A stretch of DNA of 64,000 bases. Origin: Buxus sempervirens. Taxonomy: Eukaryota; Streptophyta; Magnoliopsida; Buxales; Buxaceae. Within the stretch, counting starts at the first letter, position 1; each line of letters begins with the position of its first letter. The stretch is from the NCBI GenBank assembly GCA_947561395.2, contig OX387184.1, positions 26,526,766 through 26,590,765 of the forward strand, given 5' to 3'. Below are positions 1 through 64,000 of this stretch, one piece after another. A program made the translations under genes and the position numbers. Under the pieces are notes generated by a model. The model was not told the DNA's origin, searched no databases, and saw only the letters and a list, made by a program, of their open reading frames with translations.

Positions 1-215
1 ATCAAAATTTATTACAAAACCCATGTGATGGCATCTCAATATTCTTGCTTTCTTGTGGGACACATTTATCTGGTTTCAACAATACATGGCTTCATCTTGT
101 ATAGGGGAAGAACCTAGCTCTCCTGTTCATATATAGGCTTGCTATAAAATGATCTGTTTGTGCAGAACAAAATTCTCAATAATATACAATGTGCATAATG
201 ATTTATCACATCCAG
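1..215. other. AT-rich non-coding DNA
   Basis: No convincing reading frame, RNA gene or repeat is visible in this stretch. It runs up to the left end of a MITE. Confidence 0.5.
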
Positions 216-818
216 TAGGGGTGCAACTTGGTCCGGTTAAAACCAAACCCGAACCGACCCAAACCAACTTCGGTTCGGTTTTATAGTGGTTCGGTTCGGT
301 TCGGTTTCGGTCCAAAAATCCCTAAACCGAACTAGGTCGGTTCGGTTTCGGGTTTCATGTTCGATAAACCGAACCGAACCGAAACCGAACCGAATTCATG
401 TATTTCCCTAAACCGAACCGAACCGAACCGAATTTATATATATATATATTATAAGATTATATATATATTATAATATATAATCTATGTTTTATATATATAT
501 ATATATATATATAATATAATATATGTTAAACTTTTTAAAGTTTATATTTAAACTTAAATGATATTACAAAAAAACCTTTATTTGAGATAAAAATATATTG
601 GTCCAACCCGAACCGAACCGAACCGAATAGTTTTCATGTAGTTCGGTTCGGTTTGGTTTGGGTTTCGGTTTTTTCATATATATTTTCGGTTCGGTTTTCG
701 GTTTAGTTGGTTCGGTTTTCAATTCGGTTCGGTTCGGTTCGGTTCAAGTATACATATTTTCGGTTTGGTCTTTGGGTTGACATCAACCCGGACCGAACCG
801 AACTGAGTTGCACCCCTA
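216..818. mobile_element. hAT-type MITE rich in GGTTCGG motifs
   Basis: The left end reads TAGGGGTGCAACTTGGTCC and the right end is its near-perfect inverse, ending AGTTGCACCCCTA. Inside are many direct and inverted copies of the GGTTCGG/CCGAACC motif around an AT-rich core with (TA)n. Ends beginning TAGGG are typical of small non-autonomous hAT elements in plants. No clean 8-bp target duplication is visible, so the flanks have probably mutated. It is non-coding. A close relative lies at 55223-55994, inside an intron of the gene at 50.7 kb. Confidence 0.75.
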
Positions 819-3083
819 ATCACTAATACACAATGGCATTTTGCTTAGTGGTGTCTTTTGATTAGATTGAAGTGGTGGGAAAGGTGTGGTTTATTGATGA
901 TTTTTTAGGACAAAGGCGAAAAGATAATTAGCTTATGTTTCCTTTTCACCTTGACAATCTGATACATAGTATTCATGGAGAACTGAGGGAAGAGCTTCCT
1001 TAACTTCTAGGATGCATAACAAGTCTACCAAAATTTGGGAAATTAAGAGCCTCAAAAAGTAGTGTGTGTGGAATAACAAGCCCATCATTTCACTTTGGTC
1101 ATACTTTGTGGCCAAAATATGAGCAAAGGTACAAGGAGCTATAAGGTTCAATGCAAGATTTCCAGCTTAAGTGCTACTTTGTTTTCATCATGCTTTTGTT
1201 TAGTTATAAAGGGAAGCTAGACTTTTATGACTGTAACAACAGATGTAGATTTCATATATATTCTGGCTAAATTCCATAATAATGCAATTTCTCAGCCTCA
1301 GAGATTCTATCATGCATCCAGTACTTTCATATTAAGAATAGATGGAATGGCAAAGATGTAAATCAATTGTTTTCTCCTAGCTAGATGCAAACTGATGCTA
1401 CTAAACTTACTCTACTTTGGAGTTTTAGACTATCGTATGGCTACCTTGATATATAAAAGTTCCAACAATTTGAAACTTTGGCCTCACATTTGTGGAGACA
1501 AAATGACCAAGTCCATTGATTAAGACTCTGAAAGAAGAAAAAGTAGAGCTTTTAATTTTAACACAAGAGAGTGACAAGCAATAACAATAGATTGAATGTG
1601 TATTCTTGCAAATTCAAAAGAAAACCTGAAGGTCCAGTGACATTAAAGCTCGTCCTTCATCAGTACACCTCTTCAATAAGTGTTTGAGCAACAATTTCGA
1701 GTCCATATATATTCTAGCAAAAGATTTTGAACCTGGTGCCATAGAAAATAATTTCTAGATATATTCAGTCTCACTCTATAACTTATATGTTGGGATCTGA
1801 TGCATGTTTCCCAAAGAGGTTATGGATTAATGGTTGGATTGTAGCAGCTTTAGCAGTTGTCGTTTAATTCTGTGTTATATACTTGTGCTTGCCAGCCACT
1901 TTTTGGTGTCTTTGGACAAAGTGGAACAGCTAGCTGTATTATTTCCAAAAGAACAGTTGTTTCGAAACTTTAAATTTGAAGTTCCAAGGTGTCTGTCTGG
2001 CATACTGAGTTTAGACAAAAGTGAATGGCCACTATGGGAGCAAGTCCAATGCCCTTGGTTCTCTCATATGTTTATCTGACGTAGTTGGATGCAATGGTTA
2101 ATCAAGTTAGTTTAGGGAAATTAATTTTATTTGCTTTTAGTGACTGCTGCTTTGCTTGCTTCGGATAGTTATATATCTAAGAAGTGGGTTCCCTATAGGG
2201 TTGCTAAACGGGCCGGCCTGTTTAGCACGGGCCTGGCGTGCCACGTGCCCGGAGGGCCGCAGCACGCCCGGTCCATTTGCCCAAAACCCAGGCACATTAG
2301 GCCTTGGTATTAAAAAAATGTTTTTTTTTTAAAAATCAAGGAAAATTCGAAACTTAGAAACTTTCCTATTTTATGATAACTCCTCTTTCTAATTATTTTC
2401 TCTTAATTCTAAATAAAAAAATTTTCTATTTTTCCTAATTTTCGTGCTAATTAATCCCCATATTTTTAAATATTATGAAAACTCCACAAAAGTCCTCTTT
2501 TTCCTCAACTTAAGGCTTCTAGTTGACTATAATTACCAGTATGCCCTATTATCACTTATTAGGCTATGAATCTCACTATTTATACGTAAATCAAACCCAA
2601 CTTAGATCTATCTTAATTTCTCAAGTCTATTAATTATTTAATTATTTAGCTAATTAGGAATTGACCAAAATACTGTTCTCTTGATAATTTCATATATAAT
2701 CGTTTATTCTTCTAAAATTTCTAAATTTATTCTATCATTATTCTTAATCAATTATACATCCCGAATGGATGAAAAATACCCCAAATCATTATGATATATA
2801 TAATCTTCAATTTATTTCAATAAATTCATTAACTTTCCAGATTTCATATTTAATTATTTTTATTTATTTATTGAAAATTCGGGGCTTCACATCTTTAATC
2901 ACAGGCGGAAAGCTTTTACCTGCTAGAAGTTTATCTCTTTACGGGTGGTATCTTGCTACCGCCGACGAAAGCTGCCCTTATAGCACCTTTGTTTTTTGTT
3001 TTCTTCTAAGATGTTTAAAATACCTATATCAAATGCTCACTTGTAACTCCTCTATGGCTTATTATTGAAGCAAATGCATGGCT
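819..3083. other. Intergenic AT-rich DNA
   Basis: I see no gene here. Short open frames (for example 933-1151 minus and 1834-2079 plus) show no recognisable domain and no exon-like borders. The stretch contains a small GC-rich MITE fragment (2196-2309, listed separately). The 2530-2900 part resembles the AT-rich end of a decayed retroelement, but I cannot assign it. Confidence 0.4.
2196..2309. mobile_element. hAT-type MITE fragment
   Basis: The segment begins TAGGGTTGCTAAACGGGCC and is much more GC-rich than its surroundings. It carries paired GGGCC/GGCC motifs, as in hAT-derived MITEs that start TAGGG. No matching inverted right end was found, so this is probably a truncated copy. Confidence 0.4.
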
Positions 3084-3092
3084 TAATATTAA

Positions 3093-3855
3093 GGGAAAAT
3101 TACTGAAAGGATCGCCTTTTCCTAAGTATTTACAAAAACATGCTTCAAAAAAGTCAAATGTTAAAAAATGTGAAACTTTTCCCGTATAATTGTGTTTGAA
3201 TCCGAAATCACTTTAGCTTGATTAATCGCATAATTTACGATTAATCAAAATCACTGTAACACTTTCAAAGTTCAAAAATTGCCCTTCAATTAATCATAAG
3301 AATGTTGAATCGGGCTTTAATCGTGTGTTGGTCATGCATCCATGAATTTTGATCAATCGGATACCTTTCGATTAATTGCAAAACAATGATTTAAGATTCC
3401 GGTATCAAATTTTCAAATCATCGAAGGATACATGTTAGATCTTTAAGGATATCAGACGAATCATCAATGGATACAAATATGATCGATCTTCGTGGGATAC
3501 ATACAATATTAGGTTGATCCACATGGAAACAAGCATGATCATCATAAGATACAAGTTAAATCTTCCATTTTAATAATTCACGAATATATGTTAGTTCATC
3601 GTGAATCTTCGATAATCATTGCGACTTTTCTCGAAAATTCCACTTGATTAATCGACAAATCTCAATGTTGATTGTTTGATTGGTGTAATTGAACATTTTG
3701 TTAATTAATCACAAAATTTGTGATTAATCAAGCTACAGTGATTTCGGATTGAAACACAATTACACAGGAAAAGTTATACGTTTTTTAACATGCGATTTTT
3801 CAAAGCATGTTTTTGGAAATATATGGGAAAAGGCGGTCCTTTCCATAATTTTCCC
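3093..3855. mobile_element. Mutator-type MITE with 9-bp target duplication
   Basis: The ends are GGGAAAATTA and TAATTTTCCC. The inverted terminal repeats extend roughly 150 bp inward: both arms carry the GATTAATC and ATTTCGGATT motifs in opposite orientation. The element is flanked by a perfect 9-bp direct repeat, TAATATTAA (3084-3092 and 3856-3864), the duplication length made by Mutator-like transposases. It is 763 bp with no coding capacity, so it would have depended on an autonomous Mutator-like element elsewhere. Confidence 0.88.
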
Positions 3856-4170
3856 TAATATTAATTACACCAAAATTTGCACAATCTCGGATATTTAAGC
3901 AGCCTTTATGCAAATGGATCTACAGAAGTTGTATTTGTAACATTTAAGTGCTAACTAATAAGACTACGTAGACTTAACTTGAATGTATTTGTTACAAGAA
4001 GCTTGAGGGACTTACGAATTGTTTAACACAAAAGATGAATAATTGCATGCTCGCCAGTAAAAAGGCTAATTTCGCTGAATGGAGTATTCAGTTCACTGTT
4101 TTAAAACCATCGAGTAAATCGGAATACAGGGCCGAGTTACTCAGATAGGTCAATGTTGACTTGAAATCGG

Positions 4171-4294
4171 CTGGAGCCCTTTGCTGGAACATCAGCTGGT
4201 CCAACGGTGAGAGGAATGTACACGTATGTGAATGATGCTGACGTGCACACCTTGCCCACCGTTGGACCAACAGATATTTCAGCGTAGGCTCCAG
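4171..4294. repeat. Long imperfect hairpin, possible foldback MITE
   Basis: CTGGAGCC at the left pairs with GGCTCCAG at the right. The arms (about 39 nt each) include the perfect inner segment CCAACGGTG (4201-4209) / CACCGTTGG (4257-4265). Weaker pairing continues outside the stated limits. The surrounding 4.1-4.4 kb is less AT-rich than its neighbours. It could be a small foldback transposon or a miRNA-like precursor; the sequence alone does not decide. Confidence 0.5.
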
Positions 4295-5518
4295 TTGATA
4301 TGGCCCCGTTAATGTTCTGGTAAACTCGCCCAAAAAACTAGGGTGAGTTTGACCAGAATTTCACCAATTTATCCGAACGATTTTCTCCAAAAAGTCATCC
4401 GAGTTTTTTGGAAAATCGTCCGAGTAACAAGCTTGTAATACTTTCCTAATAGACGGTTGATTAAAAAAAACTTTCTAAAGAAATCGTAAATTGTAGATAC
4501 TCTTTTAGATGTTAAATAAAGACCATGTGATAAGATTCACCAGTGTAGGCATCGTCCTGAGGGTGAGGAAGACTTGACAGATAAGGAGGTTGAAGAAGGG
4601 GCCAAAGGCAAGGATTATCAGCACCAGAAGGAGATCATCAGAAGGATGATGATGCTCTGAGACAGACACAGGCCATGCAATCCACCGGAGACTTACTCCA
4701 ACTCAATACATTTACTGATGAGCAGATGGTGGTCGTCGCTGACTCACTCGTCGCTAAGTTCTATTTTTTAAAACAAAATTGAATGTAAGGGTCTCGATTT
4801 ATGATTTAAAGAATTATTAAAGTTATCCAACTTATTTAATATTTAGTGCTATTTTTTTTTATTTTTGTTTCTCTCTATGAATTATCTTTCCAAAACATCC
4901 TTCTCAAACCCGCTACAATTCTGTTTATACATGCAAGGAATACAAAATTGGGTTGAGCCTAGAGGCCTGGGCTTCAACATTCCTATCACAAGCTTAGCCC
5001 TAATAATTTTGATCGATCGGGCTTTTATGAATCGGGCCAATTTATCCTGCAGGCTTTAAAATTTGGGCCCAAGGTCAATTTATGAACTGGTCAGGCCTAA
5101 CGGGCTGGCCGGGGTTCAAAAATTGCTATCCTTAGCTTAAACCTAATTAATAGATTTATTTAACTGATGAAGAACATATTAGATATGTATAAAATTTAAT
5201 TAGATATGCGAACAAGAGTCACAAGACCAATTAAAAGAAACGTACAGTATGTGCATTCATAAAAACAAAAAATTTACTTCTAAGAAACGTACAGTATGCA
5301 AATACATTAAAAAAGACCTTATTTCTACACTTTTTTAAAGTAATCTCTTGATCTCTTGATTCTTGATGAGATAATAATACCCATAGTCTTAGAAATTGAC
5401 ACATAAAGTGGCTACAAGAAGGCTAAAAAAAGTTAGGGATCTGAATATGGTTTTCTATTTGTTTTGTTGCCCTTCACACAAAGTAGAGTCTATCGATCAT
5501 CTTTTCGTTAATTGGGAG
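4295..5518. other. Intergenic DNA with short degenerate fragments
   Basis: No gene is supported. The 4540-4760 part is relatively GC-rich and codon-like in places, but it is interrupted by stops and matches nothing I recognise. The 5040-5139 part (GGGCTGGCC...TTGCTATCC) looks like the right end of a GC-rich MITE. Confidence 0.3.
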
Positions 5519-5740
5519 CACTACAAAAAAATGGGTTTTTACTGGCCGGTAATTGTATTTATGGCGCTTCACAAAATGCCACTGAATGGAATGTCGCTGA
5601 TATTATTTGCGGCGCTTTTTCTGAGCGCCAGTAATAAGCCCCTTTTTTATTGGCGTCCAAGTGCCTGTGATAATGGGGAAGTTTCTTCAATCATTTCCGG
5701 CAGTTTTTGACCACCGGTAATATTTTTGAATTTCAATTGA
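5519..5740 (+). mobile_element. Possible CACTA (En/Spm) terminal fragment
   Basis: The sequence CACTACAAAAAAATGGG at 5519 matches the usual terminus of plant CACTA transposons. It is followed by repeated GGCGCT/AGCGCC motifs resembling CACTA subterminal repeats. No matching inverted end ending in GTAGTG was found nearby, so only one end is supported and the right limit is approximate. No transposase frame is visible. Confidence 0.35.
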
Positions 5741-7834
5741 CGCTAAATTTTATATTTTGGGTTTTTCTCCCCCCAAGCAGGCATTATGGGCTTCACGCGA
5801 ATTGCAAAATAGGAAAATCAAAACTTGTGAAGGAAAGGAATCATAATTTTTTTTTTCTTGAATGAAGAAAATGAATGAACTCCCATTAAAGATTACAAAT
5901 TTATGTTGACATGAAACCTTGATGTTGATACCATTTCCAGAATTGGAAAACGGAAAGGGACCCAGAAAGAAACGAAAGAGATTAAAGAAAAAAGAAAGAA
6001 AGACGAAGAAAACTTAAACACATTTCTTAAGCGAATTTCTGAGCAACGCATATGACTCATTTAGTTGTCACGTATGCCTTTCTCCTTTAAGTGAATTAGA
6101 TCACTTCAAACCAATGCCGCTTGATATTTCATGTGCTGATAAGTAAGTTTGATTCTCTAGCAAGTTCCAAAGTGACTATCTTGGCTTACCAACCTGCAGA
6201 GCATGAAACTTGTGAGTCCTAAGCTATGTGTTGAGGGAAAGATATAGTTTGTTAGTTACCTCCATCATCGTTTATCAGCTGAAATGATTGTATAAGTAGA
6301 ACAGTGTTTACTGCACTAATTCATAACAGTATCAACCCTCTCAAAATGTCAAATTATTTGGAAAAAGATGTTTCCGTAGTATTAGAAGAAACAAAGAAAG
6401 AAAAAGTTACCTTCCCCACTATTGTGTTTCCTTCCGTAAGAATGCTGAGAAGATGGTTATAATAATTAGTGCTATAATGGAGTAAACATGGCTGTGAAAA
6501 CAGTGAGTCCAGTGAAAATTATACACTGCAGTTTCACTTAAAGCATCAGCTTGAATGACTTTAAGGACTTCAAGGAGAGCAAAAAAGAAAACAACAAATC
6601 GAAGCACTAGTGTGTGATATTTAATGGTACATATTTCAATAGGGAAATTCTAATCATAATAAAGAACAATTCCAGTCCTATCAAGTTTAGGGATGGGGAT
6701 AACACTAATGTTTTATTGGACTTAATTTGAGTAAATAATATAAATAAGGGGAAGCCTTTCCATCAATAAAAATGGAAAGCAAAACAAAGAAGCATTAGCA
6801 AGAGTTAGTTCTCCGTAACAACTATATAAAATAACAGATATCACTCAACAAAAACTAATTAGGCCCTAGTACAACAAAGTCTTTTACACTCAAGCGAGGA
6901 GAAGGAGCACCACTTACCTTGCATTGGCTTTGTGCATATCAAACATTGCAATACATCATTAGCATAGCAGCTGAAAAATAAAAAGAAAAGTTAGATACAA
7001 AAAAGACAGCGGAGACTAAAAATAATAAGTTCCAACAATATTTTCCCTTTTTACTTGTTGTTCCTTTTTATCTTTTACTTTATTGTCTGTGAAGACAAAA
7101 CCCTCTTACTGAACTATAAAATCTTGCATTAACCAGGTTTAGATCCTGTTAAAAAGCAGAAACATCTGAATATGTCAAAAAGCAGTTAAATACCTTCATA
7201 CCTGTACTCTGCCGTGGATTAGTACTATTCACCTTCCCTGCATCTAACTAAAAGCTAACAACAAAAACTACTAGACAAACAAGATTAAAATTGAAATCAT
7301 TTCATGTGATGCACATGTAGATTTACAAAGATTTCAGGCTTTCTTCCATGGAATGTAAGTCATGTAAAGGAAAAGTAAAGGGTCTGAAACCAAATAGGAG
7401 AACTCCATTTGAGATGAATTAAGCTAGCAAAACAAAAATAAAGCCAAAAAATTGAAACTGTATTAAAATTAGGGAATTAAATTAACCTGTGCAGATTATG
7501 CATGAAGGCAATTCATCTCAATAATAGCAAAATAAACTTTGCAGAGAAAAAAATCGAATTTGTAATCTTAGTTGCCGAAAGACTTCAGAGAAGTGTTTCA
7601 TGAGCTATGGATAATTTTGAAAAAGATTAAGAAACCGATCAACTAATAAGTAGAATTAACTCAAAATGAACAGATATAACCTAAATTGAATAACATACCT
7701 ATACACGAAACTCGATTAAGCAGAGAAAACAGAATCTAGAACAGATCTAAACCTAAAACAATTAAAAAACCAAAATCTCCAAGTAGCCTTACCAGTTACC
7801 AGAATTAACTTATCTAAAATTCAAACTAGATCCC
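5741..7834. other. AT-rich DNA with a possible remnant of a minus-strand transcript
   Basis: No complete gene is visible. On the minus strand several exon-like borders occur, the best being a 53-bp segment at 6918-6970 listed separately. Downstream of it on that strand, a 62-codon frame (6419-6607) encodes a hydrophobic peptide of unknown kind. The retroelement LTR begins at 7835 and could have separated this remnant from its promoter. Confidence 0.3.
6918..6970 (-). pseudogene. Candidate orphan exon of unknown gene
   Basis: Read on the minus strand, a pyrimidine-rich tract ending TTTTTCAG precedes 53 bp that end in AAG before GTAAGT, so both splice borders look canonical. One of three frames is open (CYANDVLQCLICTKPMQ). 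I do not recognise the peptide. It could be a coding exon, an untranslated exon or chance. The low confidence reflects the lack of a second clear coding exon. Confidence 0.22.
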
Positions 7835-7934
7835 TGTAGACATCCCCAAATTGCACAGTAAAAATGATGAATAATTGGCAAAAATCATTCTTTCCTTTCA
7901 AACCAACACAAAATTTGGAAAATAAGCATTTTCT

Positions 7935-8082
7935 CTTGTATCCGACAACTCAGGTCGGATACAAGCATATCCTTTCATATCCGACAGAAGTTGTTGGATA
8001 TAAGCAGATGTTAATGTATTCTACGACATATATCGGATACATATATGTGCTCTTGTATCCGACCTGATATGTCGGATACAAG
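7935..8082 (+). promoter_or_regulatory. U3 array of four 7-nt-loop hairpins
   Basis: The first hairpin is CTTGTATCCGAC, loop AACTCAG, GTCGGATACAAG (7935-7965), with a perfect 12-bp stem. The second (7978-8000) has TATCCGAC / GTTGGATA and a 7-nt loop. The third, near 8016-8042, is degenerate. The fourth (8052-8082) repeats the perfect 12-bp stem with a different loop, CTGATAT. The array ends about 165 bp before the TATA box. The function is unknown: transcription-factor half-sites or RNA structure are both possible. Confidence 0.8.
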
Positions 8083-8245
8083 CTTTTTGCTCAAAATTAG
8101 GGTTTTCCAAGAGTTTTCACTTTTTACCGTCATATCCTTCATTAAAGGAGTGGAAATCTAGGAAATAGCCTTAGGGTTAAGGTTGGTGGACTCTGGACAT
8201 CATTTTGTGTCTACCATCAGGCAAACCCTAACCCTAGCGTTTACC

Positions 8246-8256
8246 TATAAATAGGA
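8246..8256 (+). promoter_or_regulatory. TATA box of the 5' LTR
   Basis: CTATAAATAGG lies downstream of the hairpin array and upstream of the presumed R region. The equivalent block is kept in the solo LTR at about 22001-22013. Confidence 0.65.
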
Positions 8257-10310
8257 GGCTCCTCCTTGAGCAAATGGCCAATAAGTTGGAGATTGAAGAG
8301 CTCCGAGTGAAGAAGGGAACCACTGCCGCATTGCTTCCAGGCACCGAGGTAAGCCTAAACCCATATTTATTTTTCTGTCTTTACATTCTAGAGTTAGTTC
8401 TTTTCTTCTACCCTTCTGTAGAATAAGGCCTACTCTGTGTGTATGCAAACCCTTCCTCTACTCAAAGTACCTCAAGACTCCCCCTAGCCGTAAAACGTGA
8501 AGGCGGGATCTAGGGGAAACGAGACTGAGGATTGATCCTTAATACTAGAACCTTGTTGAATAACCCTTTGATTCTATGAAAACCGTTTCATATTCAAAGT
8601 ACCCCAAGATTATCTCGAAGAACCGTTAAACGGGGAGAGAGAACTAAGGGAAACGAGAATGGAGCGGAACCCTAGGTTATTTTAGAACCCCATTTGATTG
8701 ATATGAATGCATGCTATATGTTGTTATGTTATTGAAGAAATGATTTTTACACATACACATATAGCACTTGCTTTTGTCGGAATCGGCTTATATTTCGGAT
8801 TTATTGCATTCATTGTGATAGATCTGGAATGAATAGCCCCAAACAATTCTGGGATATTTCTTAATGGTTTTCAACATGATTTCAAACAAGTATTTAAGAC
8901 CTCTAGGTCTAACCTCTCGGTTTCGGGCATTTTTGCTCAATTTTGGGGTTTTTTGGCATATTCTTTCCAATCGGAGAGAATGGTGAGCCAAACTTGTGCC
9001 CCATTTCTTCCTAGAGGTTCTTCAATATCTTTTTAAAATGATTTTGATTTATCTTGCACGGATTCCACACACCTTATCACCGTTTTGAGTTGATTTTCTT
9101 TAAAAGGGCTTAACTTGACAGCAGCTGTACCCCAACTTCGGACACTCGTAACTTCATCGTCTGGATGAATTTTGGAGTAATTCCAAAGCCATGGGAAAGG
9201 TGAGGCTGTCTAGTTTATTCCTGAAAATTTTCATTAATTTTTATCAAGTGGATTTTTGACACCTATCAGTCGAAGTTGATAGGTCAATTCAGGCCAGATT
9301 GCGGAACCTGTCACTTCGACTGAGCGCCATGTGTTCGTTTTAAGTCCGATTCGAGTGATTTTTGTTTCTGTGTTTTCCTTTGGAAGTCTAATTTCAACTC
9401 CAGTTGATTTCATAATTTTTTGACTCTATTTGTGTCGTTGGTAACAGATTTACTCAGAACTGCTCAACAACACTTTTTTGGGTTAATCTGTGATCCTTGG
9501 GGCTTGTTCAAGAGGTCACCCAAGGCACATCCGAATGAATTTTTGTATGAAGCTAGTTTCATTGGAAATATGGCCATACATACTTCATTCACACCAAATT
9601 TCATGGATTTATATGGAGCTGATTTTTCTAAATGATTTTCCAAACTTGCCCACTTGTCACTTTTAACTATCTCCAGTAGCATATTTCAAAAGAGAATAAC
9701 TCCCAGGATTTTAACCGGAATTAATTGAAAATTTGCATGAGTCTTCTATTTATCATAATCTTTCAAATGGATTTGGGTTGATTCAATTTAAATTAGATTT
9801 GAATGATTTCAAGACAAATGGTTCTTGCTTTTACCGAATTTTCCGGATTTGACTCAACTTGGTTTTGTGCAATTTTTTGCTTTGATTTCCATCTATTGGT
9901 GATATTCCAGAAGTGATATTGACATAAAAGAGGATCTGGAATTCATTTGGATTTCTCATGTGGAAATATCACATATTTGTGTAATCCTTTTTCAAGGTTT
10001 TTGATGATTTTAGCAAGCTTCATTATTTTTTTTAGCATGAACAACACTTGGCAACCACCTTGTGTGGGTGAATGGGGGTGCCTAACACCTTCCCCCGTTC
10101 ATAATCTAATCCCCTTACCCATCTCTGGATTTTATTTTCAAGTAGAGTTATTTTTACTCTAATATTTAACTTTTAGCTCTTTTTGCTTATTTTGAATCTT
10201 TTGGTGTCCATTTACACCCCAAAAATTGAATGGTGGCGACTCTCCCATTTTCGTTGAGCCCGTGTGATGACGGAGGGAATCATCTCGGTGATTTTTCCAT
10301 GTCTCACAAC

Positions 10311-10329
10311 TGGCGACTCCGCTGGGGAC
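10311..10329 (+). other. Primer-binding site of the Tat-like element
   Basis: TGGCGACTCCGCTGGGGAC begins two bases after the LTR terminus CA, the expected place for the site where a host tRNA primes minus-strand synthesis. From memory, sites of this sequence are typical of Tat/Ogre elements and are attributed to an arginine tRNA; I could not check this. Confidence 0.75.
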
Positions 10330-10559
10330 TTGTGGATTTAAGCCATTTTGTGTATTTGTTCATGCTTTTTCTTTATTTTTGAAGGCTTGCTACTTTGCCC
10401 ATTTTATGTGTACATATTGTTGTATTTCAAATCTGATTGGGCTACTTTGAAATTTACATGGATAAAGGCATGTGTATATTGTTTGATTATGCCTAGAATC
10501 ATGTTTATGGTCTTATCTCGGTATACATGCCTACTTGTTGTATTTTTATGCCTTGCTTT

Positions 10560-11120
10560 GGGGGGATTTTAGTGCCATGTTTTGAGCATGAAAATGAAGT
10601 GCATGAATTTAGTAAACTCAATGGGAATTTTTTGGGGTTTCCGAGCATGTTTTCCCCAATTCAAACCTTTCTTGTGCCATATTTTTAGTTATTGAATTTC
10701 TAGGCTTTGATTTGGGTATGAATAAGTCATGGTGAGCACAAAAATGAAGAATACAAAATCTGGAAATTTAGTGTAGTATTGGGAATTGTCAAGCATGTTT
10801 TACCTAATCAAAACCCTTCTTGTACCATGACAAGTAGTTGCTGGGTTTTTAGGCCTTGATTTGGGGTATAAATAATGCACTTTGAGCATAAAAATGAGAA
10901 CCATAAAACCCAGAATTCAACAAATATTTTGAGGAGTTTTCAAGCATGTTTTCCCCGGTTAAAAGTTTCTTGTACAATGCCTAGTTGCTGTATTTGTTTA
11001 GGCTTACATTTGGGCATGAATAATGCACTTAGAGCATGAGAAAAAAAAAAGGCATGAAATCTGGAAATTTAGGTAATGCTTTTGGGGTTTCAAGCATGCT
11101 TGCCATGATTTTAATTGTTG
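10560..11120 (+). repeat. About four degenerate tandem repeats of ~150 bp
   Basis: The marker AGCATGTTTTCCCC and its variants recur at 10644, 10792, 10943 and 11093, spaced 148, 151 and 150 bp. Each is followed by a TTTCTTGTACCAT-like stretch and a GCATGAA motif. The copies are clearly diverged. They lie in the leader of the retroelement. Confidence 0.7.
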
Positions 11121-12063
11121 TTTGTACAACATCATAACATGTTTTGAGTGCCACTTTTGTGTATATGATGGTCATAAGCATGTTTGGGTGTTTATTATCT
11201 TATGCTTATGTTTTCAATTCCAATATGATTGTCATATTTGCCTTGGCTTGAAATTGTATGCATGGCTACGAAAAGAGTGGCAAGGGGCTGGGACATTATG
11301 AATGCACCTCAATTTTAAATGCACTTGAGCACTTTAAACACTTTGCACAGCTTACCCATTACCTATAGGAAGTTGAACCTGAATGTGTGTAGCTTCACGC
11401 ACCAAGGTCTTTACTTCGGAAAGCGAAAGTGAAAACATTTACCTTAGAATTTGAGGCAATGATGTGATGACAATGGGATCTGTGATTTGATTCCGGGCAT
11501 CACTAAACTTGAGTTCTAAGTTGCCAATTAAGCCAAAACCCAAAAAACATACGCTTGAAGGTGGAGGAACACGTTTTCAGCTAAAGCACACAATTGCGTT
11601 TGGGGAATTGGGTGTAAATGTGGGAAGGCCGTTTGCATGTTTCACAGGCCAAGGTATAATATGAATACCATATTGAAGGTAACACAAGGTGGCAAAGTAA
11701 AACCATGTTTCTTTAATGTCATGCAAATTAAAAGCCATGGTGTCCATATGCTTGGGATGAAATTTTTCCCAAAAGTGCCTATAGCCTAAGGTTGGTGTAA
11801 CCTATAGGATGAGTTTCCAACTCAATTTAAAAGTCATCCTGCCCAAAGTCCATGTAGGAGGCAACCAAGAGTACCAAGATCCATGAATGGATGTATAACT
11901 TTGGAGGGTACAAGTACCCTCATAAATTTGTGAATTTTTGCAAATATGATGTCAAAGCCCAATTTGGGGGCAGGATTTGAAGGCCAAGTCAAGGTGAACA
12001 TCAAGTGGGAATGAAAATAACATGTTCTGGCGAAAAAATGAGTCAAAAAGGGCCATTTCGGCA

Positions 12064-12204
12064 TTAACCGACAACTCAGGTCGGTTAAACAGTGTTTCTT
12101 TATTATCCGATATATGTCGTCGGTTACAAGAGCTTATGCATGTATCCAATCATTTTGATCGGATACAATAAGACATAGCTTTGGCAGACATATCGTGTCG
12201 GATA
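12064..12204 (+). promoter_or_regulatory. Internal array of four 7-nt-loop hairpins
   Basis: The first (12064-12088) has the perfect 9-bp stem TTAACCGAC / GTCGGTTAA and loop AACTCAG, identical to the loop of the first LTR hairpin although the outer stem differs. The others (12104-12126, 12142-12166, 12182-12204) keep the 7-nt loop with imperfect stems. A TATA-like sequence follows near 12392, upstream of gag, so an internal promoter is conceivable. Confidence 0.65.
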
Positions 12205-12510
12205 CAGCCCGAAAATTAGCAAATTGATTTTCCAGCCCAATTCTTTTGAAAATAAAATGCCTAAAACATTGTGAATAATCCTTAGGCGCCCCAAAGAGAA
12301 TATAAAAATGTTTCAAAAAAAAAAGAAAAAAAAAGAAAAAAAATCTTTTTTGGATTTAACCTAATCTACCCTTTCCACAAGCTTAAAGAAGATATATAAA
12401 AAGGGAACCAAGGTGTCATATTTCTTGATACCAACTCACCTCAAACATTTTTCAATCAAACTTTTGAACTTGAAACTGAGAAAATTCAGCAAATAATAAA
12501 AATAAAAATA

Positions 12511-12900
12511 AAACCTTTGGTTGGTCTTTTTCGTACCAATCAAACTCAAAATTTTGTGGGACCCTTGGAAGCCCTAGAATATTCCCAAAAAAACCTTTTT
12601 TTGGTCACGAGAACCAATCAAAATCAAAAATTTATGGGACATTTGGAAGCCCTAGAATATTCCAAAAAAAAAAAACCTTTGTTTGGTCACGAGAACCAAT
12701 CAAAATCAAAAATTTATGGGACACTTGGAAGCCCCAGAATATTCCAAGAAACCTTTGTTTGGTCACGAGAACCAATCAAAATCAGAAATTTATGGGACAC
12801 TTGGAAGCCCCAGAATATTCCAAGAAACCTTTGTTTGGTCACGAGAACCAATCAAATCAAAATCTTGTGGGACCTTTGGAAGCCCTAAAATATTCCAACA
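12511..12900 (+). repeat. Five tandem repeats of ~76 bp
   Basis: Each unit holds CCTTTG, GGTCACGAGAACCAATC, TTATGGGAC and TTGGAAGCCC in order. Units begin near 12511, 12591, 12673, 12751 and 12827; the last two starts are exactly 76 bp apart and nearly identical. The unit length is not a multiple of three, so the three overlapping open frames here are by-products of the repeats. Confidence 0.85.
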
Positions 12901-12995
12901 AAAAAATGGAAAAATATAGAAAAAAAAAACAAATAAATCCAGACTTGTGTTCACCTAACTCACTTATCTACATTTATAGGTGTGACTAGGATTAA

Positions 12996-14153
12996 ATGGG
13001 AGTTGACACGTTTCTTTGTGTTTTCCTTCTCCAGGTACACTTACTTGCAATCATTGCTCCCGTGACCAGATCCAAAGCTCGAGCAATAAATACTGAAGAG
13101 AACCAAGCCCAAGCTACTGTCCCTGCCCAGGACTTTGCTCAGCTGCAAAAGCAGGTGGCCGGACTAGCCAAGATGCTGGGAGACTTACTGGCGGCTCAGG
13201 CCCAACAGGCCCAAAACCAAGCCTCAACTTCCAATCAAGCACCACCACCTCAAGCTTACATTCCACCTCCTACTCAACCCATGCCTGAACCCATTTCTGA
13301 GCCAGTCCCTGAACCTATTCTGATCAGGGAAAACACTGTGGAGTATGAGAAGGAAATGGAAAAAGAAAAAGCCAGGGAGGAGACGGAAAAGAAACTCCTG
13401 CACAAGATAGAAAGGATCCAGGAAGAACTCAAGGAGGTGAAGGGGGGAAATAGTTATGGAGGCACCACCTTTGACGACCTGTGCATATACCCGGATGCAT
13501 GCCTACCGGCCAAGTTCAAGTGCCCAGACTTTGACAAATATGATGGCACGGGTTGCTCAATGAGCCACTTGAAACTATACTGCGGGGCCCTATGCCAATT
13601 TGGCTGGGATAACGGCATTCTGATCCAACTCTTCCAGAGGAGTTTAACAGGGTTGGCTCTAAGGTGGTTTGCCACCGTGGACCATGGCAGGATCAGAAGA
13701 TGGAAGGACTTGGCCGACGCCTTCTTGGACCAGTATAAATTTAACTCGGAGATCGTGCCAAACCGGTACGACATGATGAGAATGAGCAAGTGAAAAGAGG
13801 AGTTTGTAAGGCAGTATGCCAAGAGGTGGAGAGAGGCCGCCTCCCAGGTCAGGCCACCGATGTTGAAGCTTGAGATGATCTCAACCTTTGTAAGCACACT
13901 GGGCCAACCCTTCTATAATCATCTGGTGGGTCAGATTACCACCAATTTTGCAGCCCTGGTGCAGGTGGCAAACCGGATCGAGGAAGGGGTCAGATCAGGA
14001 AAACTTATTGACTACTCTACTTTGACCGGGCAATCTGATTCCTCCGCTTCCCTAGCACAGAAGAAGGGGACTAGGTTTAAGAAGAACGGTGCCAGAAAAG
14101 AAGGAGAAGTAAACCTGGTACATGCTACTCCCTCCAAGAAACCCTCCATGTGA
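12996..14153 (+). pseudogene. gag polyprotein remnant, Ty3/gypsy Tat lineage
   Basis: The frame starts with a Q/A/P-rich region and a predicted coiled coil with many E and K residues (about residues 105-150). It then enters a retrotransposon gag capsid domain: PAKFKCPDFDKYDGTG, a leucine-rich segment, LTGLALRWFATVD, WKDLADAFLDQYKFN. A TGA at 13791-13793 interrupts it, and the same frame continues with EEFVRQYAKRWREAA, the expected next part of the domain, so the stop is a single substitution. The frame closes at 14153 and coding continues in another frame. Gag would form the cytoplasmic particle that packages element RNA. This copy cannot make an intact product. Confidence 0.82.
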
Positions 14154-15307
14154 ACATCTCTGCACCCCAACAGGCCCAGCAGGCCCAGCAGTCATATCAG
14201 ACTCCTCTTAATGTCAATTTCTCCCCCTTCGTGCCTGCAAATCAGAGGAGGACTTTTACCAAGGAAGAGAAGGATGCCTGGATGGCAGCAAGGAGGAGCA
14301 GAGTTTTTACTCCCCTTCCCATGTCTCTCTCCCAACTATTACCGACCCTGTTGAAAGGGGAGTATGTGACCTTGAAGGAGCCCAACCCAAATTCCTCAAA
14401 ATGGAGGAATTTTGATCCAGCAGTCACTTGTGACTATCACATGGGTGCACCGGGGCACTCTACTGACACTTGTTGGATGCTGAAGCATGCTGTCCAGGAT
14501 CTGCTGGATCAGAAGGCCCTGGTTTTTAATACTGCTGCGCCCGCCCCGTCAGGAAATGATATCGGGCAAAACCCTCTGCCTTTCCACAATGGGGCAGGCC
14601 CGTCCAACTCCAACACTGCCATATCTACCAGGAGAAGGGCCTATGACCCATCTCAACTTATAGCACCCGTGGGGACCTCAGTCAAGGTCCATTTCTTCCA
14701 AGAGAAAGAAGAAGAGGAGGTCAATGTTGTCTCCCAAAAAAATGATCATGCTGCTGAGGACATTAGCTCCTCTTTGAACCGGGTATCCTCTCTTATGGCC
14801 CAAATAAACATTGCAAGGCCTCCTTTGGTCTTCAATTGCAGTCCACCCACCTGTTCTCCAGCCAAGCCATCAAAGGCTCCATTGGTCGTCAACCTTGACC
14901 CCACCACTGCTTCCATCACGTCTTCTGTTCCAACAAAATCCAAGCTCCAACCCTTGGTTGTAAACATTCCTGCATCTTACAATGTCCCTAAACCGGCCCA
15001 TACATCCCGGTCAAAACTCCAGCCGTTGGTGGCTAATGTTCCTAAACTAGCCTATTCTGAGGCAGCTGTACCATGGAATTATAGCGAGGGGGTCACGGCT
15101 ACGGTTCCGGTGGTCAGGAACCAGAACCAGGAAGAGGTAAAGCTCATGACGAGGTCAGGGAAATATGTGGAAGGAGCAGAAAAAGAAAAAGAAACAGAAG
15201 TCGAGAGAGAGAAAAAAGAAACAGAAGAAAAAAGAAAATTAAAAGGAAAAACAAAAGTAGGAGAAGACACCCCCAGGGTGCAGAAAATGAGGCATCAGAC
15301 CTCATAA
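14150..15307 (+). pseudogene. gag 3' part with CCHC-like knuckle and linker
   Basis: This frame follows gag after a shift near 14150. It has a Q-rich start, then TKEEKDAWMAARR and a knuckle-like segment with C-x2-H-x5-H-x4-C spacing (CDYHMGAPGHSTDTC), followed by LKHAVQDLLDQ as in Tat-lineage gag proteins. A long low-complexity linker with repeated PLVVN motifs and a K/E-rich tail leads towards the protease. The frame ends at 15307 and the protease is in the third frame, so at least two frameshifts separate gag from protease. Some retroelements use programmed shifts, but with the additional stop codons decay is more likely. Confidence 0.7.
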
Positions 15308-15336
15308 AAATAATTAAGAAAAGCGAATTCAATCTT

Positions 15337-16071
15337 GTGGATCAGCTAAACAAAGTCCCGGCCCAGATTTCAATACTGGGTCTTTTGCTGAATTTTGAAA
15401 AGCACAGAGACGCATTACTAAGGTTGCTACAGAGTGCACATGTATCCCAGACTATCGATCCGGACCAACTAGGCAAAATGGTTGGTCAAATCTTGTCACA
15501 CAACGTGATAAATTTCTCCGAAGGTGAGATAAGCCCAGGTGGATGCTACCATGTCGACCCTTTGCACATCACAGTGCTTTGTAAGGGCAGCATGATCGCA
15601 CGAGTTTTAATTGACAATGGGTCGGCATTAAATGTCTGCCCATTAATCACTTCTGTCAAACTTGGTCTGGATCAGTCGAAGATCAAGTAGAATGGGAGGA
15701 TAGTGAGGGCTTTTGATAGCTCTAAGACACACTCCCTAGGGGAGATTGAATTGCCGGTCACAATTGGACCGAATATTTTCAACATCACATTTGAAGTGAT
15801 GGATATTACAGCAGCTTTCAATCTGCTCCTAGGGAGGCCGTGGATACATTCGGCTAAGGCAATACCATCCACGCTCCACCAAAGGGTGATAACTGTCCTA
15901 ACTGAGAACTTGGTGCCTCCCATTGTGTCGCCTGATGTGCCCTTGATAAATGTGGATTTGACTGTCGACAAGATTGCGTTCCACTCGTTTCAGTTTGAAA
16001 TGGTCAATTTCATACCTGGGGGGTGTGAGAAAAAAGAAAAGAAAGGGACTACTGCTGAGAGCATGGAATAA
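15337..16071 (+). pseudogene. Retroviral-type aspartic protease remnant
   Basis: The frame contains GGCYHVDPLHITVLCKGSMI and then VLIDNGSALNVCP, the place of the catalytic D-T/S-G-S motif, here D-N-G-S. The second conserved block is FNLLLGRPWIH. A TAG at 15688-15690 interrupts the frame between them; it would be a C-to-T change from CAG. Such proteases cleave the element's polyprotein inside the particle. After residue LTENL the similarity I can recognise fades and the frame ends at 16071. No reverse transcriptase, RNase H or integrase frame follows. Confidence 0.75.
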
Positions 16072-16321
16072 GAAGCCTTAGCATCGATTTCCGACCACAC
16101 AACTCCAAACATGTTATCAAACCAAATCATTGATGAATAAAGGTAAAGAGTAATTCTATAACCACTTCTTGAACACAAGTTGGAAGTAAATCAATTTCAT
16201 GTTTAGAGAAGACCAGTACAAAATATCCACGGTTGGTTTGCAATTGTTGTTTACTCTGCAGAACTGATTTTAACTAGTTACTTGAATGTTAAACTTGATC
16301 TAATCCATAAGGAATTGGTAG
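16072..16321. other. Non-coding junction after the protease
   Basis: This stretch has stops in all frames and no retroelement domain. It ends at the GCGTG target duplication of the minus-strand solo LTR. The polymerase part of the Tat-like element was therefore lost before that insertion, or was never present in this copy. Confidence 0.4.
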
Positions 16322-17360
16322 GCGTGTGTGGGCGCGTTGGGAACGCGGCATGGGGAAGTTCGGAGTCGCCACCGCCTGATGGGGTGCAGGCGGACACCTG
16401 GGTGCCTAAGTTTGTCTATTTTGGGCTTTGGTCTGCGGCTTGAGATTCTAAGTAGGGTCTCGGTTGTGGTCTGGGGAAGTCCGTAGACACCCCAGTCCAC
16501 CCCGTCGGATGACGGGTCCCATGGGTTCCATGGTTTGAGTCAGCTTTACTTGGTCTTACCCGATTCCTAATCCGATATGCGATTGGGTTAAGTCTGTTGG
16601 GACCTCCTGAGTGGTGTGGGTCCTTTTAATTGATTTTATTTTGCTTGATTTAGGTGATCTGAGTCTGATGGGGTGGGCCTTGTTGGAAGGCCCACGGTTG
16701 CCTTGGTGGGCTTGGGTGAGCCCATGTGCCCATGGTGGGCCTCTGTCTAAGCCTAGGAGGCCCTTAGGGCTTTGGTGTAATGAATTAATTTTACTTAATT
16801 TATTCAAGTTAGAGACTTTAGTGATTTTCATGCAAGGGGTTGGTCTGCATTGGTTGGCGGGCCCCGGGTGGGCCCCCATGATGGATGCCAACAAATGTTT
16901 TCAATTTATTTTATTTAAATCTGCCAAGATGACTTGGGCACTGGGCTTGGGGCCTGTAATCCAACTTTGGGCTTGAAAGCCCGATTCTTTGAAGTTTAGG
17001 GTTTGCACCCCAACTTGGTTGATTAGTGGGCTTTGGCGGGCCCGATAGGCCCTAACCCTGGGTCTCGGCCAAACCACGCAGTTTAAACATCATTCCACAA
17101 GATGGGTTCGGGTGGGCCGCATTGGGTTTGGTCCACTTTTTGGTTGATTTATTTATCTTGCTTATTTACATGCGAATGGATTTATTGGGCTGGGTGGGCC
17201 CCGTTGGAAGGCCCACAAATGTTTCCAATTGGACCGGCAGTCCATGTCCCAAGTTGGGTTTCCGGGTGACCTGGAAACCCTATTGGTTGACTTGGTTCGG
17301 TTAAAAATAGCATGAAAATTCAACAAGGATCAAGAAGACACAAAAAAAAGGCATTTCTGC

Positions 17361-17428
17361 GTGTATCCGGCCTTAGTTGCCGGATACACACAAGCTGTAG
17401 GTGATCCGGCCTGAGTTGTCGGATCACC
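17361..17428. promoter_or_regulatory. Two 7-nt-loop hairpins downstream of the LTR TATA box
   Basis: GTGTATCCGGC / GCCGGATACAC (17361-17389) is a perfect 11-bp stem around CTTAGTT. GGTGATCCGGC / GTCGGATCACC (17400-17428) encloses CTGAGTT. They lie in the transcribed part of the minus-strand LTR, about 1.7 kb beyond its TATA box. Confidence 0.7.
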
Positions 17429-19147
17429 ACAGAATTGCATTTTTCGGGGCTTTGCCAATGGGGATGCATTTGAGGGCTTCTTGGGGGCTTTCTACGAGTC
17501 ATGTGGGCCCTTGGGAGGGCCCACACGGGTTCTGTTTTGGGGATGACTCCCACTTGGCTCACTTGGTGGTTTTCTTCAACAAAAGCAAGAGAAGGAGGGC
17601 ATGGGATTGCTGCCCCTCCTTGCTCTCTTTAAAGATTCCAGCAGCATTGTCGGGGCCTTAGCGCCCATCCATTCTCATGGTGTTATGCCACCAAGTAACA
17701 AGTAATTCCAAACCAAGAACCCAAACCTCATACTATACAAGTCAAACATAAAACCAACATACGGTGGAGCATGGAACAGCAACTAGTTAAAAGGGAATAT
17801 CTACTAAAATACAATGATTAAGCATTGTTAAGTAGGCTAAGGATGCATGGGGGTTTGTGAGGAGTAACCATCTTCATGCATGGGTTTGGAGGTGCTGCTG
17901 TTGGCTCCCAACAGCAACTCGCATGAGCCACAACAGTGGGTACCGAGGTAGGGAATCATGCTCACATGGATCTTATATACGCAAGCATGCATTTAAAGCA
18001 AATAAACGACCAAGTAAAACATGTAACCACCGATAAGAGCTAACGGGAAACCTGCTGTAGGTAGGGCAGCAACTTAAAATGAAAGGAGAAGGGTTTTAAG
18101 CATGCTATCAGGGCTGGACATGGCCTAAATTCTGTAGGAGAAGGGGCCTTCATGCTTGGGGTGATTTGGAGTTTCTAAGTCTGCTGGGACAGCAATTACT
18201 AAGGGGTATTGAGGTCATAACCATGGTGGGAGGGGGGGGGGGGTGCATCTCAAGACGCAAAAACAGCAAACTAAAAGAAACCAAGTAGGCATGCTAAAGC
18301 CCAAAACAGCAGGTGGTAGGCTGGGGGAAACATGCATGTTAACACGAAGTAATACACTGAATAACAAAAGATGGACATGCATTCATCCCTAAGCCCAACA
18401 GCAAACCCCAAAACAGTAGCATATTGTAACTAAAACCAAAGAACAAACAGCAAAGGGAGGTATGGCAACGGCAAAAACACCCACAGAAAATATAAGAAAG
18501 AATGGGAAAAGAGAAAAAAGAAAATCAAGAAGGGATGTGGGGGGATACTTAGGGATACATTAGGTGAAGGAGGGAGGAACACGCTCCTCAAAAAAAATGC
18601 TTAGAATAAGCCCAAGAAGAGCGGCTACAAGGCATTAAAATGTGTAAACCACGGGCTTTCATGCTCCCTAAACTAAACTACGTGGAACTTTTGCTTGTAG
18701 TAGCTTCATGCCATAAAAAGAAAATCAAGTGCATGTAGAAAATAGCATGAAGACAAGCCCATGCCAAGTAGGAAAGCCAAAGTAAGCATGTTAGCAGAAA
18801 AATCCAAATTTAACATATGAGGAATACAACATGACGTGGAGCCTTACCTGGAGGTTCTTGTGCTTGGTAGTAGGGTGGAGACACCCTTTTGGAAGCCGGA
18901 CAGCAGTTGGAGCTTGCCTCTCCTTGCACCAACAGCAACTACCCACCTTCTTGTTGGGTTGTAAGTGGAGATGGAGGAAAAGGAGGATAAGAATGGCTTG
19001 GGTGGTGTGGAGAGGTGATGGAGGGCTAAAGGGAGTTGAAGATGGAAGGTTTCGGATGAGAAAAAGTGGGGGAAGAAAGCTGGAAACTAGCAAAAGAAGC
19101 CAACCCCCGGCCAGAGGTGCTGTTGTGCTTTTATAGGCAATTTTAAT

Positions 19148-19353
19148 GTATCCGGCATTAAATGCCGGATACACTACATGTCCTTTGTATCAGGCATAAA
19201 ATGCCGGATACAAACAAAATTATTTCAAAAATTTAATGCTGCCGCGAATTTGTCGGGCAATCGGCGCGAATCTCGCCAAGCAAATCTTTCTATCCGACAT
19301 TTGAGTCCGGATATGAAGAGGGGCAAGTGTATCTGGCATATTTGGTCGGATAC
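19148..19353. promoter_or_regulatory. U3 array of four 7-nt-loop hairpins in LTR copy a
   Basis: The hairpins are GTATCCGGC / GCCGGATAC (19148-19172, loop ATTAAAT), GTATCAGGC / GCCGGATAC (19187-19211), TATCCGAC / TCCGGATA (19291-19313) and GTATCTGGC / GTCGGATAC (19329-19353). All have a loop of 7 nt. They sit upstream of the minus-strand TATA box, in the same relative place as in the other LTRs. Confidence 0.75.
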
Positions 19354-19941
19354 AAATCGAAAAATTACGGATTTGCCCCTCGACTTGACCGATTCGACCG
19401 ATTTGACACTTTTGAGCAATTACGGATTGGTCCCTGCGAATTTTGGTTTAGTTCCTGAGATTTTTAGTGACTTTTGAATATTTAAGATTTAGTCCCAGAG
19501 ATATTTTGCTGCGTTGGCTGCCACGTGTGCAGTTCCTGCGCCACGTGTGCAGTTTCCGGTTTTGCTGCTCGGAAACTTCAACAGCTCATATCTCCTTTAT
19601 CCGAACTCCGATTTGAGCAAACTCAATTGCATTAGACTCGTATCGGAGCCCTATATCCAATGACATAGGGCTAAGCACTTGGCACAGGGTTCGAGGAAAA
19701 GTCAACTTTCGGCTCTCCCTCAAGTTTGACCGGCCCACCGAACCTTCATCCGGACTCCGATTCCAGCAAACTCAGTTGCGTTGGACTCGTGTCGAGATTC
19801 TCTATCCAATGAGATAAAACAAGGTAGCCAATTATCACTTGATCAAAAAGTCAACTTTTGTCCCCTTAGGGTTTGACTTTTTAGTTAGGGTTTGCATTTC
19901 CGGCTCTTCTGAGAGCGCAAAAATGACGTGCTTACAGCGTG

Positions 19942-21589
19942 CTATACATCGTTGGAAAGCTCTACGAGTCTAGCTTCCAACACAATAAACAGTTCATAAT
20001 TCTGAGTTTCCTACAGGAAGTTATTGCTGTTCTACTCCATGTGGTTCAAAACAGCCCCGAAACCTATTGGACGGAAATCATCCATTTTTCCGGATTTTTC
20101 TTGCAATACCTCGAGTTCCGATTGGTCCGAAACCAATTCCATTCAACTACAATTACCCTAAACTAAATTTTAGGATGCTAATATGAATTTTTATGCTAAG
20201 ATTTCTAGCCCTCGCAAGCCACTGAAATAGTTACAAATTTGCGGTAGCATAATAAAAGGCTTCTTGTTTAAGATAATCTTAACTGTTAATGATCAAATGT
20301 GAAATAAGAAGTTTGTGATGTTTGATTAAGTACACAATACTTGCATGTATAACTGGGTACTTAATTGGGTGATGAGCTAATTGTATATAGCCATACCTCG
20401 GTAATGTAAGGCATCGGCTAATGCTAAACACATACTTGGGTATTAAGCTTTATACAAATGGGGTATGTAGTGTAATATTTCTATATATATATATATATAT
20501 AAGATACTGTTGTGTGTTGTATTTGTTTAATTTGAACCAGAAGGGGATTTGCATGATTTCATCCCTACCCTTCATATAGGTATACATATATGAAAAGGGT
20601 TGGTGACAGCAAGTCATAATGTTCTCTTCCGAGTTATTTTTATGTTTTATTAGTAAGATTCATGAGGATTATTGAGATTTCATGAGTAAAATTATTGAGA
20701 ATGCATTGGTAATTTGGAATTATTGAATGTGTAGTGGAAGCGTGGTGGTTTTAGAAGGCAAGGGTGAAATTTCATGAGAAGAATTTCTCCGTCAAGACTT
20801 GGTGTTGGTAATCATAATGGTTACATTAAATCTTGGAGACCTTACCTTTATGAGATAAAGTTTGAGGTTAATCTGATTTCAAGAGTTTGAGGTGCACCTT
20901 TTCACAAGAAAATCATAACGAGAGATTTATAGAGAATTTCTTTTGGATTGTTGCTGACAAAGAAAGCAATGGAATTTATGTGGTGATAGATGTGAGAATG
21001 ATTTTCAGAAGTTGAAGCAACAATTGTCTATGGCTTTAGTTTGGTTGTGTTTCTAGTAAGGAGAATTTTTATATTTAGTGAGAGGCTTTCCGCGTAAATT
21101 TGGTCTGTGTGTTGAGGTAGCAGCGAAGAGTAACAAATTGTGCTTCATGGTTATCAAATTATGGAAAGAGGAATTATTTAATTATGATCTTGAGTTAGTA
21201 ATTATAGTGGATGCATTTAGGTTGTGGGGGCATTGTCTTATTGGGGTAAAGTTTGAGATACTCTAATTTCAAGAGTTGAAGATAAACTTTATTTAGTAGA
21301 ATCTTAGTGTGATGCAAAGGAGATGAGATGAATAAAACTATCCGGTTTTTGTTAGCACCTCATGAAGTGGTAACATAGGTTATATAGCCGTTTTTCCGAA
21401 AATTCTAGGATTATATTAACTTAGGTTTACATTTGTCTTGATTTGAGAGTTGTGTTAATGTAATGTATTTTGTATTCAGTTTAGTGATGTAGTTGTTTTT
21501 GGTGTGGTCGAGTATTGTTCATTTCATGTTCTCTTTCATTCTGATATATCGATTTTGGTTGAAAAAGATAACCCTTGGAAATGAGTTAC
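19942..21589. other. Non-coding DNA between two solo LTRs
   Basis: I see no gene. The first 250 bp (GTTGGAAAGCTCTACGAG...) resemble the U3 phrases of other plant LTRs. A short (TA)n lies near 20480-20500. Open frames such as 21078-21266 have no recognisable domain. Confidence 0.35.
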
Positions 21590-21594
21590 GGTTA

Positions 21595-23241
21595 TGTAGA
21601 CACCCCAAATTGTACTACAAAATGAGAAAATAATTGAAAATATTAATTGGGATTTGAAACAGGTAAAAAATGCATAAAATTCAATCATTTAAGCAGTGCC
21701 CGTATTGTACCTACGGGCTGGTCGTGCCCGAATTTTATATACGGACACGCAGTGCCCGTAATAAAAATGCGGACACCACTTGCCCGCAATATATTTACAG
21801 GCGCAGGAGATTTGTGCGAATTTGATCCTTGCTCGATTTCTGAGCCTTATCTTCAGTCCAATATCTCTTTAGATGAGCAAATTATCTCTTTTATTCGTTC
21901 GAATTATCCTTGTTGGCCATGGATGTGCATTATCCCTATTTTTCAATCCAATCTGGTGGATCATGGTATATCCCTCTGGACCAGCCTTACCCCTGGGTTT
22001 GCCTATAAATAGAGGTGAGATCCTTAAGCAAAGGGCCACGAAATTTTGAAGTCTAAGGAGCTCCAAGTGAAGAAAGGAATCTCTGCTGCTCTGCTTGCTC
22101 AATCCAGGTAAGTCTCTTTTCTCTTTTATTTTCTGTTTTCAATTCTAGAAGTAATAGGATCTTCTCCTTTTTTCTAGAATAAGGCATTTGATTGTGTTTG
22201 TATACCCAAACCTATCTTCAAGTACCTCAAGAATTCTCTCTAGCCGTAAAACGTGAAGAGAGAGCTAGGGGAAAAGAGAACAGGTGGATCCGTAGGGTAG
22301 ACCCCCATGTGCTCTAATCTGTGAGATATGACTGCTTTGAATATCCTGATCATGTTTTAATGGTTTTATTTTGAATCTAAATGAATCCTATGAATCCATG
22401 ATGTTTATAGCATGAGATCCCCACTTTTTTTCTAAAATTTGGATTTTTCACACTTTTGCACCTACAGCACTGTTTTCGTGATTTTTGTGATATTAGGCTA
22501 AGATCCTGGATCTATCATGATCTATATGATAGATTTGGATTCAGAAGCTTGAAAGTAACTTCTAGGGTTTCATGATATGGTTTTGAATCCTTTTTCACTT
22601 TTGAGAGAAGACCCTATGGGTCTAAGTTCTCCCCTTTTGATGTTTTTCATCAACGTGGGTATTTTTGGTTTTGATTTCTTGATTTAATGTGAAATTTGGG
22701 CTATATCTATGTCCTAGACTGTTCAAGTTCAATTCTGCAATATTTTATAAAAATCATATTTTTCTAGATTTCTAGAATTTAACTTGAAGCCAGATTTTTG
22801 AAGTTTTCACTTTATTTTGGTTTTATTTGATTTTATCTCAATTTTATTTTAATCATGAAACCCTAGGAATGGTATGATCATATTTGAAATTTCTGAATCA
22901 ATCAGGCTATTCGTATGAAAAAAAACCATACACTTTTGTCTTTTGTGTTTTTTTATGATTTTTGTAGCAAGCCTTCTTTATTTTAACATGAACAATACCT
23001 GGCAACCACCTTGTGTGGATGAATAGGGGTGCCTAACACCTTCCCATGTTCATAACCTAATCCCCTTACCCATTTCTGGTTGTTTTTTTTAGGGTTATTT
23101 TTACCCTAAATTTGCCTTTTTGTGCTTATTTGAGATTTTGGTGTCCATTCACACCTAAACAAAATAGTGGCGACTTTTTGTTTTTAACCAATCCCGTGTG
23201 ATGATCAGGAAGTCATTGAATTGATTTTTCCATGTCTCACA
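21595..23241 (+). mobile_element. Solo LTR of the 7835-type family
   Basis: It starts TGTAGACACCCCAAATTG, ends ATGTCTCACA and is flanked by a perfect 5-bp duplication, GGTTA (21590-21594 and 23242-23246). It shares the TATA region (CTATAAATAGAGG), the splice-donor-like AGGTAAG and the GGTGCCTAACACCTTCCC block with the LTR at 7835-10308. It has its own duplication, so it is an independent insertion and not the missing 3' LTR of that element. Confidence 0.9.
21696..21818 (+). promoter_or_regulatory. U3 array of four 7-nt-loop inverted repeats
   Basis: The clearest is GCCCGTA, loop TTGTACC, TACGGGC (21698-21718). Three more follow with imperfect GTGCCCG.../CGGACAC-type arms and the same loop length. 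The homologous LTR at 7835 has a different stem sequence (TATCCGAC) in the corresponding position. Confidence 0.6.
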
Positions 23242-23532
23242 GGTTATGCTACGTAACTCGGATCCAGGGCGTTACAAATGGTATCAGAGACTGCCCCAAC
23301 CGGAAAGTGTGGGGGTTCGGCCCAACGCGAGGACGCGTTGTCCCATGGAGGGGAGTATGTGGCATCTTGGCTGTCTGAGTGGGCGGCTGTGATGTGGGTG
23401 GGGTGAGAGACCTGGGCGAGCTACCACAGTGGTGAGCTACCAGGCAAGGATGTGCATATGGTTGGGATCCCACAACGCTCGGGGATGCTATAAGTAGTCT
23501 TAAGACCCCCAACTAAGCAAGAGGCCTTTTAA

Positions 23533-23638
23533 GGAGCAACACGGGACTAAATCCCCTGGGAACCCTAAAGTTAAGCGTGCTCAGGTGGGAGCACTGCTAG
23601 GATGGGTGACCCTTGGGAAGTTTTCTCGTGTTATCCTT
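23533..23638 (+). repeat. 5S rRNA-like segment in the first Cassandra LTR
   Basis: AGTTAAGCGTGCT (near 23569) matches the A box of plant 5S genes. AGGATGGGTGACC (23599-23611) matches the C box, in the normal order and spacing. The 5' part and several stem positions differ from functional plant 5S RNA, so this is an LTR promoter remnant and not an rRNA gene. Confidence 0.8.
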
Positions 23639-23874
23639 AAAAACAAATCCGTGAGGGCCCGTGGGCCTAGAGCGGACAATATCTTGCTGGCTATGGGTCT
23701 GGGGTGTTACAAATATGTGGCATCCTGGCTGTCTGAGTGGGCGGGGTGAGAGACCTGAGAGAGCTACCACAGTGGTGAGCTACCAAGCAGGGATGTGCAT
23801 ATGGTTGGTATCCCACAACGCTCGGGGATGCTATAAGTAGTCTTAAGACCCCCAACTAAGCAAGAGGCCTTTTA

Positions 23875-23981
23875 AGGAGCAACACGGGACTAAATCCCCT
23901 GGGAACCCTAAAGTTAAGCGTGCTCGGGTGGGAGCACTGCTAGGATGGGTGACCCTTGGGAAGTTTTCTGGTGTTATCCTT
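23875..23981 (+). repeat. 5S rRNA-like segment in the second Cassandra LTR
   Basis: It has the same A-box and C-box motifs as the first LTR, with a few substitutions (GCTCGGGTG instead of GCTCAGGTG, which is closer to plant 5S). It is probably the same kind of RNA polymerase III-type internal promoter. Confidence 0.8.
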
Positions 23982-24054
23982 GAAAAGAAATCCATGAGGG
24001 CCCGTGGGCCCAAAGCGGACAATATCTTGCTGGTTGTGGGTCTGGGGCGTTACA

Positions 24055-24611
24055 CACTCCATTTCCTCTGTTAGAATGAAGGGCACGAGAACTAGGTGAT
24101 TTTGACAAAACGAAGGCCTTCAAGCTTCGAAGCTTACTTCCTTCCTCCCCAACCCAACGATTTCAAGCCACTATTACACTATTAGTCTGAACAAACGAAG
24201 GGCGCAAGAGTGAGAGTTTTTTTTTTAAAATACGACTTAACTGGTACATTTGCAATCTATTTCGTCTACGAGTTTCGCCGTATATTCATTAATTTTTTTA
24301 TTTTCAATTCGTTTTTTTTTGTCATTGATTGCTTTAAGTAATGAACATTGGCGATAATGTCTGATTTGGCTTGATTTTGTTTGGGGGAGTTTGCGAGGGT
24401 AAATTGCAGAACAAAATCATTTGTACCACAATATTCCAGAAGTGAAAATATTAAATTGATTTGTGGATATAATCTGTACCCCAATAGTAAGCGCAGTGCC
24501 GTATTACCAACATGTTCCTCATATTGCCATGGGCATGCATATGTCTGTTAATGTGCAGGACAAGTTTGACTACAATGGAAACTACTGGACCATCATCAAC
24601 AGGAAGAAAAC
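24055..24611. other. Intergenic DNA left of foldback element FB1
   Basis: No gene is established. The end of the stretch (about 24556-24640) reads open as DKFDYNGNYWTIINRKK and ends at a GTAAAG donor-like sequence, so it may be an old exon running into the FB1 arm. I do not recognise the peptide. Confidence 0.3.
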
Positions 24612-25325
24612 GCCGGCGCAACAGTTGGCTACACTTTAGGTAAAGTTTCCTTCACTTGTTTATTTGTTTTGTTCTACAAGCAAGCATGGAAGCAATCCAC
24701 TAAATTTCTTTTTTACTTTCTATAAGTTTGGGTATGGTTATCAATATGACAGTTATTTTAATTCCTTTTACATCCTTGTAATCCTTAAATGATATTTGTG
24801 TAATTCTATTAAAGTTTTTAATGCTTTCTTGACTCCTAAATCTATGTACATTTGTTTTGTGACAGTTTTTGGATTTACAACAAGATATTTTTGAAAAATT
24901 ACTGGACAACATCATGGCAGAGAAATGGAAATCAATGTTGGGCTACGAACAGTGTGTAAGCACCTCATTTTTGCACCCTTCTTAAAAGGCAGAAAGAAAG
25001 AAAGCAAAATCCTAAAAGAAAGGCCAAAACCCTGAGGGGCAAAAGTTGACTTTTTGATCAAGTGATAATTGACCACCTTGCTCTATCCCAGTGAATAGAG
25101 AATCCCGACATGATTCCAACGCAACTGAGTTTGCTGGAATCGGAGCTCGGATGGAGAAGATATGAGCAAAACAATCCCAGGGGCAAATCAGTCAAAGCTA
25201 AAATATCTTAATTAAACTAATTAAGATAAATGGGAAATAATAGAAATTGGGGAAGTCTAATTCATCTGAGTGGGCGGCTGAGTCACCTCAGCCATCAACT
25301 CAACCAAAAAAGGGGAAGAAAAGCC

Positions 25326-25598
25326 GCGACCATACTTCATATGCGGTCGCTTCGCAACCGCATTTGAAGTGCGGTCGATTTTTCAGCCACCGCTCGCGCG
25401 AGCCAATCAGCGCAAACAACGCGCGAAAAGTAACCGCACTGTTGCATGGTTCGTCAGTCTATGCCTGCGCGAGTTTGTCCCCTAATCATTACTGAAAAGA
25501 CAGGGCCAAAACCGCACATACCCTGCGGTTTTGACCAAACCGTACAGTATGTGCGGTTACTGTTCATTTTCGACCAAACCGCACTGAGTATGCGGTTT
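25326..25598 (+). promoter_or_regulatory. U3 array of five 7-nt-loop hairpins in LTR copy b
   Basis: The hairpins are GCGACCATA / TGCGGTCGC (25326-25350), GCAACCGCA / TGCGGTCGA (25354-25378, loop TTTGAAG), AAAACCGCA / TGCGGTTTT (25508-25532, perfect 9 bp), AAACCGTA / TGCGGTTA (25537-25559) and AAACCGCA / TGCGGTTT (25576-25598). Every loop is 7 nt. The array ends 13 bp before the TATA box. Confidence 0.8.
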
Positions 25599-27403
25599 TA
25601 TCCCAGTTTTCTATAAAAGCAAAATCCGAACATGGGACAGGGGTTGGCTTCTTCTGGCTGATCTCCACTGCTTCTCCCCCATTGCCCTTGATCCGAAATC
25701 CTTCTTTTTTTGCCCTCCTTGCCTCCCAAGCCACCCAAACAACCTCCTAAGCCCATTCTACCCTTACTTCCTCTCATCTTCTTCACTCCCACCCAAGAAG
25801 GAAGGGGAGGAGTTGCTACTGCTGCTGGAGAAAGGTGATCCAACACCTTTCTTGGCTTCAAGGGAGTCTCTACACTGCACAAGGGTTCCTAAAACCCCAA
25901 GGTATTACTCCCCATTACATTTTGTGTTACATATATGAAAATGAATGCATTTCATGATGTTTCATGAGTTGGTTCCTCCCATGCTCCAAATAAGTTTTCA
26001 AAGTGGTTTGTATGTGTGATTGCTCTCGTTTTCATGACTTGGAATCTCCCATGGCAAGAGGGGAACCACACGCATAGTCCTTGGAGGAGATGAGAGTTCT
26101 TTTATTTACATTTTAGGTCACCTTAGTTGCTGTTTTGGGTGTTCATAATGGTTCTTAAGGGGAGTGTGTTCCCCCATGAATGATCGTCTAATGTAACCCC
26201 ACATAATCCCCCCTCTCTATCCCTTCTTTTAATAATTTTCTTTATCATATTATGACATGCTGCCCCAGTACCTTGTATGCCATGAAATATGCGTGTGCTA
26301 GGTTAGATTTTCTTTCCATCTTAAGATTGCATGCCCCCTTATTTTCCCTTGTACATGCTGATGTCCCATACCATTAACATGACCTCTCATACTAGCTGTT
26401 TTGTCATGTTCTCACCCCCCTGAACCTCCTAGGTTCAGCTTGTTGGCATCACGCATTAGGATTATGGTAAACCCCCCATTATCTTGCTTTGTTGGGATTC
26501 ATTTAAGCACATACATGCATTGTTATTTGCCTATGGATTTTGTGTTCCCTTTGTACCTTGCATGACTTGTCTAATGCGTTTCCAGCATGTTTAGGTTTCA
26601 GTAAGTTAAATGAAAGAGCTTGGTTTGGCCGGATGTTGACTAAGGATCGGCCTATTGGGCCTCCTTATTTCTCCTTCTCTCATAAGAAATGGAGTGGTCA
26701 TCAAGAGAACCGAAATAGGGACACCTAGATCCCTGTTTCACTGGTGGTTGTGACCCAAATAGGATAAGGCACGACCCCAGCCTTCTCCTCCTTTCCTTGA
26801 TTCCAAAAATTCCGAAAGGAGACCAAAATAGGGTTTCCTCCCACTCTCTGAACCACCGTGAGCCCACATAGGGGCCTACATGACTGCTGGAACCAAGGTT
26901 TTGAATTTCGATGCACCTGGGCGTCCCGCCCAGGGCACCGAACGGCATTTCGTCGGCTTGCCGTCGATTCGCCGGAAAACCAATTTTCCTGTGGTTTCTG
27001 GCGAATTGACCGAAATTTCAACAGATACACACAAGTGTGCTTTTTTCCCCCCAAAAAAATGCTAAATTTTACAACAACTCAACAAGCATAAGTTATATAC
27101 TTCAAAATTGCACTTAAATTACCATAAGCATCAATACTATATCTCAGAAATCATGAAAACACAATGTGGCATCACTGGCATGTAAATGTAATGATCGGGC
27201 GGCCTATCGGGGTGATGCCTGTGTTCGCTGTGTTTAAACTTTAAACTTTAAATAAAAAATAACAAAGAGGATCCAAATTTTAAATTAAACTAAAACAACA
27301 ATATATAAAGTAAAAAACATATAATCATACCGTCAAATCAGACATGAAATGAATGACGTGGTGGCTCAAACCCTGATCTCTCGCCAATAAAATGACAGTA
27401 GCG

Positions 27404-30400
27404 CTTCTATCCCATCCGAAATATGTATTCTCTCTTATATGCACGGACATGTTGCTCATACTCCTCCTGTGTCATGTAAGCCATGATACCAACTGGAGGG
27501 AAATCATCATAATAGTAGCACGGCTCTTGCTCTGTTGGTGACGGAGGAGACGGCGCAGGATAACCGGGATGCTCCCCTACTGCTGTAACTCCAATACCAA
27601 TAGGTACAACAGGCATAGGATAATAGCCGTGCGGATATGGATTCACTAGAAAGATCCCAAATGGATCAGATGTCTGCATGTGTGCTCCAGGATATCCGTA
27701 TGATGTACTGTAACTACTACTATCTGATGAATCTGCTGGCCCAAGCTGCTAAGGATAGTAGGCTGGATAGTGTCCCTGGGTCAGTTGTGGTGGATAGTGA
27801 GGTTACTGCTCTCCATAAGAACTCGATGATCCTCCAACATCTAAAGATTCGAAACTCTGTGCCACGGAGGACGAGTCATCGTGCATCCCTGTATGCTGTC
27901 TCTCCTTGCCTTTCCTCCTCTGAAAGGAATATCCCCCACTCTCATCACGATCTCTATCTCTGTGGTCAGTATCCTGTGTGGTATGATGGAAAGCCGCCTC
28001 TCCAGTAAATGGGCTCAACCCCGGGCCACTGGTGCCAACACCACCATAAGGTCCATAACCACCACTAGCACCACCATCTCCATGATCATCATCTGAAGAT
28101 TCGGACTCATCCTCATCATTTGTCTCCCCCTCAATGTCCTCATCAGTCTCCTCCTCCTCCTCCTCCTCCTCTGACAATGAAACATGCCTACGGGCTGGGA
28201 CTGGGGCTGGTGTCGTCTCAGTAGCGGAAGAAGGAACAACTCTGATGAGGTTATCCAATGAGTCTTCGCGAACCTCCCCCCTCTCCTCCTCCATAGCTGC
28301 GTCTACATCGATGCCCAACTCTGCTGCAGCCTGTGATATGACTGGGCTAGGACTACGATCAGGCTAATCCATCTCAACACATCTAACCCACTCTACAAAT
28401 GGATCCTCGTCATCGACTTCATTACTGAATAACAAATCCAAAGGATCCTTCACAGTCGCGCCAGCGGTGCCGTGCTCTATCTCTAACTGCTTCGTCCTCA
28501 GCCTCATGTTATAATGGCAAAAGACCAACTTCTGTAACCTCTGATAAGCTAACCGGTTCCTCTGCTTCGTGTGTATGAGTGCGAACGTACTCCAATTGCA
28601 CTCACAAGCAGAAGAGGATGCTGTCTGAGCCAATATTCGACACGCTAACTTCCTCAGTGTAGGGGCACTTGTGCCATGCATCGCCCACCATTCACCTGGA
28701 TTTACAAATAGAAAATATTAAAATTTATTTAGAAATTAGAAATTTAAAATATTAATATTCATAATCCCTTGTCACTTACACGGCATCATCTTGTTCCTCA
28801 ACACAATCGCCGTAGTCAACCCGAATGAGCCCATCGCATCTCTAAATTGTATCAGCTGGTAGTGGAATAATTTGAAATGGTCAATACTTAATAATTAATA
28901 TAACTATTAAGAAGAAGTGATATCCATAACATAAGTGAAGTTAAATGCTACGGCCCCTACCTCGTTTCCAAAATCCCCAACTGATTCTGAATGGGGGTCC
29001 AACTTCAGGAAAACCTCGTGGACACGAGCGCAGAGATCGTGTTGTGCGCCAAGATTATCCTTATAATGATATTTGGGATTCAAATAATACGTTACATTGA
29101 CGATTACAAGAAAAAACATTAGTACAATAATTAAAATATAATTATAAACATGATTCAACATAAAATGATTCAAATAAAATTTAATTATACCTGCTGCATG
29201 CAAAGGATGACCTAGCGACTTGTACCATCTGTCGTTAACAATCTTCAGTATCCACTAATGTGATTTGGGTGCTGCGGCCTTAATCTGAGCTTTCATCACC
29301 GCCATACACTTATAAATGGATCCTATGGTAGGATAGGAATCTGTGTCAAGTAGCCGCAGTATACGGTATATGGGGTACAATCTAGCAATCAACTCTCGCA
29401 CATGCTCCCAAAAAGTACTGGACAAAACAATGTCCTCTACTCTCCTCCCGGTCTCTTTGTGACTCTGAGCACAACTCGTCCAATCGTCACTGGTAAATAG
29501 AGATCTCAATCCCTGCCTGTGGCTCAGAATACTATCCAATGCAATATAATTCGTACCGAATCTGGTAATCCCCGGCCGAACTATGTCTCCACCACATCTC
29601 TCTCTCATCTTCGCTAGTACAAAATTATGGTTGTACACAAATGTGGTGAGTGCTCGTGCATCCTTCAATGTCGTCAGCACGTGACTTCTCTTGCCAATCT
29701 CCTCTAGCATCAAGTCAGTGCAATGTGCAGCACAGGGCGCCCAATACAGGTTATACCACCTCTGTAATGTCTCGCCGGCTTTCCTGAACGCACTGGCACT
29801 GTCTGTCACAATCTGAACGACGTTCTCAGGGCCAACCTCCTGTACCACGCTCTCTAATAAGCTAGTAATATAGGGCGCATCCTTGATATTGTGTGATGCG
29901 TCAACAGATCTCAAGAACACTGCCTTGTCTCTACAATACACCATGAAATTGATGATAGACAGTTTAGTAGGACCTGTCCATCTATCACACATGATCGTAA
30001 CTCTAAACTGCTCCTAGTGGGGTCGTAGCGATGTAATAAACTCTCTCATCTCTGCCTCCTCCTGATCCAAGTACGTACCCATAATCTCCCGTGGCGTAGG
30101 AGGCAAGACTCCCTGACCCGACTCCTGGATAACATCGACCATGTTCTTGAAATGGGGGCTCACTGCTACATTCACTGGAATGTGATTGAAGATAAAAAAT
30201 TTTGATATAAACTTCCCCATTTTCTCCCTGACAGTGCCCTTGCTCTACACATCCTTCAATTTCTTCTGCTTGGCACTAGATGAACGCCACATACTCGGCT
30301 CCATAGGATAATCGGGCATCCTGGTGCTAGGTCCAGCCCCAGCCCCATGTCTAGAACTAGGAGTAGGAGCATCAACATCAGCTACACCTGCATCTCCTCT

Positions 30401-30929
30401 AGAAGTACCACCCCTGTGAAATCCATGCCTCGCAGCCTCTACCCTCTCAAACTCAGACTGCAACGATGCTTGCACTGAGGCTCTGAATGCTGCCCTCTCT
30501 CTCTCTCTCTGCCATATATTCGGCTGGGTACACCATATCATCATCGTCATCAATATCAGGAGCCACAGAGGGTTGGATAGGCTCTGCCAATCTACGTCTA
30601 ACCTCCTCCCGTGCATGCCTCTTCCCCTCCCTAGCTGCACTCCCTGATGCCAAGTGCTCTTGCATCAGCCTCTTAACCTCTGGAGGGACTTGACGACAGT
30701 TGGCCACGTTACTGTAGCCATGTGCCAAATGCTGCTTCAACCGTGATACTCCACCACCCTTTATGACTTGGTGGCAATAGTTGCAGACCGTCTTATTTCT
30801 GTCTCCCTCGAATCTCGTGCAATGGGCCCAACCAATATCCTGCCTCCTATCACCATCTCTGCCCTCTCCACTACCACTGCCAGATGCCATACTGTCTATC
30901 CGTCTGACTGTCTCTAACAGACTAACCAA
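27404..30929 (-). pseudogene. hAT transposase, decayed, multi-exon
   Basis: In order on the minus strand: a BED-type zinc finger (CTRFEGDRNKTVCNYC...LKQHLA, about 30860-30740); a linker; a DUF659-type catalytic region with IMCDRWTG and IVTDSASAF (about 30220-29255); a segment ending NDRWYKSLGHPLHAAG; short exons including 28855-28780; and a C-terminal hAT dimerisation domain from 28695 (EWWAMHG, then CNWSTFALIHTKQRN). A long acidic and Y/P-rich tail continues in frame to 27404. In-frame stops lie at 30245, 30014, 29255, 28364, 27803 and 27749, and a frameshift at the GA repeat near 30500. The enzyme would cut and paste the element in the nucleus; this copy is inactive. Confidence 0.88.
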
Positions 30930-31059
30930 GAAGTACTACACTGGAATCCGAACACTTGCACAAACGCACAGTAAGTCAATAACAGAGCACAATAACAAAT
31001 TATAAATATTAATCCACATTAGACAATGCGAACATTACCAACTAATTATAATTTCTTAT

Positions 31060-31870
31060 TTATAATTTATAAACTATATTATTATTTATGAATAATTTGG
31101 GATTAATTAATTCGAAAAATCATAATTATATAAAAAATTATTAAAACTTTGATTCTTCAAAATAAATTGTTCTATAAAGACTATAATATACAAATTATCT
31201 TTAGGAATTTAATTTGCGTACTTATATTTTTTTATTAATTTTATGAATAATTAACTAATTTTCGGATTAATTAATTCAAAAAAATCATAAATACATAAAA
31301 AATTAAATAAATTCCGATTTCTTAACATAAATCATTCTACAATAAATAAATCAATTTCATGAATTTAATTTGAGTATTTATCTTTTTTTATTAATTTTAT
31401 TAATAACTAATTAATTTTCGGATTAATTAATTCCAAAAAATAAAAAATATATAAAAAATTATATAAACTCCAATTATTTAACATAAATCATTCTACAATA
31501 ACAAAATCAATTTTATGAATTTAATTTGAGTATTTATCTTTTTTATTAATTTTATTAATAACTAATTAATTTTCAGATTAATTAATTCCAAAAAATCAAA
31601 AATATATAAAAAAATTATATAAACTCCAATTATTTAACATAAATCATTCTACAATAACTAAATCAATTTTATGAATTTAATTTGAGTATTTATCTTTTTT
31701 ACTAATTTTATTAATAATTAATTAATTTTCGGATTAATTAATTCCAAAAAAATCAAAAATACATAAAAATTTATATAAACTCAAATTTCTTAACATAAAT
31801 AATTCTATAATAAATAAATCAATTTTATGAATTAAATTTGGCAACTTATCTATTTTCTTCTTTTTATAAA
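31060..31870. repeat. About five AT-rich tandem repeats of ~158 bp
   Basis: The phrases TTAATTTTCGGATTAATTAA, ATAAATCATTCTACAATAA and GAATTTAATTTGAGTATTTATC recur about every 158 bp. The middle copies are the most alike. The block lies inside the hAT element between its end and the transposase start, and has no coding content. Confidence 0.8.
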
Positions 31871-31932
31871 TAATATATCAATTTTCGGATTTAAAAATTA
31901 AAAACAAATTTAATTTTCTAAAAAATTAATTC

Positions 31933-32122
31933 GGGGGCACCCATTTGTAGATCGAGTGTCCCCATATAACATATATAATTATCAAATTCAACAACCTTAT
32001 TTATCTAATTTAAATGAATAAAAAAGAAATTATATGCATTTTCGACACAAATAATTGCAAAAAATATATTTTTTGTGCAAAAAATAAAACGCCGACACCC
32101 ATCTGTAGATCGGGTGTCGGAC
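31933..32122. repeat. Two related hairpins with changed stems in the hAT element
   Basis: At about 32092-32121, CCGACACCC pairs with GGGTGTCGG around ATCTGTAGATC. At about 31933-31961, GGGGGCACCC and GAGTGTCCCC flank ATTTGTAGATC. The loops are alike, while the outer stem bases differ in a way that mostly keeps pairing. Confidence 0.5.
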
Positions 32123-32518
32123 TTCAACATATAATAAAATCAAGCCATTCCAGAAGCTTTACATCAAAAAATTTTGAAAAAAACGACCTTACCCCAAGGT
32201 GTGCGATGAACGTGGCTTTAATCTCCTCCAAATCCACAAAACCTTGGCTCAAAGCACTTTAATCCCTTTATATTATGAAAAACGAGCCTAATCCACTCAA
32301 AAATTGAGCCAAAAAGCATACGGCGTCACCCCCTTCGTCCCCCTTTTTCTGATTTGCAGGTCGATTTGGGCGAAATTTCTCCCAAATCGACCGGTGCGTC
32401 GTTAAAATGCCGCGTGCACATGTGCGAAACGCACACGTGCGCACGTTTCGGTTTCAAAAAAAATGCCGACTGCCTCCGAGTGAAATTTCGCTCGGCACGG
32501 TTGGCATTTCGAAAAATA

Positions 32519-32571
32519 TCGCTGGGGGCACGACCCCAGCGATTTCCCCCGGCGAAACGCATCGCCGGGGG
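32519..32571. repeat. Two strong hairpins near the hAT end
   Basis: TCGCTGGGG / CCCCAGCGA (32519-32542) and CCCCCGGCGA / TCGCCGGGGG (32546-32571) stand next to each other, 33 bp from the transposon end. The other end has CCTGGGCG / CGCCCAGG (26916-26934). Subterminal motifs of this kind often bind hAT transposases. Confidence 0.7.
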
Positions 32572-33854
32572 TCTCTTGACCGAAATTTCGGATTTAAAAC
32601 CTTGGCTGGAACACCCTGGAGAGAAGCCGAGCTAAATCCTGAGGCCATTTTGGCCTTTTCTGGATTTTTCGGCCCGAACCGCATACTCAGAGCGATTCGG
32701 GCGAAACCGCACATGTTCTGCTGTTGGGCCTAGTAAGCCCTCATTTTTGCTTCTCTTGGGCCTACGCCCTACTTGGCATTCCCATGGGCCTTCCAACGAT
32801 GCCCATATCAGACCCAGATCACCTAACTAATCCCGATAAAATCAAATAAAGGAACCCACACAACTTTGGTGGTCCCCCTCCAGACCAATAAAATATGCAT
32901 GCTGGCATAGAAGCAGGGTGAGTTTAGAATTGAGTTGACTTGCAAACCAGGAAAACTAATGGGACCCGTCACTCAACGGGGCGGACCGGGGTGTTTACGG
33001 ACTTCCCCGGACCGTAACCGAGCCCTTTCTCAGAATCTCAAGCCGTAGACCAAAATAGATATCCTTAGGGCATCCAGGTGTCTGCCTCCACCCCATCAGG
33101 CAGTGGCGACTCCTTTTTTCCCGTTTTACCCTTTAGGAGGCGCACACACCTTTTTCGTGCACCTTCGCCGGTGCGACCATGCGCACATAGTGAACATAGT
33201 CAACTGTTTATTTTTAACAAGCATTGACAACAACTCCAACTCAAGCCCACATTTGCAGCCTAAAAAATAAGGATTGAATTGTTCGTAAATGACTTTTGCT
33301 AATGAGTGGAGATGGTTGAAAATTTAGGTCTCTGTCTGTAAAGGAAGATGAATGTAAACTTTTGCTTAGTTTCGCAATACCACACTTATATTTAGATGCT
33401 TGAGGCTTGGTTAACTATTGGATAGTAGCAAAGAAATGCAGATCAAGGCTTTATTTGAAGGCAATGTTAGTCATCTCTGTTTTTAGTTATTTTCTTGTAA
33501 TGCCATGTCAATACTTTTGTAATATACAGCCTTTTTCTTTTCCCATTAACATCGCTATATTTTTACGTAATTTTAGGCTATAGAGTTAGTTTCAAGCATC
33601 TTTCACACGAAGATCATCTACGCCTTTGGTTTTTTTCCTATTGCCAATTTTAGGCTATAAAATTTTGGAAAATCACATGTATCATTACGGAGCAAAAGAA
33701 AAATTAATAAAATTAATTGACAAGAAAATTTAGATAGGTTAAAATTAATCTTTTAGGCTTTTTAACTATGGCAAAGGTTAAAATTAATGACATTAATAAT
33801 AATCGGATATACAGATTTAAATAATCAAAAAAATTTAGACTTTATAAAGTCCTT

Positions 33855-34540
33855 TCATGCTTGGTTACAAGTCCACTCATGCATGTTTATAAGTCCACTC
33901 ATGCCTAGTTACAAGTCCTCTCATGCCTAGTTTTACAAGTCCTCTCATGCCTGGTTACAAGTCTACTCATACTTGGTTACAAGTCCTCTCATGCCTGGTT
34001 ACAAGTCCACTCATGTTTGGTTACAAGTCCTCACATGCCTGGTCACAAGTCCACTCATGCCTGGTTACAAGTCCTCTCATGTTTGGTTACAAGTCCTCTC
34101 ATGCCTGGTTACAAGTCCACTCATGCCTGATTACAAGTCCACTCATGCCTTGTTACAATTCCACTCATGCCTGGTTACAAGTCCTCTCATGCCTGGTCAC
34201 AAGTCCACTCATGCCTGATTACAAGTCCTCACATGCTTGGTTACAAGTCCACTCATGCCTGGTTACAAGTCCTCTCATGCCTGGTCACAAGTCCACTCAT
34301 GCCTGATTACAAGTCCTCACATGCCTGGTTACAAGTCCACTCATGCCTGATTACAAGTGCACTCATTCATAGTTACAAGTCCTTTCATGTTTGGTTACAA
34401 GTCCTCTCATGCCTGGTCACAAGTCCTCTCATGCTTGGTGACAAGTCCACTCATGCCTGATTACAAGTCCTCACATGCCTGGTTACAAGTCCACTCATGC
34501 CTAGTTACAAGTCCTCTCATGCCTGGTTACAAGTCCTCAC
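33855..34540. repeat. Array of ~31 tandem 22-bp repeats, left arm of FB1
   Basis: The unit is about TTACAAGTCCACTCATGCC plus TGG, with CCA/CCT variants. The unit is 22 bp, so all three frames stay open for long stretches; the apparent proteins of up to 127 residues are artefacts. The inverted array of about 16 units is at 34745-35110. Confidence 0.9.
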
Positions 34541-34744
34541 ATGTGTAAAGATTTCTCAAAAAAAAAAACCTAAGTATGACGACTTCTACATGGTTTGCGG
34601 CTACTCGAGCGGGAGAACCCAATTTCCATGATGTTTTTACTGATTTCTAGAAGATTTGTGCCCGCTCGAGCATCAAGCCATGATTTAACAAACTCAGAAA
34701 CCCCGAGAGTGAAGATTTTAAAGCGATTTGTGCCCGCTTGAGCG

Positions 34745-35110
34745 TCAAGGCATGCCAGGCATGAGATGACTTGTAACCAGGCATGAGTGGACTCGTAACC
34801 AGGCATGAGAGGACTCGTAACCAGGCATGTGAGGACTTGTAACCAAGCATGAGTGGACTCATAACCAGGCATGAGAGGACTTGTAACAAAGCATGAGAGG
34901 ACTTGTAACCTGGCATGTGAGGACTTGTAACCAGGTATAAGTGGACTTGTAAACAGGCATGAGAGGACTTGTAACCAGGCATGAGTGGACTTGTAACGAA
35001 ACATGAGCATGAGAGGACTTGTAACCAGGCATTTGAGGACTTATAACCAGGCATGAGAGGACTTGTAACCAGGCATGAGTGGACTTGTAACCAAGCATGA
35101 GAGAACTTTA
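34745..35110. repeat. Array of ~16 tandem 22-bp repeats, right arm of FB1
   Basis: This is the inverse of the left array: GGACTTGTAACCAGGCATGAG units. It is about half as long, so the arms have changed copy number since the element formed. Between the arrays (34550-34740) lies a unique centre with two copies of GATTTGTGCCCGCT. Confidence 0.9.
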
Positions 35111-36095
35111 TAAACTCTAAATTTTTTTGATTATTTAAATCTGTATATCTGGTTATTATTAGTGTCATTAATTTTAACCTTTGCCATAGTTAAAAAGCCT
35201 AAAAGATTAATTTTAACCTATCTAAATTTTATTGTCAATTAATTTTTCTTTTCCTCCATAATGATACATGTGATTTTCCAAAATTTAATAGCCTAAAATT
35301 GGCAATAGGAAAAAAACCAAAGGCGTAGACAATCTTTGTGTGAAAGATGCTTGCAACTAACTTTATAGCCTAAAATTACGTACAAATATAGCGATGTTAA
35401 TGGGAAAAGACAAAAGCCTTATATTACAAAAGTATTAACATGGCATTATAAGCAAATAACTAAAAACAGAGATGACTAACATTGCCTTCAAATAAAGCCT
35501 TGATCTGCATTTCTTTGCTACTATCCAATAGTTGACCAGGCCTCAAGCATCTATATATAAGTGTGGTATTGCAAAACTAAGCAAAAGTTTACATTAGTCT
35601 TCCTTTCACAAATAGAAACCTAAATTTTCAACCATCTCCACTCATTAGCAAAAGTCATTTACAAACAATTCAATCCTTATTTTTTAGGCTGCAAAGGTGG
35701 GTTTGAGTTGGAGTTGTTGTCAATGCTCATTAAAAATAATTAGTTGACTTTGTTCACTGTTCGTAACCCAACATTTATTTCCATTTCTCTGCCATGATGA
35801 TGTCCAGTAATTATTCTAAAATGTCTTGTTGTAAATCCAAAAACTGTCACAAAGCAAAAGTACATAGATTTAGGAGTCAAGAAAGCATTAAAAACTTTAA
35901 TAGAATTACACAAACATCAATTTAAGGATTACAAGGATGCAAAAGGAATTACAATAACCGTCATATTTACAACCATACCCAAACTTATAGAAAGTAAAAA
36001 AGAAATTTAGTGGATTGCTTCCATGCTTGCTTGTAGAACAAAACAAATAAACAAGTGAAGGAAACTTTACCTCAAGTGTAGCCGATTGTTACGGC

Positions 36096-37922
36096 ATTTA
36101 CTAATAAGAGAAAACACACACTTATAAATAGGAAATATTTTAATGAGCTAGAGAATGGTAATATAGTATCCATAAAGAAGAGTATGAAAAGCAGAACAGT
36201 AATTCATGACCAATTAACACACTATAAATGAAGTGAGAATAAAATGTTTAATACAAATCTTTATTGTTTAATCTCACAAACACATTCCATCTACATAAAC
36301 AAAACAAATAATTTTTGATATATTACATGGCTAACTAAGGGTGCAACTAGGTTTGGTTTGGATCAGGTTGACCTTAATCCAAACTCAAATCAAATTTGTT
36401 GTGTCAACCTAAAACCGAATTAGAACCAATCTTCTCAACCCCAAAAACTAAACAAACAAAAATGTAAACCCTAAAAGCAAACCAACCCAAGCAGGTTTGC
36501 ACATAGGTTTGGTTTGGTTTGGGTTAGGCCAATTTCACATGCATTTCATTACTTCAATCCCAAAAAACAAACAACATAGTCGAAGAGCTTTCTAATTCTT
36601 CTAAAGTATGATCTCATGTCAAGAAAATTATTATATACAATAATTACGAATAAATAAATGCACACATAACATATATACTAATTTGGTTCAATTCAAAATG
36701 AATTGCATGTAATTCAGTTTTCAGGTTGGTTCAATTTAACCAAGCTTTCAACCCAAATCCGAACCAAACTAATTCGGTTTAATTTTACCACACAAGGTTT
36801 GTGAATCTTGAAGATTGAAGCATCAACGAAACTAAGGAAAAGGAACCCAATTCAGATTTAACGATGATTACCAACCATCTTAGAGGTTGAAAATCAGATT
36901 TAGATTCTTCCTTAAAAATATGAAATCTGAACCAATAAACCACCACAGTGATGGTGTGATTTTGTGGTGCGAGATTCAGGTCCTAGTCCTGCACATCAAA
37001 TGGGCCTGAAATTATACTAGCAGTATCAATTTCGGCTATAATTTTCTTTCCTTGTGATCCAAAGCATTTTAAAAACCTACATACCAAAATTTTGTTTTCA
37101 ATTAACATACTAATGTTAATGCAAAGGATCACCTAGTTCGTATATAAAACATAATATTCTGAACAGCTTCATTCACTCAATTTGTTGGGCCAGATAATTA
37201 ATATGAACTGATCGCCTATAACAGCAAATACTGACAAAGAAAAAACCATACATTTTATGGCTGTAGTATGGAGTTAAGTGAACAACATCTTCGGTTGTTG
37301 AAAGAGCTTCTTGAGAACTTTGTATTATCGATCTCATCATAGTAGAAAGTGCTCTGTTTAATAGCATCTGCAAATCAAGGCCAACAACACCGTAGAAAGT
37401 TCTCTGTTTCTACCATGTTGTGAAAACTAAAACACAAACAAAATAAAGAGAAAAAGATGGAAGATGCTAAAAAATATATCTACCAAAGGAGAAAGAACTT
37501 ACTTGAACTCATATCAAAAGTAGAAGAGACGACTATATCTATTGGAAGAAGATTCGATTGTAGAAGAAGAGGAAAGATGAAGAGAAAATGGTCAGAAGAA
37601 GAGGAAGAAGAAGAAGAAGAGAGTGAGATTCGAAAGAGAATAGAGACTCATGGGAGAAGACAGATCGGGTTAGATTCCGTATATGCAGTGTACGATTCTG
37701 TGCAGAAGTTCAAAATTTGAAATTCAAATGGTACACGGCTGCGCGAAAAGCAAAAGATCCTAGTTGCCGTTAATGTCAACGGAGTTTTCAGTTAGTAAGC
37801 ACGTGATTACCATGTGCAATGAAGTGGACACTTTGCAGGATCCTGTGGATGAAGTGGACACTTGGCAAGATCCTGTGGGAGCTCCAAGTAAAAGTGCAGA
37901 TTGGAGCTCCATAGTCTGCCAT
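36096..37922. other. Intergenic DNA between the foldback elements
   Basis: No gene is supported. At about 36338-36800 the sequence AAGGGTGCAACTAGGTTTGG and repeated GGTTTGG/CCAAACC motifs suggest a degraded relative of the 216-818 MITE, without a clear right end. An 87-codon frame at 37457-37720 is mostly K, R and E from a purine-rich tract and is unlikely to be a gene. Confidence 0.35.
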
Positions 37923-38094
37923 CCATTTTTGGTTGCCCTTTACAGCTGAAAAAGAAGTGAAAGAAAGAGACGTTTTGTGCGTGCGGGAGCTTTTGTAAAA
38001 GACAGAACGAGAACACGACACACATAGAAAGAATTGTGACAAGAAAGTTAAGCTTTTTGGGTGTGGTTTTCATAGAGGGATTGGGTTTTTATTT
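37923..38094 (+). mobile_element. LTR-like repeat, copy A, left piece
   Basis: This is homologous to 45346-45640 (shared GCTTTTGTAAAAGAC, ACGAGAACACGACAC, GATTGGGTTTTTATTT). It is interrupted at 38094 by FB2 and continues at 44174-44592. The family may be a Ty1/copia LTR, from the CTCGAGGGTTTTTC...GTAAATTT phrase further along, but no ends or primer site were defined. Confidence 0.5.
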
Positions 38095-38559
38095 GGGAAA
38101 ATTAATTTTTAGTGCTACTTTATGAAAATATTTAAAATTCAGTCAGCTAGGTTTTGACTTTTGTGTTTCAACACACCTTTGTCGAAGTAATTAACATTTA
38201 ATGGCATTCCACTGTTGCAAACCGATTTATTCTAGGAATGCCCTCTACCTAATTCGTACGAAAAGTACCAAGGTTTCCAGTAGTGTATTTCAATACACCT
38301 TTATCAAACTAATTAACTTTTAATGACATTTCATTATTACAATCCAAATGCTTCCAAGAATGCTCTTTTCTCATTTTAAGTAAAATAGAAAATTAAATAC
38401 ATAGATTTCAAAGAATACCATTGTTATTGGAGATCGATTGAATTAAATAAATTTCTAAAAGTACCCTTTTGCCCCTAACATTCTTCTACGTTTTTTTAGA
38501 AAATAAAGAAAGAAAGAAGAGAGAGAGAGTGTGTCTCAATAAAATGACTTGTAAAATAC

Positions 38560-40130
38560 TTAAAACATTTTTACCTTTTATTAATTAACTTCTACAATAG
38601 CATGTATTGACTTATACAGCTATAAGGTGACCTGTCCCACTTATTATAATGATTTTCATAATATATATATTGTACTGACTTGTACGACTATTTACAAGTT
38701 ATAAGACTTAATAAAATAACTTGTACCTTCTATTAATTGACTTGTATAAAAATATACACTAACTTGTATGCCTATGGAGATTTTATACATCTATGAGATG
38801 ACTTGTATAATGCTATATACTAACTTATACAGTTATAAGGCGACTTGTACCACTCAACCAAATGACTTGTACCTGTTATCAGTTGACTTGTACAACAATA
38901 TACATTAACTTGTATGCATATAGACTTATATCTCTCTGTTAGATGACTTGTACAATGTTGTGTACTGACTTGTACATTTATGGGACGACCTGTACCACTC
39001 AACCAAATGACTTGTACCTTCTATCAATAGACCTGTACAACAATATACACTAACTTGTATGCTTACAGAGACCTATACATCTCTGTTAGATGACTTGTAT
39101 AATGTTGTGCACTAACTTGTACATTTATAGGGTGACCTGTACCACTCAACCAAATGATTTGTACCTTCTATCAATTGACTTGTACAAAATATATACTGAC
39201 TTGTATGCCTACAAAGACTTATATTTATCTATCAAATAACTTGTACAATTCTATATACTGACTTGTATACTTAAAAGACAATCTGTACTACTCAACCAAA
39301 TGACTTGTAACTTCTATCAATTGATTTGTACATCTTTGTCAGATGACTTGTACAATGCTGTGTACTAATTTGTACATTTATAGGGTGACCTGTACCATTC
39401 AACCAAATAACTTGTATCTTCTATCAATCGACTTGTACAATAATATACAATGACTTGTATGCCTACAAAGACTTATATTTATTTATCAAATGACTTGTAC
39501 AATGTTATATACTGACTTATATATTTATAGAATGACTTGTACAACTCAATTAAATGACTTATACCTTCTATAGATTGACTCGTACAATAATGTACACTAA
39601 CTTATATGCCTATGGAGATTTTATACATCTATGAGATGACTTGTACAATGCTATATATTAACTTGTACAACTATAAGGCGATTTGTACCACTCAACCAAA
39701 TGACTTGTACCTGTTATCAATTGATTTGTACAACAATATACACTAACTTGTATGCCTATATAGACTTATATCTCTTTGTCACATGACTTGTACAATGCTA
39801 TGTACTGACTTATACATTTATAGGACAACCTGTACCACTCAACCAAATGACTTGTACCTTCTATCAATTTACTTGTACAACAATATAACTGACTTGTATG
39901 CCTACAAAGACTTATAGATCTCTGTCAGATGACTTGTACAATGCTGTCTACTAACTTGTACATCGATAAGGCAACCTGTACCAATCAATCAAATGATTTG
40001 TACCTTCTATTAATTGCCTTGTACAACAATATATACTGATTTGTATGCCGATCGAGATTTTATATCTTTCCACCAAATGGCTTGTACAGTACTATGTACT
40101 GACTTTGCAGCTATAAGGTGAACGGGGAAG
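38560..40130. repeat. Higher-order tandem array, left arm of FB2
   Basis: Units of about 24 bp, each with ACTTGTA, are grouped into a higher-order repeat of about 145 bp. For example, GATGACTTGTAC/TAATG recurs near 38798, 38943 and 39089. The array is non-coding. Confidence 0.8.
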
Positions 40131-40156
40131 AGAGAAGGGGAGGAAGGAAATGAGGG

Positions 40157-42558
40157 TGTTAGCACTTGATTTTTGCACCCCAAAAAATGCAGAAAATGAA
40201 AATTTTAATTAAAAAGTCAAACCATGAGGGGGCTGAAATTTGACTTTTTGATTCAAGTGAATTTGGCCATCAAACTTCATCTCATTGAAAAGAGCATTTC
40301 GACACGGTTCCAACGCAACTGAGTTTGCTGGAATTGGGGTCCGGATGAGAAAGTTATGAGCCGGTCAATCTTTTGGGGAGCGATAAGTTGACTCTTTGCT
40401 CGACCCCAATTCAGCTGCCAAACTTGATCCCAGTGGATAGGTGATTCCGAGCCGGTTCCAACGACAGTAAGTTTGCTGAAATCGGACACCGGATGAAGAA
40501 GTTATGGGCAGTTGAAGTTTCAGAAAAACTGCCCATGTGGCAAAAAGGCAGCAAAAAATGAAATAAACCAATAAAATAAATGTATTTATTAAAGGGAATC
40601 TCGTTTTATAATAAAATAATTGGAAAAATCAAACGAAATCTTACAAAAAAATCAAGTTGAATAAAGTTTTGAAATCCAAACATTTTAAAAACGTGCTGGA
40701 CCGTATTTGAAGTACGGGCGAGGCATGCCTGTATTTCAAATACGGGCAAGCTTCTAGAAGGGGACGCGTGTCGCTGTACGGCCGGACACGCGTCCCGTAC
40801 GGCCGATTTTGCGAGATTTGGAAATGTGCGTTTTTGCCCGTATTTGAATTACGGGCAAGGCACGCCTGTACTTGAAGTACGGGCAAGGCATGCCCGTACT
40901 TCAAATACGGGCACGAAAATTTTGCCTATAAATAGAGAGGCCACCCCCCTCATTTGAACAAGCCTTCCCCTTAGGCCGAACCCCTCTCCCTCTTTGCAAT
41001 TAGCCACGGCCAAGCCCTGCCCAATCACCATCACCCCAACACCTAACTCTATTTAATGCCCAAAATACCCCTGTCCCACCAAAATCATGTCTAAACTTCT
41101 CTTTTTCATCCTTTGAATATCAAGAACCCACCAAACCTCTGCCAAAACCACTCCAAGAAATCCCGTAGGACGCGGAAGCGCTGGTCAAATTTTCGGAGGA
41201 CCATAACACCAATCAAACAACTAATTACATTGTAAGTATGTTCTCCTTCTAAATTAAAGTAAATTCTGATTTTATTTTTCTCTTCCTCACTACCTCTTTT
41301 CTCTTTTATGTTATTTCTAACATTGTTTTGAGTGTTGAATAATGAGGAGTTGCATCCAAAAATAGTCATCCCTATGCAAAAAAAAAAGGAGGTGATAACA
41401 AAAGATTATAAAAAATGTCTCAAAAAGAGAAACTTGACCTCGTTTGATCACTATTACGGAATGAAGATTGAAATCCTTTTTGAACATCAAACATACCCTG
41501 TAAATTACCCCTTTCCCATTCCTAAAAATTGATGGTGGACAAATAAGAAGGATTTTGCTTACTCAAAGAACAAAAGAAGGAAAAAGGTGATCATTTGGGC
41601 CAAGAGAAGAAAATGCAATGCATTGAAGGAGCTAGAACCATCGCAGTTATTACAGAAAACTCCCAAGAGGTCACGGAACAGATCCCAAGAAGAATCGGCA
41701 GCAAAAGCGCAGAATAAGCTGCGCCCATAAACTCAGAACGGTCCAGTCAGGACCGTGTTTGCTTCATGGGCAAGGCAAACCGGATTTCGTCTACGGGCGA
41801 CGGTGGACCGTATAGAAAATACGGGCTAATGTAAAAGTAATATAAAAAATGTAATTTTTCGGCCCGGTTGGATCTATTCCAACCCGAACCGACCTGAACT
41901 AGCCCTTCAAACAATTTGGGCTATCTTAAGCCCATCTTTGGACCGTGGGCCCAAATGGGCCCATCAAGACCTCCTTTTGGCCCACATGAGTGGTCCACTT
42001 TTGATTGGCCCAAACCAGGCCCGTTTTCAATAAATGGGCCCAAGGCCACTTGACTCTGGCTAATGGGCCCATTCCAAGCCCATTAAGCCAAAAAAAAAGT
42101 TGTAAATAAATAAAATAACCAAAGGGGTTACCCAATAACCCCACTGGGCCTCAGGCCCAACCATGGCAGCCCACGGGTCTTCCAATGGGACCCGAATCCG
42201 ACCCACTTCACTAAATAAAAAGATAAAATCAAGCTAAAGGGGACCCACACCTCCAGAGGACCCCGACAGACCAAATAAAGCAGCATGCTGGTCTAGGAAG
42301 GGTGAGCTTGACTCAAAAAAACCAGGGAAACCCGAGGGACCCGTCGAACCGACGGGGCGGGCCGGGGTGTCTTAGGGCTTCCCCGGACGTAACCGAGTAC
42401 TTAGCTAGAACTCTGAAAAGCCGCAGACCAGACTTAGACCCGGATAGGGCAAACACCGTGTCTGCCTGCACCTCTCAGGTAGTGGCGACTCCGAAAGTCC
42501 CGAGGCACGCATGAACACCACGTGCGCCCCGTGTGCGATCTAGATTTAGGTGCGCACA
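40157..42558 (+). mobile_element. Solo LTR (copy c), Tat-like family
   Basis: It starts TGTTAGCACTTGATTTTTGC and ends TTTAGGTGCGCACA, with a perfect 5-bp duplication, GAGGG (40152-40156 and 42559-42563). The TATA box CTATAAATAGAG is near 40926. It shares its start, the GAGGGGGC block, the GGGGTGTC...CTTCCCCGGAC region and the TGGCGACTCC near the end with copies a and b. It landed near the centre of FB2. Confidence 0.92.
40701..40912 (+). promoter_or_regulatory. U3 array of five 7-nt-loop hairpins in LTR copy c
   Basis: Stems and loops: CCGTA-TTTGAAG-TACGG (40701-40717), GCCTGTA-TTTCAAA-TACGGGC (40727-40747), GCCCGTA-TTTGAAT-TACGGGC (40836-40856), GCCTGTA-CTTGAAG-TACGGGC (40864-40884), GCCCGTA-CTTCAAA-TACGGGC (40892-40912). 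The last is about 13 bp before the TATA region. Two more with the same geometry occur after it, at 41753-41769 and 41818-41834. Confidence 0.85.
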
Positions 42559-42563
42559 GAGGG

Positions 42564-43930
42564 TGTTAATCAAATGACTTTTAAAATCCTTGAGAGGGAG
42601 AGAGAAAGGGGGGAAGGAGTGGGAGTACAAGTTATTTTAATGAGTGGTATAGATCATCCTATAAATATACAAGTCAGTACATAGCATTGTACAAGTCATT
42701 TGATAGATAGATATAAGCCTCTATAAGCATACAAATCAGTGTATATTGTTGTACAAGGCAATTAATAGAAGGTACAAATCATTTGGTTGATTGGTACTGG
42801 TTGCCTTATAAATGTACAAGTTAGTACACAGCATTGTACAAGTCATTTGACAGAGATTTATAAATCTTTGTAGGCATACAAGTCAGTTATATTGTTGTAC
42901 AAGTCAATTGATAGAAGGTACAAGTCATTTGGTTGAGTGGTACAAGTTGTCCTATAAATGTACAAGTCAGTACATAGCATTGTACAAATCGTCTGACAGA
43001 GAGATATAAGTTTATATAAGCATACAAGTTAGTTTATATTGTTGTACAAATCAATTAATAATAGGTACAAGTCATTTGATTGAGTGATACAAGTCGCCTT
43101 ATAGCTGTGCAAGTTAATATATAGCATCGTGCAAGTCATCTCATAGATGTATAAAATCTCCATAGGCATATAAGTTAGTGTACATTATTGTACGAGTCAA
43201 TCTATAGAAGGTATAAGTCATTTTATTGAGTTGTACAAGTCATCTTATAATTATACAAGTCATTATATAGCATTGTACAAGTCATTTGATAAATAAATAT
43301 AAGTCTCTATAGGCATACAAGTCAGTGTATATTGTTGTATAAGTCGATTAATAGAAGATACAAGTCATTTGGTTGAATGGTACACGTCGCCTTATAAATG
43401 TACAAGTCAGTACACAGCATTGTACAAGTCATCTGATAAATATGTTTAAGTCTTTGAAGGCATACATGTCAGTGTATATTGTTGTACAGGTCAATTGATA
43501 AATGGTACAAGTCATTTGGTTAAGTGGTACATGTTGTCTTATAAGTATACAAGTCAGTATATAGTATTGTACAAGTTATTTGATAAATAAATATAAGTCT
43601 TTGTAGGCATACAAGTCAATGTATATTTTGTACAAGTCAATTGATAAAAGGTACAAGTCATTTGGTTGAGTGGTACAGGTCGCCCTATAAATGTACAAGT
43701 CAATGCACAACATTATAAAAGTCATCTAACAGAGATGTATAAGTCTCTGTAAGCATACAAGTTAGTGTATATTATTGTACAAGTCATTTGGTTGAGTAGT
43801 ATAGATCGTCCCATAAATGTACAAGTTAGTACACAACATTGTACAAGCCATCTAACAAAGAGGTATAAGTCTAAAAGTTAGTACACAACATTGTACAAGC
43901 CATCTAACATTGTACAAGCCATCAGGCTTG
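42564..43930. repeat. Higher-order tandem array, right arm of FB2
   Basis: This is the inverse of the left array: TACAAGTCA-bearing units with the same word order reversed (GCATTGTACAAGTCAT, GGTACAAGTCATTTGGTTGA). It is about 200 bp shorter than the left array. Confidence 0.8.
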
Positions 43931-44173
43931 CAATAATGAAATGTCACTAAAAGTTAATTAGTTTGATTAATGTGTACAGAAAAACACTACTAGAAACCTT
44001 GGTACTTTTCTTACCATAGCATTATTGGAATAAATCGGTTTGCAACAGTAGAATGCCACTAAATGTTAATTACTTTGATAAAGGTATGCTGAAACACACA
44101 AATCAAAACCTAGCTGACTGAATTTTAAATATTTTCATAAAGTAGCACTAAAAATTAATTTTCCCTTTTATTT

Positions 44174-44592
44174 TCTCCGCCTGCTATTGGGTGCTAAAGG
44201 GAGTTTTAGTATTTATAGCGAGGTTCTCGTTACATTCTTCGGTTCATTACAGTGCGGTGGTTTGGTGAAATTATTGTTACTTTTAGGGAAGTGATGTTAT
44301 TGATTTCTCAATTTTCTGAGAACTCAAGTTTTGGGCATGAATTTGAGTACATTGTAATCTCTATTTTGTGATAATGGATTGAACGCTGGACTTGTCCTAG
44401 GAAACTTTTAGTTTTTCCCTCGAGGGTTTTTCTATGTAAATTTTAGTTCGTTTTTCCTTGGTCTTTTGGTATTTGATATACTTGTGAGTATGACTCACCA
44501 CTTCACTTGCATTTGCTTATTTTGGCCAAGCCAATTCCACAATAGTGATTGAAGCCCAACATTGTTACCCTCAATTAATCAAAATCACAATT
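44174..44592 (+). mobile_element. LTR-like repeat, copy A, right piece
   Basis: It continues the copy interrupted at 38094 and is homologous to about 45641-46063 (GGTGCTA, GAAATTATTGTTACTTTTAG, GGGCATGAA, GGGTTTTTC). It ends at the shared TTAATCAAAATCACA. Confidence 0.5.
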
Positions 44593-45169
44593 GTTTACAC
44601 GTGCCGTAACCCGGCAAATGAGACACTTCCACGTGATGGTAGAAAGCTCATATTTTGTGGAAATGACACTTGTAATTACACGTGACCGAAAAAGGTAGAA
44701 CAATTTGAATCGTGCAAACATGGGATTACCAGCAAAATGGGCCCACTAGCTTAACCGTCAACATGGTCATATTCAAATGGGAAGTTACAAGGACCAGGGA
44801 AAGTCAAGTATAAATACGATAGTGACGAAGAGATTGGGAAGTGACTCCACACAACATATATTGTTATTACTATTGGATCATCCGTGATCAAAATCCTCTT
44901 TCATGCCACTCATTCAGCGGTCGCAAGAAAGTAATTTAAGATTTCTTCTTCACTGCTTTCTTTAGTAGTGACGTGTGAAGATACAACCTGCCCAAACCAC
45001 GTGAAGATCTAGCCACTTGCAAGCTTACTAAGGTCGTTTCTGATTTCTTGCCTCCACTGACTCCACGGCAAAGGAAAAGCATATGCTACCTAAGCATTAG
45101 TCAAGTCAGGTGAGTAACCGGCGTTATAGCTAGGGTAGTACAACTAGCACGAAACCCCTAACCGCTTTG

Positions 45170-45211
<42 letters not shown>

Positions 45212-45345
45212 TTATTTATTGTTTGAACTTGCACAATTGCTTAGCTCAAAGAGTGTCTAGCTGGTGGTTGGTGGTTGAACCTTCACACAGGACTTGTTTG
45301 TTAGTGGGCCCAGCCCTCGTGGGGTCCATTAGGGCTCTGAATCAT
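44593..45345. other. Intergenic DNA with a (TA)n microsatellite
   Basis: No gene was found. A (TA)n run of about 31 bp occupies 45177-45207. The rest is unique-looking sequence without exon signals that I could support. Confidence 0.4.
45177..45207. repeat. (TA)n microsatellite
   Basis: An uninterrupted alternating TA run of about 31 bp in intergenic DNA. Confidence 0.9.
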
Positions 45346-46063
45346 TTTTAGTTGCCCTTCGTGTAATGAAAAGGGGTGACGGCCAAAAAAGGTAGTGAAG
45401 AAAGAGAGGTTTGTCCGTGTGGGGCTTTTGTAAAAGACAACGAGAACACGACACGCATAGAACGAAGAACCTGAGAAAAAAAAAAGAAGTGAAGAAAGAG
45501 GTTTGTGCGTGTGGGGTTTTTGTAGAGGACAACGAGAACACGACACGCATAGAACTGTGAGAAAAAAAGAAAAGAAAAGAAAAGAAAAGGTAAGCTCTTT
45601 GGATGTGGTTTTCCCATAGGGATTGGGTTTTTATTTTTCTCTGTCTGTAAGAAGTGTATTGGGTGCTATAGGGAATTTTAGTATTCATAGCGAGGTTCTA
45701 ATTATATTTTTCGGTTCATCACATTGTAGTGGTTTTGGGTGAAATTATTGTTACTTTTAGGGGTATGATTTTGTTGATTTCTCAGTTTGTTGAGGATTCA
45801 AGTTCTGGGCATGAACTCCGGTACATTATAATCTCAATTTTATTATAGTGGATTGAACTTCGGATATGTCCCAAGTTTTTTCATTTTTACTGGAGGGTTT
45901 TTCCTTGTAAATTTTATTTTAATTTTCCTTGCTCTTTTGGTATTTAATATATTGCTAATGAGTTTAATTTATTACTCCACTTGTATCCACTTATTTTGGC
46001 CAAGTCAATTCAACAATAGTGATTTCGGCCCAACATTCCTACCCTCGATTAATCAAAATCACA
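45346..46063 (+). mobile_element. LTR-like repeat, copy B, uninterrupted
   Basis: This is the intact counterpart of copy A (37923-38094 plus 44174-44592). It contains an internal direct duplication of the GTGAAGAAAGAG...ACACGACACGCATAGAAC segment (about 45398-45460 and 45488-45556). It may be a Ty1/copia-type LTR. No primer site or coding region adjoins it. Confidence 0.5.
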
Positions 46064-46390
46064 GACAAACGTTACATCATGGAGTCCGAATTAATTGAAG
46101 GGATGTTGGATATGCCAAGCAGAAGCAAACCAATGGATGATGCATGTGGCATGACGAGGCCATGTAAATCACAGTCGGACGTTACATCATGGAATCCAAA
46201 TGAATTGAAGGGATGTTGGATATGCCAAGCAGAAGCAAACCAATGGATGATGCATGTGGCATGACGAGGCCATGTAAATCACAGTCGAACGTTACATCAT
46301 GGAATCCAAATGAATTGAAGGGATGTTGGATATGCCAAGCAGAAGCAAACCAATGGATGATGCATGTGACATGACGTGGCCATGTAGCAT
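46061..46390. repeat. Three tandem copies of a 110-bp unit
   Basis: Copies start at 46061, 46171 and 46281, each opening ACAG..., followed by ACGTTACATCATGGA, GGGATGTTGGATATGCC and GACGAGGCCATGTA (GACGTGGCCATGTA in the third copy). The copies differ at only a few positions, so the expansion is recent. The array directly abuts the LTR-like repeat copy B. Confidence 0.92.
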
Positions 46391-47885
46391 ACACGACAAA
46401 GCATGTTATAAATCAAGTTTAATAAAAACAAATTAAAATTAACAACTTTTTTTGTTCCTTTTAGTAAACAGAACAACTTTATTAACCTCTCAAAGTACAG
46501 AAACCCCTTCTATCATCCAAAAGAAAGAGGGACAGAAAAGCCTGGTTAATTTGTCCACTTCGATGACTCCATTATGCTTCTTTGGCACATTCTTGTTTGA
46601 CTAATGAGAAACATAATTGCGTATGGATGTATTAATGTGTTAAAGCCCATTTGACCTTTACAGTGTATAAACATGATTGAGAGAACCATTTGACATTTAT
46701 AAATAATTATTTTCTATAAATTAATAGTTTGCAATTTAAATAGTATAAAAATTTAGAAGTAATTAACTTCTGAGGGGAATAATTCTTTTTTTTTTTCTTC
46801 TTCATGTTAATAAATATGTGCTTAAAATGATATTTAATTAGAATTTGAGTTGATTACTATTAAGATTAGTTAAAAAAATTATAAATATATTTAGAAGGGA
46901 TAAATTTAATGTTTGGAATTTATGAGCTAGAAAAGTAAGAGAAATTTTAGAGTTTGAGTTGAATTAGAAGACTAATAGGTCAATGTTTTTATTAGGATAA
47001 TTAGTTTCTTCCACATAAGAGATTGGGGAAAAAGAAAATCCCTTGAAACTCCAAATAAAATATTAGTAAATCATTTTCTTAAATTAATTTTCATAAAAGA
47101 AAATATGTATTTCGAATGATCGTTAAAGTTTGAGTTGAATTAAGATACTAATATTGTAGACAAACAAATTTTACATATATAAATTTCAAATACATTTTTA
47201 TTAGGAGAGTTATTTTTTTCTTTTATATATTAGTAGTAAATTTTGTAAACTTAATGTTTGTAGTTTTATGAGTCAGTTAGTAGAGTATGAGGTTTTTAGA
47301 GTTGAGTTAGAAAACTAATTAATAGGTCAATGCTTTCGTTAGGATAAGTAATTTTTTCCAACTAAAAATTTATAGTAAAAGAAAATCTCTCTCTATATAT
47401 CCAAAGTCCAAGTTAAATATCAGTGAAATGTTTTTTTAAATCAATTTTTAATAAAAGGATGTATATGCTTAAAATAAATTTATTGTCTGAATTAAAATGT
47501 AATTTTTTTTCTTAAAAGAGTAATTCTTTTTTCCTTTTTGATATGAGTAAAATATGTAGACATGGTTAGAATAATGTTTAGAGTTTAAATTAAATAGAAG
47601 ACTTATTAAAGGCAAATAAAAACTTAAGATTATATACATCTATAATATATTTTTATTTGAAAAAATTGCTTTTTATTTCATTTTTATCTTAGTAAAGATG
47701 TCCTTCAAATTTGTTTTGGTATTTTGAGATGGATTAGGATACTAATAAGAGGAAAACAAATTTTTTTAAATACATAAATTTGTTATATGTTCTATTAGAA
47801 TAATTATTTCTTTGTATGTTACAAGTAAAAAGAAAAAAAAAGAATTATCTTTAAACTAATGTTTGGGGTTTTATGAGTTATTTAG
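46391..47885. other. Very AT-rich intergenic DNA
   Basis: No coding frame, structured repeat or transposon end was recognised. The phrase GAGTTGAATTAGAAGACTAAT recurs loosely at several places (about 46960, 47130 and 47310), suggesting old degenerate repeats. Confidence 0.4.
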
Positions 47886-47894
47886 GAGAGTAAG

Positions 47895-49048
47895 CGATTT
47901 GCATCGTCTACAGTGTCGTGTTTGACAACGGCGCTTACAGCATTGCTGCAAACACGACACGTGTTCAGGCTGCTTGGGACGCGTGTATTAACAGGACGGA
48001 GATGTTCCGTCCATTAAAAAACAAAGTTTTTCTTTTAGTAAAAAAGCATCAGATTAAAAAAAATTGATGGCTACTGTACATCATCTCTTTTGCTGACCGA
48101 TATTCTCATTATCACCAGAATAAATTTCTCAGTTTGCTCTCAGACTCAACGCCAACTCTCTCTCTCTCTCTCTCTCTCGGCTACGACACGAATTGCTAAC
48201 ACTGTCTACAACAGTATGCTAATGATCGTGACTTCTGTGCGAGAGTAAACCGAAAGATTTGTCTGCAATTTATTCCCCTTATTAATTGGGGAAGTGAAAT
48301 TCTTTTGTTTCCTTAGCAGATTCAACCATTCACCTGTTTCCTTCACTTCCATCGCACTGTTATCAGCACTTAGGAGACATTGCGGGAACAATCTCTATTT
48401 GCCACGAACCATCGAAGCTCTCATCAACACTTGCATATGTAGAAAGCACACAAATTTTAGGGTTCGACTATTTATGAGAACGCTCTCTAAATAGAACCTC
48501 TAAATCACTGAGAATCGCTTCGAGTCTCCCATGGTGTTGAATCGGAGTTCAAAATAGAATAACTTATCTCCCTATTAGCATCGGGAAGCTCATTTCAAGG
48601 AAATCAAGAGGTGGTGGTTAGGGTTTGGGAAATGCTTGAGACCAGTTCCATTGCCAACCAGAAAAACTTTGGAGTTCTGAAGACTTGCAGGGCAATGCTT
48701 TAACTTAAACCAACACTTCAATGAAGTTTGACACTAGTTGAGAAGAAGGGTTTGAACGAACGAAGGCTGAAACTGAAATCAGTTGACATTGCAAAAGGTT
48801 GAAATTGAACGAAGAACTACCTTCTTGCAAAAGGTTGAACATTTTTTCAAACTAGTTGAAAGTTGTTTGTTCAAACCCCAAGCTTTTTTTTTTTTCTCGT
48901 TAACAAAAAAAAAAAACCTTGTTTCTTAATGGACAAAACATCTTCGTCCTGTTGATACACGCGTGTCAGGCAGCCTGGATGCGTGTCGTGTTTGCAGCAA
49001 CGTTGTAAGCGCTGGTGTCAAACACGATGCTATAGACGATGCGAATCG
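47895..49048. mobile_element. Non-autonomous Mutator-like element, possible Pack-MULE
   Basis: The inverted terminal repeats are about 135 bp (left starts CGATTTGCATCGTCTA, right ends TAGACGATGCGAATCG), roughly 80-85% alike by eye. A perfect 9-bp duplication, GAGAGTAAG (47886-47894 and 49049-49057), fits Mutator transposition. The interior (48040-48900) is less AT-rich than the surroundings and has a (CT)n tract (about 48159-48178) like a plant 5' leader. It contains short open frames on both strands that could be a captured gene piece. No transposase is present. Confidence 0.88.
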
Positions 49049-49057
49049 GAGAGTAAG

Positions 49058-49475
49058 GGGTCTTTAGAGTTTGAGTTGATTTAGAAGATTAATGAGTAAA
49101 CCTTTTTGTTTGAAGAATCTATGACCAAGAAATTATGGAAAAACTTTGTAAAAAATTCTTGTAAATGACACATGGAGGAAAGAGATATTGGTGTTTCAAC
49201 TAATAGGAAGACAATATCATTTCGGTCCCTTATGATTACACATATGAGGTTTAATACATAATCTAACCTTCCTTTAAGAAAAGAATGATATATGAAAATC
49301 TAGAGATTTGTCGCTAAAGTTCCTAATGAAAGGTAATAGAACTTGAGAAAAACAATTATTATAAAAGGTAAACACAGTGAATTTCATAAAAGCCTCAAAA
49401 TTGTCAATTTGAGAATGTGAATTTGAGTTTGAATTGCAGCTCTCTACATTTAAATGTGGTCCCCATATGATATAA
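49058..49475. other. Short non-coding spacer
   Basis: AT-rich DNA between two Mutator-type elements. I see nothing further in it. Confidence 0.4.
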
Positions 49476-49484
49476 TAATACATA

Positions 49485-49928
49485 GAGTAAATTACAATTA
49501 CCTCCTCTTATAGTTTTTGAAAACTGCAGATACCTCCCCTAAGGTTTCTAAAATGACACTTAACCCCTTACCAGACTAATGAAATATAATTTTATTATTT
49601 TATCCCTTTTTCATATTTTTATTTAAATAAGAAAAATTAAAATTTTAAATAATAAAATTACCCATGATTTTTATATTGATCATTAAGACTTTAAAACCTT
49701 TAAAAAATTTATTTTTTATTATAAAAGGGCTAAAAATCTTATACTTTTTTGTACTTAAAGAAGGATAAATTCATCAAAACATATTTAAATTTTAATAAAA
49801 TTTGTGCAAAAAGAATAGATATGAAGTAGACAACAAAAATGTAAGGGAGGTAAATGTTATTTTAGAAACCCCATGAGAAGTATCTATAGTTGTCAGAAAC
49901 CAGAAAGAAGATAAAGTGTAAATTTCTC
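49485..49928. mobile_element. Mutator-type MITE upstream of the STICHEL gene
   Basis: The left end GAGTAAATTACAATTACCTCC and the right end, inverse GAGAAATTTACACTT, begin imperfect inverted repeats of about 90 bp sharing the TTTCTAAAAT and CTATAG/TATAG words. Flanks TAATACATA (49476-49484) and TAATATATA (49929-49937) form a 9-bp duplication with one mismatch. It is 444 bp and non-coding. It ends about 0.78 kb before the start codon of the gene. Confidence 0.75.
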
Positions 49929-49937
49929 TAATATATA

Positions 49938-50703
49938 ATATATTTTTAATAAAGTTTGTATGATATGTTTCATAACAGGAAAAAGAATCAAGCCGTCAAA
50001 AATTGATGCTGATTTACAAGGCAAAAAGGAAATTTTGAAGGCATATCAGAAAAAAAAAAGGAATAAAAAAAATAAAAATAAAAACCTTACATTTATAGGC
50101 TATAAAAACTGGCAGTGTGTGGACAAGTTACGAGTGTTGAAGAGATGATCAGACAATCACAAAGGAAAGAACACGGAGAAAATCTATGAATTAAAGAAAA
50201 TAATGGATACGCACATTGACACGCATAGAAAATCTCGGCGGGTTTGGAGGGAGTTTTGATTTTCGTGCGTGGGAATGTGGAACGCCAGCCTAATAACATT
50301 AACCCTAAAAGGTATCAACCTAAAAGATATTTAGCTCACCATTCTGCTCTGTAATCCAAACTGTCAGATCCCAAGAGTCAATATCTCACGACCCCATCAA
50401 TTTATACTTTATCTTTCGTCTAATGCTGTCTTAAGTTTAAGGCTTTAAGCTGAAAGTCTCATTTCACATTCATCTACCTATTCCTTCTTCCTAGTCTTCT
50501 TCTGTGGCAACGGTGACAGTGAGATCTATATGTTTCTGCATCTAAGCGGGTTTTGTGATCAGGTGGTGTTAAAAAAGTGCGATTTTTTTTCAAGTTTTTA
50601 TCCAGTTTTGATGGGGTTGTTCGAAAATTTTTTTTTCGCTTTTTAATTTTGCGTTCTTTTAGTATTCTTAAGCGGTCCAAATCAATCTCCAAGGAATAGA
50701 AAA
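49938..50703 (+). promoter_or_regulatory. Promoter and 5' leader region of the STICHEL orthologue
   Basis: The 0.77 kb before the ATG must hold the promoter and 5' leader. No single TATA box stands out. In-frame stops precede the chosen start. The start context is AGAAAAATGTC, with A at -3, acceptable for plants. The transcription start cannot be fixed from sequence. Confidence 0.4.
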
Positions 50704-52833
50704 ATGTCAGATGTTCGTGTTGATCCCAGTAAGCTTCACTTGAAGAAGGAACTTACTGCCATTCGTAAAGCTGCTCGTGTATTACGAGACCCTGGGACCA
50801 GTTCTTCATGGAGGTCCCCTTTGAGTGCTTCTGCTAGATCTGTGGCTGCTGCTGCTTCTTCTTCTAGATGGAGAACAGTGGCTACTGAAACCACAGGAGA
50901 TAATGGCAATTCAGAGCTTCTGCATTTGCCGTTTAAAAGAGAGAGCGAACCTGAAGGGAACAAGAAAGTGGTCCTTTACAATTGGAGGCATCCGCAGTCG
51001 TCGAGGAACAAAACTGGGGTGAGAGCAGATGATGGGGTTCAGAGATATGGTCGGGAATCAGAACAAGAAGAAGAATCATCAGTGAGTCCCGAAGATAGCT
51101 TGAGTGATACCCATCAGAAGAAGCAAGATTTCAAGAGTGATGCTTATCCTATTATGATCTTTAGAGCCAGAGATACAGCGGGCACGCCACCGGCGAGGAG
51201 AACAACAGCGAGGAGGAAGCCAAAGAAGAACTCTTCTCCTACTGCCATTGCTTCAAGACCAAGACAGCTGCAGCAACAGATTGTGGTTGGTAGAAACTTT
51301 GCAGATCCAAAACCATTGATGAGGCATCATCTTCCATCTATTCCTTTAGGATTAGAGGGAAGAGACACAGTAAGCTTGGTTGAACAATCTGATGACACTG
51401 AAGATTACTCCAATTCAGAAGATTTACGGTGGCGGGCTTCGACAGCATCTCCACTGCTCTCAAGGTTCCGGCATGGAAATTGGTCTCACTCATCTAAATT
51501 GTTGAGAAGTACTCGAAGGGAGGATGATTCGTGCTCTTATAGTACCCCGGCAGCATCGACGAATTCATACAGTGGATATGGGAAGAGAAATCAAAGCACT
51601 GTTGGGTCTCTGGATGGAACTACAACTTCCTTCAATGATGGGGATGATGAAGTGGAGGATCATTTGGATCTTCCTGGGCGCCAAGGATGCGGCATTCCTT
51701 GCTATTGGTCAAAGAGAACACCAAAGCATAGGATGGGCTGTGGAGGCTGTTACTCACCTTCACTTTCTGATACTTTGAGGAGAACGAGTAGTCGAATGCT
51801 ATGTGGAAGCCAGACAATATATCATAGACGCCGTAGATCGTCATTGGGATCCAGTAAGAGGAAATCTGTTTCTAGATCTGCCCAAGGTCTTCTGCCATTG
51901 TTGACTAACAGTAATAGTTGTGATGGCAGAGGAGGGTCATCTATAGGCTCTGGACATAGTGATGATGAGCTTTCTACCAACTTTGGGGAGCTTGATTTGG
52001 AGGCCTTGAGCCGATTGGATGGAAGGAGATGGTCTTCGAGTTGCAGAAGTCAAGAAGGACTAGAATTAGTAGCTATAACCAGAGGAGGAGCTGCTGACGA
52101 AGGGACACCAGAACATGTTAGAAGCCTGAGCCAGAAATATAGGCCAAGGTTCTTCGATGAACTGATTGGGCAGAGTATTGTGGTTCAATCGCTCACCAAT
52201 GCCATCTCAAGGGGAAGAATTGCACCTGTCTATCTTTTCCAAGGTCCTCGTGGTACCGGGAAAACATCTGCTGCCAGGATTTTTGCTTCTGCTCTAAATT
52301 GCCTGGCTACTGAAGAGACTAAACCTTGTGGGATCTGCAAAGAATGCATTGAATTCTTCTCCGGTAAGGGCTTGGACCTGTGCGAAGTGAATGCCACCAA
52401 TAAGAGGGGAATAGATAGGGTCAGGTACCTGTTGAAGAACATGTCCATGATGACTCCATCCTCTTTTTCACGATACAAGGTCTTTGTTATTGATGAGTGT
52501 CACTTGTTGCCCTCCAAGACATGGTCGATGTTTCTAAGGTTTCTTGAGGAACCACCACCGCGTGTTGTGTTCATATTCACAACAACAGATCTGGACAATG
52601 TGCCTCGCCCTGTTTTATCTCGGTGTCAGAAATACATATTCAACAAAGTCAAAGACAGTGATATTGTAATGAAGTTAAAGAAGATTTCTGTTGATGAGAG
52701 TCTGAATGTTAAACCTGATGCACTGGATCTGATTGCTCTGAATGCAGATGGTTCCCTTCGAGATGCAGAAACCATGTTAGATCAGTTAAGTTTGCTCGGA
52801 AAAAGGATCACTACATCTTTAGTTAACGAACTT
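50704..52833 (+). CDS. STI: STICHEL exon 1
   Basis: It has 710 codons in phase 0 and ends GAACTT before the donor GTAAGT. It contains the basic and serine-rich N-terminal region, an acidic stretch and nearly all of the AAA+ core (SQKYRPRFFDELIGQ through the sensor region NADGSLRDAETML). Reading on through the donor adds only three residues before a stop, so splicing here is well supported. Confidence 0.93.
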
Positions 52834-55800
52834 GTAAGTTTCTGATGCCTTTGTTCCTTTGAACTGGTCCTTATTGGTTTTTGCTTCATTTAGTCAATAC
52901 AGCTTCCATCATGAGATATTTCTTCTGGAGCTTAATCCAACTATTTAGCCTGAGCATGACTTTGAAACCTTTTCTCTGGATATTCATTGCAAGAGGTACA
53001 ATGTGTCTGGCATCTTCGAGTCAGTGTTCTCAGATTGAAAGTTGAAGACAAGGGTTAGAGCTTGTCTATATTGCTTGAGCTCTCTTCTCAGGGATAAATC
53101 AAAGATAAAATTGCGATCAATATGCCAGCAAAATATTCTTAACCAGAATGATCATAAATCCTTTACTTGCTTTATTTGCATGGCTCTTTGTTCTATAAAG
53201 CATATTAGAGTAAGAAGGTTTTAAACTTAGTTGGCAACTCATATTGATCTTTTGGTATGACCATCAACGGTTTATTAGATAAGCTGGCTGTTGTCTTCAT
53301 ATATTGCTTGTATATTTGAATGGTTCTACTATTTCATGATTTATTGTTTTTTTCCCACAGGTAGGGGTTGTTTCAGATGAGAAATTGCTTGATCTTTTGG
53401 AGTTGGCCATGTCATCAGAAACTGCTGAAACAGTTAAAAGAGCTAGAGAGTTGATGGACTCTGGGGTTGATCCAATTGCCTTGATGTCTCAATTGGCTGG
53501 CCTCATTATGGATATTATTGCTGGAACTTACCACTTGGTTGATGCAAAATGTAATGGCTCTTTCTTTGGTGGGAGAAGTTGTAAGTACCATCATCTGATG
53601 TTTATTGAATATATAACCAATCCTCTATTGCCAAATTGAAAGATAAGATGTCTTAAAGTTAGCCATGATTTACCCATCCAGGAGCATAGGACTTACCCAT
53701 TGATTGATTCAACTTTGTATTCTAACTACTTTCTAGAAAAAACCAAATGACTTAGTATGGTTGTTAGAGGTTTCAAATTTTTTTGTCCTAAAATTATGGT
53801 TTATAATGTACCATGAATTGAAAGGTAACTTCCATCCTATGAATCATATTAACTTTGTCCACAATATTTGATTGGGTATATTCCTGATCTTAAAATTTGG
53901 CTAAATAGAGTTTTTGTTGCATTTAATATGATATATCTATTAATAAATTGGTAATCACAAATATGGATGCTTTTTTTGTATGTTTGATAACTTTAATTCT
54001 TGTTATATGAATGAAACAGTACAATAAATTCGTAGAAATTGAAAAAAAGCATTTGTAAATGGGTTGCAAGTAATTGTACTTGTACTGTTTTGACTAGCCT
54101 TTTGTGTCATTACTTCTATATTTTCAATTAAAAATTAAAAAGGGTGAGGAGATATGTCACAGATGGAATTTGTGAGAAAGATATGAAACAAAGGTCTTAG
54201 TGAGATTACAGCTCTAGATAGGATGGTTAATAGACCTGGAGCATCTTACCAAGCTGAACTACTCATGGAAAGATCATGATAATGTTGATAATTTTATTGT
54301 TTACACATCATGCTTCAAGCTTAGATGTCTTATCATTGAGCATAAAAGGAAAAAAAAATACACAAATTGATAACAAACTAATTGTACCATTAAGATTTGC
54401 TGCTCATAATCACACTTAGAGAATGCTCGTTGCTTCTACATGTGTATTTGGATAGAAAGAAACAACAACATCATTGGAGGTTCTCACAGCCCTGAACAAA
54501 GGCATGATGTCTCCCACGTGACACCTAATGCTTTGATTCTGCAGCCTTTCATTATGTCAGTGGTAGAGGTGGCAATTGTGACCCGTGACCTGCCAACCCG
54601 CCCGGTCTTAGCGGGTTAGGGTTGACTATTTCAACAAACGGGTTGGGTTAGGGTCAAGAATTCTCAACCCGATTATAAACGGGTTGGGTTAGGGTTTGAC
54701 CCATCAACCCGACATGACCCGATTACAACCCGTTTATTTTTTTGTGTAATAAAAGTTTGGAAAATTATAATAACAATACTTGTGGCTATTCAATCTTTCT
54801 TCTTTTAATATAAATAATGACAAAAGATAAAGTAAAGAAAGACTTTTTAAGTATAAATATTTCAAATTTCTTAGCCTCTACTAATATAAATTGACGCATT
54901 AATGCTAAGTAAAGTCTTTTAAAACTTTATTAGTATGTTTTAGTTCTTTTCTTCATGTTATTTTAGTTATATCTTAATGATTGTTGTGTTATTATGCTTG
55001 TTAGGCGTCTTTTAATATAAAAATGAATTAAAAAATAGAATTTGATATTAGAATGAATTAAAAATTTTAATTTTTAGTAATAATTTAAATTATTTAAACG
55101 GGTTGAAACGGGTTAGAGCGGGTTGGGTTAGGGTTGGGATATTCCAACCCGTTTATTAAACTGGCGAGTTCGGGTTGAGCCTTGGCTTGTTAACCCCATA
55201 CATCAACCCGACCCATTGCCAATAGGGCTGCAACTTGGGTTGGTTAAAACCGAAACCGAACCGGTCCAACTCGACTTTGGGTCGGTTTGGTTTGGGTTAT
55301 ATAGTCTTTGGGTAGGTTTTGGTTCTAAAAATAGAGAACCGAATTTGTTTGGTTCGGTTTTGGGTTGAAGGCTTGGGTTAACCGAACCAAACCGAACTGA
55401 AAACCAAACCAAATTTCCTAAGTGTAAAACGAAACTGAAATATAATAATATATATAAAATATACAATAAATGAAATTATAAATTATAATAATAAAATCTA
55501 ACTTATAAATTGTAAGTTATAAAATAATGAATAAGATTATTATTTTATAAATCTTTATAGTTAATTATTAAATTGATTCATGAGCTCAAAAATGCGATTT
55601 AAAACGATTAACATATGACTTGGGATTCTAAGCTTTTTGCTCCATCTTATGCATGCATGTGAACTACTTAAGAGATTGGACTGCATGTAAATGATGATCC
55701 TTAAATTTGTTGTGTGTATTCTTAAATTTTTTTTTTGTTGGCAAAAGTGGAAATCTCTCTCTTGATAACAGGTTTTAAGTATGAGAAAATGAACCAAACC

Positions 55801-58800
55801 GAACCGAACCAAACCGAATTTTGCAATTCGGTTTGGTTTGGGTTGGGTTATCTTTAAATAATCGGTTCGGCTTTTGGTTTGGGTATTTCGGTTCTGAGGT
55901 TGGTTCGGTTTGGGTTTGGGTCGATCATCAGTAACCTTGGTTTGGTCTTGGGTTGAGGCCAACCTGAACCAAACCGCACCGAGTTGCAGCCCTAATTGCC
56001 ACCCCTGGTCAGTGGTATCCTAAGTGTCAAAAAGTAAAATAATACTTTTTATTTAAAAGAATTCACATTTAGAAAGAAGATCAAAGCATTTAATGCACAT
56101 ATCATCTTATTCGTCTATCTGTAGTCTTCTATGTGGGCTTAAAAGCATAGGTACACTGCGGGTTTGGTGATGAGGAATGGCTAAGCAGCTCCAGCCCAAT
56201 TACTTTCAGGCTTAGGACCATAATTTTTACTTGGTTCTACCTACGTACCAAGGGCTATACTTTAAGGATTGTATATCAAATTCTGTTGTTTGGTTCTTTT
56301 GTAGATATTTAGAAGCAGTATACTTATTTATTAGAGCTTTGAGTAAGAAAGCAATTCAGAACTACACTTCTTTGGAGAAATTTGTGTAGGAATCTTTACT
56401 GGTTTCTAATTCTTGTATTTGAGGTTATATTGAATTTCGTTTATTATTCGTCATGTGTATGTATTACACTGGACCCTTTTTAAAGGATTAGGTCTACAAA
56501 TAGGCCTTTATATAATCTTTATTGTGAGTTAAAAAACAAAGATGACAAACTTTCAGGTTTTTAACCTATTGGGTGTTTTGAGGTGAGGCTCCTCATTTGT
56601 AGTATTGATGGGACTCCCTTACCAACAGCTGTCCCAAATTGATAGGACTTCAATTTGTCCAATGTTTTTGTGACGATACTCTCAGATTATCCTCCTCTAT
56701 GCCTTTTCTTCTTTCTTTATTCTCTCATTTATTGTTTCCATCAACAAAAACTCAAGTCTCTAACCGAGGTGATTCCCATTGTCTTGCATCATTTGGTCAC
56801 TGCAATATACATTCATATGTTGTCATGAACCAAAAATTGAAACTCAACTAAAGCAAGAAACTTTTATGACTTCTATGGTACCAGACAAACCTTATCAACC
56901 CTTTCACAATTAGCATGAGACCGAACACATGTATTTCTTGCAAATTCTTTTAACAATTAAGTCTCATATTGTTATCGGAAGATTATAACTTAGGTTTGTT
57001 AGTTTGCTAATGTGTAAAGCTATCAAAATAATGGCAAAGTCAAGAGAATTAGACAACTATGGATATAGGATACTGTTTCCCTAGTGACGAGGTTGTGATA
57101 TGTGTATCATAATCTTGATACAAGCCTTCTTTACTCACTGTGCTTCAAATGCTGATGCACATGGTTACTGTGTTTTATATGGTCTGGTTGATGTTATCTG
57201 CATCATTCTCCTTGCAGAAAACTCTGCCTCAATTTTGTGGAGCATCCTAAACCCCTTAGTTTTCCTTGAATCCTTGGTTGTAGCTTGGGATTCTAAATAA
57301 TCTTTACTGCTTTTCTGAATTCTCTAGGCATGGTTTGGACGTCAACAGAATGCAGGAAAATTCAGGAAAAACTATTCTCCTTGCGTCTGGCATGCATTTG
57401 GTTATCTGTAGAATGAAAAAAAGGGTTGGGTCTATTCCTTTTGTGAGAAAATGAAGGAATGAAAATTTTCCATTTTATCATTTGTTTAGGAGGTGCGAAA
57501 GTGCATTGCAAGAAAGGATGGGGCCCATTCATTATAAATATCTGGTTGTTCGTTTAAATGTTCCACACATGTGTAAAATATCTTGTTGATGTCTTCTGAT
57601 AAATTTAAGAGTAGTTTTCAAATTCAAAGCTTTCTGGTCGGGGTATGCGTACGTCGAAATTGTGGCTTGGGTTGCGGATCATCTATAGTTTTTGCTCTCT
57701 TCAATGACTAAAGAGGATTATTGAAAGATAGATTCAGATGTCGAACTTGTACAAGCCTGATGTTCATTTATTAACTCCATTCATTGTGCACTATATTGCT
57801 CCATGAGAATCTTCAACATTACCAAATAATGTTTTAATGTATTGAAAATTTTGATCTGATCCTGTACTTATTTGTTAGTGCTTGTGGACCTTGTGGTCAA
57901 TTTATCAACTCAAGCTACCAATGCAGCAAATTTTATTAAACTTGAAGGAGGATAGCACCCTTTAGGTTTACTCTCATAGAAAAATTGATGCAGGGCAATA
58001 GTGCATAGAAGGACTAGACTAAAATATGTCTAGATTTGGACATTAAATTACTAAGGTATTTGGAAAATGGAAAAGAAAGAAGGGGGTGGTAGGTCAAGGA
58101 CAGGACTAAGATGGTGTCGTTTGGGCAGTGTGGGTGTTTTAAAACACAAAAAATATGAAGAAAGTTAAATAATAATAAAAGGAGCATTATAGGTTCGTCA
58201 TCTTTGAGCTATAAGATACTAGGTTTGGTTGGGAGGAGGTAACTGTTGACAGAAAGGTCAAAGCTGCAGGCTATAATGGCTTAGAGTATGCCAAGTCTTG
58301 CATGATGCATATAAATGAGCAAGGTTTTCTATGCTGTTAAGTTTAGCGTATGAATGAGGTGTTTTCAATTAAGACTATTCCTCTACTCCTTCAGACCTGG
58401 ACTAATAGATTGTGAATCATTTTCAAAAGGCAAAGTGTTTGCTAAGATTTAGGAAGGAGAGTGATAGGATCAGTATCCAGGCCTTTGAATGACTAAGGTT
58501 GGTTGGAAGGTAGGTAATTGCTGGAGGATTGCAGCTGCTGGCCATGAGAATCAGCAGTGCTCCAACCTCTTGCTCTACAAACATATTTCTTTAAAACTTG
58601 TCAGTTTGCATCTTCATTTCAGAAAATTGCGAATTTAAAATTTCTTCTGATCTAACGAAGATACTTTAAATGAAACTCAAAAATATTATGGGTTCAGAAT
58701 AATTAATTCCAAGTGTATCAATGAAGTCAAACTGTTTCCTTGTCTAGTCTCATGCATGACTACCATGTTGAATGAATTTGCTAGATTGGTAATGTAGAGT

Positions 58801-59730
58801 TGTCGACTGCCTGAATATTGATGTGGATGTGGCCAAGTTCTGTTTTATAAGTTTTATTGTTTCTTCTCTGTTTACTGTATTATCGTGTGTTATTATTATA
58901 TAACCTTTTGATCTATATCTTGTATTTCATCAGATCAACAAATTGTTTCCTCATCTTTATAATATGCGTTTCCTAAGACTGTCATACTGGGAACTCCTTT
59001 CAGTATTCATCCTTTCTGGTCATTTTTATGAAAAATTAAGCAAAGTCTCTAGTGTGTACCCTTCTTGGTTTCCATACTTTATTTTCAAATACCTTTTTTT
59101 CTTGTAATACTGATGATTATTTTCTTTTGGTTTCCTTTTCTATTGTTGTTTGGGGTGACGTGGTGTCAGTGACTGAAGCAGAGTTGGAAAGATTAAAGCA
59201 GGCATTAAAGCTTCTTTCAGAGGCTGAGAAACAGCTGCGGGTTTCAAGTGAACGTTCAACATGGTTTACAGCAGCCCTATTACAGCTTGGTTCTGTTTGC
59301 TCTTCAGATCCTAGCCATTCAAGCAGCAGTAGGCGGCAGACCTCTAAGACAAGTGAGGAAGATCCATCAGGAACTCCTAGGGAGCCTTTGGCCCACAAGC
59401 CAAAATCTGATACTCACTTCAAGCCACATAAATCAATTACTTCTTTGCCACCTAAAGTTGTGAATGGTCATTCCAGTCCTCAAGTGGATCCATTATCTCT
59501 ATTTGATAGCTTTAATATCACTTCAAGGCCCACACAGAAGCAATTTGTGGAATGTAGTGCCTCTGCTTCCACCCATAATAACTTTATGGTTGGTAATACG
59601 GTCCTTGGATGCAAGAGCCCAGGTAAGTTGGATGACATATGGGATAGGTGTATTCAGAAATGCCACTCGAAGACACTGAGGCAGTTACTTCACACCCATG
59701 GGAAGCTTGTTTCGATATCTGAAGTTGAAG
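50704..59730 (+). CDS. STI: STICHEL orthologue, DnaX-like ATPase (partial, 3 exons)
   Basis: The protein opens SDVRVDPSKLHLKKELTAIRKA, close to the Arabidopsis STICHEL N-terminus as I remember it, and keeps the plant-specific blocks GRQGCGIPCYW and RSAQGLLPLL before the ATPase core. Exons are 50704-52833, 53361-53580 and 59170-59730, joined in phase 0 and phase 1. Walker A GPRGTGKT is at residues 514-521, a four-cysteine zinc module at C533, C542, C545 and C548, and Walker B VIDEC with D597. In Arabidopsis STI sets trichome branch number; its biochemical role is unresolved, although the fold is that of clamp-loader gamma/tau subunits. About 970 codons are present of roughly 1200 expected, so the 3' part lies beyond the window. 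The introns are swollen by transposons. Confidence 0.93.
52834..53360 (+). other. STICHEL intron 1
   Basis: 527 bp, GTAAGT to TTTTTTTCCCACAG, phase 0. AT-rich, with no insertion recognised. Confidence 0.85.
53361..53580 (+). CDS. STI: STICHEL exon 2
   Basis: 220 bp, opening VGVVSDEKLLDLLELAMSS and closing GGRS plus one base before GTAAGT. It corresponds to the helical lid region that follows the ATPase core in DnaX-like proteins. Junctions on both sides restore the frame expected from the Arabidopsis protein. Confidence 0.92.
54564..56007. mobile_element. hAT-type MITE in STICHEL intron 2 (outer)
   Basis: The left end is TAGAGGTGGCAATTGTGACCC and the right end AATTGCCACCCCTG, with a perfect 8-bp duplication, GTCAGTGG (54556-54563 and 56008-56015). 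The body has GGGTTAGGG/CCCGTTT-type repeats. A second MITE (55223-55994) is inserted near its right end, leaving an original length of about 660 bp. Confidence 0.85.
55223..55994. mobile_element. hAT-type MITE nested in the intron MITE (inner)
   Basis: The ends are TAGGGCTGCAACTTGGG and CCGAGTTGCAGCCCTA. The flanks ATTGCCAA (55215-55222) and ATTGCCAC (55995-56002) form an 8-bp duplication with one mismatch. The body is rich in GGTTTGG and CCGAACC, as in the element at 216-818, so both belong to one family. Confidence 0.82.
59170..59730 (+). CDS. STI: STICHEL exon 3
   Basis: It opens by completing S-L-T-E across the junction and continues AELERLKQALKLLSEAEKQ and STWFTAALLQLGS, as in Arabidopsis STICHEL, then a serine-rich segment. 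It closes DIWDRCIQKCHSKTLRQLL...SISEVE plus one base. The donor is AAG followed by GTCACT, a GT donor with a weak consensus. Reading through it would add about ten unrelated residues (HFLILDRVN) and stop. Confidence 0.88.
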
Positions 59731-61049
59731 GTCACTTTCTTATCCTTGATAGAGTAAATTAATTATACATTTACTGCATTGTGTTTAATTTTGAGAAATT
59801 TTTTCTTCTTCTTTTTTGTTTCTTAAGGTTTTTTGCACTTGATAATGTTACCTCATTGTTGCAGTTTATATATAGTAGCAAACACTTAGGCTTTAGTTGA
59901 ACACTATCACGATTTGCAACAAAAAATAACTCAAAGGCCAATGCTGTATTATTAAGTTAGCATGTTGGTCAAATTTTGGGCCTTGAGTTGGGACCTGCTG
60001 TTGTAAAGAAAAGTGAATGATTCATGGTCTGCATTCAAATGGCTCAGATTATGCGTCAGAGTAAAATTTGCTTACGTATTAGATATAGATCACTCTTGAA
60101 CTGCACTCAGTCCCTCGTTCCATCTTTATCAGGTATTTTGTTTGTCTGAACTTAATTTGGATGAATGGAAACAAAAATATACTTTTGACTTTTCACGACT
60201 AAGGTCATCTAGAAACAAGGTTTTTAATGTCTATGTTTCCAGCCATATCACTAGGCCTAGATGGAAACATTTGGGATGAATTTCTTCCAATTTGAGGGTA
60301 AAGTGAGGAAGTTGCCCTCAAATGATTGAATTTAAGGTTGAACATACTTATGCTTAAACTATTGAAATACATTAAAATATATCATAATTTGATTCAAAAT
60401 TTATGAGTAATAAACATCCTCACATGAATAAAGTTTTCATGCATGTTATCAAAATGTCTACTGTTTGTGTATGGTATAGAATATTGTATAACATAATGCA
60501 AAAAATCTAAAAGTCATTAATTGTCATAAAGTTCAAGTTAATCAAGAAGATAAATTCTACAACTTATACAATAGCTTGTAACGCAGTTCAAGTTCACAAG
60601 GAATGCTGGAGAGGCCAAACTCATCATCATCATGGTTTGCCATGCTTGCGACATTTAGCTTGTGGTGGTGAAATTTTGTTGTGGTGGTGAAATTTTGTCG
60701 TTGCCGACCAAACCACTTGGTTTTTGTGTACCACTAAAAATCCACCTATTTTGATTGGCATAGACAAAATTTTGCCTTATTTAGGTCAAAATTTAAACGA
60801 TTTCAATGGCATGTTATAGTGTCGTCAAAATATCAGATTCTGCACGGCATCCATGGTGTACCGTGTGGAACCTATAAAAATGGCAAGAAGCAAAGAGGAG
60901 AAGAGAGTGGAAGAGGGCGACAAGGAGGAAGGGGCATATAGTCACTCTCCTCACTGCTAAAAAAAGTAGAACACAGAGAGAGGAGCTAGAGAAAGGTTAA
61001 ACATCTGTATCAGAGTATCTCTTGCCTTCATGAAGGTGCTGCCATTATT

Positions 61050-61560
61050 CATCATGATCTGGACAACTAATCTTCAGCCCAACTTCTTTAATGACATCTT
61101 TCAATAAGCTAGTAAGGTAGGTAGCATCCTTGAATGATGCATTTACTGGTATCAGGAAAGTGGAGAACTGCTAGCTTCTTACAATAGACCATGATGTTAT
61201 GATAAGAGTTTGGAGGGCCTTGTCCAACATAAGAATGACTCGGTACTCTTCCAAGTGAAGCTTCGAACTCTTTCTATACTCATTGATCTCAGTTCTCTTG
61301 ATTAAATATTTCTCCACAATCTCATGTGGGACACTACTCCTTTCTCGGCATGTAAACCATATTTCTCATGTCCTTAAACATGCAGTGAGATTACTGCTTT
61401 TATTAGTATGTGATTGAGGATGAAAACTCGGTGATGAACACAGCATTGTAATCCCTAATATTGCCCGTATTTTATAAATCTTTCAATTGTCTCTATTTTT
61501 AATCTTTTGACTTATGAAGAGATGGATTCATGGGTGGATTTGGCATTTTCATAACTTGAT
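61050..61560 (-). pseudogene. Decayed hAT transposase fragment
   Basis: Read on the minus strand with stops and shifts, it gives VPHEIVEKYLIK, then a segment aligned with the DUF659 region: FLIPVNASFKDATYLTSLLKDVIKEVG. The transposase at 27.4-30.9 kb has FLRSVDASHNIKDAPYITSLLESVVQEVG in the same order. No transposon ends were found around it. It is an old insertion inside intron 3, antisense to the gene. Confidence 0.72.
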
Positions 61561-61905
61561 TATGATTGAATAGTGCAGCTACTGCTTTAGCATCTTATAA
61601 TCTCCCTCATACTTACCTAAATTCCTTGGAATCAACATGAGAAGTCGGAGAATCTTCAAGGATACAGAAAGGACTTGGTCCTTGTTGGAATGTGACCTGT
61701 TGAGGATTATGTATAGGTGGTTGTCGGTTCAACCTTCTATGGCTAGTACCATATTGGATGACTTCGTGGAGTGTAATAGGTTTTCAGATTTTGGGGGTGG
61801 CTAAGTAGTTTGAATTTTCCTTTTGGGGCTGGTGTTATCCAGGTCCCTTCTCCTATTTAGTACACAATTTATGTACTATGTAATCCCCTCTTTCTTTTTC
61901 TATTA

Positions 61906-61908
<3 letters not shown>

Positions 61909-61956
<48 letters not shown>
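61909..61956. repeat. (TA)n microsatellite in STICHEL intron 3
   Basis: An almost pure alternating AT run of about 48 bp. It is preceded by a pyrimidine-rich stretch. Confidence 0.9.
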
Positions 61957-61958
<2 letters not shown>

Positions 61959-64000
61959 ATAATTTCACTTGATTACCGATTAAAAAAAAGACATGAGAAA
62001 GCCTATGTCATCATTGCTATCATCATTAACAGATGCGGGTGGTTGATTGCTCTGGACTTCCTCTTTTCCCTCATTCTTTTATCATATTGACACTTTCATC
62101 TAGATATATTTTTGTTTGCCTCTTGACCTTACGGTGTACTTACGGCAGTATGAAACATTCTTGGATCCTCCAGCTAAAAGATTTTTTTAGTTTAGACATA
62201 TCCTTGCTGTTACTCAGTGGTAAGTGGTTTCCCAAATTTTTTCTATTCCTATTCCTTTATTTGCGACATGTTACCAACATTTAGAACACTTCCTTGAGAT
62301 CATTCTATTCCAACATTTAGAACACTTCCTTGAAATCAGTCTATTCTATAAGTCTAATTGTTGTTTGTAGTCTTTGTTTTGACAGAGTCAGAGATATTAT
62401 AGAATATGCAAGTTCAGTATGTCTTCCTATTTCTAGCTTATGGATAAGGTCAAATAGCTATATTACTTTGATTTGGAGAATGTCTCTGTATTTCAAATTT
62501 AATTTACATGACACTTATATTCCAATTTAAGAATGCTCCAATTCTTAATGAAATTTTGTTCATTGGGCCCTCATTGAGGACTTTCTGACGATTGAATCAC
62601 TAAAACGTCTAATTACTCTTATGAATGTTGTATCTTACTAGTTTAAATTTCCTGTAGTGGCCTTAAGGCATTCTAGTTACTCATATGGTTGCTGCATCTG
62701 CATATTTAATTAGTTATGCATACATTTTGCATTATTTGTATTGCAATTTAAGCCCTTCATCTATTCCATTAATATTAGCTCTACACCTTTCAATTGGCTA
62801 ACCACCTTTTTCTCATTTCCTATCTAAAGCATGTCAAGCCACAGGTTTAATGAGACATGGTTTTTAATGTGATATGGCCTTCTGCTAATGCAATTTAGGG
62901 CTAAAGGATGGATCACTCTAAAGAATGGTAAACAAAAGAATTAAGTCTAATATGATTTGGTTAGCGTTGTCTTGAAATTTTGGTCAGACACTTAGGACTA
63001 TGTTTTACTAGATATAAGGTGTTACAATCATGGGAGAAGCATTCACTGAATGAAAATAAACCATGCTACACAAATTAGTGCATCTAGTCTATCTTCAAGG
63101 CTGATTATGTGCCTAGCAACTTCTTGGTAGAGTGCAAGGAATGAATTTATGACTTGTGATTTCATCTCATAACTTGAAGTTAAGTCTACAAAATATTCTG
63201 TGGTCTGTATTTGGAATTTTCCTTCCTGGTGGTAGTGAGGATGGAGGTTATTAGGGATAGGGACGTCTCCTGAATATCAAGAAACAATTTCTACAACTCT
63301 TGCTGGCATCTCTGATTAGAAATATCCGGGGTGTCATTGCTTAAAGTAGGCAACAGAATTTCAAGGTTCTTCCAGATTGGTGCTATGGCTGAAGGCCTAA
63401 TAAAATCAGTCTCCTGAAGCAGGTCAAAAGGTGCCTATGGAGGATGGTGAGACAAGAAAATCCTGCAACTGCCTTTCATCATAGCAGATAGAAGAACAGA
63501 ATAATCTCTTTTCTTTGCTGAAGATGAACCCATTTTTAGAGAATGTTCGAGGCAGGAGATCTTTGAGAATTTTTCTGGAAAGTCATTCCTCTTGAGTGGT
63601 TCTTGAGAATCTGGTTAATTTTGAAGGATCAAAGTCACTTTTTTGGGGGATATATATTCCTTTTATGCTGAAAACTTTTGGTGTGATCCTTTTCTTATAG
63701 AATCTTCTGACTGGATCTCCTTTTCATTGCCCGTTTATTCCAAGTGAATGTGGGACATCTAATAATTCAGTGTGTTTCATTTGGAACAATTCTAGTTATC
63801 CCCGTATAGCACAGCTTGGGTTTTCTTAAGTGGTTAGGAAAGTTGTTCTCATGGGACTCTATGGCTTTCATATCTCGAGGTTTCTTCCTGTGAAATATGA
63901 TTTTGTTATTCTTTTGTTGCAGTATATTGATGGGGAGGAATAGGACAGTTTTCAAGGGCAATCCATTTTGGCATCTTTGCATGGCATGAGTTACCTGCTG

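Follow-up and report, generated by a model that had tools for sequence, protein, structure and literature searches.

A 64-kb window of the Buxus sempervirens genome (the whole stretch of 64,000 nucleotides that was analysed) carries rows of short dyads of the form CCG-N11-CGG, with the triplets 14 bp apart, in long terminal repeats (LTRs) and in one leader of Tat-like LTR retrotransposons. Judged from sequence, and with a probability that we put at about 0.7, these rows would be cis-regulatory docking arrays for a putative dimeric DNA-binding protein on the promoters of these elements.

Results

When CCG-Nx-CGG was scanned over the window for x from 0 to 40, x = 11 was encountered 26 times against 0–12 times for every other x, and the opposite order CGG-Nx-CCG peaked likewise at x = 11 (12 times; remaining x, 0–10), as it should where half-sites follow one another evenly at 14 bp. 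The rows have a period of either 39 bp or 28 bp, the latter placing a half-site at each 14-bp interval. In 13 stretches picked by place, one of them nearly all N, CCG-Nx-CGG was found 32 times at x = 11 and 2–16 times at other x, and in the opposite order the counts at x = 11 and at x = 35 were both 20. The CCG...CGG core with 11-nt spacing that had been proposed from the letters alone is thus borne out by the window counts and by the genome searches below.

A filter admitting at most one mismatch in CCG/CGG together with paired arms returned 30 dyads in the window, 25 within array regions and five outside (19556, 32679, 42021, 42349, 54598). The original prediction of more than 25 inverted repeats holds only once decayed in-register units, such as those at 8020, 12185, 21784 and 40866, are counted; by the filter the array regions contain exactly 25. 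The places it had named were all correct, and others were added to its list (Table 1).

Table 1. Array-bearing features of the window and the coding piece beside one row
Feature	Interval	Strand	Dyad positions	Dyad span	Details
LTR	7835–10308	+			starts TGTAGACATCC, ends CTCACA; TATA box 8246; from sequence
39-bp row, four dyads	7935–8082	+	CCG 7942, 7981, 8020 (decayed), 8059	7942–8059, predicted	arms TATCCGAC; last 9-bp arm to TATA 166 bp
Second 39-bp row	12064–12210	+	12068, 12107, 12146, 12185 (decayed)	12068–12146, predicted	interval from LTR to gag-like ORF (12996)
gag-like ORFs	12996–15307	+			ORF 12996–13793: weak Retrotrans_gag match, 20.2 bits vs cut-off 24.1
Two dyads 39 bp apart	17361–17434	-	17367, 17406	17367–17406, added	downstream part of minus-strand LTR
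Four dyads	19148–19357	-	19152, 19191, 19294, 19333	19152–19333 (minus), predicted	TATA 19135–19130, 12 bp past last arm
28-bp row	21693–21808	+	21700, 21728, 21756, 21784 (decayed)	21700–21756, predicted	arms GCCCGTA; LTR start 21595; TATA 22004, downstream of last counted arm
Row	25326–25600	+	25330, 25358, 25512, 25540, 25579	25330–25579, predicted	arms ACCGCA; LTR start 24955; TATA 25612, 12 bp from last arm
Decayed ACCGCA-type dyads, 28-bp step	32675–32730	+	32679, 32707	32679/32707, added	decayed pair
Solo LTR	40157–42558	+			5-bp target-site duplication GAGGG 40152–40156 / 42559–42563
28-bp rows	40697–40914	+	40701, 40729; 40838, 40866 (decayed), 40894	40701–40894, predicted	arms GCCCGTA; TATA 40927, 12 bp beyond last arm
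Second row of solo LTR	41739–41829	+	CGG-N11-CCG 41739; CCG-N11-CGG 41780, 41808	41739–41808, added	

Comparison of loop lengths with shuffled sequence favoured the 7-nt gap, since 8-bp arms pairing at 6 or more positions across this gap numbered 55 in the eight array-bearing regions (2,950 bp) against 15.5 ± 4.0 in 200 shuffles (maximum 29); the odd gaps 3, 5, 9, 11 and 13 were raised too (42–48), partly because their centres are common with the 7-nt-gap dyads. The "invariant 7-nt loop" stands as an exact spacing but not always as a loop: in 28-bp rows two 7-bp spacers alternate and the "loop" is one of them, and in the GCCCGTA type the central 7 bases are often symmetric (in all three pairs at 20 and in two pairs at 22 of the 50 listed sites), so that no true loop is present there. 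Of 166 dyads, 18 carried ACTCA/TGAGT in or beside the loop; these belong to several arm types, and in the dyad at window position 19294 the phase is different.

Genome searches were made for two arm types with the gap left free from 0 to 30 and with reversed patterns as control, in one genome, the listed places all lying early on contig C1. GCCCGTA..TACGGGC was found at 11,324 places (reversed pattern, 89) and showed N7 in all 50 places listed, while TATCCG..CGGATA was found at 43,324 places (reversed, 575) and showed N11 in 81 of the 87 listed. With the arms turned outward, TACGGGC..GCCCGTA gave 7,962 places against 121, and among the matches listed 48 of 50 had N7 and 2 had N6. Neighbour steps below 200 bp among the matches listed were mostly 39 bp for the TATCCG type (39 of 50; also 78 bp in 6, 77 in 2, 38 in 2 and 103 in 1), and for the GCCCGTA type (n = 22) were 28 bp (9), 56 (4), 110 (4), 111 (2), 100 (2) and 109 (1). 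Genome-wide, the spacing is nearly exclusive for the two arm types; chance as its origin is ruled out by the shuffles and the free-gap searches. A general excess of CCG-N11-CGG was rejected, given that the less specific arms ACCG-N{0,30}-CGGT occurred at 100,535 places, below the 265,048 of the reversed control, and that N11 was not dominant among the first 100 listed in the first 1 Mb of C1 (N11 in 9, N1 in 14); ACCG-N10-CGGT was present 1,667 times genome-wide against 14,778 for its reversed control.

The arrays had been placed upstream of the TATA box, some ending about 13 bp before it, and this was confirmed in 21 pieces containing both an array and a TATA box. The last arm lay 11–13 bp from TATA in 9 of the 21, with five arm types among them, and 156–167 bp from it in 10; the outliers were L033 (40 bp) and the LTR at 21595 (227 bp). 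A fixed TATA distance is a property of one class of promoters.

Concerted change was tested in the 39-bp class. Over nine aligned U3 rows the inner half-site dinucleotides had a within-row identity of 0.745, against a shuffled mean of 0.506 and maximum of 0.655; 0 of 5000 shuffles reached it, a figure that is not a true probability because the nine rows form few lineages. Between L006 and L026 all 16 of 16 inner bases differed, with 5 of 56 in the outer arm, 9 of 28 in the loop and 21 of 42 in the linker, although conservation of the outer arms may be overstated, since the search pattern behind most rows fixed outer bases in one or more units. Loop identity in 39-bp rows was 0.368 within a row and 0.37 when different units of different rows were compared, but 0.709 when corresponding units were compared across rows. 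Since the loops of the tested rows are unit-specific across copies, fresh tandem amplification is ruled out for them, and derivation from one amplified repeat without independent change does not describe them; in a separate comparison, loops agreed at 0.67 within the row in 2 of 9 rows. Such concerted half-site change is in keeping with a regulator that binds DNA as a dimer and whose preference may have shifted. Against this stands that the AC, GC and GT inner words differ mostly by transitions, to which methylated cytosines are prone, although GA and the retained CCG accord less well with that source.

The identity of the elements was approached through their length and coding sequence. The two LTRs at 7835–10308 and 40157–42558 are about 2.4 kb long, and TGGCGACTCCGCTGGGGA at 10311, just after the former, is what we take to be the putative primer-binding site. 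The adjacent gag matches fall under the Pfam cut-off; ORF 14150–15307 had no Pfam match; its likeness to a protein of Vicia villosa is 25%, and that protein in turn matches gag weakly. On our reading the coding piece beside one row looks Gypsy/Tat and not Copia, the gag likeness being weak. Elsewhere, a 5S-rRNA-like stretch (23394–24054) gave no Rfam family at gathering score within 23200–24200, and a STICHEL-like ORF had its nearest named protein in Tetracentron sinense (70%).

Discussion

Of the three readings first proposed (a dimeric DNA-binding protein on paired half-sites, an RNA hairpin series, a small-RNA source), the first fits best because of the exact spacing, the 28/39-bp steps and the fixed TATA distance in one promoter class, and because in the 39-bp rows the half-sites of a row co-vary although each unit retains its own loop, and G-U mismatches show no excess over A-C on the transcribed strand. 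A sequence-specific protein would then act as a dimer, or as a chain of dimers, on LTR promoters and presumably control LTR transcription. Each dyad pairs two CCG-cored half-sites whose flanks vary by family (ATCCGAC, ATCCGGC, ATCCGGT, GCCCGTA, AACCGCA); with a dyad period of 28 bp the half-sites alternate evenly each 14 bp, and 39 bp adds about one helical turn. The half-sites may have followed a changed binding preference.

RNA hairpins are less likely than a dimeric regulator. A hairpin role for the rows, in RNA or in DNA, that would supply small RNAs or aid the element RNA appears improbable to us, even though the arms pair strongly (the RNA fold of 40825–40925 reaches -56.7 kcal/mol against -26.5 ± 3.3 for shuffles, z -9.2) and palindrome-rich LTR regions of maize Sireviruses are reported to be small-RNA hotspots (PMC5311732, PMC10760457). 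Arm agreement in 47 listed sites exceeded that of independent half-sites at inner positions 7 (42 vs 33.1 expected) and 8 (28 vs 17.8), which arm pairing would also give, but position 8 was unmatched in 19 of the 47, and hairpins need neither the invariant 7-nt gap, nor the 28/39-bp steps, nor a fixed TATA distance. Where arms failed to match in 71 unique dyads, A-C was commoner than G-U on the sense strand (37 vs 19, p 0.022), so that G-U showed no excess there, a result that speaks against sense hairpins and is compatible with antisense ones, which it would suit. Passive slippage copies of one palindrome are a far weaker candidate still: 40836–40913 does score as a 28-bp tandem repeat and the two rows with loop agreement of 0.67 would accord with it, but for the 39-bp class the loop identities and co-varying half-sites contradict it.

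ARF auxin-response sites are TGTCGG inverted pairs, and were rejected as the GCCCGTA, AACCGCA and ATCCGGC/GGT half-sites are without GTCGG. Gal4-like zinc clusters share the triplet spacing in one orientation, but form a fungal family and are a curiosity only. Within the docking-array reading, the protein could tentatively be a captured host factor, a CGG-reading dimer of, for example, the LOB-domain (LBD/AS2) type. Copia Sireviruses also have a CGG-CCG palindrome core with element-specific flanks upstream of TATA (PMC2829016), and a triplet common to two unrelated superfamilies points to a host-supplied factor; GCGGCG is reported as the sequence recognised by LOB proteins, with dimerization mattering in discriminating palindromes (PMC10118128). 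GCGGCG is, however, absent from the frequent half-sites, and a conserved host protein alone leaves the flank differences between element groups unexplained. Somewhat more doubtful is an element-encoded anti-silencing or activator factor, like VANC of VANDAL, coevolving with the half-sites. It would agree with half-sites varying in concert between sub-groups, with VANC targets being arrays that evolve together (PMC5735166), and with antisense ORFs of Retand-type elements whose TRP28 domain "probably can bind DNA" (PMC11963269); a PF04195 (TRP28) profile search of the genome gave 0 matches, to which little weight attaches since the control also matched nowhere. The fuller version, reached by analogy, in which Tat-type elements would encode their own dimeric activator or anti-silencing protein, the half-site word (AC, GC, GT, TA, CA) switching in step per sub-family as a retrotransposon counterpart of VANC, we consider unlikely.

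The claim that no named motif has this geometry holds for the exact form in the literature searched, where titles and abstract openings held no account of CCG-N11-CGG in Gypsy/Tat LTRs, but not for the kind. The palindrome-rich LTR regions of maize Sireviruses likewise combine a palindrome cluster in the regulatory part of the LTR with hairpin capability, differing in spacing and lineage. Retand is counted within Tat, a lineage related to the elements here. Its elements carry tandem repeats between pol and the 3' LTR, in an account whose main text is without the term "inverted repeat" (PMC11963269). The RM boxes of Ty1/copia Sireviruses are palindromes in high copy number, built on a CGG/CCG core between element-specific flanks and grouped in LTRs upstream of TATA, with an extra cluster upstream of ENV in ENV-bearing elements (PMC2829016). 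The Buxus rows resemble them in being abundant CGG/CCG palindromes with group-specific flanks upstream of TATA. The Sirevirus core is CGG-N4..6-CCG on our reading of Table 3 of that report, with 1 of 13 lacking the triplets (PMC2829016), against CCG-N11-CGG here; unlike RM boxes, the present rows also show CGG-N11-CCG from one dyad to the next, advance in even steps of 28/39 bp, sit in Tat-like elements, and have further rows in the leader or the downstream LTR part. VANC targets of VANDAL DNA transposons are similarly non-coding, sub-family-specific arrays of short motifs changing together (PMC5735166). VANC21 motifs, however, have a single orientation and change via tandem-repeat formation (PMC5735166), whereas here half-sites alternate in orientation and exact-spaced inverted pairs change with unit-specific loops kept; VANC is element-encoded (PMC5735166), whereas for the dyad rows an element-encoded protein is a candidate. 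The rows thus differ from both Copia Sirevirus palindromes and VANC targets in spacing, orientation and mode of change.

Overall, the evenly spaced sites number in the tens of thousands within a single genome and form a natural archive of change in a binding word, because the spacers preserve site ancestry while the half-sites co-vary. If the factor is of host origin, it could explain CGG palindromes in the LTRs of two unrelated superfamilies and the timing of element wake-up, and if the protein is found, the coevolution of transposon and regulator could be tested directly.

Results

Counting of CCG-to-CGG distances within the window yielded 26 cases at 11 bases and 0–12 at every other distance from 0 to 40, 11 being the spacing of the dyad, an inverted CCG-N11-CGG pair whose two arms (half-sites) enclose a 7-bp loop. 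Thirty dyads in the window pass the filter, 25 of them inside array regions, and dyads are present in all five LTRs and the internal row where the original prediction had placed arrays. The 7-base gap that it described also exceeds chance: 8-bp arms with at least 6 matched positions flank such a gap 55 times in the eight array-bearing regions, against 15.5 ± 4.0 in shuffled sequence. Regardless of arm type, one unit frequently has ACTCAG (or CTGAGT) as its loop, both in the window (7942, 12068, 17406, 25579, 32679) and at several other loci; ACTCA/TGAGT occurs inside or beside the loop in 18 of 166 dyads and may stem from common ancestry or mark an additional binding word.

Dyad rows and neighbouring features in the window
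Feature	Position	Strand	Remarks
Row-bearing LTR	start 7835		
Row-bearing LTR	start 21595		
Row-bearing LTR	start 24955		
Row-bearing LTR	start 40157		
Row-bearing LTR	about 16.33–19.94 kb	minus	
Row after first LTR	12064–12210		
Additional row	17361–17434		
Additional row	41739–41829		
Decayed dyad pair	32679/32707		
Solo LTR	40157–42558		the row-bearing LTR that starts at 40157; target-site duplication GAGGG
Tandem-repeat blocks flanking solo LTR	38.7–40.1 kb / 42.6–43.9 kb		mutually matching, opposite orientation
22-bp tandem repeat	33847–34543		about 32 copies
Apparently same 22-bp repeat	34755–35108		inverted; about 16 copies
hAT-transposase-like pieces	29255–30929	minus	DUF659, BED zinc finger
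STICHEL-like gene piece	50704–52845		nearest named relative from Tetracentron sinense, 70%
STICHEL-like gene piece	59052–59762		
343-bp unit	23394–24054		about two copies; 5S-rDNA-like appearance; no Rfam family at gathering score there

In the 28-bp rows, CCG and CGG alternate at 14-bp intervals inside and between dyads. Among the matches listed for the GCCCGTA type, N7 separates the 7-bp arms inside the dyad in 50/50 and neighbouring dyads in 48/50 (N6 in 2), the spacer inside the dyad often being self-symmetric (all three pairs in 20/50, two pairs in 22/50). Neighbouring dyads of the 39-bp rows are separated by 11 additional bp, near one helical turn, and the step is exactly 39 in 39 of 50 steps among the matches listed. 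Distances to TATA were taken in the 21 pieces containing both array and TATA, rows without TATA in the piece being excluded. As predicted, some arrays end just before it: the last 9-bp arm stops 11–13 bp upstream in 9/21 pieces, with arms GCCCGTA, AACCGCA, TATCCGGC, TATCCGGT and TATCCGAC, a class whose promoter may be common by descent. The last arm ends 156–167 bp upstream in 10/21, and the outliers are L033, a piece from elsewhere in the genome (40 bp), and the LTR at 21595 (227 bp).

Pattern searches of the 676.5-Mb plant genome, in which the window spans positions 26,526,766–26,590,765 of contig C4, allowed a free gap of 0–30, which itself served as spacing control, the reversed-letter pattern being the pattern control. 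GCCCGTA..TACGGGC occurred at 11,324 places (reversed control, 89) and TATCCG..CGGATA at 43,324 (575), with the exact spacing in 50/50 and 81/87 of the first matches listed, all on contig C1. Thirteen stretches sampled by place, one nearly all N, likewise peak at 11 (32 versus 2–16), and five carry 28- or 39-bp steps (L012, L014, L016, L018, L023). The less specific ACCG..CGGT was found at 100,535 places, fewer than its reversed control (265,048), and N11 was not dominant among its first 100 matches listed (N11 9, N1 14); the geometry is therefore particular to these rows and not general to CCG/CGG pairs.

Concerted change was assessed in nine pieces of U3 from a single LTR group (67–95% pairwise identity, alignable through the rows), which represent few lineages of the 39-bp layout and were mostly found via a pattern fixing the outer bases. 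AC, GC and GT are the main endings of their half-sites; within-row agreement at these two inner positions is 0.745, against 0.506 when rows are shuffled unit by unit (maximum 0.655; 0/5000). Loops agree at 0.709 between rows at the same unit and at 0.368 within a row. Rows L006 (8 AC) and L026 (5 GT, 3 GA) differ at 16/16 inner bases, compared with 5/56 outer-arm, 9/28 loop and 21/42 linker positions. Mixed rows combine AC with GC (L004, L008, L010; L004 also AT) or GC with GT, GA or AT (L024, L030). Across a wider set of 13 rows, half-sites agree at 0.76 within and 0.46 between rows, and loops at 0.39 and 0.61.

Discussion

Tandem copying of the 39-bp rows would bring the loops along, and these are unit-specific instead, contradicting for the tested rows of this layout the idea of one amplified repeat without independent change. 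Half-sites in these rows are thus matched to each other through selection or a process acting on few bases.

Among the readings originally proposed, a dimeric DNA-binding protein docking on the paired half-sites is favoured (probability roughly 0.7) because of the exact spacing, helical steps, promoter position and matched half-sites. Pairing of the arms in RNA, as hairpins or small-RNA sources, is the weaker reading: it does not require a fixed gap, the arms are mismatched at inner position 8 in 19/47 sites among the matches listed, and on the sense strand A-C mismatches (37) outnumber G-U ones (19). However, in an antisense transcript this A-C excess would become an excess of G-U, arm agreement exceeds independence (position 7, 42 versus 33.1; position 8, 28 versus 17.8; 47 matches listed) and one row piece folds strongly, so that small-RNA roles keep some plausibility and could coexist with protein docking. 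The host elements appear tentatively Tat-like from weak gag matches, LTR length and what we take to be the primer-binding site beside the LTR, rather than from a tree; this weak lineage evidence and the arm agreement slightly lower confidence in the dimeric protein.

That these rows and the Copia Sireviruses have the CGG triplet in common favours a host protein as the putative row-binding factor; half-site switches between sub-groups favour an element-encoded one. The nearest described thing is the Sirevirus boxes, CGG-N4..6-CCG palindromes upstream of TATA (PMC2829016, Table 3), and the nearest described behaviour is that of VANC targets, arising there via tandem-repeat formation (PMC5735166); as described there, neither has the spacing or layout of these rows. 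The literature search of open-licence papers yielded no description of such a geometry for LTRs of the Gypsy/Tat type. Overall, the rows are real, abundant and well ordered, and their evolution is unusual in mode.
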